Source: Dokdonia sp. 4H-3-7-5
GTDB taxonomy: Bacteria > Bacteroidota > Bacteroidia > Flavobacteriales > Flavobacteriaceae
Reading direction: 5' to 3'
DNA: 64,000 nucleotides
Assembly (NCBI RefSeq): GCF_000212355.1
Contig: NC_015496.1
Span: 1,798,001 to 1,862,000 of the forward strand
Shown here: in pieces, positions 1-64,000 of the stretch
Numbering within the stretch: position 1 is the first letter of the stretch
How the letters are laid out: each line of letters starts with the position of its first letter
The notes under the pieces: generated by a model
The model's input: only the letters and a program-made list of their open reading frames with translations
Database searches by the model: none
What the model was told of the DNA's origin: nothing
Program-made: the position numbers and the translations under genes

Positions 1-224
1 AGATATTCATCTAGATGTTGCACTTCTAGAAATACCATTGTGTTGTCTATCCAATCTTTTACAAAGGCATCTTGCAAGTAGAACCCAAAGTTATCCATTG
101 TGAATAGTGACATGTTATAGGAGATGATAGTTTCCTTAAAACCAATTGAAGTATAAAACCTTCGGGAGGAATCAAAGTCTGCAGTACCTATAAAAGGCCT
201 AATGGATTTGGCAATAGGATTCAT
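1..224 (-). CDS. VOC (glyoxalase/bleomycin-resistance) family protein, 3' part outside window
   Basis: A reading frame on the minus strand starts with ATG at 224 and runs off the left edge after about 74 codons without a stop. Its beginning (MNPIAKSIRPFIGTADFD, then SSRRFYTSIGFKE) matches the first beta-alpha unit of vicinal-oxygen-chelate proteins, in which a short strand is followed by an 'FY..lGF' helix end. VOC proteins are small metal-dependent lyases, dioxygenases or antibiotic-binding proteins. The substrate cannot be told from this fragment. It lies 8 bp upstream of the next minus-strand gene, so the two may be co-transcribed. Confidence 0.7.
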   Translation of the reverse strand, partial: MNPIAKSIRPFIGTADFDSSRRFYTSIGFKETIISYNMSLFTMDNFGFYLQDAFVKDWIDNTMVFLEVQHLDEY

Positions 225-232
225 AATTTATA

Positions 233-1117
233 TTATTTGTTAATCTCAATATTCTCTAAGATACTTTTATAAACAGTGCTTCTAAATTTTGGCCCAGTAA
301 TAAAGCTCTTTGCGCTTTCTTCGTCTGTAAGATATTCAGATGTGATTGACTCCATTGCGGTTACTTCTTCAAGGGTTTTATTGCTTTCTATAGCTTTGAA
401 AACTGAAGTGTAAACGTTTACTAGCATATCGTGATATTTTTGATAATCTGCTTTTGTTGCTAACTTTCCGTGACCAGGAATTATTTTAGTATCCTCATTG
501 ATAAGCATAAGTCCTTTCTTTGCTGCGTCAATATCTCCCTGGATGCTTCCGCCACGGTCTGTATCTATAAAAGGGAAGTTACCGTTAAAGAAGGTGTCTC
601 CAGTATGTAGCACATTACTCTGAGCAAAATAAACAAGCGCATCTCCGTCTGTATGTGCATTATGTACATGGGTTAAAAATACGTCATCGTCATTTTGGTA
701 AAAAGTAGCATCTTCACTAAAAGTGATTACTGGGAGTCCCGCACTAGCCGTTTTCTCATCGGCTGCTAATCTCTTGCGTACATTATCGTGAGCTACAATC
801 ATTGCTCCAGCGGCCTCAAAATTTAGATTTCCTCCAGTGTGGTCACCATGAAAATGAGTGTTGACCAAGAAACTCACAGGCTGGTCAGATATGGTTTTAA
901 TGGCAGCGGTGATTTTCTTGCTCAGAGGAGCAAACTGATCGTCTATCATAAATACGCCATCTTTTCCAGTAGAGATTCCTATGTTTCCACCAGCTCCTTG
1001 AAGCATGTAGATGTGATCTGTAACTTTTTCAACAGTAATTTGTACATCGTCAAAACGTCCTTGTGCAGTAGCTGCAGCAGTTATTAGTGCGATGATAATG
1101 AGTGTAAAGTGTTTCAT
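233..1117 (-). CDS. MBL-fold metallo-hydrolase, exported
   Basis: 294 residues. The N-terminus is a cleavable signal peptide (hydrophobic stretch, then ATAQG near residue 20), so the enzyme should act in the periplasm. The metallo-beta-lactamase zinc motif HFHGDH lies at residues 88-93. A later His in 'HTHVHNAHTDGDALVYF' and the 'IIPGHGKLA' segment supply the remaining metal ligands expected for this fold. The overall pattern resembles the periplasmic B3-like/quinoprotein-relay hydrolases. Lactamase activity is possible but not shown. The first gene downstream is the VOC fragment. Substrate unknown. Confidence 0.85.
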   Translation of the reverse strand: MKHFTLIIIALITAAATAQGRFDDVQITVEKVTDHIYMLQGAGGNIGISTGKDGVFMIDDQFAPLSKKITAAIKTISDQPVSFLVNTHFHGDHTGGNLNFEAAGAMIVAHDNVRKRLAADEKTASAGLPVITFSEDATFYQNDDDVFLTHVHNAHTDGDALVYFAQSNVLHTGDTFFNGNFPFIDTDRGGSIQGDIDAAKKGLMLINEDTKIIPGHGKLATKADYQKYHDMLVNVYTSVFKAIESNKTLEEVTAMESITSEYLTDEESAKSFITGPKFRSTVYKSILENIEINK

Positions 1118-1158
1118 TTTTAAGTTTTTTTATAAAGGTAGTCGTATTGATGTAGTTG

Positions 1159-1174
1159 CGCTTTCGCGAAAGCG
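1159..1174. repeat. Palindrome copy 1 (CGCTTTCGCGAAAGCG)
   Basis: Exact 16-bp palindrome in the gap between the MBL hydrolase and the cyoE promoter. The flanks (GTTG before, TAAT after) follow the wider GTTR...YAAC tendency. Confidence 0.97.
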
Positions 1175-1207
1175 TAATTTTAACAACCTATTATGCTTGT
1201 CGTTTTG

Positions 1208-1238
1208 TTGTGCAGATTCCTTTTGGGCAGTATCTTTG
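1208..1238 (+). promoter_or_regulatory. Bacteroidota-type promoter of cyoE
   Basis: TTG at 1208-1210, a 20-bp spacer, then the -7 box TATCTTTG at 1231-1238. The box lies inside the longest open frame that begins at ATG 1193, so translation must begin downstream of it. Confidence 0.6.
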
Positions 1239-1270
1239 CACCACTTAAAAAATTGCTAAACCTACTGTCT

Positions 1271-2164
1271 TTGAGCGACGTCGCCATACATACGAATACC
1301 TACTCTGCCTGGTACGATTTTAAAGAAATCACAAAGATGCGTTTATCTATAAGCGTAGTGTTTTCTAGTGTTGCAGGATATTTTCTTGGAGCCACAGAGA
1401 TAGACTGGTTTATTGTGTTGCTGCTAGCTGTAGGAGGCTACTTTATGGTAGGCGCGTCAAATGCGTATAATCAGGTGCTAGAGAAAGATCTAGACGCATT
1501 GATGGATCGCACAAAAAATAGACCTGTAGCTTCCGGAAGGATGTCTAAGCAAAAGGCGCTCTTAATAGCAATTACATTTACGATTCTAGGTTTAGGAACA
1601 TTGTATTACATAAATCCTCAGACAGCAATGTTTGGAGGGATTTCTATATTTATGTATGTACTGTTATATACTCCCTTAAAAACGAAGACACCTTTATCTG
1701 TTTTTGTAGGGGCATTTCCAGGGGCGATACCTTACATGTTAGGTTGGGTTGCTGCTACTAACGATTTTGGTATAGAGCCTGGGACGTTATTTATGATACA
1801 ATTTTTCTGGCAGTTCCCTCATTTTTGGGCAATAGGGTGGTTTCTTTTTGATGACTATAAAAAAGGAGGCTTTGCTATGTTGCCTACGGGAAAACGTGAT
1901 AAAGGAACTGCAGTTCAAATCGTGTTATACACGGTATGGACAGTACTTATCTCGATAATACCTGCATTTGGGGTAACTGGAGATTTATTTTTAACACCTG
2001 TGTCTGCAATTATCGTTGGGGCACTAGGATTATTTATGCTGTATTGGGCAATTAAATTGTACCAAAACAGAGATGCAAAAACAGCCAAACGACTAATGCT
2101 TTCAAGTGTGACTTACATTACACTACTTCAAATTGTTTTTGTAATAGATAAATTTTTAAGATAG
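1271..2164 (+). CDS. cyoE: Protoheme IX farnesyltransferase (heme O synthase)
   Basis: Converts heme B to heme O by adding a farnesyl group, the first step in making the oxidase heme. It is an integral membrane enzyme of the UbiA prenyltransferase family with multiple hydrophobic helices. The Asp-rich prenyl-diphosphate site is visible as NAYNQVLEKDLDALMDRT, and a second loop as FDDYKKGG. The open frame extends to ATG 1193, but the -7 box at 1231-1238 lies inside it. I therefore prefer TTG 1271 (MSDVAIHTN, 297 aa), with TTG 1253 as an alternative. It abuts the subunit III gene at 2165 with no gap and heads the oxidase cluster. Confidence 0.92.
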   Translation: MSDVAIHTNTYSAWYDFKEITKMRLSISVVFSSVAGYFLGATEIDWFIVLLLAVGGYFMVGASNAYNQVLEKDLDALMDRTKNRPVASGRMSKQKALLIAITFTILGLGTLYYINPQTAMFGGISIFMYVLLYTPLKTKTPLSVFVGAFPGAIPYMLGWVAATNDFGIEPGTLFMIQFFWQFPHFWAIGWFLFDDYKKGGFAMLPTGKRDKGTAVQIVLYTVWTVLISIIPAFGVTGDLFLTPVSAIIVGALGLFMLYWAIKLYQNRDAKTAKRLMLSSVTYITLLQIVFVIDKFLR

Positions 2165-2746
2165 ATGGATTATACTCAAGGAGGTGAAAAGTTGAAACTA
2201 GATCGTGCTAAAAAGCAGATGTTGTGGTTTGGGATTATAAGTTTGTGTATGACATTTGCAGGACTTACGAGTGCATATATCGTAAGTATGGAACGTCGTG
2301 ACTGGTTAGAAAACTATGATTTTCCGCAGGCGCTTATAGTTTCTACAGTGTTAATCGTAATAAGTAGTATCACGATACATCTTGCCAAAAATGCTATTAT
2401 AAGCGGTAAAAATTCAATGGGAACTTTGTTTTTAATGCTTACACTAGCGCTAGGAATAGGATTTGTGGTTTCCCAGTTTGCAGGCTTTAGTGCGTTTCAA
2501 GAACAAGGATATTATTTTACGGGAGCGTCTAGTAATATTACAACTACGTTTTTCTTTCTTATAATTGCAGTGCACATTGCACACCTTATTGCTGGTTTTA
2601 TATCTTTAATTACAGTAATTATCAATCATTTAAGAGGTAAATATTCTGCAGCAGAACATTTAGGATTAACACTAGGAGTAACGTTTTGGCACTTTTTAGA
2701 TATTCTTTGGGTATTTTTATTTGTGCTTTTATTTATCACAAAGTAA
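2165..2746 (+). CDS. Heme-copper oxidase subunit III-like protein (first of two)
   Basis: 193 residues with five predicted membrane helices and the subunit III signature near the C-terminus (GVTFWHFLDILWVFLFVLLFI). Subunit III does not carry redox centres. It stabilises the catalytic core of cytochrome c oxidase. Length is typical of the compact CtaE/CyoC form. It begins one base after the cyoE stop and so is very likely co-translated with it. A second, larger subunit III follows at 2867, so this copy may serve a different oxidase or act as a partner or assembly form. Confidence 0.88.
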   Translation: MDYTQGGEKLKLDRAKKQMLWFGIISLCMTFAGLTSAYIVSMERRDWLENYDFPQALIVSTVLIVISSITIHLAKNAIISGKNSMGTLFLMLTLALGIGFVVSQFAGFSAFQEQGYYFTGASSNITTTFFFLIIAVHIAHLIAGFISLITVIINHLRGKYSAAEHLGLTLGVTFWHFLDILWVFLFVLLFITK

Positions 2747-2807
2747 ACTAGCGGTACATTGTTTTATAAATACGTATCTAAAACGATTATAAATCGAGGC
2801 TTCAAAG

Positions 2808-2838
2808 TTGATATCTGAACATAAAATACTTATTTTTG
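2808..2838 (+). promoter_or_regulatory. Bacteroidota-type promoter before the large subunit III gene
   Basis: TTG at 2808-2810, a 20-bp spacer and the -7 box TATTTTTG at 2831-2838. It gives a leader of about 25 nt before ATG 2867, so this gene has its own transcription start within the cluster. Confidence 0.6.
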
Positions 2839-2866
2839 CAACCATTAAATTAACCAATTCTTACGA

Positions 2867-3844
2867 ATGGACACGACAGTGACAAACAACGACGCCGAGG
2901 GAACAACTTGGGGTGGTGGTAATCAACCACTAAGAGCGAGCTACGGAAAACTAATGATGTGGTTTTTCATCTTATCAGATGCATTAACCTTTTCGGGCTT
3001 TCTAGCCGCATATGGTTTTTCAAGATTTAAATTTATTGATGCTTGGCCAATAGCCGACGAAGTATTTACACACGTACCTTTCATACATGGGAATTTCCCT
3101 ATGATATACGTAGCGTTTATGACGTTTGTTTTGATTATGTCTTCTGTAACCATGGTACTTGCTGTAGATGCTGGACATCACTTAAAGCATAAAAGCGTAG
3201 CATTCTACATGTTCCTTACCATCATAGGTGGTATTATCTTCGTAGGATCACAAGGATGGGAATGGGCTACGTTCATTAAAGGTGATTATGGTGCCGTAGA
3301 AACAAAGGGTGGTAAAATACTCCAGTTCGTTGATACAGATGGTAATCGTATGGCACTTGGCGACTTCGCTATTACACAAGTAGGAGAGCGTGAGCAACAC
3401 CTTAATAAAAATGGAATTTGGTTCTCAGACGAGGCGACACCTACTACATATTCAATTGAAGAAGTAAAAGCTGGTTTTGAAGCTACTCCTAACGCATTGA
3501 TACGCATCCAGACACTTACAGAAAATGGTGAGAAGACGGTATTGTCACGAGAAGAGTCTCTTGCAAAACTATCTAGAGATGGAAAGCTTGTAGTAGAAGG
3601 AGCAAACCTTATTCATAATGAATATGGAGCACCACTTTTTGCAGACTTCTTTTTCTTTATTACAGGTTTCCACGGATTCCACGTATTTTCAGGTGTAATG
3701 ATCAATATCATTATTTTCTTTAACGTAGTTCTTGGAACTTATGAGCGAAGAGGACACTATGAGATGGTTGAAAAGGTTGGTTTATACTGGCACTTTGTAG
3801 ACCTTGTATGGGTATTTGTATTTACATTCTTCTACCTAGTTTAA
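2867..3844 (+). CDS. Cytochrome c oxidase subunit III, long form
   Basis: 325 residues, well above the usual 190-260 for subunit III. The N-terminal part (LMMWFFILSDALTFSGFLAAYGF) and the C-terminal part (FFFFITGFHGFHVFSGV and YWHFVDLVWVFVFTFFYLV) are standard subunit III helices. Between them, roughly residues 140-250, lies a soluble polar segment of about 110 residues (from GDYGAVETKGG to NLIHNEYGAPL) that replaces a short loop. It should face one side of the membrane and could bind another subunit. The gene follows its own promoter and is followed by subunit IV. I see no oxidase subunit I or II in the window. Confidence 0.92.
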   Translation: MDTTVTNNDAEGTTWGGGNQPLRASYGKLMMWFFILSDALTFSGFLAAYGFSRFKFIDAWPIADEVFTHVPFIHGNFPMIYVAFMTFVLIMSSVTMVLAVDAGHHLKHKSVAFYMFLTIIGGIIFVGSQGWEWATFIKGDYGAVETKGGKILQFVDTDGNRMALGDFAITQVGEREQHLNKNGIWFSDEATPTTYSIEEVKAGFEATPNALIRIQTLTENGEKTVLSREESLAKLSRDGKLVVEGANLIHNEYGAPLFADFFFFITGFHGFHVFSGVMINIIIFFNVVLGTYERRGHYEMVEKVGLYWHFVDLVWVFVFTFFYLV

Positions 3845-3869
3845 TTTACCTTTCAGACTATTATATATT

Positions 3870-4253
3870 ATGGCACACGAACATAAACTTGCAATATTTA
3901 GAGGAACATTAAAGTTCAAGAATAACATTCAGAAAATCTGGGGAGTACTTATATTTCTTTCGATTATCACAGCTGTAGAAGTTGTTCTAGGTATTATAAA
4001 GCCAGAGTTTTTACTAGAAACAACCTTTATAAGAATGAAACTTCTTAACTGGATTTTCATTATCCTTACTATTGTAAAGGCATATTATATTACCTGGGAT
4101 TTCATGCACATGCGTGACGAAGTTAAAGGATTACGTAGAGCAGTAGTTTGGACAGGTATCTTCCTTATTTGTTACTTAGTATTCATTTTACTTACGGAAG
4201 GTGATTATATCTTTGAAGTTTACAACAATGGATTCCAGAGCTGGGATTTCTAA
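3870..4253 (+). CDS. Cytochrome c oxidase subunit IV (prokaryotic)
   Basis: 127 residues with three hydrophobic segments: one near residues 24-45, one near 58-75, and one containing AVVWTGIFLICYLVFILL. This size and topology, and the place directly after subunit III, match the small bacterial subunit IV. That subunit packs against subunits I and III in the membrane. The start at 3870 lies 25 bp after the preceding stop. A strong hairpin terminator follows at 4263, ending this transcription unit. Confidence 0.85.
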   Translation: MAHEHKLAIFRGTLKFKNNIQKIWGVLIFLSIITAVEVVLGIIKPEFLLETTFIRMKLLNWIFIILTIVKAYYITWDFMHMRDEVKGLRRAVVWTGIFLICYLVFILLTEGDYIFEVYNNGFQSWDF

Positions 4254-4262
4254 TAAATAATT

Positions 4263-4289
4263 AAAAGCGACTTTCGAGTCGCTTTTTTT
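4263..4289 (+). terminator. Rho-independent terminator after subunit IV
   Basis: Ten-bp stem AAAAGCGACT/AGTCGCTTTT closed by a TTCG tetraloop and followed by a T run. Confidence 0.9.
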
Positions 4290-4304
4290 ATGTCTTAATT
4301 ATTG

Positions 4305-4320
4305 CGCTTTCGCGAAAGCG
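4305..4320. repeat. Palindrome copy 2
   Basis: Exact CGCTTTCGCGAAAGCG, intergenic, 16 bp beyond the terminator. The flanks are ATTG and TTAT. Confidence 0.97.
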
Positions 4321-4371
4321 TTATTTCATAAAAATTGAAAACAATTATAAGCTCGATTACTTCTTGAGATT

Positions 4372-4379
4372 TATCTTTG
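4372..4379 (+). promoter_or_regulatory. -7 box giving a leaderless or near-leaderless start
   Basis: TATCTTTG ends 5 nt before ATG 4385. The upstream ATG 4364 would precede the box and cannot be on this transcript. No clear -33 TTG is visible. Confidence 0.5.
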
Positions 4380-4384
4380 TAAAC

Positions 4385-5068
4385 ATGAAAAAGAAAATCG
4401 TTCTCATATCACTTTTTGTGCTGCCAGTGCTCATTTATCTCTTCTTTGCGTCTGGTGTTTACAACTTTGCAAACTTACCTCTTCTTACACAAGAGGTAGA
4501 CGACATAAGCAGATATGCAAAACAAGAAATTAGAACAGAAGACACACCAGAATCTCCACTTACATTTGATGATCATATTACTTTAGTTGGTTACCTAGGT
4601 GATGGGCTTAAAAGCAATGAAGGGTATACGGCAAATTTGAATTTGATGATATTCAAATACTTTGAGCGTTATACAGATTTTCAATTAGTTTTATTTGTAA
4701 ACAAAGGAAGTGAGGAAGTTATAGATAATTTAAGAGCAGAATTATCACGTATTTTTGACACGTCAAAAATGCGCTTCATCGTAGCATCAAAGCAACAAAC
4801 TCAAGAGCATTTTAATAGCCTTGGCACCTCTTTATCTATGATGAATGATGGTGGGCATCCCAATGTGTTTGTAATAGATAAGGCAAGAGCTTTACGTTCT
4901 GGTCACGAGGAAAAGAAAGCAAATGTATATGGCTATGATTTCACACAAGCTGTAGAAATGGGCTATCTTAAGGATGACGTAAAAATATTACTGGCAGAAT
5001 ATAGACTGGCACTTAAGAAGAATAATAATGCCAGTCCTAAAATTGAGCAACGCAGAGAGAACAAATAA
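4385..5068 (+). CDS. Membrane-anchored thioredoxin-fold-like protein without cysteines, next to SCO
   Basis: 227 residues from ATG 4385 (MKKKIVLISLF), chosen because a -7 box sits between it and the in-frame ATG 4364. One N-terminal membrane anchor is followed by a soluble domain facing the periplasm. Strand-like segments (ITLVGYLGDGL, FQLVLFVNKG) and a late 'NVFVIDKARALRSG' resemble the layout of the SCO protein encoded next, whose matching segment is 'LFALIDQNGFIRSR'. The CxxxC copper site is absent. It could be a degenerate SCO-like partner in oxidase assembly. That relation is inferred from pattern and position, and I do not recognise a named family. Confidence 0.7.
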   Translation: MKKKIVLISLFVLPVLIYLFFASGVYNFANLPLLTQEVDDISRYAKQEIRTEDTPESPLTFDDHITLVGYLGDGLKSNEGYTANLNLMIFKYFERYTDFQLVLFVNKGSEEVIDNLRAELSRIFDTSKMRFIVASKQQTQEHFNSLGTSLSMMNDGGHPNVFVIDKARALRSGHEEKKANVYGYDFTQAVEMGYLKDDVKILLAEYRLALKKNNNASPKIEQRRENK

Positions 5069-5081
5069 TAGCTATTAAGTC

Positions 5082-5816
5082 ATGAGAAAAAATACATACA
5101 TAGGAATAGCTGCCATTGTACTCATTTTTGGGATCATTGTAATCCCAAAGATTTACAAGCGCATAGCAAATGATGATGTCTCTCGCGGTGGTAGAATGCA
5201 TCAAGATGGTGGTGAGAAGATTAATGAAGCGCCAGATGGTTTGATCTATATTAATCAAGGTGGAGTAGATAGAAAAGTGCCTCCATTTTCATTTGTAAAT
5301 CAAGACAACGATACCATCACAAATGCAGATTATAAAGGGAAAGTATACCTAGTAGAGTTCTTTTTTACAAGGTGTACCGACATTTGTATCCCTATGAGTC
5401 ATAATTTAATCGAAATATCGCAGAGGTTTGAAGGACGCGATGATTTTGGGATTGCTTCTTTCTCTATAGATCCAGAACATGACCAGCCAGAGGTACTTAA
5501 AAAGTATCAAGAGGAATACGGAGTGACAAACCCTAACTGGAACTTTATGACTGGAGATCGTTCCGCTATTAGAAAACTTTCTAATGAAGGTTTTTATCTT
5601 GCTACTAATGAAGAAGGAGATGAGAGTGACTTATACCACTCAGGACTGTTTGCACTTATTGATCAAAATGGTTTCATACGCTCTAGATTAGACCCATATG
5701 GCAATGCTAAACCTTATTACAGAGGATTTGTCCCTATGGATGATAATGTGCCAGAAGGAGGAGAAACGCCAGAGATAGATATACTTATTGAAGATATACA
5801 GAAATTACTTAAATAG
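5082..5816 (+). CDS. SCO1/SenC family copper chaperone
   Basis: 244 residues: an N-terminal membrane anchor (residues 6-22) and a periplasmic thioredoxin-like domain. The copper-binding residues of the family are present: Cys98 and Cys102 in RCTDICIP and His186 in DLYHSGLF. SCO proteins deliver copper to the CuA site of oxidase subunit II or reduce its cysteines. The gene lies 13 bp after the cysteine-free thioredoxin-like gene and 3 bp before the DUF420 gene, inside the oxidase assembly cluster. This supports a role in cytochrome c oxidase maturation. Confidence 0.93.
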   Translation: MRKNTYIGIAAIVLIFGIIVIPKIYKRIANDDVSRGGRMHQDGGEKINEAPDGLIYINQGGVDRKVPPFSFVNQDNDTITNADYKGKVYLVEFFFTRCTDICIPMSHNLIEISQRFEGRDDFGIASFSIDPEHDQPEVLKKYQEEYGVTNPNWNFMTGDRSAIRKLSNEGFYLATNEEGDESDLYHSGLFALIDQNGFIRSRLDPYGNAKPYYRGFVPMDDNVPEGGETPEIDILIEDIQKLLK

Positions 5817-5819
5817 ATT

Positions 5820-6365
5820 ATGAGTACACTTAACCCTACAGAAAAGAAATACAGAGTTTGGATCATTATTTTATCCATAGTGATTCCTATAGCCGTTGCT
5901 ATATTATTTGGTATTAAGCTTAAGGATTATGGTATAGATGTAGAGCCACTTACATTCTTGCCTCCAGTTTACGCTACTATAAACGGACTTACAGCTATTG
6001 TCTTGATACTAGCGGTGCGCGCCATAAAAAATGGAAATCGCACACTTCATGAGCGTTTAATGAAGACTGCCATTGGGTTATCTGTATTTTTTTTATTGAT
6101 GTACGTTGCTTATCACATGACATCAGACTCTACAAGTTTTGGAGGTGAGGGTATCATACGTTATGTGTATTTCTTTATTTTGATAACGCACATAGCACTA
6201 TCTATAATTATCATACCATTAGTATTGTTTACATATGTAAGAGCACTCGCAGAGCGTTTTGATAAACACAGAAAGCTCGCACGCATCACTTTTCCTATAT
6301 GGTTGTATGTTGCAATTACTGGCGTTGTTGTGTATTTAATGATCTCTCCTTATTACATCCACTAG
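5820..6365 (+). CDS. DUF420 family membrane protein
   Basis: 181 residues with five hydrophobic helices. Conserved-looking histidines occur in NRTLHERLMKTAIG, YVAYHMTSD and LITHIALSIIIIP. DUF420 (YozB-like) proteins are small membrane proteins usually encoded beside SCO and oxidase genes. Their function is unknown, although histidines at membrane interfaces suggest heme or copper handling. It starts 3 bp after the SCO stop and its own stop abuts the ATG of the next gene, so the three are surely one operon. Confidence 0.88.
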   Translation: MSTLNPTEKKYRVWIIILSIVIPIAVAILFGIKLKDYGIDVEPLTFLPPVYATINGLTAIVLILAVRAIKNGNRTLHERLMKTAIGLSVFFLLMYVAYHMTSDSTSFGGEGIIRYVYFFILITHIALSIIIIPLVLFTYVRALAERFDKHRKLARITFPIWLYVAITGVVVYLMISPYYIH

Positions 6366-6644
6366 ATGAAAAATCTTAAACAAGTACTAGTTGTAATGTT
6401 TTTCTGTTGCGCTTTCGCGAAAGCGGACTTAAATGCAACAGTGGTAGCATCTACTACTCAGTGTGCTATGTGTCGTGCAGTCTTAGAATCTGAAGAAGAT
6501 AATAGTACTGCCAAAGGAATAAACAACGGTATAAAGTACCTTATGGTAATTCCATATATCCTTGTGGGTGGTGTTTTCTACTTCGTTTATAAATCCAAAA
6601 AAAATGCTTCGACTGAACCACAAGATGAACAAACTGATTCATAA
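6366..6644 (+). CDS. Small exported membrane protein with CxxC, end of oxidase cluster
   Basis: 92 residues. A signal peptide (MKNLKQVLVVMFFCCAFAKADL) is followed by a short periplasmic stretch with CAMC, then one membrane helix (YLMVIPYILVGGVFYFVY) and a basic and polar tail. The CxxC could hold a metal or a disulfide, consistent with a place in oxidase assembly, but no family name is clear. Its start is directly adjacent to the DUF420 stop. The signal peptide end (CAFAKA) is written by a genomic palindrome copy at 6410-6425, so this repeat contributes to the cleavage region. Confidence 0.75.
   Translation: MKNLKQVLVVMFFCCAFAKADLNATVVASTTQCAMCRAVLESEEDNSTAKGINNGIKYLMVIPYILVGGVFYFVYKSKKNASTEPQDEQTDS
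6410..6425. repeat. Palindrome copy 3, inside a coding region
   Basis: Exact CGCTTTCGCGAAAGCG within the signal peptide of the small CxxC protein, read in the frame gct-ttc-gcg-aaa-gcg (AFAKA). Confidence 0.97.
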
Positions 6645-6796
6645 AGAAGTTGCTTTTTTATTACTTAACCTCAATAAGTTTCCCTATTAATTTCTTTGAG
6701 GTTTAATAGTTTTATTCTTTAACAAAACCTTAGGACAACTCGACTAAACCCATCCGTAATTTGCGTGTCTAATTTTAGAACCAAACTTTTAAACGG

Positions 6797-9298
6797 ATGA
6801 AAAATTTTATTACCTTTTTATTACTGTCATTTTCTTTAGTTGCTGTAGCACAGCGACCTGGAGGGGATCGACCAGATGTTGTTATTACTGGTACAGTAAT
6901 GGAGGCGGAGACTAACATACCTTTAGAGTATGCAACAGTATCATTTGCTACTGCAGATGGGAAAGTAGTAACGGGAGGAATTACAGACCCTTCTGGAAAA
7001 TACAGTATAGAAATACCAGCAGGTGTTTATGATGTTAAGTTTGAGTTCATCTCGTTTGAAACAAAGGTCCTTCCGGCTCAACGTCTTACTAAAGATACTA
7101 CACTGCCTACACAGACACTAGCTATAGATTCTCAATCTCTTGATGAAGTAATTGTGCGCTCAGAGACTACAGAAGTACAAGTGCGACTAGATAAAAAGAT
7201 ATATAATATAGGAAAAGATCTTACTACAAGCGGCGCAACAGTAAGTGATGCACTTAGTAATGTGCCATCAGTTACGGTAGATGTAGATGGAGCGATAGCC
7301 TTAAGAGGTAATGGTAATGTGCGCATTTTGATTAATGGAAGACCTTCGGCCATTGCAGGTTTTGGATCTGTAGACGCTCTAAGTCAACTACCAGCAGACG
7401 CCATCGAACGTGTAGAAGTGATTACATCACCATCTGCTCGATATGACGCAGAAGGTACAGCGGGTATACTCAACATCATACTTAAGAAAGAGAAAACATT
7501 AGGTCTTAATGGTTCTATACAGACTAATGTAGGTTACCCAGAACGTTATGGAATCACAGGGAATATAAACCTGAGAACGGATAAATTCAATATTTTTAAT
7601 ACCACAGGTTACAGTAAACGTACTTCTCCAGGCAACGCTGCAGCCGAGAATCAGTACTTTGTATCAGAAATAGGAGCAGATGGTGAGCAGAACTTTACAA
7701 GTGAGATAGACCGTATTCTTAGAGAGGATAGAGAGTTTGATAGAAACCGTGGAGGATTCAATACTAACCTAGGTATTGAATATTTTCTAACAGAAAAAAC
7801 ATCTGTAACGGCAAGTGGTTTTTTAAGATTAGGGGATAATGATTCTGGTACAGATAACTTAACAAATGAGTTTACACCAGATAATGAATTGACTGTATCA
7901 AGAACTAGACTTGAGCGCGAGAATGAAGAAGATATGACCTATCAATTCTCACTTAATTCTATTACAAAGTTTGATGAGTCTGGGCATGAGCTTACAGCTG
8001 CATTACAATATGCAAGAGATGAGGAAACAGAAACATCAATCATTACAGAGTTTAACTCTTTCCCAACTTTAGAAAATTTACCTACAGAAGCTATCACACA
8101 GATTGAAAATCAAAAGGAGTACTTAGCACAGGTAGACTATGTGCGCCCTATAGGAGAGACCGCTCAATTTGAGTTAGGGTATAGAGGAAATTTTGAAGAG
8201 ACAGAAACAGATTATACGCTATTAGAAGAAGATGTTGCGGGTGGTACTTTTATTAGAGATAACGGACTATCTAATATCTTTACCTATAAAGAAGATGTGC
8301 ATGCCTTCTATACACAGTATGGAGATAAGTTTGGTGATTTTTCTTTCTTAGCAGGTTTGCGTTATGAAAATACAAGACAGCAAGGAACTGTAGATGCAGT
8401 AATATCTGATGACAATCCACTAGGTACTAATCTTGATTTTGATAACCAAACAGATGGTTTATTCCCTACGTTAAATTTAACGTATGAGTTTAATGAGCGT
8501 GAGAATATCACGCTAGGTTTTAACAGGCGTATCAACAGACCAAGAGGTCGTTTTATTAATCCTTTCCCATCACGTTCAAGTGAAGCAAACATCTTTCAAG
8601 GAAATCCAGATCTTGTTCCATCATTTGCAAGTGCATATGATTTAGGATACTTAAAAAGATGGGATAAATTGACGTTGACTTCATCTGTGTATTACCAGTA
8701 TGAAACAGATTCTTTCGAGCGTATTCAAGAAGATACAGGATTAGTTACTGCAAACGGAGTGCCTATCATTAGAACGCTACCTATTAACCTAAGTACAAAC
8801 GAACGTTATGGAGCAGAGTTAGGTGTTTTATATAATCCTAATAAATGGTTAAGATTAAACTTAAGTGCAAATGCATTCTTGTTTGAAACTAATGGTTCTT
8901 TTAATGGAGTAGATTATGGTGCAAGTAACTTTAGCTTCTTCACAAGAGGAAGTGCAAAAGTGAGCTTGCCATATAAAATTGACTGGCAAACTAATATCTT
9001 TTATAGAGGTCCAAGCAATAACGCACAAACTGATACAGAAGGGTTCTTATTTACAAACTTAGCTTTTAGCAAAGACATACTCAATGATAACGCTACACTC
9101 GCTTTAAATGTAAGCGATGTATTTAACTCAAGTAAACGACAATCATTTACAACAACAGATTCTTTTACAAGTGACAGCGAGTTTCAATTTAGAGTTCGTT
9201 CAGTCAATCTAGCATTTACGTATAGATTTAATCAAAAGAAGAAGCGTGAACGTGGTAGCCGTGGAGGTGGAGAGGCAGATGATGACTTTGAAGGATAG
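6797..9298 (+). CDS. Outer-membrane beta-barrel receptor with carboxypeptidase-like N-terminal domain
   Basis: 833 residues. A signal peptide ends at VAVAQ near residue 18. A carboxypeptidase-regulatory-like beta sandwich follows (about 28-115, 'VVITGTVMEAETNIPLEYATVSF'), then a TonB-dependent plug (about 120-220, 'GNVRILINGRPSAIAGFG', 'IERVEVITSPSARYDAEGTAGILNIILKK') and a long barrel. The C-terminus is a basic, glycine-rich tail (KKKRERGSRGGG) instead of a terminal aromatic. This is the layout of the Bacteroidota 'outer membrane beta-barrel family' proteins that resemble TonB receptors. Ligand unknown, and no SusD-like partner is adjacent. It stands alone and converges on the next receptor across a shared terminator. 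Confidence 0.9.
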   Translation: MKNFITFLLLSFSLVAVAQRPGGDRPDVVITGTVMEAETNIPLEYATVSFATADGKVVTGGITDPSGKYSIEIPAGVYDVKFEFISFETKVLPAQRLTKDTTLPTQTLAIDSQSLDEVIVRSETTEVQVRLDKKIYNIGKDLTTSGATVSDALSNVPSVTVDVDGAIALRGNGNVRILINGRPSAIAGFGSVDALSQLPADAIERVEVITSPSARYDAEGTAGILNIILKKEKTLGLNGSIQTNVGYPERYGITGNINLRTDKFNIFNTTGYSKRTSPGNAAAENQYFVSEIGADGEQNFTSEIDRILREDREFDRNRGGFNTNLGIEYFLTEKTSVTASGFLRLGDNDSGTDNLTNEFTPDNELTVSRTRLERENEEDMTYQFSLNSITKFDESGHELTAALQYARDEETETSIITEFNSFPTLENLPTEAITQIENQKEYLAQVDYVRPIGETAQFELGYRGNFEETETDYTLLEEDVAGGTFIRDNGLSNIFTYKEDVHAFYTQYGDKFGDFSFLAGLRYENTRQQGTVDAVISDDNPLGTNLDFDNQTDGLFPTLNLTYEFNERENITLGFNRRINRPRGRFINPFPSRSSEANIFQGNPDLVPSFASAYDLGYLKRWDKLTLTSSVYYQYETDSFERIQEDTGLVTANGVPIIRTLPINLSTNERYGAELGVLYNPNKWLRLNLSANAFLFETNGSFNGVDYGASNFSFFTRGSAKVSLPYKIDWQTNIFYRGPSNNAQTDTEGFLFTNLAFSKDILNDNATLALNVSDVFNSSKRQSFTTTDSFTSDSEFQFRVRSVNLAFTYRFNQKKKRERGSRGGGEADDDFEG

Positions 9299-9306
9299 AC
9301 TTTTTA

Positions 9307-9320
9307 GCTTTCGCGAAAGC
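9307..9320. repeat. Palindrome copy 4
   Basis: Exact GCTTTCGCGAAAGC 8 bp after the receptor stop, just upstream of the bidirectional terminator. Confidence 0.95.
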
Positions 9321-9340
9321 GTAGCTACACAAATATAAAA

Positions 9341-9368
9341 GGTGGACGGTATAGCCGTCCACCTTTTT
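9341..9368. terminator. Bidirectional terminator between convergent receptor genes
   Basis: Nine-bp stem GGTGGACGG/CCGTCCACC (9341-9349, 9355-9363) with an A run before it and a T run after it, so it can serve both strands. Confidence 0.88.
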
Positions 9369-9398
9369 ACTTTTTTAAGAATTCTATAAATTTTCTTA

Positions 9399-11618
9399 TT
9401 AAAAAGAAACTGAAATTCTTCCTCGTAAATAGAAAGGAACACCCGGTGTAAAGTGAATTTCCTCTACAGACTGTGTTTCATTAAATAATCTACTTTCTGT
9501 AGCAAATTGAGTTTCATTCCATTCAGTGTCAAATAGATTTTCTATTACAATTCCGTACGTCCAGTTTTTTACTTTATAGTTAAGATTCATATCTGTAACA
9601 AAATAACCTTCTGCTACGATTGAGTTATCTTCATTTGCTGCTCTATCATCAATAAAACGGTAAGAAAGCGATCCAGAAAATGCACCTAGATTGTCTACAC
9701 TTATCCCTCCTACTGCTGTAAGGTCTGGTGCTAGTGGTATTAAATCTGCCCCATTAGGTTCATCTGTACTTCTAGCATACGTATAGTTTACATCTGAGTA
9801 TGCATATAACCAATCGTTAAACTGGTATCTAGCACCTAGCTCAACACCTACTCTGCGAGAGCGTCCACTAGGCTCTACAATTCCAGCATCACCTACATAC
9901 ACAAATTCTTGGTCTAGAAATAAGCTCCATAAGGCAGCATTAACCACAAGACGGTCGGCTGGTTTAATAATAGTACCTATATCAAAACCATAAGCTGCAG
10001 GTAAAATATCTTCACCTTCATTTGCTACAACTACGCGTGTGTCATTAGAGTGAAAGCCTATACCTGTTTTGAGGAAATATTGAAAGGTAGTAGACGGTGT
10101 GTAAATGACATTAAGCTTAGGGCTAAAGGCTACCTTATCTTCACTACGATTATCATATACAGGACTTAGCTCATTCACATAGTCAAACTTGAAATAGTCT
10201 AAACGTACAGACGGATTAATGTTCCAATCGCCTTTTTTAAATTCGGCATTAAAGTAACCAAAAGCATTAAGCTCATCCACATCACCTAAGGATAGATTTT
10301 CTAGTGTCTCACGACGATTCCTTGTACGTGATAACTCTACGTCATTTACGTCATCATATCTAAAACCAACACCAGTCTGATAATCTAGATTAAAACCAGC
10401 AACCTCTGTCTCCTTGCGTTCAAAAGAACTTTGAACACCCATTAATACACGGTCTTCGTGCTGTCTTATTTGATCACCGTTTACTGGATCTTCAAGAAAA
10501 AAAGTGAAGTTTGAATAAAGTTCAAAGTCATATTTTGATAAAAACGCATTGGTCTTAAAGGTGTCACTATCATTTAAGTTCTTTGTGTAGTTGAGAGAGA
10601 TATTACTTCTACTTGTAGTACCACCTTCGGTATCGTCTATTGCTCCAAAACGACCTATCAATCCCGCATCTACAGCTCTTTGAGGTATTTGGCCAGAGGC
10701 ATCCCATTTACTTTGAAAGTGTGATAATGTAATATCCAGCTCTTCCTCTCCAGGCTTGGCATAAATGTATTTACTCATCAAGTTAAGACGATTAAAGTTC
10801 TGTGGTGAGTCTACAGGTCCATCAGTAAGATATATTTCTGATGCGAAGTATAATGAGCTGTATTCTTTATTAAGTACTGGAAATAAACCTGATAAACGTT
10901 GTGTATTAAATTGGCCAACTTCAAGAGTAATTAAATTGTCTTCTATAACATCTTTGAGTTTTAAGTCTATATAACCTGCTGTTGCAAAGTTACCTTGCTG
11001 AGCATTAAAAGGACCTTTGCCAAATTCTATATTCTGTATGGTTTCTGGAATCACAAAGTGTAAATCTGAGTATCCTTGTCCGTGAGCGTGAGAAACCATA
11101 TTGACAGGAAGTCCATCTACACTAAGAGCGAGGTCTGTACCATGATCAATATCAAAACCACGTAAGAAAATTTGTTCTGCTTTTCCTCCACCTGCATGCT
11201 GTCCTATAATTAGTCCAGGCACTTTACGTAAAATTTCTTGGGAAGATTTTACAGGATTATTCTGAACGTCGATATCTACAATTCTACTTAATTGGTTTAC
11301 TTCAGATACAATCAGAACTTGGTCAAGTGAAAACGACTTAGGCTCAAGCTTAATTTGCAATTGTGTTTCACCTTCTGATAATACATAAAGAAAGGTTTCA
11401 TACCCTAAGCTAGAAAAATATAAAGAGTCACCTACTTTTGTTTTAGGAATGCTAAAGAAACCAGTAGCATTCGTGTGTGCATGCTGTCCCGATTCTTTAT
11501 TAAAAATATTTGCATTTTCTATTGGGCTAGCATTTTCATCTAGCACCACGCCTTTGATAGACTGGCCGTATAATGGGATAATGAGGAGCATCGTGATAAC
11601 TCCAAGAAAGAATTTCAT
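9399..11618 (-). CDS. TonB-dependent receptor, probable metal or metal-chelate uptake
   Basis: 739 residues. A signal peptide (LLIIPLYGQS) is followed by a carboxypeptidase-regulatory-like domain (about 20-95), a TonB plug (about 115-225, including FLRGFDIDHGTDLALSVDG) and a C-terminal barrel ending in RGRISVSF, a typical terminal aromatic. The plug holds a His-rich segment, VNMVSHAHGQGYSDLHFV, just where substrate would contact it. The upstream gene in the same direction encodes a histidine-rich exported protein. Together these suggest import of a transition metal or its chelate, but the specificity is inference. Genes of this kind are usually induced by metal shortage. I could not identify a Fur or Zur site. 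Confidence 0.88.
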   Translation of the reverse strand: MKFFLGVITMLLIIPLYGQSIKGVVLDENASPIENANIFNKESGQHAHTNATGFFSIPKTKVGDSLYFSSLGYETFLYVLSEGETQLQIKLEPKSFSLDQVLIVSEVNQLSRIVDIDVQNNPVKSSQEILRKVPGLIIGQHAGGGKAEQIFLRGFDIDHGTDLALSVDGLPVNMVSHAHGQGYSDLHFVIPETIQNIEFGKGPFNAQQGNFATAGYIDLKLKDVIEDNLITLEVGQFNTQRLSGLFPVLNKEYSSLYFASEIYLTDGPVDSPQNFNRLNLMSKYIYAKPGEEELDITLSHFQSKWDASGQIPQRAVDAGLIGRFGAIDDTEGGTTSRSNISLNYTKNLNDSDTFKTNAFLSKYDFELYSNFTFFLEDPVNGDQIRQHEDRVLMGVQSSFERKETEVAGFNLDYQTGVGFRYDDVNDVELSRTRNRRETLENLSLGDVDELNAFGYFNAEFKKGDWNINPSVRLDYFKFDYVNELSPVYDNRSEDKVAFSPKLNVIYTPSTTFQYFLKTGIGFHSNDTRVVVANEGEDILPAAYGFDIGTIIKPADRLVVNAALWSLFLDQEFVYVGDAGIVEPSGRSRRVGVELGARYQFNDWLYAYSDVNYTYARSTDEPNGADLIPLAPDLTAVGGISVDNLGAFSGSLSYRFIDDRAANEDNSIVAEGYFVTDMNLNYKVKNWTYGIVIENLFDTEWNETQFATESRLFNETQSVEEIHFTPGVPFYLRGRISVSF

Positions 11619-11712
11619 ATAATTATATTTGAGATTTGAATGTATTTGTGCGTGTTTATATGACTAGCCTAGTGATAGGCGAGTATAAAAACAGTATTCC
11701 TTAGTGAGAATA

Positions 11713-12096
11713 CTACAGTTGTGGAGGCTGTTTAAACAAATCTCTTTGTGAAGAATATTTTTTCTCTAGATACCACCAGTTATGTACTGTATCAGTAGAT
11801 GTAGTGCTTGCTAGAGTAGGGTAATAGGTTTGTGACAATTGTTTGTCTGTATTATACTTTTCATCGCTTTTAAAATGCTCTGGTTGCTGGTCATTACTAT
11901 TAAATACCAATTTTAGAAAAGTAAGAGCACGGTGGCTGTGATGTGTAGACACCTCATTACTGTGATGATGGGTAGTTATGGTTGCGTGTTGATGCGGCGG
12001 ATTATGATTATTATCTTGAACGATTGCGTGTTCAATATTGTGCGCAAGTTGGAAGACCACCTTTTTTATAGGTGATAGCAAGCAAAAGACCGCCAT
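11713..12096 (-). CDS. Histidine-rich exported protein upstream of the TonB receptor
   Basis: 127 residues from the first ATG. After a short hydrophobic N-terminus comes a His-rich region (HNIEHAIVQDNNHNPPHQHA, then THHHSNEVSTHHSH), a likely metal-binding patch. The rest is polar. The frame continues upstream of ATG 12096 without ATG, GTG or TTG as far as a stop. That upstream stretch reads as a good signal peptide (KTNHYIPSITKTIAFCMAVF), so a non-standard start such as CTG near 12145 is possible. It lies about 95 bp upstream of the receptor gene on the same strand. A periplasmic zinc or copper-binding accessory protein is the best guess. Confidence 0.6.
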   Translation of the reverse strand: MAVFCLLSPIKKVVFQLAHNIEHAIVQDNNHNPPHQHATITTHHHSNEVSTHHSHRALTFLKLVFNSNDQQPEHFKSDEKYNTDKQLSQTYYPTLASTTSTDTVHNWWYLEKKYSSQRDLFKQPPQL

Positions 12097-12420
12097 GCAA
12101 AAGGCGATAGTTTTGGTAATGGATGGTATGTAGTGGTTAGTTTTCAGTTTGTATGTGTGAATCTACTATAGAATTTACGGTAATATGACCTCGAGAGTTT
12201 CGTTTTAAGAATAGTTTAAGAAAAAAGGGTTGCGCTTTCGCGAAAGCATAAAAATATCTTTAACAAAACGCTAACATAAGTTAGTGTAACAGAAACTCTC
12301 AAAAACAGTCTATATAATACATTTTACAGCGTAAAAGCTAGCTTAGACATCGAGTACTCTTAACAAGAAATTCACAATATTTAAGTTGCTAAACGTTAAT
12401 ATTGTTATAAACTATTAACC
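12097..12420. other. Divergent intergenic region
   Basis: 324 bp between the minus-strand His-rich gene and the plus-strand export operon. It must hold promoters for both. It contains one palindrome copy at 12234, but I found no clear TAnnTTTG box on either strand and no recognisable operator. Confidence 0.6.
12234..12247. repeat. Palindrome copy 5
   Basis: Exact GCTTTCGCGAAAGC in the divergent intergenic region. The left flank is GGTTGC and the right arm ends CATAAA. Confidence 0.95.
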
Positions 12421-13122
12421 ATGATTGAAATACAAGGCCTTCACAAATCGTATCAGATGGGGAGCAACTCTCTTCACGTTCTTAAGGGTATAGACTTTTC
12501 TGTAAAAGAGGGAGAGCTAGTTTCAATTATGGGATCTTCTGGGTCTGGAAAATCTACGCTTTTAAACATACTGGGAATGCTTGATGAGGCAGATGAGGGT
12601 AATTATACGCTAGATAATGTCCCAATTAAAAACCTCAATGAAAAAATAGCAGCCCAATACCGTAATAAATTCTTAGGATTTATTTTTCAATCATTTAATC
12701 TTATTAATTATAAAAATGCACTTGATAATGTCTCAATGCCGTTATACTATCAAGGTATGAAGCGTGCAGAGCGTACAGATAGAGCCATGCATTATCTAGA
12801 AAAAGTAGGTCTTGCACAGTGGGCAACGCACTTGCCTAGTGAGATGTCTGGAGGGCAAAAGCAACGTGTTGCAATAGCGCGTGCACTAGCGAGTGACCCA
12901 AAAGTTTTACTAGCAGATGAGCCAACGGGAGCACTTGATACAAAGACATCTTATGAGGTGATGGATCTCATACAAGGAATTAATGATGAGGGCAAAACAA
13001 TCTTAATTGTTACCCACGAGCCAGATATCGCAGAGATGACTAAGCGCATCGTAAATCTAAAAGACGGTCGCATTATAGATGATACACTCGTAAATCAAGT
13101 AAAGGCAATCAATCATGTTTGA
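12421..13122 (+). CDS. ABC transporter ATP-binding protein (MacB/LolD type)
   Basis: 233 residues, the usual length for stand-alone MacB/LolD ATPases. Walker A is GSSGSGKS (residues 38-45), the Q loop is FQSFNL, the signature is MSGGQKQR (about 142), Walker B is VLLADEP and the switch His is in VTHEPD. This family powers mechanotransmission exporters and does not move substrate through the membrane itself. The stop overlaps the start of the first permease by 8 bp, showing translational coupling. It opens a six-gene export operon. Confidence 0.93.
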   Translation: MIEIQGLHKSYQMGSNSLHVLKGIDFSVKEGELVSIMGSSGSGKSTLLNILGMLDEADEGNYTLDNVPIKNLNEKIAAQYRNKFLGFIFQSFNLINYKNALDNVSMPLYYQGMKRAERTDRAMHYLEKVGLAQWATHLPSEMSGGQKQRVAIARALASDPKVLLADEPTGALDTKTSYEVMDLIQGINDEGKTILIVTHEPDIAEMTKRIVNLKDGRIIDDTLVNQVKAINHV

Positions 13123-14359
13123 TGTAGAGCGCTGGCAAGAGATTTTTGAGACCATAGGAAAAAACAAACTTCGTACGTTTCTTACTGGTCTATCTGTAGC
13201 TTCAGGGATTTTTATCCTAGTGATTTTATTAGGTTTTAGTACAGGTATTCAAAAAGGAGTAAAAACTCAATTTGCTCAAGACGCCGAAAGTCGTGTAAAT
13301 GTATGGACCGGTGTTACCACAAAGGAATATGCAGGTCTTAATCCTGGTAGGCGTATCCAGATGCATAATAGTGATTATGAAAATGTCAACACAAAGTTTG
13401 GTGAGGCCTTAGAGCATAAAACTGGATTATATAATATCTGGGGTGGCCAGGTAAACTATGGTAACGAGTCGGGTAATTATCGTATAGAAGGAGCAAACTA
13501 TGGACAGCAATTTATAGAAAACGCAACACTCTCTGCAGGTAGATTTCTTACTCAAAAGGACGAAGATGAAGGCATCAAAGTTGCGATTATAGGTCAGAAG
13601 GTAAAAAATGACCTCTTTAAAACTGCAGACCCTATAGGAGAAACCATAAAAATAAGTGGGATTAATTTCCTAGTAGCTGGAGTCTTTACAGATCCAGGAG
13701 GTGAGCGTGAGGAATCTAGAATTTTTATTCCGCTTAGTACAGCACAAAGAGTATTTAATGCTGGAGACAACCTGCGCTCTATGGCATTTACCGTAAAAAT
13801 GTCTGAAAATTTTGATGAGGCCGTTGCACTATCTGCAGCAGTGAGTCAAGGTATTGAAGATGAGATTAAGTCACGCTACCAGATAGCGCCAGATGATAGA
13901 AGCGCGGTGCGTGTAAATTATAATCTTGAAGAAGCACAAAAAATATATAGCCTTATAGACACCATACGCATGGTGTTTTGGTTTGTAGGCATAGGAACTA
14001 TTATCGCTGGAGTAGTAGGAGTAAGCAACATCATGCTCATTATCGTAAAAGAGCGCACTAAGGAAATTGGAGTGAGAAAGGCATTAGGCGCATTACCTAG
14101 TTCTATCATTGGGATGATACTACAAGAGTCTATTTTTATTACCGCAATCGCTGGATTTTTAGGTTTGTTTCTAGGCGTAGGTTTATTAGAACTTATAGGG
14201 CCACAAATAGATAGTGACTTTATTAAGTTTCCTCAAGTAGATTTTGTAACAGCAATTTCGACAGTGATTATATTAATAGTTGCGGGAGCACTAGCGGGTT
14301 ATATTCCAGCTAGAAGAGCAGCAAATATTAGACCTATAGAGGCGCTAAGAGACGAATAA
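13115..14359 (+). CDS. ABC transporter permease, MacB/FtsX type (first)
   Basis: 414 residues: an N-terminal helix (about 22-42), a large periplasmic MacB core domain (about 45-280) and three C-terminal helices of the FtsX domain (WFVGIGTIIAGVVGVSNIMLIIV, FITAIAGFLGLFLGVGLLELI, STVIILIVAGALAGYIPA). The 'VKERTKEIGVRKALGA' coupling helix that contacts the ATPase is clear. It pairs with the ATPase encoded just before it and with the second permease at 14462, probably as a heterodimer. Confidence 0.93.
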   Translation: MFDVERWQEIFETIGKNKLRTFLTGLSVASGIFILVILLGFSTGIQKGVKTQFAQDAESRVNVWTGVTTKEYAGLNPGRRIQMHNSDYENVNTKFGEALEHKTGLYNIWGGQVNYGNESGNYRIEGANYGQQFIENATLSAGRFLTQKDEDEGIKVAIIGQKVKNDLFKTADPIGETIKISGINFLVAGVFTDPGGEREESRIFIPLSTAQRVFNAGDNLRSMAFTVKMSENFDEAVALSAAVSQGIEDEIKSRYQIAPDDRSAVRVNYNLEEAQKIYSLIDTIRMVFWFVGIGTIIAGVVGVSNIMLIIVKERTKEIGVRKALGALPSSIIGMILQESIFITAIAGFLGLFLGVGLLELIGPQIDSDFIKFPQVDFVTAISTVIILIVAGALAGYIPARRAANIRPIEALRDE

Positions 14360-14370
14360 AATTAACTATC

Positions 14371-14388
14371 ACGCTTTCGCGAAAGCGT
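14371..14388. repeat. Palindrome copy 6 (18 bp)
   Basis: Exact 18-bp palindrome (16-bp core plus A/T) in the gap between the two permease genes, within an operon. Confidence 0.97.
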
Positions 14389-14461
14389 ACTCATAAAATA
14401 CTCCCGTTATAAAAGGAGGAACTAACGTTTAACTAAAAACACCTTCATAAGGTATAACAAG

Positions 14462-15721
14462 ATGTTTAGCAAAGACCGCTGGAATGAAATATTAGAAGCC
14501 CTCAATGCAAATAAGTTTCGCACGTTACTTACTGCATTTGGTGTATTCTGGGGAATCTTAATATTGGTATTGCTACTAGCACTAACCAATGGGCTTAAGA
14601 ATGGAGTTTCTGCAGATTTTGGTGATTTTGCGACAAACTCTATGTTTATGTGGTCGCAAGGAACATCTATATCATACAAAGGATTACCTAAGGGAAGAAG
14701 ATTTAGTTTTAAGCTTGAAGATGTCGAGGTGCTTAGAGAGAAGTATCCAGAGCTTAAATATATCTCACCCCGTAATCAACTTGGAGGATTTAATGGTGCA
14801 AACAATGTGACGCGCAATGAAAAAACAGGAGCTTTTAGTATCTACGGAGATTATCCAGAATTTATAAAACAGCAGCCTCAAGACATTACTTCTGGGCGTT
14901 ACATCTCATATTCTGACATTAATGAAAAACGCAAGATATGCGTCATAGGAGAAGATGTAGTGAAGGGGTTGTATGATAATGGAGAAGAAGTCCTTAATAC
15001 CTATATAAAAATAAATGGCGTTAACTTTCTAGTGGTAGGTACTTTTAAAAACCCAAAAAGTAGTGGAGATGCAGAGGAAGATGCAAATACTATTTTTGTG
15101 CCTTTTACCACATTTTCACAAGCTTTTAATAGAGGGGATTATGTAGGGTGGATGGCAATAACTGCTAGTGAAGATATAAATATTACAGACATTAAGGAGC
15201 AAGTATTTGCAACCATGAGAGAGCAGCGCTCTATCCACCCTGATGATAAACGAGCAATAGGTCACTTTGATTTATCAGAAGCATATGGTCGTGTGATGGG
15301 GCTATTCTCTATCCTCACTTTTGTAGGTTACTTTGTAGGGTCATTAGTGCTACTTTCAGGAGTGATAGGAATAAGTAATATTATGCTTATTGTGGTAAAA
15401 GAACGAACTAAAGAAATAGGAGTACGCAGAGCACTAGGAGCGACGCCATGGGAGATTAAATCTCAGATTTTACAAGAATCTTTAGTGCTTACTATTATCT
15501 CAGGAATGTCTGGTATCGCCGTTGCCGCTGGATTTATATGGGTGATGAATACCATTTTAGACCAAGTAGGAAAAGTAGATAATTTTGCAAATCCATCAGT
15601 AAATATAAATGTCATTTTTGTGGCGCTCGCTATTTTGATAGTTTCAGGATTACTAGCTGGATTTATTCCGGCTTCAAGGGCAATACAAATGAAGCCTATA
15701 GACGCATTAAGAATAGAATAA
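14462..15721 (+). CDS. ABC transporter permease, MacB/FtsX type (second)
   Basis: 419 residues with the same architecture as the preceding permease: N-terminal helix, periplasmic core (about 45-285), three C-terminal helices and the coupling segment VKERTKEIGVRRALGA. The two proteins align along their length but differ in sequence, so they are diverged paralogues and probably form a heterodimer on one ATPase dimer. A gap of about 100 bp with a palindrome copy separates the two genes. The adaptor gene starts 22 bp after the stop. Confidence 0.92.
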   Translation: MFSKDRWNEILEALNANKFRTLLTAFGVFWGILILVLLLALTNGLKNGVSADFGDFATNSMFMWSQGTSISYKGLPKGRRFSFKLEDVEVLREKYPELKYISPRNQLGGFNGANNVTRNEKTGAFSIYGDYPEFIKQQPQDITSGRYISYSDINEKRKICVIGEDVVKGLYDNGEEVLNTYIKINGVNFLVVGTFKNPKSSGDAEEDANTIFVPFTTFSQAFNRGDYVGWMAITASEDINITDIKEQVFATMREQRSIHPDDKRAIGHFDLSEAYGRVMGLFSILTFVGYFVGSLVLLSGVIGISNIMLIVVKERTKEIGVRRALGATPWEIKSQILQESLVLTIISGMSGIAVAAGFIWVMNTILDQVGKVDNFANPSVNINVIFVALAILIVSGLLAGFIPASRAIQMKPIDALRIE

Positions 15722-15743
15722 AACACAATCAACCTCTCATACC

Positions 15744-16913
15744 ATGAAACGCACAGGAACCATTATTACACTCATTGTAATCGTCATATTATTTGCAGTA
15801 GGCATCTGGTACATCTACACAAAAGATAAGCAAGACCCTATTGTTTACACTACAGAGCAAGCTTCTAGCCGCACTATTGTTAAGAAAACGGTGGCTACTG
15901 GAAGTATTGTTCCTAAGGAAGAAGTACTTATTAAGCCTAATGTGTCTGGAATCATTAAAGAGATTTATGTAGAGGCTGGAGATAATATCAAGGCAGGAGA
16001 TCTCATTGCTCAAATTGAGGTGGTGCCTAATGCATCATCACTTACAAATGCAAAGAATAATATTGCAGGTGCTCGCACGGGAGTTGAGACTGCAAAGCTT
16101 GCGCTAGCAAATCAAAAAAGTATTTATGACCGTCAGAAGGCGCTCTTTGATAAAGGAGTAATCTCTGCAAATGATTTTGATGGGATTCAGAATTCTTATA
16201 ATCAGGCGCAACAGCGCGTAAAGCAGGAGCAAGTCAATTTTACAAGCGCCTCTCAAAATTATGATATTATAAAAACGGGAACAACTAGCGGTCTTGGTAA
16301 TGCTGCTACTACTCAAATTAGATCTACTATTACTGGGATGATTCTTGACGTGCCGGTAAAAACAGGAAACCAAGTTATAGAAGCAAACAACTTTAATGAT
16401 GGAACTACGGTTGCAACACTAGCAGATGTAGATAAAATGATTTTTGAAGGAAAAGTGGATGAGAGTGAGGTAGGTAAAATAAAAGAAGATTTACCATTAG
16501 AAATCACCGTAGGAGCGATAGAAAATATGACTTTTAACGCGACTCTTGATTATATAGCACCTAAGGGCGTAGCCGAAAATGGAGCGATTCAATTTGAAAT
16601 TAAAGGAACATTAGATCGTACAAATTCAGATACATTTATTAGAGCTGGACTGAGTGCAAACGCTAGTATTATTCTTGAGAAAGCGACAGATGTTCTTTCT
16701 ATAAAAGAGGCACTTGTACAATATGATCCTAAGACTAAGAAGCCATTTGTAGAGGTCGCTACAGGCGATCAAGAGTTTGAACGTCGTGATATAGAAGTAG
16801 GTGTGAGTGATGGTATTTTTGTAGAAGTAAAGAGCGGAATCACAGCAGAAGATAATATCAAGGTGTGGAACCAGCTTAAAATCCCTACTGGATTTGGAGG
16901 AGGTAGAGGCTAG
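15744..16913 (+). CDS. Periplasmic adaptor (HlyD/MacA family), first
   Basis: 389 residues. An N-terminal membrane anchor (about 6-25) is followed by a first lipoyl half (IVPKEEVLIKPNVSGIIKEIYVEAGDNIKAGDLIAQIE), an alpha hairpin (about 100-165), a second lipoyl half and beta-barrel domains (VKTGNQVIEANNFN, 'IFEGKVDESEVGKIKEDLP'). The C-terminus is glycine-rich. Such adaptors bridge the MacB permease to the TolC outer-membrane channel. It belongs to the export operon, and a second adaptor is encoded after TolC. Confidence 0.9.
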   Translation: MKRTGTIITLIVIVILFAVGIWYIYTKDKQDPIVYTTEQASSRTIVKKTVATGSIVPKEEVLIKPNVSGIIKEIYVEAGDNIKAGDLIAQIEVVPNASSLTNAKNNIAGARTGVETAKLALANQKSIYDRQKALFDKGVISANDFDGIQNSYNQAQQRVKQEQVNFTSASQNYDIIKTGTTSGLGNAATTQIRSTITGMILDVPVKTGNQVIEANNFNDGTTVATLADVDKMIFEGKVDESEVGKIKEDLPLEITVGAIENMTFNATLDYIAPKGVAENGAIQFEIKGTLDRTNSDTFIRAGLSANASIILEKATDVLSIKEALVQYDPKTKKPFVEVATGDQEFERRDIEVGVSDGIFVEVKSGITAEDNIKVWNQLKIPTGFGGGRG

Positions 16914-16915
16914 AT

Positions 16916-16950
16916 AACCCCTTGTTTTATAGGTGCAAGGAGGTTTTTTA
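16916..16950 (+). terminator. Possible terminator or attenuator inside the export operon
   Basis: An imperfect stem AACCCCTTG/CAAGGAGGTT followed by a run of T, just after the first adaptor. It could reduce read-through to the TolC gene. The stem has a bulge. Confidence 0.4.
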
Positions 16951-16954
16951 AGTG

Positions 16955-16970
16955 CGCTTTCGCGAAAGCG
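16955..16970. repeat. Palindrome copy 7
   Basis: Exact CGCTTTCGCGAAAGCG between the first adaptor gene and the TolC gene. Its right flank is TAACAACC. Confidence 0.97.
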
Positions 16971-17052
16971 TAACAACCTCTCAAAAAAAATAATTAACAG
17001 TTTTTGTAACATATAACCGTTTCAATAGTCATATTGGACATCAATCAAGATT

Positions 17053-18510
17053 ATGAAAAAAGCCATCTTATTTTGTATGACAGCGTTACTCGCTCTCACG
17101 ACATATAGTCAAGAGAAGAAGTGGACCCTGCAAGAATGCGTGCAATATGCGATAGATAATAATATTAACATCCAGCAAACGGAGTTAGATCTAGAGACTG
17201 CAGCCATAGACCGCTCTGATGCCATAGGAGCATTTTTGCCTACCTTAAACGGTACCGCATCAAATTCTTGGCAAACGGGTCTTACGCAAAACGTACTTAC
17301 TGGAGTTTTAGAAACACAACAAACACGTAACTCATCTTTTGGGATAAGTTCTGGAGTGCGTTTAATCAATGGTTTTAGAAACCATAAAGTATTAGATAGA
17401 GCAGAACTTTCTAAAATCGCAGCAGATTATAATATTGCTAAACTTAAAGATGATGTCGCTCTTAATGTAGCAGTCTCTTATCTCCAAGTACTACTAGCGA
17501 GAGAAAGTGCAAAAGTAATTGTTACTCAAAATGCTGTGACTAAAGAGCAAATATTGCGTACACAAGAACTTGTAGATGGAGGTGTGTTGCCTAGAGGCGA
17601 TCTACTTGAAATAAGAGCAACAGACGCTAGTGAAAGACAGCGTATAGTAGCTGCCGAAAATGCAGTATCTATAGGACTCGTAAATCTCGCTCAGCTTTTA
17701 AACATTAAAGACTTTGCCAACTTTGATATTGCCGAAGGGGAATATGAAGTGCAAGGAGAAGGAATTTTAGATACTCAGGCAGATGTATTAATAGAGACAG
17801 CAAAGGAAACGCGCTACGATCTTAAGATTGCTGAACAAAATGAAGCAATAGCTAAAAAGGATTTAGAAATAAGTAAAACGGGATTTTATCCAACACTAGA
17901 TGCATTCTTTAATTATAATACTAGGGAGTCTAATAGATCAAGCGGTTTTAATACATCAATAGATCCTGATAATCCTTTTATTGATTCTGGAAATCCTATT
18001 GGAGTTGTGGGTAACACCGGTGATATTGTAACTAGTTTATCTCCTAATATTACTGGAGTTGATGAAATAGGGCCATTACCATTTATAGAGCAACTATACC
18101 TTAATGATGGTATCTCTTATGGATTATCTTTGAGAGTTCCTGTGTTTAACGGATTTAGTGTAAAAAATCAAGTAAAACGTAGTGAAGTAAATGTAATGCG
18201 CTCAGAGTTTCAAAAAGAGCTAGCAGAGCAAAACCTAAGAACTGCTGTTTATCAAGCATACACAGATGCAAAAGCTGCGAGAGAAAGTTATGAAGCAGCC
18301 AAAATAGCTGTAGAGTCGCAAGAGCTAGCATATGCATATGCAAAAGATCGCTACGATGTGGGGCTTACAAACGCCTTTGACTTTAGCCAAAGTAAATTAC
18401 GTTACGATAATGCACAGATTGAGATTGCGCGTTCTAAATATGATTATATTTTCCGTATTAAGGTATTAGAGCTCTATTTTGGAGTTCCAGTTACCGAACT
18501 AAAATTCTAA
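17053..18510 (+). CDS. TolC family outer-membrane efflux protein
   Basis: 485 residues with a signal peptide ending near residue 19 (LTTYSQ). Two homologous halves carry the long coiled-coil helices of the TolC channel ('LQECVQYAIDNNINIQQTELDLETA' and 'VKRSEVNVMRSEFQKEL'). The second half ends in the typical 'KDRYDVGLTNAFDFSQSKLRYDNAQ' motif. It forms the trimeric outer-membrane exit duct for the transporter encoded around it. The second adaptor gene begins 5 bp after the stop. Confidence 0.92.
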   Translation: MKKAILFCMTALLALTTYSQEKKWTLQECVQYAIDNNINIQQTELDLETAAIDRSDAIGAFLPTLNGTASNSWQTGLTQNVLTGVLETQQTRNSSFGISSGVRLINGFRNHKVLDRAELSKIAADYNIAKLKDDVALNVAVSYLQVLLARESAKVIVTQNAVTKEQILRTQELVDGGVLPRGDLLEIRATDASERQRIVAAENAVSIGLVNLAQLLNIKDFANFDIAEGEYEVQGEGILDTQADVLIETAKETRYDLKIAEQNEAIAKKDLEISKTGFYPTLDAFFNYNTRESNRSSGFNTSIDPDNPFIDSGNPIGVVGNTGDIVTSLSPNITGVDEIGPLPFIEQLYLNDGISYGLSLRVPVFNGFSVKNQVKRSEVNVMRSEFQKELAEQNLRTAVYQAYTDAKAARESYEAAKIAVESQELAYAYAKDRYDVGLTNAFDFSQSKLRYDNAQIEIARSKYDYIFRIKVLELYFGVPVTELKF

Positions 18511-18515
18511 CCAAA

Positions 18516-19802
18516 ATGAGTAAAAAAACACTTTTCATTTTACTAGGTATTGTTGCTATTGTAGTTATAGCATTAATCGCAGGTAAAAAATCTGGAGCTT
18601 TCGGTAAGTCTGGTAATTTCAAGGCTGTAGAGGTGCAGAAGCTAGAGCGAGCAACTATCATTGAGACGGTGGCCGCTACTGGTAAAATACAGCCGGAGAT
18701 AGAAGTAAAGCTATCATCAGAAGTATCTGGAGAAATCATAGACCTTCCTATTAAAGAAGGACAAGATGTAAAAAAAGGAGACCTACTTGTAAAAATCAAT
18801 CCAGACTTAGTACAAGCAGCAGTAAGCCAGAGTCGCGCAGCGCTACAAAATAGCCGTGCCGGATTATCACAAGCAGAAGCTAGTCTTAATCAAGCCAAGC
18901 TTACTTTTAATCGTAATAAGCCACTTTTTGATAAAGGTGTAATCTCAAAAGCAGATTTTGAAAGAGCACAGTCTGATCTCGATATTGCGCAAGCAAATCG
19001 TCAGAGTGCTTTTTATAACGTACAGAGTGTTGCTGCTCAAGTAAAGCAAGCTACAGATAATCTAGGGCGTACTTCTATTTTTGCACCACGAGATGGTACT
19101 ATCTCTATGCTTAATGTAGAGCTGGGAGAACGTGTAGTAGGTACTGCTCAAATGGCAGGAACAGAAATTGTACGTGTAGCAAACCTTAATAACATGGAGG
19201 TTGAGGTAGATGTAAATGAAAATGATATTGTAAAAATTGCAATAGGAGATTCAACTATCGTAGAGGTAGATGCATACCTAAAAACAAAATTTGCTGGTGT
19301 GGTTACAGAAATTGCAAACTCTGCTCAAGCAACACTTACTGCAGATCAGGTTACAAACTTTAAAGTAAAAGTGCGTATTCTAGAAGAATCATATAAGCAC
19401 TTGCTAGAAGGTAAAAAGGATACATATTCGCCTTTTAGACCTGGTATGACAGCAACGGTAGATATCATTACAAAAAAGCGTAACGATATCCTTGCAGCAC
19501 CTATAAGTGCTATTGTTGTAAAAACAGATACAAGTGCTACAAGAAGCACTACGCCTAAGTCTACAACAAGTGCAGGAGCGGCAGAGGAGAAATTTGAATG
19601 TGTATTTGTGAAGAGTGGTGGTGAAGCAAAGTTGAAGGTGGTAACCACAGGAATACAAGATGACTCTAAAATTGAAATCTTAACAGGTCTAGAAGAAGGA
19701 GATGAGATTATCATAGGCCCTTACAGTCTTGTAACTAAAACACTCAAAACAGGAGATAAAGTTGAGGTAAAGGGAGAAGAAAAAAACGAATCTGAAGAGT
19801 AA
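18516..19802 (+). CDS. Periplasmic adaptor (HlyD/MacA family), second
   Basis: 428 residues: membrane anchor (about 5-22), lipoyl halves (IQPEIEVKLSSEVSGEIIDLPIKEGQDVKKGDLLVKI and 'IFAPRDGTISMLNVELGERV'), a coiled-coil hairpin between them (about 105-180), then beta-barrel and membrane-proximal domains. It is a diverged paralogue of the adaptor at 15744. Two adaptors may form a mixed hexamer or give two exporters sharing one TolC. A low-complexity Thr/Ser linker (TSATRSTTPKSTTSAG) occurs near residue 335. tsaB follows after 3 bp. Confidence 0.9.
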   Translation: MSKKTLFILLGIVAIVVIALIAGKKSGAFGKSGNFKAVEVQKLERATIIETVAATGKIQPEIEVKLSSEVSGEIIDLPIKEGQDVKKGDLLVKINPDLVQAAVSQSRAALQNSRAGLSQAEASLNQAKLTFNRNKPLFDKGVISKADFERAQSDLDIAQANRQSAFYNVQSVAAQVKQATDNLGRTSIFAPRDGTISMLNVELGERVVGTAQMAGTEIVRVANLNNMEVEVDVNENDIVKIAIGDSTIVEVDAYLKTKFAGVVTEIANSAQATLTADQVTNFKVKVRILEESYKHLLEGKKDTYSPFRPGMTATVDIITKKRNDILAAPISAIVVKTDTSATRSTTPKSTTSAGAAEEKFECVFVKSGGEAKLKVVTTGIQDDSKIEILTGLEEGDEIIIGPYSLVTKTLKTGDKVEVKGEEKNESEE

Positions 19803-19805
19803 AAA

Positions 19806-20483
19806 ATGACACATATTTTATGTCTAGAGACAGCCACCACAAATTGTTCGGTGGCTTTGTCTATTAATGGAAACGTAGTGGCAATGCAGGAGGATAATGC
19901 TCAAAAGTATTCTCACGCAGAGCGATTGCACGTATTTATTAAAGAGGTGCTTGATACAGCAGGTGTTACTAAAGATAAACTTAATGCAATTGCCGTAAGT
20001 AAAGGTCCAGGAAGCTATACAGGGCTTCGTATAGGTGTTTCAGCAACAAAGGGACTCTGTGCCTCACTAGATATACCGCTTATCTCTGTAGATACTTTAG
20101 GTGCGCTTTCGCGAAAGCTAACTGTTAACGATGGCGAACTCATCATACCAATGCTTGATGCGCGTCGTATGGAAGTGTACAGTGCTGTTTTTGATAATAA
20201 TGGAAATCGTCACAGAGAAACCCAAGCACAAATACTAGATGAAACATCCTTCACCGAATATTTAGATAAAGGAATTGTTCACTTTGTGGGGAATGGCGTA
20301 GAAAAATTTCAAGAAATCTGTGAGCATCCTAATGCTAGGTTTGTGATAGGAGAGCTGCCTTCATCAACACAAATGGCAACTATGGCACAGTCAAAATTTG
20401 AAGCTAATGATCTTGAAGATGTAGCTTATTTTGAACCGTATTACCTCAAAGATTTTATTGCAGGTATGCCTAAAGCAAAGTAG
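19806..20483 (+). CDS. tsaB: tRNA threonylcarbamoyladenosine biosynthesis protein TsaB
   Basis: 225 residues, normal for TsaB. The ASKHA-type N-terminal motif (ILCLETATTNCSVALSING), the HAERLHVFI segment and 'VSKGPGSYTGLRIGVSATKGL' are diagnostic. TsaB dimerises with TsaD, which transfers the threonylcarbamoyl group to A37 of ANN-reading tRNAs. It is encoded 3 bp after the export operon, so it may be cotranscribed with it although unrelated. A palindrome copy lies in-frame (GALSRKLTV, about residues 98-106) in a surface loop. Confidence 0.93.
   Translation: MTHILCLETATTNCSVALSINGNVVAMQEDNAQKYSHAERLHVFIKEVLDTAGVTKDKLNAIAVSKGPGSYTGLRIGVSATKGLCASLDIPLISVDTLGALSRKLTVNDGELIIPMLDARRMEVYSAVFDNNGNRHRETQAQILDETSFTEYLDKGIVHFVGNGVEKFQEICEHPNARFVIGELPSSTQMATMAQSKFEANDLEDVAYFEPYYLKDFIAGMPKAK
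20105..20118. repeat. Palindrome copy 8, inside tsaB
   Basis: Exact GCTTTCGCGAAAGC read in the frame gcg-ctt-tcg-cga-aag (ALSRK), a different frame from copy 3. Confidence 0.97.
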
Positions 20484-20501
20484 TAATAACCCTTAAGCAA
20501 A

Positions 20502-20539
20502 AAAAATCCCGTGATACAATACTGTATCACGGGATTTTT
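20502..20539. terminator. Bidirectional terminator between tsaB and the MscS gene
   Basis: Sixteen-bp perfect stem AAAAATCCCGTGATAC/GTATCACGGGATTTTT with a 6-nt loop. The A and T runs serve both convergent genes. Confidence 0.93.
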
Positions 20540-20558
20540 CCTTTTAAGAAAAAGCCTC

Positions 20559-21377
20559 TTAAGCTTCTTTGTGTATTTCGACAGCATGTGGATAAGGGAT
20601 TTCAATCCCAGCTTTGTCAAGTTCAATTTTACAATTCTCGATAGTTTGGAAGTATACATCCCAGTAATTTTCTGGTGATGCCCAAGGACGCACTTCATAA
20701 TTTACAGAGCTATCTGCAAGCTCACCCATATTAACAGATGGAGCAGGTACTTGTAATACATTTTCTTGAGAATGCATAGCGCGCATAAGAGCTTCTTTAG
20801 TCGCCTTAATATCTGCGTCATAAGATACTCCAATAGTAAGGTCAATACGAAGTTCTCCTAATTCTGAGTAGTTTTTAATATTTCCATTGGAGAGAATCCC
20901 ATTAGGTATAATTACGAGTTTATTTCCTGGAGTGGCAATTTTAGTGGTAAGTATTTGTATTTCTTGTACCACGCCTATCTCTCCTTGTGCTTCGATAAGA
21001 TCACCCACCTTAAAAGGTTTAAACAGCATCATTAGTACACCTCCAGCAAAGTTAGAAAGGGATCCTTGTAGTGCGAGGCCTATAGCAAGACCAGCTGCTG
21101 CAAGAATTGCCGCAAAAGAAGCCGTATTAATGCCTAACTGTCCTAATATAGCAATGATAAGAAGTATGAGAAGTATTGTTCTTACTAGGTTAGACAGAAA
21201 CCTTTCTAAAGTTACATCCATATTTTTGTTCTTATGAAGCGCCGTTTTAAATAGCTTCATAAGCTTGTTGATAACCCATTTACCTACGACCCATATGACA
21301 ATAGCCATAATAAGTTTTAGACCATATTCTGATCCTTTTTCGATAGCGAGGTCAATCCATTTTTGATAATCTTCCAT
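20559..21377 (-). CDS. Small-conductance mechanosensitive channel (MscS family)
   Basis: 272 residues, the short MscS form. Three membrane helices are visible. The pore-lining third helix is Ala/Gly-rich (FAAILAAAGLAIGLALQGSLSNFAGGVLMML). The beta domain follows (FKVGDLIEAQGEIGVVQEIQILTTKI.TPGNKLVIIPNG), then the alpha-beta C-terminus. It releases osmolytes when membrane tension rises. A second MscS gene lies upstream on the same strand, separated by its own terminator. Confidence 0.93.
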   Translation of the reverse strand: MEDYQKWIDLAIEKGSEYGLKLIMAIVIWVVGKWVINKLMKLFKTALHKNKNMDVTLERFLSNLVRTILLILLIIAILGQLGINTASFAAILAAAGLAIGLALQGSLSNFAGGVLMMLFKPFKVGDLIEAQGEIGVVQEIQILTTKIATPGNKLVIIPNGILSNGNIKNYSELGELRIDLTIGVSYDADIKATKEALMRAMHSQENVLQVPAPSVNMGELADSSVNYEVRPWASPENYWDVYFQTIENCKIELDKAGIEIPYPHAVEIHKEA

Positions 21378-21423
21378 TGGTTGTAATTATTAGGTTGTTA
21401 ATGTTTGTAACCTAAAAATAGAA

Positions 21424-21453
21424 AAACTCACATATATTGATATATGTGAGTTT
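21424..21453 (-). terminator. Terminator of the second MscS gene
   Basis: Fourteen-bp perfect inverted repeat AAACTCACATATAT/ATATATGTGAGTTT with a 2-nt centre, placed after the stop at 21522 on the minus strand. Confidence 0.8.
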
Positions 21454-21521
21454 CTATAGAATTATTATCTCCTTGGATGTATCGTTAATCGATGCAAACG
21501 GGAATCTTGTCTAATTTTTTA

Positions 21522-22367
21522 TTATTCAGCATTGTGAACATGTACATCACGTTGTGGGAATGGTATGGTTATTCCGGCAGCTTCTAGACGTTCTTTTCCC
21601 TCCTCAAGAACTAACCAGCGTAAGTTCCAGAAGTCTTCATTTTTTGCCCAATATCTAAGTGATAGGTTTACACTGCTATCTCCTAGCTCTGCAAGCACTA
21701 TCATAGGTGCTTTTCCTTCTTCTTGAATTACTTGTTCTTGTTCATTAACTAGTGTAAGTAAAATGTTTTTAGCCAGTTTTACATCATCGCCATAGTCAAT
21801 TCCAAAAGTGATTGCTTCTTTACGTATACCTTCTTCTGTAAAGTTTACAATGGTTTCATTAGACAATTTTCCATTAGGAATAATTGCTAGTTGATTACCA
21901 AAGGTGTTAAGTTTAGTCTGAAAAATAGAGATTTCTTTTACGGTTCCTTCTTGTCCTTGTGCTTTTATAAAATCTCCTACTTTAAAAGGTCTTAGTAATA
22001 GTATGAGAACCCCTCCTGCAAAGTTAGCTAGAGATCCTTGTAATGCCAGTCCTATTGCTAGTCCCGCTGCTCCTATGATAGCTACCAGAGAAGTAGTCTG
22101 TACCCCTACCTGTGTAATCACAAGTACGAAGAGTACAATTTTTAAGGTCCAGTTTATGAGATCTGCAATAAATTTTTCAAGCGTAGGCTCGTAATCCTTT
22201 TTTTTGAAAAATTTAGCTACCAATCGCTTAATAATACGGATGACCCATAAACCAACAAATAGTAAAAACATCGCACTCAAAAAGCCTGGGATGAAATCCC
22301 AAATCCATTTGATGGCTTGGTCTATATGTTCTTGGTATTCGCTTACTTGATCCAGAGGATTAATCAT
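21522..22367 (-). CDS. Small-conductance mechanosensitive channel (MscS family), paralogue
   Basis: 281 residues from ATG 22367 (MINPLDQVSEY). An in-frame ATG at 22400 adds 11 residues, but a -7-like element (CAATTTTG on the minus strand, 22382-22389) lies between them, so I prefer the later start. The pore helix is LVAIIGAAGLAIGLALQGSLANFAGGVLILLLRP, followed by the MscS beta domain (FKVGDFIKAQGQEGTVKEI). The two adjacent MscS proteins share architecture and many residues, indicating an old tandem duplication. They could form separate channels with different tension thresholds. Confidence 0.92.
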   Translation of the reverse strand: MINPLDQVSEYQEHIDQAIKWIWDFIPGFLSAMFLLFVGLWVIRIIKRLVAKFFKKKDYEPTLEKFIADLINWTLKIVLFVLVITQVGVQTTSLVAIIGAAGLAIGLALQGSLANFAGGVLILLLRPFKVGDFIKAQGQEGTVKEISIFQTKLNTFGNQLAIIPNGKLSNETIVNFTEEGIRKEAITFGIDYGDDVKLAKNILLTLVNEQEQVIQEEGKAPMIVLAELGDSSVNLSLRYWAKNEDFWNLRWLVLEEGKERLEAAGITIPFPQRDVHVHNAE

Positions 22368-22433
22368 ATTTAATTTTTTTACAAAATTGGATATAAGCAA
22401 ACACGTTACATAATCTTCTAGGATAAACTTCTG

Positions 22434-24473
22434 TTAAACTTCCATGAGTTTTAACGCCGCTTTCACAGTCTCTACGGGTAGTTGGCACGTATTATTCACA
22501 CATACATAAATAAATGTTTTGTCTTTATGAAAACGCCCCTTAAAGATGTCGTGATCACTTTTGATAGTACTAGTTGCAATTAATTTATTAGGAATGTAAT
22601 AGCTGTTGAACTCTTTTCTTAGGATTTCTGCATCTTTTCCCACGATGACAAGCTCATAAAAAGGCATGGTATAGTTAAGCATTCCATCCATCCAGTTTGA
22701 AAAACTAGTAGGGCTTTGCTCAATAGATGGCTGAATGTTATGAAGCATTGCTTTAGCCGTATCTCGATAAGTATTATCGCCATAGTAATGAGATAGCGTA
22801 AAGATATTTTTTGCCATTATGGAGTTTGAGGACGGAATCACGTTATCATAAAACTCCGTGTTACGACTTGCGAGGCTAGGATCTTGGTTTGATTTAAAAA
22901 AGAACAAATCATTTTTTGGATTTTGAAAATGTTGAAAGGTGTAATCTGTAAGTTCTTTAGCCTTATTAAGCCATTGATTATCTGCAGTAACTTCATAGAG
23001 TGCTATAAAGGCATCTACTATAGCAGCATAATCCTCTAGATATCCATTTATAGTACTTTTTCCATTTTTAAAGGTGCGATTGAGACCGCCATCTTCTCTC
23101 ATAAGATTGGTACTTAAGAAAGTAGCGTTTTTTAATGCAGCGGTAAGAAATGCATCCTCATTAAAGGCTCGGTAGGCATCTACATACCCTTTAATCATTA
23201 ATCCATTCCAAGAGGTTAGGATCTTATCATCGAGGCGAGGTTTTTCTTTATTGCTTTCGCGAAAGCGTAATAAATCCTCATGCCATTTATTTTTCTTAGA
23301 AATGATTTCTTCCACTGAAATGTCACACTCTTTTGAAAAATCTTGATCTGTATCTTGTCTAATAAGTACATAGTTGTCTTTCTCCCACTTCCCATAGGAG
23401 TTGATGTTGTAGTATTCCTTAAAAAGATCAAAGTCATCACCTACCAACGTTTGTAGCTCTTTTTCAGTCCACACGTAATAAGCTCCTTCTTCTAGAATTC
23501 CATCTGCAGTTAAGCTATCTGCATCTATAGCGCTATAAAAAGCTCCATCTTCCGTCGTCATCTCGCGGGCTATAAACGTTAAGGTTTGATAGACCGTTTG
23601 CTTGTATAAAGGATTTTTAGTCTTTGTATAGGCTAGCGCGTATAAGCTTACTAGCTGTGCATTGTCATAAAGCATTTTCTCAAAGTGCGGTACATGCCAC
23701 TTAGTATCTACACTATAACGGGCAAAACCGCCACCTACGTGGTCGTTAATTCCACCAAAGGCAATTTGTTCTAGCGTGGTATTTACATATTCTAAAATTT
23801 CTTGATCTTGATTTTGGTGTGCATACCTAAGTAAAAAGAGGTAGTTATTAGGCATCATAAACTTAGGTGCTCGGTTCAGGCCACCTTGTCTAGTGTCCCA
23901 CTGTCGTGACCACTGGCTTATCGCATTTTGGAGCGTTTCTAACTTAAAATCTGGACTGCTATCATTTGGGATAATTGCATCCATCTCTTGCATGCCTTGT
24001 TCAAGCTTTTCTGCATATTCTATGAGTTTTTCTGGAGCTGTTTGATAGAGTTTTGCAATTTGCTCTAGTGCGCTTGTCCATTCCTCTTTAGGGAAATAGG
24101 TGCCTCCCCATACTGGTCTTCCATCTGGTAATGCAATAGCATTAAGAGGCCAGCCACCTCGACTGGTCATAAGTTGGACAGCATTCATGTATACATTATC
24201 TACATCTGGACGCTCCTCACGATCTACTTTTATATTTTTAAAATGCGCATTCATAAGTTGCGCTACCTCTGTATTTTCAAAGCTCTCGTGCTCCATGACA
24301 TGACACCAGTGGCATGAAGAATAACCTATGCTTATCAATAAGAGTTTGTTTTCCTTTTTAGCCTGAGCGAGCGTTTGCTCATTCCATGGTTTCCAGTCTA
24401 CAGGATTATGCGCATGTTGTAATAGGTAGGGGCTAGTCTCCTGTATAAGATCATTAGTGTAAGGATGTTCCAT
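22434..24473 (-). CDS. DUF255 thioredoxin-domain protein (YyaL/SPATA20-like)
   Basis: 679 residues. The N-terminal DUF255 thioredoxin-like domain has the active-site pair Cys54-His-Trp-Cys57 in [14 protein letters not shown], and '[28 protein letters not shown]' is the family signature. The remainder is an alpha/alpha-barrel like six-hairpin glycosidases or cellobiose epimerases. The cellular role of this widespread family is not settled. No signal peptide is seen, so it should be cytoplasmic. A palindrome copy is read in-frame as LRFRESNKE within a connecting loop (about residues 403-411). Confidence 0.9.
23253..23266. repeat. Palindrome copy 9, inside the DUF255 gene
   Basis: Exact GCTTTCGCGAAAGC, read on the coding (minus) strand as cgc-ttt-cgc-gaa-agc (RFRES), the third reading frame. 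Confidence 0.97.
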
Positions 24474-24570
24474 AGTGTGGTTGATTTAGTGCTTGGCGAT
24501 TGTAAAAGGAGTGTGATTATAGACGCAAGAGCGATTGTAAACTGTGGTAGTCTTGTAAAAATACAAACAA

Positions 24571-24600
24571 AAAAAGTCCCATCTTGAGATGAGACTTTTT
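24571..24600. terminator. Hairpin terminator after dodecin
   Basis: Fourteen-bp stem AAAAAGTCCCATCT/AGATGAGACTTTTT with one mismatch and a 2-nt centre. On the minus strand it ends the dodecin transcript. Confidence 0.75.
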
Positions 24601-24620
24601 TCAATATTTTTAAAAGAGAT

Positions 24621-24824
24621 TTACTTTACTTCAAAAGTAATCTTACAGTTCATGCGGTATTCTTTTATTTTTCCATCATCACCTACTACACAGTTTTGCT
24701 CATTTACATAAAGCGATTTGATGTTCTTTATTGACTTGCTAGCGTGTTTAAGTGCATTTTCTGCTGCATTTTCCCAGCTTTTCTCAGAACTTGCTAATAC
24801 TTCTATAACTTTTAATACTGCCAT
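24621..24824 (-). CDS. Dodecin family flavin-binding protein
   Basis: 67 residues, the canonical dodecin size (65-71). The pattern 'VIEVLASSEKSWENAAENALKHASKSIKNIKSLYV' followed by a strand and 'YRMNCKITFEVK' matches the beta-alpha-beta-beta dodecin fold, which assembles into a hollow dodecamer that stores riboflavin or FMN. The Trp (in SEKSW) that stacks on the flavin in archaeal dodecins is not in the usual place, so flavin affinity may differ. Single gene with its own terminator. Confidence 0.9.
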   Translation of the reverse strand: MAVLKVIEVLASSEKSWENAAENALKHASKSIKNIKSLYVNEQNCVVGDDGKIKEYRMNCKITFEVK

Positions 24825-25012
24825 TTTATTGGTTTTAAAGTGTTAATAATTAGTTGTTTCCTGAAAGTTACGCAATTCATTAGATAAGAATGCAAATGTT
24901 TTTGTAAATGTTATAATTACTATTTGTCTGAATAATAATGATAGTTATGTGTAGATGAACATATGAGTGGAAGGTGTTTTGAGAGATTTTATTTTTGAAG
25001 TACTTGGTGTAA

Positions 25013-25840
25013 TTACCATCCTCCCGAAGCACCACCACCTCCAAAGCCACCGCCGCCAAAGCCTCCTCCAAAACCACCGCCTCCACCGAAGCTTCCACCA
25101 CCGCCAAAAGATCCTCCACCACCAAAGCCGCCACGTCCCATATTGCTGAGTATGATAACATCCAGTAGTGAGCCGCCTACACTGCGCTTACCGCCATTAC
25201 GACCGCCACCGCGATGATTGTTGCGACTTATGATAATGAGAATAACGATAAAAAAGATAAACATGAGAATCCCTTGTATGGGAAAACCATCGTTACCTTG
25301 TCTCGTTCCTTTAAAGTTTCCTTGTAAACCGTCAAAGATGGCATCTGCGCTTTGATCAAGGCCAGCATAAAAATTCCCTTGTTTAAACTGAGGAATCATT
25401 ATTTTATTTATGATTTGCTCTGCATCGCGATCAGAAATGATACTTTCTATTCCATAACCCGTATTGATATCTACCTTGCGATCATCTTTTGCAAGAATTA
25501 TAAGGATACCGTTATCTTCATCTGCCTGGCCTATTCCCCATTGCTGTCCCCACTTTGCGCCTACCATATCAAGTCCTTCTCCATTAGAAGTAGCGATAAT
25601 AGCAATCACAATTTGTGTTGAGGTACTATCACTGTATTTAATAAGCTTATTTTCTAAAGCACTCTTTTGTCCCGCAGATAATAAGCCTATGTAATCATAA
25701 ACTGCGTCCGGATTTACCTTTGTCGGTTTTTCAGGAATATTAAATTGACCAAATGCAGGAATACTCAGTACTAATAAAAGTAGTGAGAAGAGTACGCTTT
25801 CGCGAAAGCGTGAACCAAAAAAATTATTTTTTTCTTGCAT
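25013..25840 (-). CDS. TPM-domain membrane protein with glycine-rich tail (YgcG type)
   Basis: 275 residues. A basic N-terminus and signal or anchor (LFSLLLLVLSIPAFG) are followed by a TPM domain (about 35-175; 'VYDYIGLLSAGQKSALENKLIKY', 'IVIAIIATSNGEGL', 'GILIILAKDDRKVDINTGYGIE'), a membrane helix (ILMFIFFIVILIII) and a C-terminal tail made almost only of Gly, Phe and Ser. TPM domains occur in envelope stress and photosystem repair proteins, with phosphatase-like activity reported for some. It overlaps the next TPM gene by one base and is part of a TPM-TPM-LemA operon. A palindrome copy encodes SRFRESV just before the signal helix. Confidence 0.9.
   Translation of the reverse strand: MQEKNNFFGSRFRESVLFSLLLLVLSIPAFGQFNIPEKPTKVNPDAVYDYIGLLSAGQKSALENKLIKYSDSTSTQIVIAIIATSNGEGLDMVGAKWGQQWGIGQADEDNGILIILAKDDRKVDINTGYGIESIISDRDAEQIINKIMIPQFKQGNFYAGLDQSADAIFDGLQGNFKGTRQGNDGFPIQGILMFIFFIVILIIISRNNHRGGGRNGGKRSVGGSLLDVIILSNMGRGGFGGGGSFGGGGSFGGGGGFGGGFGGGGFGGGGASGGW
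25794..25811. repeat. Palindrome copy 10 (18 bp), inside the TPM gene
   Basis: Exact 18-bp palindrome in the first 16 codons, read as cgc-ttt-cgc-gaa-agc (RFRES). Confidence 0.97.
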
Positions 25841-26283
25841 TAAGAGGTGCTTATTTCGTCAGGGAGTTCATTTTTATCACCATGCTTCCATGGGAAAAAC
25901 GCAGCTAGTTTCTCACCAGCAGATTGTACTCCTTCAATGAGACCATCGCGGAAGTTTCCTTTTGTAAACTGAGCAATCATAGCATCCTTAGTAGACTCCC
26001 AGAAATCTGGCGGGACTACCTTGTTGATGCCCGCATCACCGCAAATTGCCAGTTTATAATCATCTACAGCAACATAAATAAGGACTCCATTTTCTTCCTT
26101 AGTATTATCCATTTTAAGTAAATGAAATAATTCTTGAGCACGTATGAGGGCATCCTCTTTGTTAGAATGATGCTCTAAGTGCACACGAATTTCTCCCGAA
26201 GTACGAGTCTCAGACTGTCTAATAGCCTCAACAATGGCTTGCTCGTCCCTTTTACTTAAAAAGTCTTCTACCGTAGATGCCAT
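25840..26283 (-). CDS. TPM-domain protein (soluble)
   Basis: 147 residues, nearly all TPM domain: 'EAIRQSETRTSGEIRVHLEHHS', 'ENGVLIYVAVDDYKLAICGDAGINKVVP' and 'FRDGLIEGVQSAGEKLAAFFP'. There is no signal peptide and no obvious helix, unlike the longer TPM gene with which it overlaps by one base. LemA lies immediately upstream, with its stop abutting this start. The LemA-TPM-TPM order is common in Bacteroidota. The biochemical role is unknown but is probably at the inner membrane. Confidence 0.88.
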   Translation of the reverse strand: MASTVEDFLSKRDEQAIVEAIRQSETRTSGEIRVHLEHHSNKEDALIRAQELFHLLKMDNTKEENGVLIYVAVDDYKLAICGDAGINKVVPPDFWESTKDAMIAQFTKGNFRDGLIEGVQSAGEKLAAFFPWKHGDKNELPDEISTS

Positions 26284-26889
26284 TTATTTTGTGCCAAAAT
26301 CAAATTCTACTTCTGGAGCATTTTCTGATCCTGCATCTGCCTCAAAGTATGCACGGTTTTCAAAGCCTAAAATTCCTGCCGCTAGGTTAGTAGGAAACAT
26401 ACGAATTTCAGAGTTTAAAATTTTTGCTTTTTCATTAAAGCGATTACGCTCCACATTGATGCGGTTTTCTGTACGTTCCAGCTCATTGATTAGCTCCTTG
26501 AAGTTTTCATTTGCTTTAAGATCTGGGTAGCGTTCAAAAACAGCTAATAGTCGAGATAGCGCAGAGGTAAGACCTGACTGAGCTTCTTGAAACTGTCTAA
26601 GTTGTGCTGGTGTAATGTTTGAAGGATCAATATTTATTGAGGTAGCTTTGCTACGTGCTTCTATTACTCCTATAAGAGTTGATTGCTCAAACTCTGCATA
26701 GCCTTTGGCTGTATTTACAATATTTGGGATTAAATCTGCACGACGTTGGTAAGAGCTCTCCACGTTACCCCATTGTGCACTTACTTCTTCATCTAGAGGA
26801 ACGAGATTATTATTTGTGCGAGCAAGCCATAAGCCTCCTATTACTAGTATAGCAACAATGGCGATAAGAGCGATAAGTCCTTTTTTCAT
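26284..26889 (-). CDS. lemA: LemA family protein
   Basis: 201 residues, the usual LemA length. One N-terminal membrane helix (GLIALIAIVAILVIGGLWLA) is followed by the family core 'VPLDEEVSAQWGNVESSYQRRADLIPNIVNTAKGYAEFE', long amphipathic helices and 'RNRFNEKAKILNSEIRMFPTNLAAGILGF'. LemA proteins are membrane-anchored coiled-coil proteins of unclear function. The gene is first in the operon with two TPM genes, with no gap to the next. Confidence 0.93.
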   Translation of the reverse strand: MKKGLIALIAIVAILVIGGLWLARTNNNLVPLDEEVSAQWGNVESSYQRRADLIPNIVNTAKGYAEFEQSTLIGVIEARSKATSINIDPSNITPAQLRQFQEAQSGLTSALSRLLAVFERYPDLKANENFKELINELERTENRINVERNRFNEKAKILNSEIRMFPTNLAAGILGFENRAYFEADAGSENAPEVEFDFGTK

Positions 26890-27077
26890 AATATTAATTA
26901 GGTTTGATAGTTAGTTGTTGTTTGTTGTGATTTGTTACAAGTAACGTGCAATAGTAGCAAGTTAAGAAAAAGAATTACTATAAGAAGACAATAAGGTTTT
27001 GTTAAACAGGGTACCTAGGAGTTATATAATTGAGATTTTTGCAAAAAAATCACACTCATTTGTAGTGTACTATTGTT

Positions 27078-27251
27078 ATGGATTTAAAACTTTTATATTT
27101 ACTAGCATCTATGGGAGTTATAGGTGTTATTGCAGGTGTGTATCACCTTGTGTCTGGGCAGTATCTTGTAATGAGTCTTTTGTCAATAACCACTAGCTTA
27201 TTTTTTATAGGCCTAGCTTATCGCGATTACTATAAAGGAAAGCGCTTTTAG
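27078..27251 (+). CDS. Small two-helix membrane protein
   Basis: 57 residues. The sequence starts MDLKLLYLLASMGVIGVIAG and ends in a charged tail (YRDYYKGKRF). Two hydrophobic segments (about 5-20 and 30-47) are joined by a short loop with a few polar residues, so both ends should be cytoplasmic. Its last 4 bases overlap the 3' end of the convergent MerR gene. No family recognised. Clean hydrophobic segments and a basic end in an otherwise empty gap support it as real. Confidence 0.6.
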   Translation: MDLKLLYLLASMGVIGVIAGVYHLVSGQYLVMSLLSITTSLFFIGLAYRDYYKGKRF

Positions 27252-27577
27252 AGATTAGACTTGATCTCTAGTAGTTGTGCCTTTACAGCTTCTAGTTTTC
27301 TTATAATATCAAAATTTGATAATATTTCTTTTTTACCTTCTTTGAGGTGCGTCTTTGCACCATCAAGCGTAAAGCCACGTTCCTTTACTAGATGATAAAT
27401 AAGCTCTAGATTTTTAATATCTTCTGGAGTAAATCTCCTTGTACCCTTAGCATTTTTCTTAGGAGCGATGACATCAAATTCTTTCTCCCAAAAACGTATC
27501 AAAGAAGCATTTACATCAAATGCTTTTGAGACTTCTCCTATTGTATAGTATAATTTTTCTGGAAGATCTATATACAT
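27248..27577 (-). CDS. MerR family transcriptional regulator
   Basis: 109 residues. The MerR winged helix-turn-helix is clear: 'KLYYTIGEVSKAFDVNASLIRFWEKEFDVIAPKKNAKGTRRFTPEDIKNLELIYHLV', with a short helical C-terminus. No effector domain or metal-binding cysteines are present. It overlaps the M23 peptidase gene by one base, and this M23-MerR pair is frequent in flavobacteria. A target operator is not evident. Confidence 0.9.
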   Translation of the reverse strand: MYIDLPEKLYYTIGEVSKAFDVNASLIRFWEKEFDVIAPKKNAKGTRRFTPEDIKNLELIYHLVKERGFTLDGAKTHLKEGKKEILSNFDIIRKLEAVKAQLLEIKSNL

Positions 27578-28548
27578 TAATCGAGTGATTGATTTTCTAT
27601 AGATGACGCAGTGAGCATAAGATCATATTCCTCTGGAGTAAGATCATTATGGTAAAAGTTCACAGGATTAACTACGGTGCCGTTTTTCCACACTTCATAG
27701 TGCAGGTGAGGACCAGAAGAGAGCCCAGTATTACCTACATATCCTATAATCTCACCACGTTTTACGTTTTGCCCCACGGTAGCTTTGTACTTACTCATGT
27801 GCGCATAATACGTTTTATAGCCAAAACCATGCTCTATAATTACCATTTTACCATACCCGCTTCCTAGTCCTACTTTAGTGACTTTTCCATCACCAGTGGC
27901 ATAAATTGGCGTACCAGGAGGAGCTGTAAAGTCCATCCCGTTGTGCATTTTACGATATTTTAAAATAGGGTGAACTCGCATTCCGTAGCCAGAGGCTACT
28001 CTAGAGAGGTCTTTGTTTTGAACCGGTTGTATAGCTGGTATAGTTTTGAGTAACGCTTCTTTCTCTTCGGCTAGTTTTGCAATTTCGTCTAGAGACTTTG
28101 ACTGGATTACAAGTCGTTTTGTGATCTGATCAATACGTTTTGCACTTCCTGTAATCATAGAAGAGTTATCAAATCCCTCTAAGTCTTTGTAACGATTTAC
28201 ACCTCCAAAACCTGCTTGTCTTACCTCATCCGGAATAGGGCTAGCCTCAAATAATACACGGTATACATTGTTATCTCGCTCTTCTACATTTGCAAGTACG
28301 CGTTCTATCTGGTCTAGTTTCTTTTCTTGAATCTCAAACTGTAAAGACATATTTGCCAGCTCACGTTCTAGTTTTCGTTCCTTGGGAGTATCGACACCAG
28401 AGTTAAAAACAGCAATTGTAATAAGAAGTCCCATAAGAGCGGTTGCCGCAATGAATATCAATGCTGCGCCAAAGGTGCGTCCCTTTTTTTTCTCTACTTT
28501 TCGGTAGGATAGTGTCTCACTATCGTAGTAATATTTTACCTTAGACAT
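27577..28548 (-). CDS. M23 family metallopeptidase (cell-wall endopeptidase)
   Basis: 323 residues. An N-terminal membrane anchor (about 27-48) and a coiled-coil (ERKLERELANMSLQFEIQEKKLDQIERVLANVEE) precede the LytM/M23 domain (about 185-310). The zinc residues of the domain appear in HNGMDFTAPPGTPIYA and in GPHLHYEVWKNG, with a further His in YYAHM. Such proteins cut peptide crosslinks of peptidoglycan, or activate amidases when degenerate. Here the metal motif looks intact. It ends overlapping MerR. Confidence 0.92.
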   Translation of the reverse strand: MSKVKYYYDSETLSYRKVEKKKGRTFGAALIFIAATALMGLLITIAVFNSGVDTPKERKLERELANMSLQFEIQEKKLDQIERVLANVEERDNNVYRVLFEASPIPDEVRQAGFGGVNRYKDLEGFDNSSMITGSAKRIDQITKRLVIQSKSLDEIAKLAEEKEALLKTIPAIQPVQNKDLSRVASGYGMRVHPILKYRKMHNGMDFTAPPGTPIYATGDGKVTKVGLGSGYGKMVIIEHGFGYKTYYAHMSKYKATVGQNVKRGEIIGYVGNTGLSSGPHLHYEVWKNGTVVNPVNFYHNDLTPEEYDLMLTASSIENQSLD

Positions 28549-28591
28549 AAGTTAAAATGCTTATTTTTGGGGTTTGTTTATGGGGTTTAGT

Positions 28592-28609
28592 ACGCTTTCG
28601 CGAAAGCGT
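28592..28609. repeat. Palindrome copy 11 (18 bp)
   Basis: Exact 18-bp palindrome in the divergent gap between the M23 peptidase gene and alaS. Confidence 0.97.
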
Positions 28610-28666
28610 GATTTAAAACCTCAACAACGTTCAAATATAAAATAAATTATCCACACCATCCATCGT

Positions 28667-31279
28667 ATGAAATCTCAAGAGGTACGTAAACAGTTTCTAG
28701 ACTTTTTTGAATCCAAAAAACATACCATAGTGCCCTCTGCACCAATGGTTTTAAAGGATGACCCTACATTAATGTTTACAAATGCGGGTATGGTGCCTTT
28801 TAAAGAATATTTTCTAGGAAATGCGACGCCAAAAAATGCTAGGCTGTCAGATACTCAAAAATGTTTGCGTGTTTCAGGAAAGCATAATGACCTGGAGGAA
28901 GTAGGAAAAGATACCTATCATCACACGATGTTTGAGATGCTGGGTAACTGGTCTTTTGGAGATTATTTTAAAGAAGAGGCGATTGCTTGGGCTTGGGAAT
29001 TCTTAACGGAAGTAGTGAAGATTGATAAGGACAGTCTTTATGTGAGTGTTTTTGAAGGAGACAAGGAAGATGGATTAGATAGAGATCAAGAAGCTTTTGA
29101 TATCTGGAAGCAGCGTATTGATGAGGATAGAATCATCGATGGAAATAAAAAAGATAACTTCTGGGAAATGGGAGCGCAAGGACCTTGCGGACCATGTTCA
29201 GAAATACACGTAGACATAAGATCTGCCGAAGAAAAAGCAAAAGTAGACGGGAAGACGCTCATCAATATGGACCATCCACATGTGGTGGAAATCTGGAACC
29301 TTGTATTTATGCAGTACAATCGTCTTGCAGATGGATCGCTTGTAAAGCTTCCTAATCAGCACGTGGATACTGGAATGGGATTTGAGCGCTTATGTATGGT
29401 GCTTCAAGGAGTACAGTCTAACTATGATACAGACGTTTTTACTCCACTAATGAGTGAGATAGAAACGATCACAAACTCAAAGTGCGGTAATGACGAAGAA
29501 ATAGATATTGCAGTACGAGTAATCGCAGATCACGTTAGAGCTGTCTCATTCTCTATTGCAGATGGACAGTTACCTTCTAATACAGGAGCTGGTTATGTAA
29601 TCCGCAGAATCTTACGTCGAGCAATTCGTTATGGGTTTACATTCCTTGACATGAAGGAGCCATTTATCTATAAGCTTGTTGCAACACTTGTAAAGCAAAT
29701 GGGGGATGCATTTCCAGAGCTTAAATCACAGAAGAACTTAATGACAAATGTGATACGTGAAGAGGAAGCTTCTTTTTTACGTACGCTAGATAAAGGGTTA
29801 CTATTACTTGATAATGTAATTGCAGATACTAAAGGTGATACTGTTTCTGGTGATAAAGCTTTTGAGCTTTATGATACTTACGGATTTCCAATAGATCTTA
29901 CAGCACTTATACTTAGCGAGAAAAACTTAAAACTTGATGAGAAAGGTTTTGAAGCAGCTCTTAAAGAGCAAAAGGACCGCTCTCGTGCAGCAACCAAAGT
30001 TGAGACAGACGATTGGAATATCTTACACGAAGATGCTGAAGAAGAGTTTGTAGGATACGATACATTAGAAACTCCGGTGAAAATTACTCGCTACCGTAAG
30101 ACGGAAAGTAAAAAAGACGGTGAGTTATATCAACTGGTATTTAATCTTACTCCGTTCTATCCAGAAGGAGGAGGACAAGTAGGAGATAAGGGATATCTAG
30201 AGACTCCTAATGGAGAGGTTGTTTACATTATCGACACTAAGAAAGAGAATAATTTAATTATTCACCTTGCCAAAAACCTTCCACGATCTACAGATGGAAC
30301 GTTTAAGGCAGTGGTAGACGCAAAACAACGTAGCCGCACAGCTGTAAACCATACTGCAACACACTTATTACATCAAGGTTTACGTAAGGTACTAGGTACA
30401 CACGTAGAGCAAAAGGGTAGTATGGTACATAGCGGGAATTTACGTTTTGACTTTGCTCACTTTTCTAGGGTGACTAAAGAAGAACTTAAAGAGGTAGAAG
30501 ATTTTGTGAATGCACGCATACGTGAAAATCTATCACTAGAAGAGCAGCGAGGAATTCCTTATGATCAGGCAGTACAAGAAGGTGCGATTGCATTATTTGG
30601 AGAGAAGTATGGAGATGCGGTGAGAACTATCCGTTTTGGGAAGTCTATGGAGCTTTGTGGTGGTACACACGTAAAAAATACAGGAGATATCTGGCATTTT
30701 AAAATCACCTCAGAAGGTGCAGTAGCATCTGGTATACGCCGTATAGAAGCAATTACTAGTGATGCTGCCAAAGATTACTTTACATCAGAAACCGAAGCTT
30801 ATAATCAAGTAAAAGCTACCCTTAAAGGGAATCAAGATCCAGTAAAGGCGATTACTAGCCTACTAGATGAGAATGCTGCTTTAAAAAAGCAAGTAGAAGC
30901 ACTTATAAAAGAGAAGGCTCAAAACTTAAGTGGTGATCTTGCTAAGGAGTTTACAGATATAGATGGAGTTGATTTTCTTGCCAAAAAAGTAGATCTAGAC
31001 GCAGGAGCAATAAAAGATCTTGCATTTAAGCTAGGAGAAAATAAAGACAATGTGTTTATTCTTTTTGCTACTGAGCAAGAGGGTAAAGCATTGCTAAGCT
31101 GCTATATTTCAAAGGAGCTTGTTGCTTCTAAGCAATTGAATGCAGGTACTGTGGTGCGCGAACTAGGAAAGCACATCCAAGGTGGAGGTGGTGGGCAACC
31201 CTTCTTTGCAACCGCAGGAGGGAAAAACCCAGCAGGAATAGACGCCGCAATTGCCGAGGTGAAAAATTACTTGGTTTAA
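28667..31279 (+). CDS. alaS: Alanyl-tRNA synthetase
   Basis: 870 residues, full length. The class II catalytic core is at the N-terminus ([17 protein letters not shown], '[15 protein letters not shown]'), then the tRNA-recognition helices, the editing domain with zinc-type motifs HTATHLLH (around residue 564) and CGGTHVKN, and a C-terminal DHHA1-like domain with the [14 protein letters not shown] segment. It charges tRNA-Ala and hydrolyses mischarged Ser or Gly. It is monocistronic, followed by a hairpin terminator. Confidence 0.97.
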
Positions 31280-31290
31280 TACACATACAG

Positions 31291-31327
31291 CCATCTGCTT
31301 ATTAACTTAATAAGTAGATGGTTTTTT
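31291..31327 (+). terminator. Terminator after alaS
   Basis: Thirteen-bp stem CCATCTGCTTATT/AATAAGTAGATGG with one G-U pair, a 5-nt loop and six T. Confidence 0.88.
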
Positions 31328-31348
31328 ATAAAGATTGCTTCTTGTGTT

Positions 31349-32296
31349 ATGATAAAATTACAGACTCAGTTGCCACTTACTACATCATCGACTCCGTTTG
31401 GGTATGATGATACGTTGTTGCTGTTGGGTTCTTGTTTTTCAGAAAACATAGGAGATAAACTAGATTACTATAAATTTCAATCGGTTACAAATCCGTTTGG
31501 GATTATATTTAATCCTATAGCGCTTGAGCGCCTTATACAAGACGCGATTGAAGATAAAACATATACAGAAGAAGATGTTTTTGAACTTGATGGTGTCTGG
31601 AAGTCATACTACGCGCATAGCGATAAAAATGCTTTGAGTAGACTAGGAGCTGTAATACATCTTCAAGAGGCACAGCAATTACTTAGGACGCAGTTAAAAA
31701 GCGCTTCTCATCTCTTTATCACATTAGGTACTGCTTGGGTTTATAGACATATTGAACGAGATGAGGTGGTAGCCAACTGTCACAAGGTGCCTCAGAAGGA
31801 GTTTGTAAAAGAGCTCTTGTCTATAGATGATATTGTGCAAAGTCTATCTCGCATAGTAAAGCTTGTGCGAAACTTCAACCCTGATGTTCACATCACTTTT
31901 ACTGTGTCTCCTGTGCGCCACATAAAAGATGGATTCATAGAAAACACACGAAGTAAATCTCATTTGATTTCCGCTATTCATGAGTTGGTAGATAAGAGTG
32001 GTGTTTCTTACTTTCCTTCTTATGAGATTATGATGGATGAGTTAAGGGATTATCGCTTTTACTGCTCAGATATGATTCATCCTTCGGCACAGGCGGTAGA
32101 TTATATTTGGGAACGATTTGTTGAGGTATACGCTTTCGCGAAAGCGCAACAAACAATAAAACAAGTCTCAAAAGTACAACAAGGAATTACTCATAAACCC
32201 TTTAATGCCGAAGGAGAGCAGCACCAAAAATTCTTGACAAAGTTAGACAGTCAAAAAGAAAAACTAGTACAAGAATTTCCTTGGATGAGGTTTTAA
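31349..32296 (+). CDS. GSCFA-domain protein (SGNH-like hydrolase)
   Basis: 315 residues, the usual length for this Bacteroidota-rich family, named after the motif seen here as LLLGSCFSENIGDKL (near residue 26). Further SGNH-like blocks are 'FITLGTAWVYRH', 'ITFTVSPVRHIKDG' and 'YCSDMIHPSAQAVDYIWERF', the last holding the Asp/His pair. The family is predicted to be an esterase or acyltransferase and is cytoplasmic here, having no signal peptide. Substrate unknown. A palindrome copy encodes VYAFAKAQQ in a helix near residue 262. Confidence 0.9.
   Translation: MIKLQTQLPLTTSSTPFGYDDTLLLLGSCFSENIGDKLDYYKFQSVTNPFGIIFNPIALERLIQDAIEDKTYTEEDVFELDGVWKSYYAHSDKNALSRLGAVIHLQEAQQLLRTQLKSASHLFITLGTAWVYRHIERDEVVANCHKVPQKEFVKELLSIDDIVQSLSRIVKLVRNFNPDVHITFTVSPVRHIKDGFIENTRSKSHLISAIHELVDKSGVSYFPSYEIMMDELRDYRFYCSDMIHPSAQAVDYIWERFVEVYAFAKAQQTIKQVSKVQQGITHKPFNAEGEQHQKFLTKLDSQKEKLVQEFPWMRF
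32131..32146. repeat. Palindrome copy 12, inside the GSCFA gene
   Basis: Exact CGCTTTCGCGAAAGCG read as gct-ttc-gcg-aaa-gcg (AFAKA), the same frame as copy 3. Confidence 0.97.
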
Positions 32297-32303
32297 TGAA
32301 AGC

Positions 32304-32615
32304 TTAAGTGTTGATTTTCTTATAGAGTGAAAGCCATCCACCACCATTCATTGCTTCAATTCCTTTGCTCTTTAAAATTGCAGTAGCAGATGCGCTTCTT
32401 GCACCACTGGCACAAACGCATATTATAGGTGCATCCCAACTCTTTATTTTTGCAGCATTGGTAGCTATTGTCTGTAATGTTATATGCTTAGAGCCTGGAA
32501 TAGCGCCGTTATCATATTCGGCTTTTGATCGCACGTCTATAATAACAGCATCTCTACTAAAGAAGTCGTCAAGTTTCCGCTGTTTCTTACCGAAAAAACT
32601 ACTGAATAACCCCAT
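32304..32615 (-). CDS. Rhodanese-like domain protein
   Basis: 103 residues, a single rhodanese domain. The active-site loop CASGARS begins at Cys68, and 'IIDVRSKAEYDNGAIPGSKHI' is the conserved N-terminal block. The Cys accepts a sulfane sulfur for transfer. No signal peptide is obvious. Its start lies inside the end of the aromatic amino acid hydroxylase gene (17-bp overlap), suggesting co-translation. Specific partner unknown. Confidence 0.9.
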   Translation of the reverse strand: MGLFSSFFGKKQRKLDDFFSRDAVIIDVRSKAEYDNGAIPGSKHITLQTIATNAAKIKSWDAPIICVCASGARSASATAILKSKGIEAMNGGGWLSLYKKINT

Positions 32616-34347
32616 TATCTTCCATTACTAAACTTAGTCCGTCTTTTATAAGATGTGCAATATTTGCTCTAGAAATCATGAGGGATTCTAGGTGTGCTAG
32701 CACTTCCTTATTTCGCGTAAGCTCAAATATTTCAAGTGATAAAAGCCAGTCAGTAGGATATTGCTTTTTGACCGTTTCAAATATACTTAAGAGTGTTGTT
32801 TCTTGTGGGTTTCCAATTTCTCGTTGAGCTCTTACTTCCCTGTAGAATTCGTTAAGTTTTTTGTCCTCTTCAGATAGTTCGTGCTGGATGGTAGTGGTAG
32901 TACTCACCTGACTTTTTATCTCAAAAGAATCATGATCTGCTGCTCCTGCAAAAGCAGAAACTACAGAGGTTCCTATGGCCATATCAAAAGGCCCATTCTT
33001 ACGTGAGATAAGTTTGTCACCTTTGTATGAAACTTCGCAGCCATCAAAATGAACCACGAGCAAGGTTCCATCTACACTACGAGTACCAGTGGTAATCATT
33101 CCTGTCACGGTAATGCCACTTTCAAACTCAAAGGAGTTAATGCCGCCTTCATAAATTTCAAAAGCTTTAAGATCTCTTGGACTCATATTTTCGATAGCCA
33201 TAGAGCTACGCTTGAGTTTCCCTAAAGGCGAAGAGAATCCTTTTCTAAAATGATCTGTTCCTAGTCCTATGAGCTCCTTACCTCTGTAAGAAAGGGCACT
33301 AGGTCCATGAGTTTCAAAATAAACAACACGGTTGTCTTCATCTTGAATCATGTTACTAAAATTCCCACTTACTTGCAGACCAGTGTTAAGCTCGATAGAG
33401 CCTAGCTGCTTACAATCTATAAGTTTTTGGACACCTCGCCATCCACCTCGTCTCAAAGCCATAGTCTCTGCAAATTCTTCTAGCACTTCCATTAAGTATC
33501 CAAAATCTGGAGTAACAAATAGCTGAGGTTGCATTTGTGTGATATCAAATTCTTGATAAGCAGCATCTATGCTATATGGTAGTTTCTTTACAGCATCTGT
33601 AAGGCAATGTTTGCTCTCACCTAGAGATGATAATAAGCCAGCGCCATATAATTTTGGATCTTCTAGTGTTCCTATAAGTCCGTACTCTACGGTCCACCAG
33701 TGAAGGTTTCTTATAAGTGCAATTTCAGACGGTTCTACCGTCATTTGCTGAAGTCGATTTACCTCATCTTCGGCAGCGTCTATTTCTTCTTGAGCAATAC
33801 CTTCAGCTTCTTTTAAAATAGATAGCTTGCGCACTGCTTCATACATATCCATATCATGTGCATTTGATATGGCACGAGCACCTATTTCTCCAAATCTGCG
33901 CAGATATTCCGCATAATCTGGACTAGCAATAATAGGAGCATGACCAGCACCTTCATGTATAATATCTGGTGCAGGTGTGTATTCTATATTTTCTAGTTGG
34001 CGTATGTCACTAGCGATCACAAGCACCTTGTATGCTTGAAATTCCATAAAAGCATTAGGAGGTATAAAACCATCTACCGCAACAGCAGCCCATCCTATTT
34101 CTTTAAGGATACGATTCATCCCGTACATAGAAGGGATGTTATCTATAGAAATCCCTGTTTTTTTAAGACCAGACATATAGCTCTCATGAGCCACCTGACT
34201 TAAATGAGCTACATTTTTACGCATCACATATCTCCACACCGCTTGGTTGATAGGAGTGTATTGATCATAATCTTGCGCCTTGATATATTGTCCTAAATGC
34301 TTAGGCAGACGATCTAATAACGGGTTTGATGTAACTGGTATTTCCAT
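32599..34347 (-). CDS. Biopterin-dependent aromatic amino acid hydroxylase (phenylalanine hydroxylase-like)
   Basis: 582 residues, about twice the usual bacterial phenylalanine hydroxylase. The catalytic domain fills the N-terminal half. Its iron-binding HExxxH appears as HEGAGHAP (about residues 131-138), and 'WWTVEYGLIGTLEDPKLYGAGLLSSLGE' matches the region with the Glu ligand. The C-terminal half, about 250 residues, has no motif I recognise. The likely reaction is Phe to Tyr using a pterin cofactor. The long form occurs in other flavobacteria. It is translationally coupled to a rhodanese gene. Confidence 0.88.
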   Translation of the reverse strand: MEIPVTSNPLLDRLPKHLGQYIKAQDYDQYTPINQAVWRYVMRKNVAHLSQVAHESYMSGLKKTGISIDNIPSMYGMNRILKEIGWAAVAVDGFIPPNAFMEFQAYKVLVIASDIRQLENIEYTPAPDIIHEGAGHAPIIASPDYAEYLRRFGEIGARAISNAHDMDMYEAVRKLSILKEAEGIAQEEIDAAEDEVNRLQQMTVEPSEIALIRNLHWWTVEYGLIGTLEDPKLYGAGLLSSLGESKHCLTDAVKKLPYSIDAAYQEFDITQMQPQLFVTPDFGYLMEVLEEFAETMALRRGGWRGVQKLIDCKQLGSIELNTGLQVSGNFSNMIQDEDNRVVYFETHGPSALSYRGKELIGLGTDHFRKGFSSPLGKLKRSSMAIENMSPRDLKAFEIYEGGINSFEFESGITVTGMITTGTRSVDGTLLVVHFDGCEVSYKGDKLISRKNGPFDMAIGTSVVSAFAGAADHDSFEIKSQVSTTTTIQHELSEEDKKLNEFYREVRAQREIGNPQETTLLSIFETVKKQYPTDWLLSLEIFELTRNKEVLAHLESLMISRANIAHLIKDGLSLVMEDNGVIQ

Positions 34348-34423
34348 AGAGTAAATTTACAAAGAATTGGTCGTGATTAAAATGCTTTCCTAAATCGTTT
34401 GCGTTAAATTATTTTTGGGTATC

Positions 34424-34436
34424 CGCTTTCGCGAAA
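34424..34436. repeat. Palindrome variant, right arm lost
   Basis: CGCTTTCGCGAAA followed by ATG in place of GCG. The TTTCGCGAAA core is intact. Intergenic, between the hydroxylase gene and the enoyl-CoA hydratase gene. Confidence 0.9.
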
Positions 34437-34508
34437 ATGTGAGTTGGCAAAACACGCATTACTCCCTATTTACCTATTTTTACCTAACATTAATATCAGC
34501 TATATACA

Positions 34509-35258
34509 ATGACACAACCTTACGTAAAGACATTAAAAGCAAACGGAATCGCTACAATTACATTTTTTCATCCAGCACATAATAGTATGCCTAGTACTGT
34601 ACTTGCAGACCTCGAGAGCGCAATACATAATAGCGGAGAAGATGATGATGTAAAAGTAATCATACTGCAAAGTGGAGGAGAGCGTACTTTTTGTGCTGGA
34701 GCTAGTTTTGATGAACTTAAAAGCATCGAAGATAATGTAGAAGGAAAGGAATTCTTTATGGGATTTGCACGTGTAATACTCGCTATGCGCTCTTGTCCTA
34801 AAATTATTATAGGTCGTATTCAAGGTAAGGCAGTAGGAGGTGGCGTAGGCCTAGCAGCTGCAACAGATTATTGCTACGCTACTAAGTATGCGAGTATAAA
34901 ACTAAGCGAACTCACCATAGGTATAGGTCCATTTGTTATTGCTCCTGCTGTTGAGCGTAAGATAGGGTTGAATGGACTAAGCAACTTGACACTAAATGCA
35001 ACAGAGTTTTACAGCCCAGAGTGGGCAAAAGAAAAAGGACTGTATGCAGCACTTTTTGAAACCTCTATTTTAATGGATGAGGCGGTACAAGCACTAGCTG
35101 TAAAACTTGCTTCATACAACCCAGAAGCGGTTACCGCTATGAAAAAAGCATTATGGGAAGGAACAGACCACTGGCCATCACTTCTAGAAGAACGCGCTGA
35201 GATGAGTGGTACTTTAGTATTAAGTAAGTTTACAAAAGATACACTGGGAGCGTTGTAA
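34509..35258 (+). CDS. Enoyl-CoA hydratase/isomerase family protein
   Basis: 249 residues, the usual crotonase length. Crotonase motifs include 'RTFCAGASFDELKS' (oxyanion hole) and 'GRIQGKAVGGGVGLAAATDYCYA', followed by 'IKLSELTIGIGPFVIAPAVERKIG'. In the second motif a hydratase would carry one catalytic Glu, and the 'ELTIGIGP' block gives a Glu in the region of the second. Probable role in beta-oxidation or amino acid catabolism. The specific substrate is not determinable. It ends at a strong bidirectional terminator. Confidence 0.88.
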   Translation: MTQPYVKTLKANGIATITFFHPAHNSMPSTVLADLESAIHNSGEDDDVKVIILQSGGERTFCAGASFDELKSIEDNVEGKEFFMGFARVILAMRSCPKIIIGRIQGKAVGGGVGLAAATDYCYATKYASIKLSELTIGIGPFVIAPAVERKIGLNGLSNLTLNATEFYSPEWAKEKGLYAALFETSILMDEAVQALAVKLASYNPEAVTAMKKALWEGTDHWPSLLEERAEMSGTLVLSKFTKDTLGAL

Positions 35259-35296
35259 CTGAGGTGATAATACCAGTCAGAAACTTTATATATTAA

Positions 35297-35320
35297 AAAA
35301 GCACCCCTAGGGGTGCTTTT
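35297..35320. terminator. Bidirectional terminator
   Basis: A 24-bp perfect palindrome made of two 11-bp arms (AAAAGCACCCC and its complement) around TA, between convergent genes. It serves both. Confidence 0.93.
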
Positions 35321-35349
35321 TAAGTTTAAGGGCTAATTCAAACAATGTT

Positions 35350-35916
35350 TTAATTTCCTACTACTTGTGGAGGATATACACCTAAAATTTCTTGAACGAT
35401 AAGATTAATGCGTTCTTCACGCTTATCTACGTCGCCAGTAACTAGTGGTGCTGTACCTTGACCTTGCCAGATAAGCTGATTTTTATTTGCGTCTATTAAG
35501 TCAATGTATAAAGTACCCTGAGTAGATCTTGCAACGGTATTGTTATTAAAACCACCATTCCAGCCCCAAGGGCCTCCCCATGGTCCCCAGAAACCTCCCC
35601 AACCTCCTCGGAAGCCAAAGTTGTTTTGGTACACATCAATACGTTCTTTAGCTTTTGTAAATATGCTTACAAGCACCGTAGGATTTTCAGATTTTGTAAA
35701 ACCTTTTGCCATCATCTCAGATTCAATAGCGCGGAGAACACGTTTTTTATCTAGATCAGAAATCTCTGCTTTGTCTATTCCTGGTTTGTAAAAAGCAAAG
35801 GTTTTGTACTCGTTAAAGTTTGTTTCTTTGTCGTAGTCAGAAGCTACGCGCACAGTGCTACATGAAGCCAGTAAGAGTACGGCTCCTAGCAATGGTAAAA
35901 GTCTAAGTGCTTTCAT
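35350..35916 (-). CDS. DUF4136 lipoprotein
   Basis: 188 residues. A lipobox (LLLASCSTV, Cys around residue 19) marks a lipoprotein signal. The mature part begins 'VRVASDYDKETNFNEYKTFAFYKPG' and carries 'RVLRAIESEMMAKGFTKSENPTVLVSIFTKAKE', as in DUF4136 proteins. A Gly/Trp-rich stretch (GWGGFWGPWGGPWGWNGGF, about 108-128) is followed by 'TLYIDLIDANKNQLIWQGQG'. Function unknown. Likely attached to the outer membrane, facing the periplasm. Confidence 0.88.
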   Translation of the reverse strand: MKALRLLPLLGAVLLLASCSTVRVASDYDKETNFNEYKTFAFYKPGIDKAEISDLDKKRVLRAIESEMMAKGFTKSENPTVLVSIFTKAKERIDVYQNNFGFRGGWGGFWGPWGGPWGWNGGFNNNTVARSTQGTLYIDLIDANKNQLIWQGQGTAPLVTGDVDKREERINLIVQEILGVYPPQVVGN

Positions 35917-36271
35917 AGTAGTTTGTTTTTAAAGATTATTTATAAGCGGTTCTGCACAAAAATTGATAATACTGCTGCAAGATTAGGGTCGTAATCATAA
36001 GGTGATTGTTCTATAAGGTAACAATCCTTTAGTCACTTATCCTGCTTTACCAAACACTTCTTTTATTTGTCTAGTATAAAATGATTGATTTTAAGCATCT
36101 TTCAGATTATTAAAATTATCAATTATCGTACCAAAATGGCTGTTTAAGATAAGCACATTGGTCTCATCAACAAGGTGATGGAATATATGTAACTAAAATG
36201 TAGTAATTGGTGTGTAGAATTTTTCGCGAAAGCGTACTGTATATAATACCTTTATTTACTTTTAAAAGAAC
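35917..36271. other. Intergenic region
   Basis: 355 bp. Apart from a palindrome variant at 36220 and a weak hairpin (GATTGTT/AACAATC, 36004-36026), I see nothing in it. No gene-like frame on either strand. Confidence 0.5.
36220..36235. repeat. Palindrome variant, left arm lost
   Basis: AATTTTTCGCGAAAGCGT: the left GC is replaced by AT/TT, with TTTCGCGAAA (36222-36231) intact. Intergenic. Confidence 0.9.
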
Positions 36272-36442
36272 TTAGTTCTGGCTGTTGGTTTTCTTGCTAT
36301 ACCCATACGGACAATGACGGCAACCGCTCTCACAGCAATAACCACGTTTAAGGTGATATTGTTCTGTAAAACATTTGTAGCCCTCTGGCGTTAGGTAGTA
36401 ATCGCCATCTTCTATAGGGATATGTTTTTTTAAGTAGGACAT
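36272..36442 (-). CDS. Small cysteine-rich protein (DUF5522-like)
   Basis: 56 residues from ATG 36442 (MSYLKKHIPIEDGDYY). An in-frame ATG at 36466 would place the -7 box inside the gene, so I chose the later start. Four cysteines in GYCCESGCRHCPYGY make a probable zinc or iron-sulfur site. The preceding 'YLTPEGYKCFTEQYHLKRG' is characteristic of this small family. Function unknown. The gene has a leaderless-type promoter. Confidence 0.82.
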   Translation of the reverse strand: MSYLKKHIPIEDGDYYLTPEGYKCFTEQYHLKRGYCCESGCRHCPYGYSKKTNSQN

Positions 36443-36446
36443 ATTA

Positions 36447-36454
36447 CAAAGATA
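36447..36454 (-). promoter_or_regulatory. -7 box giving a leaderless or near-leaderless start
   Basis: TATCTTTG on the minus strand, ending 4 nt before ATG 36442. Confidence 0.55.
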
Positions 36455-36548
36455 AGGATACGGCATAGACTTTGAATAACGTCTATAGTATTAGTAATAA
36501 CGTACAAGTATTAAGTAGATCTTAAGATATTGTATGTTACAATTAATT

Positions 36549-36556
36549 TATTTTTG
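36549..36556 (+). promoter_or_regulatory. -7 box giving a leaderless or near-leaderless start
   Basis: TATTTTTG ends 4 nt before ATG 36561. A TTG at 36530-36532 is 16 bp upstream, slightly closer than the usual spacing. Confidence 0.55.
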
Positions 36557-36560
36557 ACCT

Positions 36561-36887
36561 ATGTTTTTAATTGTAAATAAGTATTTATTGCGCAAACGCT
36601 TTGTGGGAGTAACCCTCTGGCCATTTATTGTGATGCGCACTCCAGAACTTAAGGAGGATATTGTATTTATTAATCACGAGAAAATCCACATTAGACAGCA
36701 AGCAGAAATGCTTGTGCTGCCATTTTTTATATGGTATGTAATAGAGTATTTTATAAGACTTATACAATATAGGGATAACTATGTGGCTTACCTTAATATA
36801 AGTTTTGAAAGAGAGGCTTATGCTCGTGAGTGCGAGCTTAGCTATCTAGAAAATCGTCCTTTTTGGAGTTTTCTAGCGTATCTTTAA
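36561..36887 (+). CDS. Small putative metalloprotease-like protein (HExxH)
   Basis: 108 residues. The motif INHEKIHIRQQAEML gives HEKIH near residue 39, the HExxH of zinc metallopeptidases, followed by hydrophobic segments (VLPFFIWYVIEYFI) and 'SFEREAYARECE', where Glu and Ala could supply a third ligand. This fits a compact membrane-associated zincin. A leaderless-type promoter sits directly upstream, and the PLP enzyme gene starts 3 bp after the stop. Activity is not established. Confidence 0.7.
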   Translation: MFLIVNKYLLRKRFVGVTLWPFIVMRTPELKEDIVFINHEKIHIRQQAEMLVLPFFIWYVIEYFIRLIQYRDNYVAYLNISFEREAYARECELSYLENRPFWSFLAYL

Positions 36888-36890
36888 CCC

Positions 36891-37799
36891 GTGAATCTTA
36901 CTTCAGAAAATCAATTTATTTCAGAAACAAATGGACGCTCCCTTTCTATTAAAAGGGAAGACTTACTGCATCCTACAGTTTCTGGAAACAAGTTTAGAAA
37001 ACTTAAATATAACCTTATACAAGCCCGAGAAGATGGTTTTGAAACCTTACTCACTTTTGGAGGCGCTTACTCAAACCATATTGCTGCTACAGCTGCGGCT
37101 GGGCAATTAGAAGGTTTTAAAACTATAGGTGTTATACGCGGAGAAGAGCTAGGTGTTAATCTTGCTAAGACGCTTGAAAGCAATCCTACGCTGGCATTTG
37201 CATATGAGTGTGGGATGAAATTTCACTTTATATCAAGAGAAGAATACCGAGAAAAAGATGAGGTACACTTTCGCGGAAGCATAACAAAAACCTTTAATAA
37301 TCCGTTTATAATTCCCGAAGGCGGAACCAATGATCTCGCTATTAAAGGTTGTGAAGAAATCTTAACTGAAGATGATACATGCTTTGACTATATATGCTGC
37401 CCCATAGGAACAACAGGAACTATTTCTGGCATTATAAATAGCCTGAAGCCGCACCAGAAGGCATTGGGGTTTCCAGCTCTCAAAGGAGATTGGGTAGCAG
37501 ATGAGGTGAGAAAATATGCAAAAAATGAGCAGTGGGAGATTATTGCCGACTATCATTTTGGGGGATATGCAAAGGTGAATGGTGATCTCGTGAGCTTTAT
37601 AAATGAATTTCACGCTGAGCATCAAGTTTTACTAGATCCTATTTATACGGGTAAGATGCTTTATGGCATTTCAGAGCTTATGAAAGGTGGGTATTTCCGC
37701 GAGAATTCTCGTATTTTAGCCGTTCATACGGGAGGTTTACAAGGAATTGCAGGAATGAATATCCAGCTAGCCAAAAAAGGGCTTCCACTGATACACTAA
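36891..37799 (+). CDS. PLP-dependent D-cysteine desulfhydrase/ACC deaminase family protein
   Basis: 302 residues from a GTG start 3 bp after the preceding gene. The PLP-Lys region is 'SIKREDLLHPTVSGNKFRKLKYNL', where the Lys in GNKFRKLK forms the Schiff base. Also present are 'FGGAYSNHIAATAAAG' and a phosphate-binding loop in 'CPIGTTGTISGII'. These enzymes break D-cysteine to pyruvate, ammonia and sulfide, or open the ACC ring. Sequence alone does not separate the two. A degraded palindrome copy is read as HFRGSIT. Confidence 0.88.
   Translation: MNLTSENQFISETNGRSLSIKREDLLHPTVSGNKFRKLKYNLIQAREDGFETLLTFGGAYSNHIAATAAAGQLEGFKTIGVIRGEELGVNLAKTLESNPTLAFAYECGMKFHFISREEYREKDEVHFRGSITKTFNNPFIIPEGGTNDLAIKGCEEILTEDDTCFDYICCPIGTTGTISGIINSLKPHQKALGFPALKGDWVADEVRKYAKNEQWEIIADYHFGGYAKVNGDLVSFINEFHAEHQVLLDPIYTGKMLYGISELMKGGYFRENSRILAVHTGGLQGIAGMNIQLAKKGLPLIH
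37266..37281. repeat. Degraded palindrome copy, inside the desulfhydrase gene
   Basis: CACTTTCGCGGAAGCA differs from the palindrome at three positions and has lost the core symmetry. It reads HFRGS in the RFRES frame. Possibly a relic. Confidence 0.5.
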
Positions 37800-37803
37800 T
37801 TTT

Positions 37804-38637
37804 ATGTTGAAACGTTTTACCATACTCTTGATTATAGGAATACTGTCCGTAAGCTGTGGTGGTTCTAAAAAAGCCACACGTTCAAAAAAAAGAACAAAAA
37901 CTACACGTACCATCGAGAGAAGGCAGCCATCTCCAAAAGTAGCTGAAGCTGCTACTCCAGATAACAATCTTGATAATGGTGTAAATCCAGTTCCTAAAGG
38001 TGGTGTTAATGGATATATAGATGCTTTTGCAGATATTGCTAAGGAAGAAATGGAATTGTATGGCATCCCAGCTAGTATTACACTAGCGCAAGGTATTCTT
38101 GAATCTGGAGCGGGAAAAGGAGAACTAGTTTTAAAAGCAAATAACCACTTTGGTATTAAGTGTCACGACTGGAAAGGTCAGACTGTTTATCATGATGACG
38201 ATGAAAAGGGAGAATGCTTTAGAAAGTATAGTTTACCTAAATTTTCTTACAGAGATCACTCCTTATTTTTGACAGGAAGAAAACGTTATACAGATCTTTT
38301 TAAGCTACCTAAGGATGATTATAAGGGTTGGGCAGAAGGCTTGCGCGCTGCTGGTTATGCAACAGATAAGAAATATCCTCAAAAACTAATTAGCTTAGTA
38401 GAGCGTTACGAGCTGTACCGTTATGATGGGGAAGTTTTAGGAAAAGATGTTGCAGATTATAAGAAAGTTACAGACAATAATAATCAACATACCGTACAAA
38501 AGGGTGAAACGCTTTACCGCATTTCTCGTAAATATAATATAACGGTGCCAGAACTTAAAAAATGGAATGGTATCGATAGTGATCAGATCTTTGAGGGTCA
38601 AGTTCTTTTTATCAAACCTTTTGATAGAGGGTATTAA
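37804..38637 (+). CDS. Glucosaminidase-LysM lipoprotein (peptidoglycan hydrolase)
   Basis: 277 residues. The lipobox is SVSC (Cys18), then a Lys/Arg/Thr/Pro-rich linker. A glucosaminidase domain follows (about 75-210) with the catalytic Glu in AQGILESGAGKGE and 'NNHFGIKCHDWKG', as in FlgJ-type hydrolases. A C-terminal LysM repeat lies at about 230-275 (HTVQKGETLYRISRKYNITVPELKKWNGI). It cuts glycan strands and binds peptidoglycan. It starts 4 bp after the PLP enzyme gene, and hemL follows. Confidence 0.93.
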   Translation: MLKRFTILLIIGILSVSCGGSKKATRSKKRTKTTRTIERRQPSPKVAEAATPDNNLDNGVNPVPKGGVNGYIDAFADIAKEEMELYGIPASITLAQGILESGAGKGELVLKANNHFGIKCHDWKGQTVYHDDDEKGECFRKYSLPKFSYRDHSLFLTGRKRYTDLFKLPKDDYKGWAEGLRAAGYATDKKYPQKLISLVERYELYRYDGEVLGKDVADYKKVTDNNNQHTVQKGETLYRISRKYNITVPELKKWNGIDSDQIFEGQVLFIKPFDRGY

Positions 38638-38714
38638 GGCTTCAAATTCTTTAATAACAAAAAAGTACATAACTGTGCAATGCAAAATGTACAGACAATA
38701 AACAGCATTTTTAG

Positions 38715-39998
38715 ATGATTTATAAAAGAAGTAGTGAGCTTTTTGTAGCAGCTCAAAAAGTAATACCAGGAGGAGTAAATAGTCCCGTAAGAGCTTTTAA
38801 ATCTGTAGGAGGAGATCCTGTATTTGTAAAAGAAGCAAAGGGAGCTTATTTATATGATGAAGATGGACGCAGACTTATTGATTACATCGCTTCATGGGGA
38901 CCTATGATTTTAGGTCATGCGCATAAACCTGTGGTAGATGCTGTTGTAGAAAAGGCACAAAAAGGAACTTCCTTTGGGATGCCTACAGAGATAGAAACAA
39001 AAATAGCCGAGCTTGCCATTTCTATGGTGCCAGGTATTGATAAAATACGCTTTGTAAATAGTGGTACAGAAGCTTGCATGAGTGCAGTGCGTCTTGCTCG
39101 CGGATTCTCAGGAAGAGAGAAGATTATCAAATTTGCAGGTTGTTACCACGGTCACTCAGACTCATTTCTTATACAAGCGGGAAGTGGAGCGGTAACCTTT
39201 GGTTCTCCTAATAGTCCAGGAGTAACCGCTGGTACAGCAAAAGACACCTTACTGGCAGATTATAATAACCTAGATAACGTAAAAGAACTTTTTGAAGCAA
39301 ATCCGGGTGAGATTGCTGCAATCATTATAGAACCTGTTGCAGGTAACATGGGATGTATCCTTCCAGCCGAAGGATTTTTACAAGGATTACGTGAGCTATG
39401 TGACGCACATGGTGCGCTACTCATTTTTGATGAGGTAATGACAGGATTTAGACTAGCAAAAGGAGGTGTGCAAGAGCTTATGAATGTTCGTGCAGATATT
39501 GTCACTTTCGGAAAAGTAATAGGTGGTGGACTGCCTGTAGGAGCTTTTGCAGCTCGCACAGAAATAATGAGTCACCTTGCTCCAGAAGGACCAGTATATC
39601 AAGCAGGAACCTTAAGTGGAAATCCGCTAGCGATGGCTGCCGGTCTAGCCATGCTTACAGAGTTAAATAATAGTGATGTTTTTGAAAGCTTAGCAAAGAA
39701 AACGGAGTATTTGCATAAAGGAATAGATAAAGCCTTAACTGATAGCGGAGTTACCTTTACTATAAACCGAATTGGCTCAATGATTTCTGTACACTTTGCC
39801 GAAGGTGCAGTGACAGATTTCAAATCGGCTGCGGTGGGTGATAATGATACGTTTAAGAAATTCTTCCATGGATTACTTGAAGAAGGTATTTACATTGCAC
39901 CAAGTGCCTATGAAAGCTGGTTTTTAAATGACGCTCTCTCTTACGAAGATCTTGATGAGACGATTGCTGCAGTAGCAAAGGTGGGGAAGACGTTGTAA
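38715..39998 (+). CDS. hemL: Glutamate-1-semialdehyde 2,1-aminomutase
   Basis: 427 residues, full length. The PLP lysine is Lys267 in [16 protein letters not shown], the Asp-box '[12 protein letters not shown]' precedes it, and '[15 protein letters not shown]' and '[12 protein letters not shown]' are family blocks. It makes 5-aminolevulinate from glutamate-1-semialdehyde in the C5 heme pathway. Its genomic distance from the cyoE cluster gives no operon link. Confidence 0.97.
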
Positions 39999-40060
39999 GA
40001 CGTAATCATTAAAAGTGTAGCTCTCAATCTCAAATAAGTTTTTTATCTCATTTTATAGAC

Positions 40061-40567
40061 ATGAAAAATATTATCGTATTAGTTCTTGTATTGTTTTCTT
40101 TCTCAATTGAAGGCCATGCACAAGTAGATAGAAGAAGTGAATTTGTTTTTGAAGGTTCCATACCTGAACATAAACTGGCATTTCTGAAGGAAAACTATAA
40201 TTGGAAAGCAGGCACCAAGCTTATTATTACTTTTAAAACATTTTTAAGCACCTGTCCGCGCAATCAATATCGAGTAATTGATAATGATTGGAATGATGAG
40301 TTTTATAGGAAATTAGCATTGAAAAATGTCACAAATATTTACATCTCGCTTGAAGATAATCTATTAAGAAAGCTTACAAAGTCTAGAAAAGACTTTTATG
40401 AGGACAAGGATGATTTTTTCACCAAAACGTTTAACTTAAAAAGTGGAAGACATTGTTATGCTCTTATGATGATTAATGAAAAGGGTTCATTTATGTTGAG
40501 AGTTGGAGAATATACAGAAGCAGATATAACTGACTTCTCAAAAATTCTAGAAGGAGAACAACCTTAA
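40061..40567 (+). CDS. Exported protein of unknown function
   Basis: 168 residues. A signal peptide ends around residue 20 (SIEGHAQ). The mature part is mixed alpha/beta with two cysteines (TCPRN near residue 65 and RHCYA near 137), perhaps a disulfide. 'LAFLKENYNWKAGTKLIITFKTF' and 'YALMMINEKGSFMLRVGEYTEADI' have strand-like patterns. I do not recognise a family. Its length and codon use are unremarkable. Likely periplasmic. Confidence 0.7.
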   Translation: MKNIIVLVLVLFSFSIEGHAQVDRRSEFVFEGSIPEHKLAFLKENYNWKAGTKLIITFKTFLSTCPRNQYRVIDNDWNDEFYRKLALKNVTNIYISLEDNLLRKLTKSRKDFYEDKDDFFTKTFNLKSGRHCYALMMINEKGSFMLRVGEYTEADITDFSKILEGEQP

Positions 40568-40593
40568 TCATTTATCAAAGTTACTATTAAATA

Positions 40594-40624
40594 AAAACGG
40601 CATCCCAATCAAGGATGCCGTTTT
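40594..40624. terminator. Bidirectional terminator
   Basis: Twelve-bp stem AAAACGGCATCC/GGATGCCGTTTT with a 7-nt loop between convergent genes. Confidence 0.92.
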
Positions 40625-40653
40625 CAATCTAAAAATAAACCAATCAATCAAAA

Positions 40654-41103
40654 TTATTTATCCCCTCTGCGTGATTCTTTGTGACCTCTTTTTCCTTTGT
40701 CACCACGCTTTCCTTTTCTCTTAGCATTCATTCTTTTAAACTGCTTGAATTGGTCTTCTGTTAAGATACTTTGCATTTTTTCTTGCATAGCAATCTGCTT
40801 ATCTAGACGCTCATTCTGCATTGCGTAGCGTTGCTCTTTTGTAAGCGCTGGCTTTTCTTTATTTGCCTTGCGCTCTGCTTGCATCGCTTTGCGATCTTTT
40901 GCTTGATCAAGAAGTACGGTATACACTTTTTTAGACTGGTTATCGTCTAGTGCAAGTGCAAGTGTCATCTTCTTTGTACTAAGTGTAGCAACTTGTTCTG
41001 CGGTCATGTCATTACCTCTTCTTTCTTCTCCAGATCTTGGGCCTCTTTGTGCAGACATTGATACGGTCGCAAGTACTAGAAACATCATCATTAACTTTTT
41101 CAT
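40654..41103 (-). CDS. Periplasmic DUF4890-like, Spy/CpxP-like protein
   Basis: 149 residues. A signal peptide ends at SMSAQ near residue 18. The mature protein is charged and mostly helical, with Met/Gln/Lys/Arg-rich helices (LTKEQRYAMQNERLDKQIAMQEKMQSILTEDQFKQFKRM), the LTxEQ pattern seen twice in Spy-like chaperones, and a Lys/Arg/Gly tail (KGKRGDKGKRG). Such proteins bind misfolded proteins or metals in the periplasm. The assignment to DUF4890 is by pattern. No neighbour clarifies the role. Confidence 0.75.
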   Translation of the reverse strand: MKKLMMMFLVLATVSMSAQRGPRSGEERRGNDMTAEQVATLSTKKMTLALALDDNQSKKVYTVLLDQAKDRKAMQAERKANKEKPALTKEQRYAMQNERLDKQIAMQEKMQSILTEDQFKQFKRMNAKRKGKRGDKGKRGHKESRRGDK

Positions 41104-41204
41104 TTTTTCTATTTTTTAATTGTTGAACACTTATATGACCCTAAAAAAAGAGGAAGGTTTAATGATTATAATTTTTTGTGACTTTGTTATGATTTTGTCA
41201 AAGC

Positions 41205-41222
41205 ACGCTTTCGCGAAAGCGT
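41205..41222. repeat. Palindrome copy 13 (18 bp)
   Basis: Exact 18-bp palindrome in the gap between the Spy-like gene and the metalloprotease terminator. The right flank is AACCCT. Confidence 0.97.
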
Positions 41223-41278
41223 AACCCTATAAATCATCTGTTTAAATAAGAAATTGACATCCTAAAAATGAACCAAAA

Positions 41279-41314
41279 AAAACAGCCAGCAATCATACGA
41301 TTGCTGGCTGTTTT
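41279..41314 (-). terminator. Terminator of the metalloprotease gene
   Basis: Sixteen-bp perfect stem AAAACAGCCAGCAATC/GATTGCTGGCTGTTTT with an ATAC loop, followed on the minus strand by a T run. Confidence 0.93.
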
Positions 41315-41336
41315 AAAAAGTAAACTATTGTAAGTA

Positions 41337-43811
41337 TTACTTAGGATCAAGTATCATGTTGATACGCTCTACAAGATCTTCTGAGTGTATGCGGCTCATA
41401 CGGTCTCTAAGTCGGTTGTTTTGTAAATCACGTTTAAGATCTTTAAGTTCTGCACGTACTACGGCACGTATATCACTCTGACCTACATTAACTCTAGTCC
41501 CGCTAAAGAAACGACCACCACTTTGATCTTCTGTCATGATAAACGCAAGACGTTCTACATATGCACGCTGTAAGTTACGACGGTAAATATCTATCGCCTG
41601 GCGGCTTCTCAACTCTGAGAATAAACCAGCTCTTAGGTCAGACATCATAGTAACTAGTGAGTATGCATCTGCATCGTTTAATGCTTCGTTTTCAAGCATA
41701 CGAGCCATACGTCCAAAGTCTAGAAGGTTGTTAAGTGTTCTAGTCTGGAAACCTCTTACTCGTTCTACACTTCCAGCATTTTCAATCTTGTCAAAAATGT
41801 TATTGTCTAGTAACCACTCTGGTGTGTCAAAGAGTTGTGTCTGTAAGAAATCTAATGCTTCTTTTTGTTTTGCTTTTGGTACATGTGTGTATACCGCTCC
41901 TTCTTGATCATACGTTTTATACATTTCATATACACCACCTACGTTACCAGCAACGTGGCCCATGTAACGGTTGTATTGTGATAGTACTTGACCATACATT
42001 TTATCTAGCTCATCGTAGTTTTGACCTTCTTCTGCTGTCCACTCGATAAGGTTAGGAACTATACGTTTGAGGTTTGCAATACCATATGTACTTGCTTTCA
42101 TAGCATCATCACCTAGGTCTTCTGTTTGTGAACTAGGATCAATCACACCTCTTTGTTGTCTTCCAAAACGGTACATAGGATCTCCCGCATGTTCAAGAAT
42201 CCAGCTGTCTAGTGTTTTCTTCTCGTCTTCTGCACTTTTTGCAGATGGGATAGGGCGGTAACCCCAATTGATAGCATATTTATCGTAAATACCTATGTTA
42301 GGCATTAAGGCTACATCACCATCTCCTGGTTGTGCTACATAATTAAAACGTGCATAATCCATGATAGATGGTGCAGTTCCATATTTTTTAGTAAACTCAG
42401 GATCACGTAAATCATCTACCGCATAAGCAACACTACTTCCCATGTTGTGTGGAAGTCCGAGTGTGTGACCTACTTCGTGCGAACTCACAAAACGAATTAA
42501 TCGTCCCATGATTTCATCTTTAAATTCGTTGCTACGAGCTTCTGGGTTGATAGCTGCTGTCTGTACAAAATACCAGTTGTGTAATAATGTCATTACATTG
42601 TGGTACCAGTTAATATCACTTTCTAAAATCTCTCCAGAACGTGGATCACTTACGTGAGGCCCATTTGCATTAGGAATAGGAGAAGCTAGGTAACGTACTA
42701 CACTATAACGGACATCTTCTGGACTCCAGTCTGGATCTTCCTCTACAGATGGAGGATCGGCAGCGATGATGGCGTTTTTAAAACCTGCAGCTTCAAAAGC
42801 TACTTGCCAGTCTTCTATACCTTGTTTGATATATGGCACCCATTTCTTTGGAGTAGCACGATCTATATAATAAACGATTTGTTTTTTAGGCTCTACAAGC
42901 TCACCGCGATTAAAGGCAGCAAGATCTTCGTCTTTTACCTCAAGTCTCCATCTGTCTAGGTAACGTATAGTTTTACTCTTTTGTAAGTCTAGACCATAAT
43001 CTGTTTGACCACGTCCAAACCACCCTACACGCTCGTCAAACATACGGCGTTGCATAGGCTCTTTTGGTAATAAGATCATAGAGTTGCTCATCATTAATGA
43101 GAGTGTTCCCGTTGCATTATTAGACGGCAAAGCGCTACCACTATATGTTTTTACACTACGCACCTCAATATTTTGCGGGTAGCTTCTTATTGTGTCTATG
43201 TAAGATCGTTTTCCGTCAAGCTTCGTCACTTTTAAGTCTTTACGGCTTCTTTGTGGTAAACCTAGAGGCTTAACATCTGTCTCAAATAACGGACTAGCAT
43301 CAATAACAATATTTTTGTTTCCAGATACAGAATCCTTCTTATAAGCCTTTACATCAAAAGCGTATAAAACAGGCTCAAAGTTACTGTTCTTTACAGCCTC
43401 AGAAATAGGAAGTGAGTCTGCAGCATATACTTGGTGTGATACCACACGTAATAATACTTTTTTATCTTTTACTTCCCAACGTAACACAGAAGTGTTTTGT
43501 TTTCCACCACCAAAGCCTAAGCCTCCTGCAGTTTTTGCAATACGAGTCACCATGAGCATCTCACGACCCATAAGTGAATCTGGGATCTCGTAAAAATATT
43601 TGTCATCTAGTTTGTGTACAGTAAAAAGACCTTCATCAGTCTTTGCATCTTTTGTGATGACTTTGCCATAAGGTTTAATGGCATTTTTACTGTCTTTTGC
43701 TTTTGATTTTGAAGCACTTGCCTTGCTGGCAACTTTAGATTGTGACGTGCTACAACTTGCGATAGTAATGGCAAATAGGGTTGCCATCACATAGGATAAT
43801 TTTCTTTTCAT
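41337..43811 (-). CDS. Zinc-dependent metalloprotease lipoprotein (DUF5117/DUF4953 type)
   Basis: 824 residues. The lipobox is IASC near residue 19. The order matches the family: an N-terminal small domain (about 55-190), DUF5117 (about 190-400), then the zincin domain with HEVGHTLGLPHN (around residue 445), the extended HExxHxxGxxH motif with a third His. 'MDYARFNYVAQPGDGD' supplies a Met-turn-like segment. It should be an exported peptidase attached to the outer membrane. Peptide substrate unknown. It stands alone with its own terminator. Confidence 0.93.
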   Translation of the reverse strand: MKRKLSYVMATLFAITIASCSTSQSKVASKASASKSKAKDSKNAIKPYGKVITKDAKTDEGLFTVHKLDDKYFYEIPDSLMGREMLMVTRIAKTAGGLGFGGGKQNTSVLRWEVKDKKVLLRVVSHQVYAADSLPISEAVKNSNFEPVLYAFDVKAYKKDSVSGNKNIVIDASPLFETDVKPLGLPQRSRKDLKVTKLDGKRSYIDTIRSYPQNIEVRSVKTYSGSALPSNNATGTLSLMMSNSMILLPKEPMQRRMFDERVGWFGRGQTDYGLDLQKSKTIRYLDRWRLEVKDEDLAAFNRGELVEPKKQIVYYIDRATPKKWVPYIKQGIEDWQVAFEAAGFKNAIIAADPPSVEEDPDWSPEDVRYSVVRYLASPIPNANGPHVSDPRSGEILESDINWYHNVMTLLHNWYFVQTAAINPEARSNEFKDEIMGRLIRFVSSHEVGHTLGLPHNMGSSVAYAVDDLRDPEFTKKYGTAPSIMDYARFNYVAQPGDGDVALMPNIGIYDKYAINWGYRPIPSAKSAEDEKKTLDSWILEHAGDPMYRFGRQQRGVIDPSSQTEDLGDDAMKASTYGIANLKRIVPNLIEWTAEEGQNYDELDKMYGQVLSQYNRYMGHVAGNVGGVYEMYKTYDQEGAVYTHVPKAKQKEALDFLQTQLFDTPEWLLDNNIFDKIENAGSVERVRGFQTRTLNNLLDFGRMARMLENEALNDADAYSLVTMMSDLRAGLFSELRSRQAIDIYRRNLQRAYVERLAFIMTEDQSGGRFFSGTRVNVGQSDIRAVVRAELKDLKRDLQNNRLRDRMSRIHSEDLVERINMILDPK

Positions 43812-43874
43812 TCGGTTGACCTTTTTTGGTGGGTAAAAGGTACAGACCAGCAGCTCCCTATATTGTTAAGGAAA

Positions 43875-45347
43875 TCATAACAAGGCAAGTGTAGTCTCAT
43901 AAAGTTTTGTATTATCTAGCGTAGCCTTTATCCACGCAAAGAAACTCACCATAAAAATATCTTCATTTTTTAAGGACGCTACGGTAAATTGATTCATTAC
44001 GCTTTCGCGAAAATTTGATTCCTTCACAATAGTCGGGTCATTAAAAATCTGACTAAACACTTTTATAAAGCGTTCCAATCTCACTTCCGAAAGGATGATC
44101 TTTTTGTATTTCCGTTTGAAACTACGTAGTTGTGAGTGCACGAGGTCAATATATTCTAGCTCATAGTAAATGATTAATGACAATAAATCTCTTTTAATCA
44201 TCCAGTCTATGCCTAGTCGTTCCTCATACCAACTATCGGTATGTTTAAATTTATTAAGCATACTTAAAGCAGCTTTGTGCTCGCCTTGCTGTGTGAGAAA
44301 GACTACTTGTGCGAGCAATACATCTGGATCAACCTTCTTTGTTGATGTTGAGATGTGGTTGTCAATGGCGGTAATAGCAAGAGAGGAAGTACCACTGTAA
44401 TTTAAAACGAAGGAGTTTATGAGAAGCAAATTTTCGCGAAAGCGGGACTCCCACTTTCCATTTTCAGCATTCATCTCGGTATTCATCAACGAGAGATAAT
44501 GCGTTGCTTGTGCAAAATCGCGCACTCTAAAGTGAGCATTTGCCATAAAGTAGAGCACCTGGATGTGATAAAAGCGTTGCTTTTCTTGAACGTTTTCCTT
44601 CTTCTTTATGAGATTATAAGTGTGTGTGATAAAAGGCAGTGCCTCGCCAAAATTGTGATCTAAGTGTGCTGCGGTGTTTATAATCTCTAGCAGCTGGTAC
44701 AGAGATTTAAATGTGAAGGTCTCGTTGATTTCAATATGAAAAGCAGCGAGTATCTCTTCTACCGTTTTCTGTATCCCTTTCTTTAATAGATGTTCATCAA
44801 ATATGAGTATGCGCTTGATGTGTGCATATGCCATGTTGAGTTGCTCTTGCTGTATAAATCGCTGTTGGTTTAGTTGTGCGGCTTGTGTGAGCTCTTGTAA
44901 ATCTACCTCTGGATGAAGGTGACTGTATTGGAACTGGGTGTGGTAACTTTCAATAAGAGCCGTGTGTAAATCAAGATCTTTTGCTTTTTGAGTCGCTTTT
45001 TTTAAGAGTTTTTGTGCAGGTTTATGGAGATCTTGCTCATAGAGAATACGTGCTGCGAGTATCCATTTAAAAACCTGCATATCATCTGAGGTTTCATTTT
45101 CAAAATTTTGAGTGGCTATAAAATCAATGAGACTGTCTTGTAGCCTTTTTGATAGCGCATGATACGCATTACGATTTGGGCTTCCATATAGTAAGATATC
45201 TATATCCTTAAGAGGCGTTCCCTTTCTTATAAGGTTGTATAATGTGAGATTCTTTGTGTCTGATCTTCTATTTTTTGAACGTAAATAGGCCTTGAATAAC
45301 TTACTGCCCTCTGTAGAGAAAGATTGTATGATAGCCGTGATGTCCAT
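43875..45347 (-). CDS. Uncharacterised alpha-helical protein, TPR-like
   Basis: 490 residues without signal peptide or membrane helix. Repeated alpha-hairpin patterns (e.g. 'LLKKATQKAKDLDLHTALIESYHTQFQYSHLHPEVD', 'VLYFMANAHFRVRDFAQATHYLSLMN') suggest a TPR-like solenoid and a scaffold role. No catalytic motif seen. Unusually, two variant palindromes lie within it, 430 bp apart, both read in the RFRES frame (RFRENLLL and FRESVMNQ). No close neighbour gives a role. Confidence 0.65.
   Translation of the reverse strand: MDITAIIQSFSTEGSKLFKAYLRSKNRRSDTKNLTLYNLIRKGTPLKDIDILLYGSPNRNAYHALSKRLQDSLIDFIATQNFENETSDDMQVFKWILAARILYEQDLHKPAQKLLKKATQKAKDLDLHTALIESYHTQFQYSHLHPEVDLQELTQAAQLNQQRFIQQEQLNMAYAHIKRILIFDEHLLKKGIQKTVEEILAAFHIEINETFTFKSLYQLLEIINTAAHLDHNFGEALPFITHTYNLIKKKENVQEKQRFYHIQVLYFMANAHFRVRDFAQATHYLSLMNTEMNAENGKWESRFRENLLLINSFVLNYSGTSSLAITAIDNHISTSTKKVDPDVLLAQVVFLTQQGEHKAALSMLNKFKHTDSWYEERLGIDWMIKRDLLSLIIYYELEYIDLVHSQLRSFKRKYKKIILSEVRLERFIKVFSQIFNDPTIVKESNFRESVMNQFTVASLKNEDIFMVSFFAWIKATLDNTKLYETTLALL
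43999..44012. repeat. Palindrome variant, inside the 490-residue gene
   Basis: ACGCTTTCGCGAAAATTT: the core at 44003-44012 is intact and the right GC arm is lost. It reads NFRES on the coding (minus) strand. Confidence 0.9.
44432..44444. repeat. Palindrome variant, inside the 490-residue gene
   Basis: AATTTTCGCGAAAGCGGG: the core at 44432-44441 is intact and the left GC arm is lost. It reads RFREN on the coding strand. Confidence 0.9.
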
Positions 45348-45499
45348 TTTAAATCGTAAGGTTTATTTGTTTTAAAGATAGGTAATATAGTAGTTAAAGA
45401 ATATTTTATTCTATTGATATCATAAGTATTGTTGAAATATTTGATTTTATTAGCTGCTACATAGCTGCATCTTTGTTCCGTAATCAAACAACAACAATC

Positions 45500-45961
45500 A
45501 TGGAAAATCAATTTGAAACACAAGTAACAGAAAAGAAGAGTAAAAAGAAAGAACCATTTTCAAACAAGCCTACAGGAGCTTTTATAAGTGCATCATGGAG
45601 TGCATTATTTGTGGGGATAATATCCTTTTGTGTAGGACTATGGAACGCAGATATGTACCTCAATGAAAAGGGATATTACTTTACCGTATTATTATTTGGA
45701 CTATTTGCTGTAGTGTCTGTACAAAAAAGCGTGAGAGATCGACTAGAAGGAGTGCCAGTAACAGATATTTATTATGGTATAAGTTGGTTTGTCACCATCG
45801 TCTCTATTTTATTACTCGTGGTAGGTTTATGGAATGCAGATCTAGATTTAAGTGAGAAAGGATTTTATGGAATGTCTTTTACATTAAGTCTGTTTTCGGC
45901 CATAGCGGTACAAAAGAACACGAGAGATGTAAAATTTATAGATAGTCTTAATGACAACTAG
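45500..45961 (+). CDS. YiaA/YiaB family inner-membrane protein
   Basis: 153 residues from ATG 45500 ([15 protein letters not shown]). The in-frame ATG at 45473 lies inside a -7-like box (CATCTTTG, 45468-45475), so the later start is used. Two copies of a two-helix unit are visible, each with the 'VGLWNADxxLxEKGxY' motif (around residues 54 and 118) and an 'AVQKxxRD' loop, as in the YiaAB family. Inner membrane. Function not known. Confidence 0.88.
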
Positions 45962-45967
45962 CAAAAA

Positions 45968-45993
45968 GCGACATCCCTCGGGTGTCGCCTTTT
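45968..45993 (+). terminator. Terminator after the YiaA-type gene
   Basis: Nine-bp stem GCGACATCC/GGGTGTCGC (one G-U pair) with a CTC loop, then CTTTT. Confidence 0.75.
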
Positions 45994-46067
45994 GTTGTTT
46001 GATAAAACCCAATGCTTCTTAGGGAGTATTGGGTTTTTATATGAACAGTGAGGGAAGCTGTTTATTT

Positions 46068-46085
46068 ACGCTTTCGCGAAAACGT
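46068..46085. repeat. Palindrome variant, one arm base altered
   Basis: ACGCTTTCGCGAAAACGT differs from the 18-bp palindrome by one base (G to A in the right arm). Intergenic. Confidence 0.93.
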
Positions 46086-46224
46086 AATTACCTGAATATA
46101 TCCTCGCTGTACCAAAAGTAAAAACCCGCACACTACACCTTTTAAGCACTATGTACGGGTTCTTTGATCTTTAAAAATGCTCTTAGGGAAAAGCTATTTC
46201 TAAAGAATGTTGAACTATATCCTT

Positions 46225-46872
46225 TTATTCGGCAATAAGTTCGGAGAGTACTTTCTTAAATAAATCTACAGGTTGTGCTCCAGTAACTGCACTTTTTCTA
46301 TTAAAAACAATGGTAGGAACTGAGTTTACACCTAAGTTCTTCCAGTAACCTTGTTGCGTTCTTACATCATAACGAGCTTCTTCATTTTCAAGTAAAGCAA
46401 TACCTTCCTCTGCATTTAAGCCTACATCAAGAAGTGCTTGTTTTAAGACATCTCTTTGTGATACATCTTTACGTTCACTAAAGTAAGAAGCGGTAAGTCG
46501 CATTTTTAATGCTGTTTGCTTGTCAAATTTCTTTGCATACTCTAATAATACATGTGCATCAAAAGTGTTTACAATTCTCATGTCGTCAAAATAGTCAAAG
46601 GTAAAGCCAAGCTCATTTCCAGCATCTACTAGTCGTTGTTTAGACTCTTTTTGTTGCGCTGCCGTTGATCCATATTTTTCTGTGATATGCTCATCTACGT
46701 TTTGACCTTCGGCAGGCATTTGAGGGTTTAACTCAAACGGTTGCCACTCTATCTCTACTTGGTCTTCAATACCAAGTTCTGATATTGCTTTTTCAAGTCG
46801 TTTGTAACCTACGGTACACCATGGGCAAACTACATCTGAGACGATATCTATTTTTAATTTTTCTTTCATCAT
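46225..46872 (-). CDS. DsbA family oxidoreductase (FrnE-like)
   Basis: 215 residues, no signal peptide, so cytoplasmic. The thioredoxin-like CPWC motif is at residues 16-19 (VCPWCTVGYKRLEKA), and 'NTFDAHVLLEYAKKFDKQTALKMRL' marks the helical insertion of the FrnE branch. The C-terminal 'GVNSVPTIVFNRKSAVTGAQPVDLF' carries the cis-Pro. FrnE proteins function in disulfide handling during oxidative or metal stress. It is last in the TetR operon, starting one base beyond the EthD-like gene. Confidence 0.92.
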   Translation of the reverse strand: MMKEKLKIDIVSDVVCPWCTVGYKRLEKAISELGIEDQVEIEWQPFELNPQMPAEGQNVDEHITEKYGSTAAQQKESKQRLVDAGNELGFTFDYFDDMRIVNTFDAHVLLEYAKKFDKQTALKMRLTASYFSERKDVSQRDVLKQALLDVGLNAEEGIALLENEEARYDVRTQQGYWKNLGVNSVPTIVFNRKSAVTGAQPVDLFKKVLSELIAE

Positions 46873-46873
46873 T

Positions 46874-47188
46874 TTACAAAGCTATGATTTCACTTATTTG
46901 TAATTCTCCTTGCACGTTGCTGTAGTTTTCAACATCTGCTGCAAACTTCTCTTGGTGTGGCGCAAAGCTTTCTTGGAAAGAAGCAACACTATCAAATTTT
47001 AAATGAGCAATCGCTACATAAGGTGCAAGCTCTCCAGGCGCTCTTCCAGCAATTCCTACTTCTAATTCTAATCCCTTTAATGCGTCACCTAGTGATTCTT
47101 GAATCATAGGTAAGTGGCTATTTTTATAATAGTCGGTGTCAAATTTTACACGCTCACTATTAGGGTACATTACAGATACTTTTATCAT
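46874..47188 (-). CDS. EthD family small protein
   Basis: 104 residues, the size of EthD-fold ferredoxin-like proteins. It begins IKVSVMYPNSERVKFDTDYYKNSHLPMIQESLG, with the 'YYKNSHLPM' segment typical of EthD, and ends in 'VENYSNVQGELQISEIIAL'. Such proteins form alpha+beta-barrel dimers and assist ether degradation or quinone-related steps. The exact reaction is unknown. The gene sits 29 bp downstream of the SDR gene and 1 bp before the FrnE-like gene. Confidence 0.88.
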   Translation of the reverse strand: MIKVSVMYPNSERVKFDTDYYKNSHLPMIQESLGDALKGLELEVGIAGRAPGELAPYVAIAHLKFDSVASFQESFAPHQEKFAADVENYSNVQGELQISEIIAL

Positions 47189-47217
47189 GATCTATGTTTT
47201 TAGTGTGATGGTACTTC

Positions 47218-47946
47218 TTAAAAATCTGAAGTTACGATGTTGTCAGAAAAGTTTTGATATTCTTTTTCAAACTGCTTTGCCATGTCATCTGGAAATAAGT
47301 GAAAATCTCCAGCTTTTAATGCGCTTACAATTCCTTCAGAAATTTCGGAAGTTGTAGCTCCATTTTCAAAGCCTGCCTTTTCTGCCATATCTGTATCTAC
47401 TGGTCCTGGGTGTACACTTAGTACATTAATTCCTCGCGGACTTAACTCTGTGCGAATTCCTTGTGTCAAAGAATACGATGCTGCTTTTGATGCAGAGTAT
47501 GTAGAGAGTTGAGAGAAGTTTTTGATAGAAGCAATAGAGTTCAATTGTACAAGCGCTCCTTTGTTGCTTTCTAACGTTTTCGCGAAAGCGTTTGCAACAC
47601 GTACTAATCCAAAAGCATTTACCTGTAGCTGATTAAGAAAATCTTCTTCTACATCATCACTTATGATAGACTGTGGTGTCCCTATACCTGCATTGTTTAC
47701 TACTACATCTACATCTGTAGCGTGTTCTGCTAGTGTTTTTATAGAGGCTGTGTTTGACACATCTGCTTGCAAAGTGACTACTTTATCACCATACTTTTCT
47801 TCTAGTTCTTTTGTAGAGTTTGTATCACGTACCGCTAGATATACTTTCTTTGCTCCGTGGTCTAAAAATGACTCCACAATCGCTTTACCAATACCTCTAT
47901 TTGCGCCAGTGACTAATGCTACTTTATTTTCTATTGAAATACTCAT
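47218..47946 (-). CDS. SDR family oxidoreductase
   Basis: 242 residues, classical short-chain dehydrogenase. The NAD(P)-binding TGANRGIGKA is near residue 14, 'DVVVNNAGIG' is the NNAG stabilising motif and the catalytic YSASK Tyr/Lys pair is in 'SQLSTYSASKAASYSL'. Cofactor and substrate cannot be read off. It sits between CMD and EthD-like genes in the TetR-controlled operon. A palindrome variant encodes 'NAFAKTLES' after the NNAG region. Confidence 0.93.
   Translation of the reverse strand: MSISIENKVALVTGANRGIGKAIVESFLDHGAKKVYLAVRDTNSTKELEEKYGDKVVTLQADVSNTASIKTLAEHATDVDVVVNNAGIGTPQSIISDDVEEDFLNQLQVNAFGLVRVANAFAKTLESNKGALVQLNSIASIKNFSQLSTYSASKAASYSLTQGIRTELSPRGINVLSVHPGPVDTDMAEKAGFENGATTSEISEGIVSALKAGDFHLFPDDMAKQFEKEYQNFSDNIVTSDF
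47574..47591. repeat. Palindrome variant, inside the SDR gene
   Basis: ACGTTTTCGCGAAAGCGT, one base off the 18-bp palindrome. Read on the coding strand as gct-ttc-gcg-aaa (AFAK). Confidence 0.93.
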
Positions 47947-48017
47947 ATGATTTGTTTTAAAGAAGCCTTCCTACAATATTGAGGAAGGCTTATTATTAAT
48001 TAAGTTAGGGGAGTTAC

Positions 48018-48569
48018 TTATTTTTTCTCCCAAGCAAACTTCTCAAATGCAGCATCTACAGGTGTGTTTGCGATGTGATTTGTGTAGTTACTTATTACTT
48101 TTTGAGATAATCCTAAGATGATATCTAGCACTTGTCTTTCTCCATATCCAGCTGCATAAAATGCAGTAAGATCTTCTTGAGAAACGTTACCACGGTTACG
48201 TGTAAGCGATAAAGTGAATGTACGTAGTGCTTCTAGTTTTGCATCTTCTAGTGGAGTCTCGTTACGTAAAGCCTCGATGATTGCGTCATCTACTTTCATC
48301 ATTTTTGCTATACCTGTGTGTGCTGGTACGCAGTAGTGACATGCATGCTCTACGTTAATTGTTTGCCATACTACCGTTAACTCGTCTGCGTTAAATGAAG
48401 AGTTTGTAAATAACTCATGTAGCTCTTGGTATGCTTTTAAGATCTGTGGAGACTCAGCAAGCACTCCGTGTAATCCTGGAAGCATCCCGAAAGACTTTAA
48501 AGAATTTTCTAATAATGGCTTACTCTCTTGTGGAGCACTCTCGATGTTGTGAACTTTTAATGTTGTCAT
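48018..48569 (-). CDS. Carboxymuconolactone decarboxylase (AhpD-like) family protein
   Basis: 183 residues. The CMD/AhpD motif CxxC...H is present as ACHYCVPAHTGI (near residue 77), with 'EHACHYCVPAH' giving the redox Cys pair and His. The family includes peroxidase partners that use the Cys pair to reduce peroxides. It is the first structural gene of the TetR operon. Its promoter region carries the palindrome CTAAACGTTCGTTTAG. Likely role in oxidative or electrophile stress. Confidence 0.92.
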   Translation of the reverse strand: MTTLKVHNIESAPQESKPLLENSLKSFGMLPGLHGVLAESPQILKAYQELHELFTNSSFNADELTVVWQTINVEHACHYCVPAHTGIAKMMKVDDAIIEALRNETPLEDAKLEALRTFTLSLTRNRGNVSQEDLTAFYAAGYGERQVLDIILGLSQKVISNYTNHIANTPVDAAFEKFAWEKK

Positions 48570-48600
48570 AATAGCAATTTTTAATTTATGTTAATTATAT

Positions 48601-48616
48601 CTAAACGTTCGTTTAG
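48601..48616. promoter_or_regulatory. Candidate TetR operator before the CMD gene
   Basis: CTAAACGTTCGTTTAG is symmetric in 14 of 16 positions and lies 31 bp upstream of ATG 48569. A related site lies at 49223. It probably binds the TetR protein encoded next. Confidence 0.75.
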
Positions 48617-48635
48617 TTTTAGGGTAAAAAAATAG

Positions 48636-49220
48636 TTAGATGTTTTTAAACGTCATCTCTATGTAATCTTCAATCTCTTGTGTTGTATTTACTCGTGAGG
48701 CAGCTGCTAGGCCATGTTTGGCTAGTAAAAGAAAATTTGCTTCTCGCATAATGGTTTCTTCATCTTTACTACCGTCCATTCTCAGTTTTTCAATAAAAAG
48801 CTCCTTTATACTACTCATAAAGGAATTCATCTCTTCTTGAATCACAGCGTCTTCACTTGCTGCAAACTCGTTATAGGTATTTGTAAGTAGGCATCCGTTG
48901 CGCGATCCGTCGCGGTCAATGATGGTCACAGAGTCTATAAAAAACTGCTTGATATCTTGCACTCCGTTTGTACCGCTAGCAAACTTCTTAATGATAGCGC
49001 CTACCTTTTCTTTGTAATAAGCTAAGCTTGCCATAAACAGACCGTGCTTATTTCCAAAACTCGCATAGATTGAGAATTTATTAATACCCATCTCCTTCTC
49101 TAGCATTTGCATAGAGGTAGACTCGTAGGTATTTTTCCAGAACAGATTCATAGCCTTTTCGACTACTTCACGCTCATCATAATTCTTTTTTCTAGCCACT
49201 TGTTTCTTATTACTGTGCAA
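48636..49220 (-). CDS. TetR/AcrR family transcriptional regulator
   Basis: 194 residues, the usual TetR size. The N-terminal helix-turn-helix is 'AMNLFWKNTYESTSMQMLEKEMGINKFSIYASFGNKHGLFMASLAYYKEK', followed by an all-helical ligand-binding domain. It is the first gene of a five-gene minus-strand unit (tetR, CMD, SDR, EthD-like, frnE-like). Related palindromes lie before its own start and before the CMD gene, so it probably represses itself and the stress operon, released by an electrophile or oxidised ligand. The ligand is unknown. Confidence 0.93.
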   Translation of the reverse strand: MHSNKKQVARKKNYDEREVVEKAMNLFWKNTYESTSMQMLEKEMGINKFSIYASFGNKHGLFMASLAYYKEKVGAIIKKFASGTNGVQDIKQFFIDSVTIIDRDGSRNGCLLTNTYNEFAASEDAVIQEEMNSFMSSIKELFIEKLRMDGSKDEETIMREANFLLLAKHGLAAASRVNTTQEIEDYIEMTFKNI

Positions 49221-49222
49221 AA

Positions 49223-49238
49223 CTAACCAACCGTTTAG
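49223..49238. promoter_or_regulatory. Candidate TetR operator before tetR
   Basis: CTAACCAACCGTTTAG, just upstream of ATG 49220. The reverse complement matches the site at 48601 in 13 of 16 positions. Confidence 0.7.
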
Positions 49239-49347
49239 TAATTAAAAAGGGTTTAACAATTATTTATGTAATGGCCGTATTATAAATAGAAAATCCCCAT
49301 CATATAGATGATGAGGATTGTAGGTGATAGGTAGTGATGGTGGGTAA

Positions 49348-49369
49348 TTACGCTTTCGCGAAAGCGTAA
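49348..49369. repeat. Palindrome copy 14 (22 bp, longest)
   Basis: The 16-bp palindrome extended symmetrically by TTA and TAA on each side, 22 bp in all. Intergenic, between tetR and the 186-residue gene. Confidence 0.98.
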
Positions 49370-49391
49370 CAACAATTCTTAAAATCTATGC

Positions 49392-49952
49392 TTATGGTTT
49401 TACCTGCTCCCAATAATTATACAAGCCTTTCTTAAGAGGAAGGTATTTTTTAGGCATATCCTTAGCAGGTGAAAGGGTGAAAGAAATACTGTCCTTAAAG
49501 TACCAGTAATTATCTCGCAGTGCTCCATTAGTGGTTTTAATATTCCACGCTGGGATATTAATAATAGCATAGGAGCTATCTTTTTCTACGTAGTCTATTC
49601 CAAAATCTTTAAGCTGCTCCTTACTAACATATTTGAACTTGAGTTTAATATCAAGTTGCTTTGCTTCTTTACGGCTCACTATTTCAGAAGTGGACCAAGC
49701 GTAGGTGTCAAACTTTTCCTTTAAGGTAAGGCGCTTTTCTTGTGCTTGTGCATTTCCTATTCTGTAGAGGGTGTTTCTAATCTTTAGGCTGTCTTTTTCA
49801 TTGCTTACGAGTGCAAAAACATTCTGTTGATCTACCGTTATAATTTGTTCTGCTATGTCAATGTGTACCGCAGTTTCTTCTGCCACAATGGTACTATCGT
49901 CAACGCCAAAGAAAGTGCCAAGCGCAAAGAATATAATTTTTATTACCTCCAT
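49392..49952 (-). CDS. Uncharacterised protein with N-terminal hydrophobic segment
   Basis: 186 residues. A short hydrophobic N-terminus (IKIIFFALGTFFG) is probably a membrane anchor or weak signal. The rest is mixed alpha/beta with strand-rich C-terminus (NGALRDNYWYFKDSISFTLSPAKDMPKKYLP). No motif recognised. It lies alone between the TetR operon and the adenosine deaminase gene. Confidence 0.6.
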   Translation of the reverse strand: MEVIKIIFFALGTFFGVDDSTIVAEETAVHIDIAEQIITVDQQNVFALVSNEKDSLKIRNTLYRIGNAQAQEKRLTLKEKFDTYAWSTSEIVSRKEAKQLDIKLKFKYVSKEQLKDFGIDYVEKDSSYAIINIPAWNIKTTNGALRDNYWYFKDSISFTLSPAKDMPKKYLPLKKGLYNYWEQVKP

Positions 49953-50055
49953 AGTATTCCTATTTAAGTTACTTCAAAAATAGCTATAAAGATTGAGTTA
50001 TCAGTCTCTTAGGTGGTGGTGATTGGTGGTAAGATGTCCCTTACAGAACGATAGA

Positions 50056-50091
50056 AATAAGGTTGCGCTCTTGCAAAAGCGCAACCTTATT
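50056..50091 (-). terminator. Terminator of the adenosine deaminase gene, built on a decayed palindrome
   Basis: Fourteen-bp stem AATAAGGTTGCGCT/AGCGCAACCTTATT. Its centre (50066-50081, CGCTCTTGCAAAAGCG) matches the genomic palindrome at 13 of 16 positions, and the outer GTTG/CAAC flanks also match the wider consensus. Possible domestication of an old copy. Confidence 0.8.
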
Positions 50092-50098
50092 AAAATAC

Positions 50099-51121
50099 TT
50101 AATCTATAGAAGCAAAGTATGCTTTCACCTTTGTGATGTGTGCTGCTTTCTCATCTTCGGTAAGCCAGCTTGCTTTAAAACCATTGATAGCAAGTTGCAT
50201 GATGTGCTCCTTAGATAAGTTTAAGGCACTTGCTGTCTGGTAGTAGTTCTCATTCATGTATCCGCCAAAATATGCTGGATCATCAGAGTGTATCGTCGCA
50301 AGAATCCCTTTATCTAGCATCTGTGCTACTGGGTGTTCTTCCATCTTGTCAATCACTTTAAGCGCTACATTACTAGTAGGGCAAAGCGTTAACGGAATTT
50401 GCTCTTTTACAAGACGCTCCACAAGGGTGTCATCACTTAGGCAGCGATTACCGTGATCTATACGCACAACGTTTAGTACGTCAAGTGCTTCCCAAATATA
50501 ATCTGCTGGGCCTTCTTCACCGGCGTGTGCAACTAGTTTGTAACCTTCTTTTGCCGAGGCTTCAAATACGTTTTTAAATTTACTAGGGGGATTTCCTTGC
50601 TCAGAAGAGTCAAGCCCTACACCATCTATCCACGCTTTGTATGGCTGTGATTCTTCTAGTGTTTTAAAAGCAGCTTCCTCGCTTAAGTGTCTCAAGTAAG
50701 ACATGATAAGTTTATAGGTAATACCGTATTCACTTTTTGCTTTCTCAAGCGCATTGTAAATCCCAGTGATTACTGTTTTAAAAGGAACACCGCGATCTGT
50801 GTGTGTTTGTGGATCAAAGAACACCTCTACGTGTACCACGTTCTCACTATGTACTTTGGTAAGATATGCCCACGTAAGATCATAAAAATCTTGCTCGTGT
50901 AAGAGTACTTGTGCACCTGTATAGTAGATGTCTAGAAACTCTTGAAGGTTATTAAATGTATATGCCTTTTTAAGTGACTCAATAGAATCATAAGCAAGGG
51001 TGATGTTATTGCGCTTTGCAATCTCAAACATCAATTCTGGCTCAAAACTACCTTCAATATGGAGGTGAAGTTCTGTTTTTGGAATGCCTTGTACAAGGGT
51101 TCTTAGGGGAGTATTATTCAT
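50099..51121 (-). CDS. add: Adenosine deaminase
   Basis: 340 residues, full length. Catalytic and metal-binding motifs are clear: HLHIEGS (His19, His21), 'LVAHAGEEGPADYIWEAL', 'RIDHGNRC' and 'ILATIHSDDPAYFGG'. It deaminates adenosine (and deoxyadenosine) to inosine, supplying purine salvage. No signal peptide, so cytoplasmic. A terminator follows and a -7 box precedes it, so it is monocistronic. Confidence 0.96.
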   Translation of the reverse strand: MNNTPLRTLVQGIPKTELHLHIEGSFEPELMFEIAKRNNITLAYDSIESLKKAYTFNNLQEFLDIYYTGAQVLLHEQDFYDLTWAYLTKVHSENVVHVEVFFDPQTHTDRGVPFKTVITGIYNALEKAKSEYGITYKLIMSYLRHLSEEAAFKTLEESQPYKAWIDGVGLDSSEQGNPPSKFKNVFEASAKEGYKLVAHAGEEGPADYIWEALDVLNVVRIDHGNRCLSDDTLVERLVKEQIPLTLCPTSNVALKVIDKMEEHPVAQMLDKGILATIHSDDPAYFGGYMNENYYQTASALNLSKEHIMQLAINGFKASWLTEDEKAAHITKVKAYFASID

Positions 51122-51143
51122 TGTAGCTTTTTTTTTGTGGCTA

Positions 51144-51151
51144 CAAAGGTA
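51144..51151 (-). promoter_or_regulatory. -7 box of the adenosine deaminase gene
   Basis: TACCTTTG on the minus strand, 22 nt before ATG 51121. No clear -33 element. Confidence 0.5.
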
Positions 51152-51217
51152 GGGTTATTTGTATGAAGTGGTTTTATTGGCCTTGAGTTGCACGTGAACT
51201 AGCCTTATGATAAATAC

Positions 51218-51231
51218 GCTTTCGCGAAAGC
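51218..51231. repeat. Palindrome copy 15
   Basis: Exact GCTTTCGCGAAAGC in the divergent gap between the deaminase and flavoprotein genes. The right flank is ATAACCACC. Confidence 0.95.
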
Positions 51232-51375
51232 ATAACCACCCACATTGCAATATTCTGTACATGAAAAATAATCTAAAAAGTGATCGTGATGCGGAATATT
51301 TGTGGTAAAATATTCTGATTATAGTGTTTGATTTTATTGAAAGCTATAAAAAGGAGGAAAGCTATTCTTAATGTC

Positions 51376-51383
51376 TATTTTTG
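51376..51383 (+). promoter_or_regulatory. -7 box of the flavoprotein gene
   Basis: TATTTTTG, 22 nt before ATG 51406. It lies inside the overlong frame that starts at 51328. Confidence 0.55.
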
Positions 51384-51405
51384 CAAAAAATTAGAAGGGG
51401 AACAG

Positions 51406-52449
51406 ATGTTAGATTATGTAGTAATAGGAGGAGCACAAGCTGGATTATCTATAGCGTACCATTTAAAAAAGATGGGTAAGAACTACGTGGTGGTAGATGG
51501 TGATAAAGAAATAGGAGCGTCGTGGTTAAACAGATGGGATTCCTTAAAACTATTTACCCCTACCAAATACAATCATCTGCCGGGTTTAAAATTTGACACT
51601 CCTAAAGGTCATTACCCAAGTAAATATGAAGTAGCAGATTATTTTAAGTCTTATGTGTCGATTTTTGAGATCCCTGTAAAACTCAATACATTAATTACTT
51701 CTATAAGTAAGACGGCAAAGGGATTTATCCTCACACATAAGGATGGTGATCTTGAAGCAAAAAATGTGGTGGTTGCCACAGGTCCTTTTCACACGCCATA
51801 CACGCCACCTTGTAATACTAAGATTGCAGACAGTATCACGCAGATGCATAGCAATTACTATAAAGGACTAGATCAATTACAAGAGGGCGATGCGCTCGTA
51901 GTAGGTGGGGGAGACTCTGGATACCAAATCTTAAACGAACTTTCAAAAGATGGTCGCAGGAAGGTCTTTTTCTCTGGGGATACTACGGTAAAATCATTGC
52001 CGCAGCATATTTTAGGGAAGTCATTGTGGTGGTGGTTTACTGTCACAGGATTTCTAAGTTTTAATAAATATAGCTGGATGGGTAAGAGGATAAGCTCATT
52101 TACTCAGCCTGTTATAGGCACAGATGTAAAAGAAATTCTTTCTAGAGACAACGTCATTATAAGCGGCAGAACTAAAGATGCCATGCATGAGGAAATCATC
52201 TTCGAAAACAAGAAAGTAGCTAGTATTAAAAACATCATATGGGCAACTGGATATCGCCCTAATTTTCAATGGATAGAGGGCTTAGAGCTTGATGCAGATA
52301 GTTATCCAAAAAACCGCAGAGGTGTAAGCAACATCGATGGCCTGTATTTCTTAGGCCTACCGTGGATGTACACTCGCGGATCTGCAACCTTAGGCGGAGT
52401 GTCTAAGGATGCGCTTTATCTTGCAGACTTAATTGATGCAAAGGGGTAA
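51406..52449 (+). CDS. FAD-dependent NAD(P)H oxidoreductase, CzcO/monooxygenase-like
   Basis: 347 residues from ATG 51406 (MLDYVVIGGAQAG); the in-frame ATG 51328 lies before the -7 box. FAD-binding motif at residues 8-14, 'GASWLNRWDSLKLFTPTKYNHLPG' as in CzcO-like flavoproteins, the NADPH-binding GGGDSGYQ near residue 165 and 'WATGYRPNF' near the end. Such proteins oxidise small substrates or act in polyketide-like and metal-linked reactions. The precise reaction is unknown. No co-transcribed gene in its direction. Confidence 0.88.
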   Translation: MLDYVVIGGAQAGLSIAYHLKKMGKNYVVVDGDKEIGASWLNRWDSLKLFTPTKYNHLPGLKFDTPKGHYPSKYEVADYFKSYVSIFEIPVKLNTLITSISKTAKGFILTHKDGDLEAKNVVVATGPFHTPYTPPCNTKIADSITQMHSNYYKGLDQLQEGDALVVGGGDSGYQILNELSKDGRRKVFFSGDTTVKSLPQHILGKSLWWWFTVTGFLSFNKYSWMGKRISSFTQPVIGTDVKEILSRDNVIISGRTKDAMHEEIIFENKKVASIKNIIWATGYRPNFQWIEGLELDADSYPKNRRGVSNIDGLYFLGLPWMYTRGSATLGGVSKDALYLADLIDAKG

Positions 52450-52502
52450 CTAGCTTAACTCCGTTTATGGTAGTGCAATAACTAGTAGATAGCTACTAAT
52501 AA

Positions 52503-52515
52503 CGCTTTCGCGAAA
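52503..52515. repeat. Palindrome variant, right arm lost
   Basis: ACGCTTTCGCGAAAATAG: core 52506-52515 is intact and the right GC is replaced. Intergenic, just past the YwqK-type gene end. Confidence 0.9.
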
Positions 52516-52527
52516 ATAGCTTTTATA

Positions 52528-53337
52528 TCATTCCTTCTCAGGAATCAAATTACCGTTGGTGTCATAGCGTTTAATCTCTAGACGGTTGCCTTCATTATCA
52601 TAGGTAACCATCATTTGTAGTGTACCATCTTTGTAGAAAGATTTCCAGGCGCCTTTTTTCTTAAAGTAATCGATGCCTGCATATTCCCCTTGCTCCTTGA
52701 TACTGCCGTTCTTGTAGAAAGACGTGTACACGCCTTTCTTGTTACCTAGCGCATCAAATTCTTGAGAGGTAAATAGCGTTCCATCTTCATAATAAATATT
52801 GAGGTTGCCGGTAAAGTCGCCTTTATCAGTATAGGTAGCATCTAGTCTCAAGTTGCCATTGCTGTGATATTCTGTATTACTTATAATCACACCTTCGCTG
52901 CTATAGGTAGTTTTTGATTTGAGTTGGCCATTTTCCCAATACCCCATCCAACTGCCTACACTTCGATTCTCTTTATAAACTCCTTTAGATCTTAGTTGGC
53001 CGTTACTGTAATAATCCTCGTAAGGGCCATCCATACTATAGAAACCTTCACTCGCATAAGAACCTTTAGTTTGCAACTGCCCGTTGTGGTAATACATTTT
53101 AAAAGGGCCTACTGGTTTATCTGTGCCATTGTAGGTAAACTTGGTATCGACAGTTCCATCCTTTCTATAATAAACCCACTCACCCGTAGGGAAGCCAGCT
53201 GCATTTTTGAGACCGACACTTTTTTTCTCACCCGTATTGAAATATTCAACTACTTGGTTTTCTTGAGCCCTGGTGATGTGAGTGCTTAGGAGTAGGAGGA
53301 AGATGATGAGGTAGGAGTAAGGTGGCCGCATTGACAC
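52528..53337 (-). CDS. YwqK-type MORN-repeat protein, exported
   Basis: 269 residues. A signal peptide (YLIIFLLLLSTHITRA) is followed by about ten MORN_2 repeats with the pattern 'NGQLxxKGxY' or 'DGTLxxxxxY' (e.g. YHNGQLQTKGSYASEG, YSNGQLRSKGVYKEN). This layout matches YwqK-family 'antitoxin' repeats, but those are cytoplasmic, while here a signal peptide points to the envelope. Its partner, if any, is not in view. Function unknown. Confidence 0.85.
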   Translation of the reverse strand: MSMRPPYSYLIIFLLLLSTHITRAQENQVVEYFNTGEKKSVGLKNAAGFPTGEWVYYRKDGTVDTKFTYNGTDKPVGPFKMYYHNGQLQTKGSYASEGFYSMDGPYEDYYSNGQLRSKGVYKENRSVGSWMGYWENGQLKSKTTYSSEGVIISNTEYHSNGNLRLDATYTDKGDFTGNLNIYYEDGTLFTSQEFDALGNKKGVYTSFYKNGSIKEQGEYAGIDYFKKKGAWKSFYKDGTLQMMVTYDNEGNRLEIKRYDTNGNLIPEKE

Positions 53338-53410
53338 GTGTTATTTTTTTATCTGAATAGTATGTTGATAATGATACTCGCTAGTGCTATAATGATAAAG
53401 GTTGTTTAAT

Positions 53411-53944
53411 CTACATATGTTTTTGAGTAACTTTTTCTTTAACAAACTCAGTCGCTTTTTTAAAATTGTCAGTACCTATTTCCGATTCTCCTAGAATGAA
53501 AGCTAAATTAGTCCCGACATCGATATCAAGAAACAGGTTATTCTCAATCACTCTATGGCTTTTGAAAACCTCCCATTTTATTTTGGCTTCATATTTATGA
53601 TCTTTATATCTAAAGAAGAGGTCGTCAAATTCCCACAAGTGATTTTCATTTGACCCTTTTTGTTTAAGAATTTCCGCATTCATTAAATCTAAATAGGATT
53701 TTTTACTTTTCTGGTAAAATTTATAGTAGGTGTAAAAATTCATTAAATAATGAATTCCAATTGCGACTAGCAGAAAGCCAGTATTGTTTTCTCCATATAT
53801 GATTAATCCACCAACTAGGATCATTGGAATTGCTAAGAACAGACATTTTCTGTTATTATTAAAGTTCTTCTTCCAAGCAGTGTTGAAATTTAGAAGCATT
53901 TGTTGGTTATAAATCTCTTCATTAAATGGAATTTCGAATATCAT
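53411..53944 (-). CDS. YcxB-like membrane protein
   Basis: 177 residues. Two hydrophobic segments (about 38-52 and 57-75, LFLAIPMILVGGLIIYG and GFLLVAIGIHYLMNFYTYY) lie near the N-terminus, and a soluble C-terminal domain holds 'WEFDDLFFRYKDHKYEAKIKWEVFKSHRVIENNLFLDI'. This resembles the YcxB family arrangement. Low G+C and lack of palindrome copies agree with an accessory patch. Function unknown. Confidence 0.65.
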   Translation of the reverse strand: MIFEIPFNEEIYNQQMLLNFNTAWKKNFNNNRKCLFLAIPMILVGGLIIYGENNTGFLLVAIGIHYLMNFYTYYKFYQKSKKSYLDLMNAEILKQKGSNENHLWEFDDLFFRYKDHKYEAKIKWEVFKSHRVIENNLFLDIDVGTNLAFILGESEIGTDNFKKATEFVKEKVTQKHM

Positions 53945-54036
53945 TTTGTTGAGTTGGTTTTGGTAGCTTATAAAATAATAGCAAACCCATGTTTTACATG
54001 GACTTGATTTTTAGCGCGGTTCTTTGTCTTACATAA

Positions 54037-54855
54037 TTATTTTTCAACCGAGGTTTCCCAGCCATCATATTCACCATTAAAATTTTTTGCTCTCTTTCTC
54101 AAATCAGACGTGATAGGAAAAATAGAAGAAATGTCTACGTTATCTACTCTAGAAATTTGTAGTTCAAAGGGGAGATTTGTTTCTTTATTAATTCCGGCAT
54201 AGTGCACTATAAAACCTAGTTCAATTAATTCTGCTTTACACTTATTCATTTCTGTTTCTTTAGTAAAATAAAGCCAATGGTTAACTCTTCGTGCCTTAAT
54301 TAGATCATCGCCAGCCTCTTCTAAATTTCGTAATACAGATTGGTCCGCCATATAATTTAAGGTCTCTTCATTTGGATAAAGGAAATCTAGATAGTAATCC
54401 CATTCTTTGTCCTCTTTAATGTTAAGGTAGAATTTATACTCTGGATATTTGATTTTATAGAAGCGCTCAATTTTTGAAATAATATTCTTTTGTTCTTTAA
54501 GATAAAAATATTCAAGTCTCTTTCCATTATGCATAAATGACCCAACTAGTACGAAATCAGTTTCGGGTTGTATTATTTCTATTAGTTCGTCAGCTGCATT
54601 GTGCAATACACTAAAAATTTCATTTTCTGGAAATCCATTTTCTTTAGATGTTTCATAAACTAGTCCGGTTACCAGAACATAATTGAAGTCTTGCATTGGA
54701 GCAATATCAATTAAATCCATTCTTAACGTAGTGGAACCTGGCTTTCCATTTTCATATGACGCCATATAAGTATCCCAATGCTCCTCTGAATTTTGTCCAA
54801 TCATATGTAAAGATGTAAGTAAGAATATTAATAAGATTGTAAGTAATTTTCTCAT
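54037..54855 (-). CDS. DUF695/RraB-like domain protein, exported
   Basis: 272 residues. A signal peptide ends near residue 20 (LHMIG). The central part ('HWDTYMASYENGKPGSTTLRMDLIDIAP..YVLVTGLVYE') matches DUF695, and the C-terminal part ('VNHWLYFTKETEMNKCKAELIELGFIVHYAG') matches the RraB-like domain found in regulators of RNase E. Cytoplasmic RraB proteins bind RNase E, but here a signal peptide is predicted, so the function must differ. One of a run of low-G+C genes. Confidence 0.75.
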   Translation of the reverse strand: MRKLLTILLIFLLTSLHMIGQNSEEHWDTYMASYENGKPGSTTLRMDLIDIAPMQDFNYVLVTGLVYETSKENGFPENEIFSVLHNAADELIEIIQPETDFVLVGSFMHNGKRLEYFYLKEQKNIISKIERFYKIKYPEYKFYLNIKEDKEWDYYLDFLYPNEETLNYMADQSVLRNLEEAGDDLIKARRVNHWLYFTKETEMNKCKAELIELGFIVHYAGINKETNLPFELQISRVDNVDISSIFPITSDLRKRAKNFNGEYDGWETSVEK

Positions 54856-54981
54856 TTTAAAAATTGTGTAAGTTTCATTGTAAGAAATATGCTTTTCGTG
54901 AATGTTTTATTCAAGGTAAGTCGTTACCCTTATTTCTTGAATTATCCATTGTTGGAAAATTCTATTTTAGCTAAAGTCAAA

Positions 54982-56232
54982 TTAATTAAATGTTTGTAGT
55001 AGTTCCTTATGTAACTCTGTTTCATTAATTCGTACAAAATCAAATATTGGCCATTCCAAATAAAACTCTCTATTTAATTCCTCCATGACAACTGCTTTTT
55101 TAAATAAACCAGATAAGTCTTTATGGTCATCATTTAAAATTTTAAAGGCAATTTTAAATATTGGGGTTGCTGTGCCTACTTTCATTGTTTTCAAAACTTT
55201 AGCTAAATCTTTGTTGCTTTTAGATTTTTTCAGGGCTATTGCATGATTCACTTTAATGCGAAACAAATAATCTTCTTGATTTTCATTTTTTGCAATAATT
55301 TGATTTGAATATTCGCACATTCTTCGCACTGCATCATTATTTTTGAATTTTAAGTCTTCAAATGTTTGTAACATAATTTGATAAATCGCATTGTCAATAT
55401 TATCCTTATCCCATTTCCCCCAACAATTAAATAGAAGTAATTGACCAGCGATTTTCAATTCATTGCAACTATTTTCAAAATAATCTTTTTGAACATGAAT
55501 AGGTTCACCAATTTTGAAGTCATAAGGATTGCCTGTGCGAGTTATATATTTCTTGTTGACAATTGATGAATTGTGAACAATCAAATGTCTCCTTTCTCTT
55601 ATTTCAATAATTTTATTCCAATTAATTAAGTCATTTTCTAATGAAATAGAGAGTTGTTTCTCAAAATGAATTAGAAGTTCATTAAATGTCTTTTCTACTA
55701 TAATACTTTCTACTTCCTTCAAAATTAAATTTTTTGTCGCCTCCTCTATAGTTTCAAATTCATTTAATTCCTTTAGGGTTAACCTGAATTCTTTTTCATC
55801 TAATGAGTTCTGATATTTATTATAGAAGTAACTCAGTAAATCAGTTAGAAGATATTCGAAATAATTGTTGAGCATTAAAAAGGAACTTCTCGATAGTATT
55901 TCATAATTACGTGGAGATATATTAGGTCTTTTTCTGAAAAGGCTTAAAGCTTTTTTAATGTATTCATCATCTATTACTTCCTCTTCAGTGTCCGTTTCTG
56001 GATTGAGAACAGTTTTTTTATTACTTTCAAGATCCTCTACGACCTCTTCAAAAAATGATTCAAAGCTTTCTTTTATATTATCATCTTCACCCGTTGCTAA
56101 ATTTCCAAATTTGCTGAAATATAATTTTACACTATTTAAATTCTCATTGTAAGAAAAGAATATTGATTGTACATTTTCAACAGTACCCACAGCCTCTTTC
56201 TTATCCAATAATCCTTTCTCTTCTTCACTCAT
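54982..56232 (-). CDS. Large HEPN-type protein (RiboL-PSP-like), possible RNase
   Basis: 416 residues without signal peptide or membrane helix. An acidic N-terminal part (about 1-95, with EEEVIDDEY) is followed by helical regions. HEPN nucleases carry an R-x4-6-H motif, seen here as R215-HLIV-H220 within 'EIRERRHLIVHNSSIVNKKYI', near 'FLMLNNYFEYLLTDLLSYFY', a usual HEPN opening helix. Proteins of this class occur in antiphage and stress systems. No partner (such as an antitoxin) is adjacent. AT-rich and without palindrome copies, it could be recently acquired. The defence role is inference only. Confidence 0.75.
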   Translation of the reverse strand: MSEEEKGLLDKKEAVGTVENVQSIFFSYNENLNSVKLYFSKFGNLATGEDDNIKESFESFFEEVVEDLESNKKTVLNPETDTEEEVIDDEYIKKALSLFRKRPNISPRNYEILSRSSFLMLNNYFEYLLTDLLSYFYNKYQNSLDEKEFRLTLKELNEFETIEEATKNLILKEVESIIVEKTFNELLIHFEKQLSISLENDLINWNKIIEIRERRHLIVHNSSIVNKKYITRTGNPYDFKIGEPIHVQKDYFENSCNELKIAGQLLLFNCWGKWDKDNIDNAIYQIMLQTFEDLKFKNNDAVRRMCEYSNQIIAKNENQEDYLFRIKVNHAIALKKSKSNKDLAKVLKTMKVGTATPIFKIAFKILNDDHKDLSGLFKKAVVMEELNREFYLEWPIFDFVRINETELHKELLQTFN

Positions 56233-56378
56233 ATTCTCTCCTTTTTAATTAATTTTTTTATAAACCATATCACTAAAATACAACATCCCAACACACCTCC
56301 TTTACGGTTTGCCTTACTCTAGATTAATTAATTTAATAAATATGTATAATTAACAGCATCGAGCTAACCAATTCAAAT

Positions 56379-56392
56379 TTTCGCGAAAGCGC
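56379..56392. repeat. Palindrome variant, left arm lost
   Basis: AAATTTTCGCGAAAGCGC: core 56379-56388 is intact, the right arm is complete and the left GC is replaced. Intergenic, before the lysS terminator. Confidence 0.9.
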
Positions 56393-56425
56393 ATAAAAAA
56401 ATCCCCACTTAAAAAGCAGGGATTT
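56393..56425 (-). terminator. Terminator of lysS
   Basis: Seven-bp stem AAATCCC/GGGATTT (56399-56405, 56419-56425). On the minus strand it is followed by a T run. Confidence 0.65.
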
Positions 56426-56468
56426 GATAGTCGGTTTTTAGGTTGTCTTTTATAGTAAGAAGGTGGGG

Positions 56469-58163
56469 TTAGTCTGCAATGGTTACAAACAAACCTTCGT
56501 CTGTTTTAGAAACTTTGGCAGCGCCTAGTTTGGTAAGACCTTTAAGGCCTTTGTCCCATCCTTTGTTACTTAAACCTGCTGCAGCTTTAAGTGCGCCAAG
56601 TTCTTGTGGGCTTTCCTTTTTAAGGAGGTCGTAAATTGCTTTTTCGTTCTCGTTAAGATCAAGTGCCTTCTTTTCTGGTTTCATCTGTGGGAAGAACAGT
56701 ACTTCTTGTATAGACTGGTTATTAGTCAAGAACATAATCAAACGGTCCATCCCTATTCCCATTCCTGAGGTAGGAGGCATTCCGTACTCTAATGAACGCA
56801 AGAAGTCATAATCTATAGAAGCTGTTGCCTCGTCATCACCACGCTTTGCAAGTTCTAGCTGTGCCTCAAAACGCTCACGCTGGTCGATAGGGTCGTTAAG
56901 CTCTGAGTATGCATTTGCAATCTCTTTACCACAAACCATCAACTCAAAACGTTCTGTAAGTTCTGGGTTATCACGGTGCTCTTTACATAGCGGGCTCATC
57001 TCTTTAGGGTAGTCTGTGATGTAGGTAGGCTGTATGTAGTTGCCCTCACACTTCTCACCAAAAATCTCATCGATGAGTTTTCCTTTACCCATAGTCTCAT
57101 CTACCTCGATACCCATGCCTTGTGCAGCAGCGCGTATCTCATCTTCTGTTTTATCAAGAATATCAAAACCTGTAAAGTGCTTGATACTATCTGCCATGGT
57201 TACTCTAGCATACGGTGCTTTAAAATCTACTTCGTGCTCACCAAAGGTTGCCTTTGTAGTTCCGTTTACTGCCATCGCACAGTGTTCTAGTAACTGCTCA
57301 CAAAACTCCATCATCCAGTTGTAGTCTTTATAAGCTACATAGATTTCCATTGCGGTAAACTCTGGATTGTGCGTGCGGTCCATCCCTTCATTACGGAAGT
57401 TCTTTGAGAACTCATACACACCTTCAAATCCGCCAACAATGAGACGCTTTAAGTACAGCTCATTTGCAATACGCATATATAATGGCATGTCTAGTGAGTT
57501 GTGGTGCGTCACAAATGGTCGTGCTGCAGCTCCTCCAGCAATAGGCTGTAGGATAGGAGTCTCTACTTCAAAATATCCTGCGTTGTTAAAGAAGTTACGC
57601 ATCGCATTAAAAAGCTTGGTGCGTTTTACAAATACTTCTTTTACGTGTGGGTTTACAGCAAGATCTGCATAACGCTGGCGGTAACGCATTTCTGGATCTA
57701 TAAACTCATCATAGGTGTTACCCTCTGCATCTGTTTTAGGTAATGGTAATGGTTTAAGTGCTTTACTCAATAGTGTGAAACCAGTAAGTGATACCGTAAT
57801 CTCACCTACTTGTGTAGTAAACAACGTTCCTTCTACACCAATGAAATCACCTAAGTCAAGAAGCTTTTTAAATACCTCGTTATAGTGAGACTTATCTTCT
57901 CCCGGGCAAATCTCGTCACGGTTAAAGTATAATTGTATGCGACCTTCACCATCTTGGATCTCTCCAAAAGATGCAGAACCTTGAATCTTCTTTCGCATCA
58001 AGCGACCTGCCATCACTACCTTCTCACCCTCTTTATAATTTCCGATAGCCTGTTTAGAGCTATGAGTAACGTGGTATTGTGCTGCTGGATAAGGATTGAT
58101 TCCTATTTCGCGCAAGCGGGATAATTTTTGACGGCGTACTTGTTCTTGTTCTGACAGTTGCAT
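56469..58163 (-). CDS. lysS: Lysyl-tRNA synthetase (class II)
   Basis: 564 residues. An N-terminal OB-fold anticodon domain (about 40-150, 'VVMAGRLMRKKIQGSASFGEIQDGEGRIQLYFNR') precedes the class II core (motif 2 'FRNEGMDRTHNPEFTAMEIYVAY', motif 3 'GMPPTSGMGIGMDRLIMFLTNN'). After the usual end ('VLFFPQMKP') comes an extra C-terminal domain of about 65 residues (LNENEKAIYDLLKKESPQELGALKAAAGLSNKGWDKGLKGL), which looks like a winged helix. This extension occurs in other Bacteroidota. Its role is not known. Charges tRNA-Lys. Confidence 0.96.
   Translation of the reverse strand: MQLSEQEQVRRQKLSRLREIGINPYPAAQYHVTHSSKQAIGNYKEGEKVVMAGRLMRKKIQGSASFGEIQDGEGRIQLYFNRDEICPGEDKSHYNEVFKKLLDLGDFIGVEGTLFTTQVGEITVSLTGFTLLSKALKPLPLPKTDAEGNTYDEFIDPEMRYRQRYADLAVNPHVKEVFVKRTKLFNAMRNFFNNAGYFEVETPILQPIAGGAAARPFVTHHNSLDMPLYMRIANELYLKRLIVGGFEGVYEFSKNFRNEGMDRTHNPEFTAMEIYVAYKDYNWMMEFCEQLLEHCAMAVNGTTKATFGEHEVDFKAPYARVTMADSIKHFTGFDILDKTEDEIRAAAQGMGIEVDETMGKGKLIDEIFGEKCEGNYIQPTYITDYPKEMSPLCKEHRDNPELTERFELMVCGKEIANAYSELNDPIDQRERFEAQLELAKRGDDEATASIDYDFLRSLEYGMPPTSGMGIGMDRLIMFLTNNQSIQEVLFFPQMKPEKKALDLNENEKAIYDLLKKESPQELGALKAAAGLSNKGWDKGLKGLTKLGAAKVSKTDEGLFVTIAD
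58106..58118. repeat. Possible decayed palindrome at the 5' end of lysS
   Basis: TTTCGCGCAAGCG, one base (A to C) from a variant copy. It codes SRLREIG, so it could also be coincidence. Confidence 0.35.
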
Positions 58164-58345
58164 ACAGTAATAATTCTTTTATATTTTTTGCAAATAAGCG
58201 CTACGCATAAATAGCGGTAGAGCGGCGCAAAGATAGTGATAGCCCGCTCAGAAATCAACATTGTAACAATCTGAAAATTATGTCGTCTTATTAAGTACAT
58301 CAATCAACCTTTCCTGCCGAAGGAGAGGATCAAAAAACTTCACTT

Positions 58346-58504
58346 ATGAGTATCTGGCGTGTCTTACTTGCCATCTTTTTTCCACCACTAGCTGTAATAG
58401 GCAAAGGATGTGGGTCTGTATTAATAGTTTTCTTACTTTGGCTCTGTGGCTGGGTGCCAGGCGTAATCGCAGCACTCGTAATATTAAATAATCCAAAAAA
58501 ATAG
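58346..58504 (+). CDS. YqaE/Pmp3 family small membrane protein
   Basis: 52 residues. The family signature runs through the first helix (MSIWRVLLAIFFPPLAVIGKG), then CGSVLIVFLLWLCGWVPGVIAALVIL. The pair of helices with Pro-Pro and GWVPG are diagnostic of YqaE/Pmp3. These small proteins affect membrane potential and stress tolerance. It starts upstream of the lipoprotein gene, and its stop is 2 bp before that start, so the two form an operon. Confidence 0.9.
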   Translation: MSIWRVLLAIFFPPLAVIGKGCGSVLIVFLLWLCGWVPGVIAALVILNNPKK

Positions 58505-58506
58505 GA

Positions 58507-59361
58507 ATGAGTAAAAATGTTTATGGACTGCTAGTAGTGCTCTTAGTGTTACTGGTGAGTTGTAGTATGCATGAGCGTATTGTTTTTAATGAAGACATGG
58601 GAGGTCGTTATGAATCTAAATTTGACCTATCACAAATCATGGCAATCGCTGCTCAAAGTGGAGCGAGTAATCCAGAAAAGAAGAAGGAAAAGATGGACAC
58701 TACCATGGTGTTTAATGACTTTCTAGAAATCTATAAGGATAGCATTGCCACATTACCAGCTGCACAGCAGGAGAATTTGAAAGCACTTAAAGACTTTGCT
58801 ATGAATATGAATATAGACGAGGAGAATGGCGTAATGGTACTTACTGTTATAAAAGACTTTAAAGAGTTTAAGGAAATAGAGCGCATCGCATATGATGTAG
58901 ATAAAGTATTTGAAAGCGCAAAGAAAACCACACCAGGCGGAGAGCAAGCAAGTAGTAGCCCAGCAAATAGTATGCTGAGTACAAACAAGGTGATCTATAC
59001 TTTTACCGATAATACCTTTAGAAGAACAGACCCTAAAGCGCTATCAAGACACCTAGAAGGCAGCAGCGAATTATCTGAAAAGACGAGACAAGACGTAGAG
59101 GATGCCGTTTTTAAAGATGAGAATGGAGAAGCCGAAAACAATATGATGAAAGAGATGGTACTAGGTATGGACGAAGTACTAGATCAATCTACTATGCAAC
59201 TAGAATACGTATTCCCAAGAAAAGTAATCTCCGTATCTCAAGAAAACGCAATAATCTCAGAAGATGGCAAAACAGTAACCTTCTCCATAGACTATAAAAC
59301 CCTACTAGAAGGAACAGACAAGACCTTAGAAAACTTTGAGGTGGTTCTTGAGGATAAATAA
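58507..59361 (+). CDS. Lipoprotein of unknown function
   Basis: 284 residues. The lipobox is LVSC (Cys19, in LLVLLVSCSMHERI). The mature part is rich in Asp, Glu and Lys with helices (ENLKALKDFAMNMNIDEENGVMVLTVIKDFKEFKEIE). 'YTFTDNTFRRTDPKALSRHLEGSSELSEKTRQDVEDAVF' and a C-terminal 'LEYVFPRKVISVSQENAIISEDGKTVTFSIDYKTLLEG' resemble a beta-sandwich. No named family. It follows the YqaE-like gene at 2 bp. Likely in the periplasm or outer membrane. Confidence 0.75.
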   Translation: MSKNVYGLLVVLLVLLVSCSMHERIVFNEDMGGRYESKFDLSQIMAIAAQSGASNPEKKKEKMDTTMVFNDFLEIYKDSIATLPAAQQENLKALKDFAMNMNIDEENGVMVLTVIKDFKEFKEIERIAYDVDKVFESAKKTTPGGEQASSSPANSMLSTNKVIYTFTDNTFRRTDPKALSRHLEGSSELSEKTRQDVEDAVFKDENGEAENNMMKEMVLGMDEVLDQSTMQLEYVFPRKVISVSQENAIISEDGKTVTFSIDYKTLLEGTDKTLENFEVVLEDK

Positions 59362-59382
59362 GTCACGATAATTATTATAAAG

Positions 59383-59412
59383 ACCTTCTACTATATGGTA
59401 GGAGGTTTTTTT
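59383..59412 (+). terminator. Terminator after the lipoprotein gene
   Basis: Nine-bp stem ACCTTCTAC/GTAGGAGGT with one G-U pair, then a T run. Confidence 0.82.
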
Positions 59413-59465
59413 AGTTTTTAAAAGATTTCCCCGTCCTTGAAGGGTGGTTTTTTCACAACTCGCGG

Positions 59466-59534
59466 ACATCTCCCCAACCCCTCTTCGAAGAGGGGCTTCA
59501 ATTTTTGCAACTTCGTTGCAATTTTTATGTGAGT
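59466..59534. repeat. Hairpin-repeat unit, copy 1
   Basis: Begins ACATCTCCCC and ends TGTGAGT. Contains the perfect 18-bp palindrome CCCCTCTTCGAAGAGGGG (59478-59495) and GCAACTTCGTTGC (59507-59519). Confidence 0.9.
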
Positions 59535-59613
59535 ATTTCTGTTTGTGGAGAGATGTTTTCAAAAAGCCTTCCCAACCCTAAAGGGTGGCTTTTTTATTTT
59601 TTACAAGCCGAAA

Positions 59614-59683
59614 ACATCTCCCCAACCTCTCTTCGAAGAGGGGCTTTCATTTTTTGCAACTTCGTTGCGATTCTCATTTGAGT
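59614..59683. repeat. Hairpin-repeat unit, copy 2
   Basis: Direct repeat of copy 1 with small changes. Hairpins at 59626-59643 and 59656-59668. It is followed by an inverted partial unit, 59687-59720, so 59614-59720 can fold into one long stem. Confidence 0.9.
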
Positions 59684-59861
59684 GTTCCCCTCTTTGAAGA
59701 GGGGCTAGGGGAGATGTTTCATAAGAGTAATCACATACACCTACTAAGAACAGAGTAGATGATTCCAAACAGATTTTATTGAACAAAGATTTTTCCACCC
59801 TTCAGGGCGGGGAAAAGAAAAATCGTTGTATTCACTTCTTAAGAAAAAGGGATTTTAAAAG

Positions 59862-59895
59862 TTGAGATATTTTTTTATGTTTCTGCGTACCTTTG
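59862..59895 (+). promoter_or_regulatory. Promoter of lipB with leaderless GTG start
   Basis: TTG at 59862-59864, a 23-bp spacer and the -7 box TACCTTTG (59888-59895), ending 4 nt before GTG 59900. Confidence 0.6.
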
Positions 59896-59899
59896 CGCC

Positions 59900-60625
59900 G
59901 TGAATAAAAATATCATTTTACAGGACCTCGGAAATCGAGATTATAAGGAAACTTGGGACTACCAAGAGACGCTTTTTAAGAAAACGGTGGAGATGAAAAT
60001 TGCCAACCGTAGACAAAACGCCGGACTGGTAACTCCTAACCATTTCTTGTTTGTAGAGCATCCTCATGTGTTTACTTTAGGCAAGAGTGGTGATCTTTCT
60101 AATTTGCTTGTCAGCGAAAAAGAGCTTGCCGAGAAAAAAGCTAGTTTTTATAAGATTAACCGCGGCGGAGATATCACGTATCACGGTCCCGGACAAATCG
60201 TAGGATATCCTATTCTTGATCTTGATAGCTTTTTTAGAGACATTCACAAATACCTGAGATTGCTAGAAGAGATGGTAATTCTCACCCTAGCCGAATACGG
60301 ACTTAAAGCCGAACGTTCTCCAGGAGAAACGGGTGTGTGGTTTGATGTGGGAACTCCGTTTGCACGTAAGATTTGTGCCATGGGTGTGCGCGCTAGCCGC
60401 TGGGTAACCATGCATGGATTTGCATTAAACGTAAATGCAGACTTAGGCTACTTTGACCTGATGATTCCTTGCGGGATAAAAGACAAAGCAGTGACCTCTC
60501 TCAATGTAGAGCTAGGTAAAGCAAGGGTAGATGAGGCAGAGGTAAAAGAGAAATTACTTAAACACTTTACAGCGCTCTTTGAAGCCAACTTCATAACTCC
60601 AGAAGCGGGCGCGGAATATATATAA
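59900..60625 (+). CDS. lipB: Octanoyltransferase (lipoate biosynthesis)
   Basis: 241 residues from GTG 59900. The LipB motifs RGGDITYHGPGQIVGYPILDL and 'GVRASRWVTMHGFALNVNADL' are present. The nucleophile Cys lies in IPCGIKDKAVTSL, followed by the conserved Lys. It transfers octanoyl from acyl-carrier protein to lipoyl domains. A -7 box directly precedes the start, indicating a leaderless transcript. No lipA gene is adjacent. Confidence 0.96.
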   Translation: MNKNIILQDLGNRDYKETWDYQETLFKKTVEMKIANRRQNAGLVTPNHFLFVEHPHVFTLGKSGDLSNLLVSEKELAEKKASFYKINRGGDITYHGPGQIVGYPILDLDSFFRDIHKYLRLLEEMVILTLAEYGLKAERSPGETGVWFDVGTPFARKICAMGVRASRWVTMHGFALNVNADLGYFDLMIPCGIKDKAVTSLNVELGKARVDEAEVKEKLLKHFTALFEANFITPEAGAEYI

Positions 60626-60635
60626 GGACGACGCG

Positions 60636-63092
60636 CTAGTTAATCTTGTAAATCAATACCGAGTTACTACCTCCCTGAGTTACAAAACCTAGAGACTTAT
60701 TGCTTCGTAAAAAGCCAACATCTGCCTTAGAAGTTCCATAGATAGGAAAGTTAGGTAGTAATACACCTTTATTGTCATAAATATAGACTTCGCTAGATTC
60801 TGTATTGGTGATAGCAATGTATTGTGATTTTCCAGTGCTTGAGATGCTAGGTGAAGTATAGGTGCCAAAGGCAATCTCTCTCTTCTTACCATTTACCACA
60901 AGATTGTTTTCTCTCAAACCTACTTTCAGTTTACCCTCAATAGCGATTTTTGAATCAGATTGAAAATCTGAAATACTCTGGGTAAGCTTCCCAGAGGTGT
61001 TAATGCTCACTTTCTCACCATTAACTGTAAAGGTTTCAAAGTTGTTGCCATACTTATATATAGGAGTATCTCCAAAGTTGATTTTTTCTTTAACGTCAAT
61101 TCGCGTTTTTCCTGTGCGATTTAAGATGTGCAGCTTCCCGCTATTCTCGGCAATCGTGATATAATCTTTGTTACCTATGCGCATATGTGCTGGAGGATAT
61201 AAAATTGCACTTCCTGCTTCTCTAAAGGTAAATCCAGAAACAGCTTTTGCATTTTTATCATACATCAGTACTTTATCTTTTTGTACGATGACAAAACGGT
61301 AATTACTGTTATTGTCATAGTCGAAGATAGAAAGCGGTTGCGTGATGTTATCTTTAAAAGAGAGCGGATAAGGACTCACTTCTTTACCATTACGATCCAA
61401 CACATAAAATGAAGATGGCGTGGTAAAAGCGAGTTGCAATCTGCCATTGCGGTATAGATCTATCTGCTGCACCTCACCTAGTATTTGACCATCTAGGTCT
61501 TTTTGCCACAATACTTTTCCTGCATTACTTATTAGATATAGCGTGTTGTTTATGTCTTGAACCACTACATCCTTTCCATTAGTACGATGATTTGTTACTA
61601 GCTGCGGCGTCATTGTGATGTCTGCGCTTAGTTTTACATTGGCAATTTGAGCAATATTTGCATCTGTAGTGGCCTCGTCGTTCTTGAGAATTGCCATATT
61701 TAGTAGTAAGTAGTCCTTTTCTTGTATGAGCTGTAGCGCGCTATAATCATAGCCATCCAGAGTGATATCTTTTAATACTTTTTGACCATCTTCTGAGGCG
61801 AGCTCTTTATATGCATTACTGCTCAGACTAGAAATATGTAAATAACTAGACGCACGACTTAAAGTGCTTTCCGTGTTCTGGAAGGTAGCGCTGTTAGATA
61901 GGGTTGCTTTATTCTGATAGTTGGCAATTACAGTTTCTAGCGCTTCTTGATTTTCGGCAAAAAGATAGAAGTCATCTATAGATGCGTATAAAGTAGGAGA
62001 TGAAAGATTGAGTAGAGGTGAGTACGCTTTCGCGAAAGCGGAACCCATATTAATCTCATAGATGGAAACCTTTCTAAATTCGGCTTTTTCTGAAGCGCTC
62101 GCAAGTTCATTGCCGGTAACCGTAATATCTGTAGAAACTCCCACTATTACTTTTCCTTTAGGCAGATGAATCATTCCTACCTCTGAGAAACTAGCAAAAA
62201 GATCCTCACGTGCAAGCGTGTATTTAGAGAGGTCTAGTTTCAAAAAATCTGCTTTACTAGATTTAAACTGCTGCCAGTCGTCATAGGTGATAGCCTCTAC
62301 AGCAATTGCAGCCGTAGGAGTAATAGATGCAATTCTATTCACTACCGGTTGTGTGTCTTTAAGTAAACTCAATCTTTGTGATGTAGAATCTTGCACCAGC
62401 GCAACACCACTCAGTCTGATGTCATTGTTATCCAAGTCAACATCTGCCGCAGTCCAAGAAAACGAATTTTTCAGCGCATTTGCTGTTGCATTAGGAAATA
62501 GACTCTTATACAAGCTAGCACCTTCTGATCCTCTTATAAATATAGAAGCCGTAGCGCTATTGCTAGATGAGGTGTATGCTTTTTCAAAAAGGTCATCTTC
62601 ATAGATCTCTGTGTTATCCTCTCTTAATACATTTTCTAAAAGGATTTTTGATGTACTAGCAATGAGCACGTCCTTATATATAAGATAATGTGCGGTTACG
62701 CCTAATGTTTTAATAGTTGGGTTCTTAAGTGCTGCTTCTTTCATGAGTAACGAGTCTCCTTTAAAAAGCGAAGCATGCGCTTTTGTAATCATACTAATGT
62801 CATAGTCATTACGGCCTAGTTTTGTATAACACAACAAGGTCTCGCCGTCTGGTTGTATGTCTTTAAACAATGTCTGCCCTTTAACTAGGGTTTTATAAAG
62901 TGCCGTAGGAGCTAGCTCTTGTATAAGGTCATTATTTACAAGTGCACTTTTAAGATCCTTAAAGTCATTAGTCTTTATAACAACCGCCGCTTTGCGAGGT
63001 ATATATTTAGTAAGAGAAGATGATGCCTTTGGTGTAGTGTCGCAACTAGCGAGAATAACAAGGCTAAAAAGTATGTAAAAGAAAGATTTCAT
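60636..63092 (-). CDS. Large lipoprotein of unknown function, beta-propeller-like C-terminus
   Basis: 818 residues. The lipobox is LASC (Cys17, VILASCDTTPKAS). The N-terminal half holds alpha/beta segments ('VVIKTNDFKDLKSALVNNDLIQELA'), and the C-terminal half has repeated beta-strands resembling propeller blades ('VLWQKDLDGQILGEVQQIDLYRNGRLQLAFTTPSSFYVLDRNGKEV'). No known domain is certain. A palindrome copy is read in-frame as GSAFAKAYSPLL. It is convergent with lipB (gap of 10 bp). It may be an envelope scaffold or biogenesis factor, given the following rnhB gene on the same strand. Confidence 0.75.
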   Translation of the reverse strand: MKSFFYILFSLVILASCDTTPKASSSLTKYIPRKAAVVIKTNDFKDLKSALVNNDLIQELAPTALYKTLVKGQTLFKDIQPDGETLLCYTKLGRNDYDISMITKAHASLFKGDSLLMKEAALKNPTIKTLGVTAHYLIYKDVLIASTSKILLENVLREDNTEIYEDDLFEKAYTSSSNSATASIFIRGSEGASLYKSLFPNATANALKNSFSWTAADVDLDNNDIRLSGVALVQDSTSQRLSLLKDTQPVVNRIASITPTAAIAVEAITYDDWQQFKSSKADFLKLDLSKYTLAREDLFASFSEVGMIHLPKGKVIVGVSTDITVTGNELASASEKAEFRKVSIYEINMGSAFAKAYSPLLNLSSPTLYASIDDFYLFAENQEALETVIANYQNKATLSNSATFQNTESTLSRASSYLHISSLSSNAYKELASEDGQKVLKDITLDGYDYSALQLIQEKDYLLLNMAILKNDEATTDANIAQIANVKLSADITMTPQLVTNHRTNGKDVVVQDINNTLYLISNAGKVLWQKDLDGQILGEVQQIDLYRNGRLQLAFTTPSSFYVLDRNGKEVSPYPLSFKDNITQPLSIFDYDNNSNYRFVIVQKDKVLMYDKNAKAVSGFTFREAGSAILYPPAHMRIGNKDYITIAENSGKLHILNRTGKTRIDVKEKINFGDTPIYKYGNNFETFTVNGEKVSINTSGKLTQSISDFQSDSKIAIEGKLKVGLRENNLVVNGKKREIAFGTYTSPSISSTGKSQYIAITNTESSEVYIYDNKGVLLPNFPIYGTSKADVGFLRSNKSLGFVTQGGSNSVLIYKIN
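62025..62040. repeat. Palindrome copy 16, inside the large lipoprotein gene
   Basis: Exact CGCTTTCGCGAAAGCG, read on the coding strand as gct-ttc-gcg-aaa-gcg (AFAKA). Confidence 0.97.
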
Positions 63093-63112
63093 AAGTGCGC
63101 TTAAGGTGGGTT

Positions 63113-63120
63113 CAAAAATA
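63113..63120 (-). promoter_or_regulatory. -7 box of the large lipoprotein gene
   Basis: TATTTTTG on the minus strand about 20 nt before ATG 63092. No clear -33 TTG. Confidence 0.45.
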
Positions 63121-63185
63121 CAACCTCAGTCTTGAGAACTTCTTGAGAACCTCATATTGTTATTGACTACTTTTTAAACAAGGGA

Positions 63186-63824
63186 TTAGCTGTTATTCTT
63201 AAACGTAAAATCTAGTTCGTATTGTTCTGGAAGTAACTTAAAGCTCTTGCGATGATACTTTGTAATACCATATCTGCGTATAGCCTCTCGATGTTCCTTG
63301 GTGGGGTATCCTTTGTTTTTCTTCCAATTGTACATAGGGAACTCTTCGTGTATGAGATTCATATATTCATCACGAGCAGTTTTTGCAATAATAGACGCAG
63401 CAGCAATAGGCAAGTATTTTCCGTCGCCCTTTATAACTGTGGTGTGGTCAATCTTAGGAAAAGGTTTAAACCGATTGCCGTCTACAAGAATGTGTTGTGG
63501 TTTTTTTTGCTTTCGCGAAAGCGTACCTATCATACTTTCAATACTGCGGTGCATTCCTAAGATGGAAGCATTAAGGATATTAATATCGTCTATCTCACTC
63601 ATCATTACATGAGCAAATCCGATAGCAATTGCTTGTTCTTCTATAATAGGTTTGAGTAATTCACGTTTCTTCTCTGTGAGAAGTTTAGAATCTGTAAGTA
63701 TCTCGTTAATGAAGTCGTCTGGAAGCATTACGGCAGCAGCCGTAACAGGGCCTGCGAGGCAGCCACGGCCAGCTTCGTCCGTGCCACATTCTATGAGATG
63801 AGTATGATATTTGAGTTTAAGCAT
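63186..63824 (-). CDS. rnhB: Ribonuclease HII
   Basis: 212 residues, full length. The catalytic Asp16-Glu17 are in the opening motif ([22 protein letters not shown]), with further acidic residues in '[10 protein letters not shown]' and '[17 protein letters not shown]'. It removes RNA in DNA hybrids, mainly single ribonucleotides and primers. A palindrome copy is read as [11 protein letters not shown] in an exposed loop. It lies about 90 bp upstream of the large lipoprotein gene. Confidence 0.95.
63509..63522. repeat. Palindrome copy 17, inside rnhB
   Basis: Exact GCTTTCGCGAAAGC, read on the coding strand as acg-ctt-tcg-cga-aag (TLSRK), the same frame as copy 8. Confidence 0.97.
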
Positions 63825-63890
63825 CTTTGTGGAGCTGAAAATACGAGGTTCGAGGATAAAAATGTAATTTTGACGCTATAATTTTTTTGT

Positions 63891-64000
63891 ATGAGAGGAG
63901 TTTTGATTTTATTATTTTGCTTGTTGCAAACCATGCTTTTTGCTCAAATTTCTCGGATCCCTACTAAGGGGTCATCTACGGGTATTATACAGCAAAACGA
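63891..64000 (+). CDS. Start of an exported protein (3' part outside window)
   Basis: ATG 63891 opens a frame that runs off the right edge. The first about 36 residues read as a signal peptide (MRGVLILLFCLLQTMLFAQI), with a likely cut after FAQ. The gene is divergent from rnhB. Only the N-terminus is visible, so no function can be named. Confidence 0.65.
   Translation, partial: MRGVLILLFCLLQTMLFAQISRIPTKGSSTGIIQQN

Follow-up and report, generated by a model that had tools for sequence, protein, structure and literature searches.

The window analysed here is a 64-kb stretch (positions 1798001-1862000) of the genome of Dokdonia sp. 4H-3-7-5 (G000), which consists of one contig of 3,389,993 bases. 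It contains 25 copies of the 10-bp core TTTCGCGAAA, spanning window positions 1162 to 63520, and 17 copies of the 14-mer GCTTTCGCGAAAGC; across 100 dinucleotide shuffles the core occurs on average 0.05 times and at most once, and the 14-mer not at all. The perfect palindrome reaches at least 14 bp in 17 of the 25 copies, with lengths of 22 bp (one copy, the longest, at 49348-49369), 18 bp (four), 16 bp (six), 14 bp (six) and 10 bp (eight). All counts of the preliminary description (25 core copies, 17 with full arms, a longest form of 22 bp at 49348) are reproduced, as are its estimate of about 37% G+C (37.5% measured) and its view that such abundance lies far above chance. The copies are listed below without strand; the entries derive from the motif count, crude gene calling, the palindrome length of each copy and alignment to five relatives (G006, G004, G001, G016 and G007).

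1159-1174, palindrome of 16 bp, divergent intergenic; core identical in all five aligned relatives
4305-4320, palindrome of 16 bp, tandem intergenic; core kept in four relatives, absent from G007
6410-6425, palindrome of 16 bp, at the start of a weakly called short ORF; core kept in five relatives
9307-9320, palindrome of 14 bp, convergent intergenic; kept in G006 and G004, absent from G007
12234-12247, palindrome of 14 bp, divergent intergenic; the core of G004 differs by one base
14371-14388, palindrome of 18 bp, tandem intergenic
16955-16970, palindrome of 16 bp, tandem intergenic; kept in five relatives despite diverged flanks
20105-20118, palindrome of 14 bp, within a called gene; kept in four relatives, lost in G007 through substitution
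23253-23266, palindrome of 14 bp, within a called gene; kept in five relatives
25794-25811, palindrome of 18 bp, at the 5' end of a called gene
28592-28609, palindrome of 18 bp, divergent intergenic, upstream of alaS
32131-32146, palindrome of 16 bp, within a called gene and read as AFAKA; kept in five relatives, the peptide missing from the 14 non-carrier homologues shown
34427-34436, perfect core of 10 bp, divergent intergenic
36222-36231, perfect core of 10 bp, divergent intergenic
41205-41222, palindrome of 18 bp, tandem intergenic; kept in four relatives
44003-44012, perfect core of 10 bp, within a called gene; full-arm form in G001 and G016
44432-44441, perfect core of 10 bp, within a called gene; full-arm form in G001 and G016
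46072-46081, perfect core of 10 bp, convergent intergenic
47578-47587, perfect core of 10 bp, within a called gene
49348-49369, palindrome of 22 bp, the longest, tandem intergenic
51218-51231, palindrome of 14 bp, divergent intergenic
52506-52515, perfect core of 10 bp, convergent intergenic
56379-56388, perfect core of 10 bp, tandem intergenic
62025-62040, palindrome of 16 bp, within a called gene and read as AFAKA
63509-63522, palindrome of 14 bp, within a called gene; kept in G006, G004 and G007

Sequence, placement and spacing of the sites

The whole-genome count that the preliminary description had proposed as a check leaves the excess standing: G000 holds 1012 copies of TTTCGCGAAA, about one per 3.35 kb, against 10 for the reversed control, in which the palindrome pattern is read backwards and counted in the same genome. 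Clustering in the window alone, the other outcome it had considered, is not found, as 40 further 20-kb stretches of G000 hold 3-9 copies each. The thousand-copy palindrome is confirmed as a real feature of this genome. Window and stretches together form an 864-kb sample with 264 copies.

The symmetrised consensus of these 264 copies is TACGC-TTTCGCGAAA-GCGTA, with the C-G-C adjoining the core conserved at 78-90%. For about 20 bp on the 5' side of either strand, T and G are enriched and C falls to about 7%; this T-rich, C-poor flank is present at genic and intergenic sites alike. The sample contains 202 perfect 14-mers, 27 variants with one base changed and 60 with two, compared with 0, 0 and 3 for the reversed 14-mer. 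Twelve of the 27 one-base variants lie in the core and have intact arms, seven of them being C to T changes at CpG. No co-variation of the arms was detected over the 264 sites: one arm varies independently of the other, and most positions score between z -2.5 and +2.6, with patternless outliers at -4 (z 2.6) and -22 (z 2.5 for Watson-Crick pairs, 3.0 with G-T pairs). This independence favours a protein reading duplex DNA over a hairpin, so that the palindrome is more likely a putative protein-recognised duplex site, as the symmetric, protein-bound site of the preliminary description implied, and we reject a hairpin or RNA element.

Intergenic DNA, which in the split made by our crude custom gene caller takes up 110.5 of the 864 kb, harbours 141 of the 264 copies, a density 7.8 times that of genic DNA. 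The copies are not confined to the gaps between genes; by the same crude caller, 119 of the 264 lie well inside genes. In-gene copies favour one reading frame, with 80 of 123 read as AFAKA. Of the 56 matches at window site 32134, the 14 non-carrier homologues shown vary in their residues there and lack any peptide of this type. Frame bias, intergenic preference and the variability of these residues indicate that the sites are placed where they do least harm.

Intergenic preference might also be expected of a transcription terminator, a promoter element or an RNA hairpin, and in tandem gene pairs the copies do lie closer to the end of the upstream gene (25, 18, 20, 8 and 7 by fifths of the gap; n=78). 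Such a role is nevertheless very improbable. Divergent gaps are as dense in copies as other gaps (1.21 per kb, compared with 1.31 in tandem and 1.84 in convergent gaps), the dyad is preceded by T-rich and followed by A-rich sequence, the reverse of what an intrinsic terminator shows, and almost half of the sites lie inside genes, with arms that do not co-vary. On the basis of orientation classes and flank polarity, and with no hairpin followed by a T-run at gene ends, terminators and promoter elements were rejected.

In the G000 sample the sites are spaced more evenly than at random: the coefficient of variation (CV) of the gaps is 0.56, as opposed to 1.01 ± 0.05 (lowest 0.87) in 500 random placements with the same coding/intergenic split; gaps below 1 kb number 19 where 75 are expected, and the variance/mean ratio of copies per 20 kb is 0.32 compared with 1.11 ± 0.25 at random. 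Evenness is weaker in G001 (CV 0.83 over the first 100 sites, a value as low being reached in 60 of 2000 uniform simulations) and in G704 (0.76; 5 of 2000); in both, a few long gaps raise the value. Among the long site-free gaps are single giant ORFs (3368, 4431 and 5060 codons) and a stretch of 11.6 kb that is low in G+C. All sampled 20-kb stretches contain sites, so no exclusion from ori or ter is visible. Across 21 carriers we counted 13 close pairs, defined by a distance of 8-38 bp from core to core, whereas uniform placement would give about 144; the reversed control of the close-pair pattern occurs once in each of 5 of 22 genomes.

These properties would suit a chromosome-organising lattice, in which a dimeric cytoplasmic DNA-binding protein on about 1000 even sites bends, wraps or bridges the chromosome and resident phages adopt the sites. 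The perfect dyad with arms that do not co-vary, the even spacing and avoidance of close pairs, the presence of sites in every sampled 20-kb stretch and the T-rich, C-poor stretch of about 16-20 bp 5' on both strands, in genic and intergenic DNA alike, all speak for it. The nucleoid organiser named in the preliminary description remains the main rival to the reading that we favour below, as dyad and spacing fit it, although on balance we consider it the less likely of the two, at well below even odds.

Conservation, taxonomic range and presence on phages

We aligned the window to the syntenic stretches of the five relatives. Where aligned, the core is identical in 23/23 sites in G006, 24/25 in G004, 13/13 in G001, 13/13 in G016 and 7/10 in G007; control 10-mers 40-150 bp away are identical in 57%, 52%, 12%, 13% and 10% of cases, respectively. 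In the reverse direction, core identity amounts to 22/23, 24/25, 13/15, 13/15 and 7/10. As the site itself can aid the alignment, and 2, 0, 12, 12 and 15 of the 25 window sites could not be aligned in G006, G004, G001, G016 and G007, the values for the distant relatives are upper estimates.

A mobile repeat (MITE or REP) spreading by insertion would explain the high copy number but is scarcely credible. Among the 25 window sites and five relatives, gain and loss of sites look like substitution, with neither a clean insertion nor a target duplication, and in-gene sites keep the frame of their gene, mostly as AFAKA. This agrees with the preliminary description, which had noted no target duplication and no likeness to REP or MITE elements; there is also no stem with compensating changes, and insertion elements (MITE, REP/BIME) were rejected.

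Every genome of the window's genus (g1; 18/18) carries the palindrome in 481-1195 copies (reversed control 9-23), and so does every genome of genus g11 (23/23; 319-893 copies). In a sample of 299 genomes of the family only g1, g11 (595 and 700 copies) and a single genome of g191 (559) are high; the remaining 294 hold 0-34 copies, the top counts being those of G161 (34), G059 (27), G093 (26), G303 (25) and G068 (23). Among 395 genomes of the class the maximum apart from G000 is 30. An rpoB tree of 30 genomes places g191 as sister to g1 (support 0.83) and g11 far from g1, near the outgroup, with low backbone support; G161, which adjoins g191 on this tree, has no core in the 135 kb sampled. High counts in g1/g191 and in the distant g11 imply at least two origins or transfers of the trait, or else very frequent loss. 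Both g1 and g11 share the same 16-mer, which, given their distance by rpoB, is most easily understood if a reader of fixed specificity moved and the sites then grew singly. Against the lattice stands the need for hundreds of sites to arise, in two lineages, although any single site would bring very little.

The T-rich flank recurs in g11 (T 73% at -12 and 80% at -6) and is weak in g191. The position of an anchored site coincides with a reference site, or is close to one, in 6 of 27 cases in g11 and 4 of 17 in g191; two of eight in-gene g11 sites match to the base, one of them behind a GHSMGGY motif, which favours AFAKA. Copy number in g1 is not proportional to genome size (955-1195 copies at 4.8-5.5 Mb, 1018-1045 at 3.3 Mb), as if accessory DNA were poorer in sites; temperate phage contigs are, however, rich in them. 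No comparable dialect of the palindrome was detected in 80 named loci around alaS, a weak probe of one locus per genome.

The 16-mer is present in 30 IMG/VR contigs, 19 of which have at least two cores in the DNA examined; several share identical site spacing and are not independent. Some temperate-phage contigs carry the palindrome at host density. Contig 3300040781_000495 is a Mu-like phage, encoding terminase, portal, sheath and a DNA transposition protein with its ATPase, and has 8 cores in the 31.2 kb examined (non-overlapping pieces), 7 of them inside ORFs; on another viral contig an integrase adjoins a site. The flank signature is also found at 36 distinct viral sites. The viral pieces gave no match to the sampled carrier chromosomes (blastn, E 1e-20). 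A Mu-like Winogradskyella phage with a terminase 54.5% identical has 0 cores, and the near-identical Nonlabens phages P12024S and P12024L, which have no annotated integrase, contain 0 cores in 35.7 kb each; the density of g11 would predict about 7. Presumably g11 is linked with Nonlabens; conditional on this link, and for few phages, the pattern fits DNA becoming marked when resident in a carrier chromosome. The two site-free Nonlabens phages weigh against the lattice, though they stand outside the chromosome.

Candidate readers of the palindrome

ParB-parS and Noc-type sites are palindromic 16-mers with TTTC...GAAA halves. The palindrome has halves of this type too, although set two bases closer than in the parS consensus. 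In contrast to a replaced parS, parS-like sites with the canonical ACGT centre exist separately in sampled carrier DNA. A single ParB_N match was found in eight of nine carriers and two in G013, with one to three in non-carriers. The segregation factor that the preliminary description had offered as a reader is accordingly disfavoured in its ParB type, and an extra ParB was rejected, there being no general ParB paralogue in carriers and no replacement of parS by the palindrome.

A methylation-linked iterated palindrome, which an orphan methyltransferase would modify as a signal for repair or replication or for telling self from non-self, is improbable as well. Its closest printed counterpart is HIP1 of cyanobacteria (GCGATCGC; PMC4390886), which is likewise loopless and iterated through whole genomes, genes included, and the C to T changes at CpG described above are what loss by deamination would give. 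The palindrome, however, is TTTCGCGAAA and not GCGATCGC, is longer, recurs about once per 3 kb and belongs to Flavobacteriaceae rather than cyanobacteria, as judged by the relatives of the AlaRS, which share 75% identity or less. No match to the C5 methylase family (PF00145) was found in 9 of 15 carriers, G000 included, and a 16-20 bp site with long flanks exceeds the usual sites of methylases. Of the earlier comparison with HIP1, the loopless genome-wide iteration with a different sequence holds, and the lack of a C5 methylase match in those nine carriers goes against it; of the methylase proposed as a reader, the m5C type is disfavoured as a general basis.

GT-rich surroundings are typical of E. 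coli Chi, and the 5' flank of the palindrome is GT-rich. That the palindrome serves as a Chi-like recombination hotspot, or otherwise signals to a repair enzyme of the double-strand-break pathway, is still distinctly improbable. About 1000 copies per genome resemble the 1008 of E. coli Chi quoted in PMC1939737, but Chi is given in the excerpts of that paper as an asymmetric 8-mer, from which we would expect neither even spacing nor a symmetric site of at least 16 bp.

The competence gene comEC is present in all 30 genomes tested, carriers and non-carriers alike, and does not discriminate between them. In G000 one copy of the palindrome lies inside comEC and one in the gap between surE and lpxB-comEC. 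The close pairs occupy eight distinct places, which have no regulator-like gene in common as a possible reader. Two of the eight lie between surE and the group formed by a 95-codon gene, lpxB and comEC, one shared by G001, G008 and G016 and one in G007; this proximity is suggestive only. No laterally transferred gene common to g1 and g11 was found in the sampled stretches; the best g11 matches examined encode a sigma factor and a deaminase, while thioredoxin and ClpP account for two matches in g191. The searches by ParB, C5 methylase, close pairs and shared genes thus yielded no candidate for the reading protein, which, with an extra ParB not general in carriers, also tells against the lattice.

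A putative uptake or self-recognition sequence

We propose that the palindrome may be a DNA-uptake or self-recognition sequence working by analogy with the DUS of Neisseria and the USS of Haemophilus, a reading to which we give a little less than an even chance. The abundance of the palindrome, its sequence and flanks, where and at what intervals the copies lie, their conservation, the range of taxa that carry them and their presence on phage contigs are observed; beyond this we infer a protein that reads the palindrome and belongs to DNA uptake, with biased recombination as the driving force. In this model the natural-transformation pathway would include a protein (or dimer), at the surface or in the periplasm, that recognizes duplex TACGCTTTCGCGAAAGCGTA with its T-rich 5' flanks. 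DNA of the own kind, with about one copy per 3 kb, would then enter the cell and recombine more often than DNA of foreign origin. Recombination would in each instance tend to bring back a copy that had been lost or to pass on a newly arisen one, so that copies build up singly, through point substitutions, at positions where the genome can bear them; next to an existing copy, a further one would bring no advantage. Stepwise gain of sites, in two lineages and in permissive places, with a close second copy disfavoured, is what biased uptake and recombination predict. Occurrence in two lineages, conserved T-rich flanks, even spacing and presence on temperate phages, which the preliminary description did not foresee, make uptake or self-recognition the better guess.

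The comparison draws on excerpts of the papers cited. DUS are highly conserved and lie in permissive parts of the core genome (PMC2397512), even spacing has been reported for uptake sequences (PMC1939737), and natural transformation has been demonstrated in the related Riemerella, which has surface proteins of unknown role (PMC8459023). Like DUS and USS, with about 1000-2000 copies per small genome, intergenic or permissive preference, orthologous conservation, even spacing and genus-level dialects (PMC2397512, PMC1939737, PMC3630211, PMC7811141), the palindrome is over-represented genome-wide and spread, conserved, through permissive positions. Unlike them it is a perfect palindrome instead of an asymmetric 9-12-mer, occurs in another phylum and is spaced at about 3 kb instead of about 1 kb for USS. 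Known DUS and USS are non-palindromic (PMC1939737), although overlapping dyad pairs of DUS have been found in Simonsiella (PMC3630211).

Measured by that analogy, the palindromic form counts against the uptake reading, and so do the equal presence of comEC in tested non-carriers and the weaker evenness in G001 and G704. The rarity of core variants (12 compared with 202 perfect 14-mers) counts against it too, being tighter than a loose molecular drive suggests. The facts that support uptake also fit a chromosome-organising protein: a dimeric organiser would explain dyad, flanks and spacing as well, and the two origins less easily than uptake does.

A previously undescribed arrangement, a self-identity lattice, is put forward tentatively as a real but lesser possibility. 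Two distant flavobacterial lineages, together with the phages resident in them (integrating and Mu-like), may have been marked by a laterally acquired symmetric DNA reader with a 20-bp palindrome about every 3 kb, while virulent phages were left unmarked. Any self fragment of several kb would thus carry at least one mark of identity, which might serve to select DNA for import, to protect self DNA from a defence or to pack the chromosome.

Excerpts of the open-licence papers listed contained no description of this palindrome or of an uptake sequence in Flavobacteria or Bacteroidetes; the 10-mer appears in print elsewhere, in an excerpt that gives it as a word absent from the human genome. As an uptake sequence, the palindrome would be without precedent known to us, both in Bacteroidota and in being perfectly palindromic; natural transformation would then have to be frequent in abundant marine flavobacteria, whose DNA receptor could be sought with the palindrome as bait. 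If the site instead organises the chromosome, it would lead to a nucleoid protein for which about 1000 sites are already mapped. In either case the exact list of sites allows a direct test with a 20-bp oligonucleotide.

Core counts and other repeated 10-mers in the family

Among 299 family genomes counted for the core 10-mer and the same pattern reversed as a control, TTTCGCGAAA falls below its control in most of the listed genomes lacking the palindrome at high copy number (often 0-4 versus about 10), as if it were avoided there. Other 10-mers are repeated in loci from named Flavobacteriaceae and relatives: TAGATTTTAG is present 13 times in 21 kb (L059), CATTATCCAT 10 times (L043), TAGATTTCTC 11 times (L073), GTGTTTAGTG 8 times (L055) and GCGCAGTCGA 7 times (L015).

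Palindrome-free stretches and close pairs

In the window's own genome, locus L234 (G000:98500-112500) contains an 11.6-kb stretch of low G+C content (32%) whose interior carries no palindrome; the stretch looks like an acquired island. The related carrier G001 harbours two adjacent giant ORFs devoid of palindrome copies, each preceded by a 318-codon ORF:

L239, 1927-15222: giant ORF, 4431 codons
L240, 1626-16808: giant ORF, 5060 codons

Palindrome pairs that lie unusually close together occur at eight distinct places, two of which are in the interval between surE and the group of a 95-codon gene, lpxB and comEC:

L433 (G001), L439 (G008) and L441 (G016), around position 1500: first place
L443 (G007), around position 1500: second place

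Mini-hairpin propensity of the arm

The arm GCGAAAGC, found generally at the window's sites, is a sequence that forms an unusually stable mini-hairpin in single-stranded DNA; this propensity is possibly relevant for a single-strand step.
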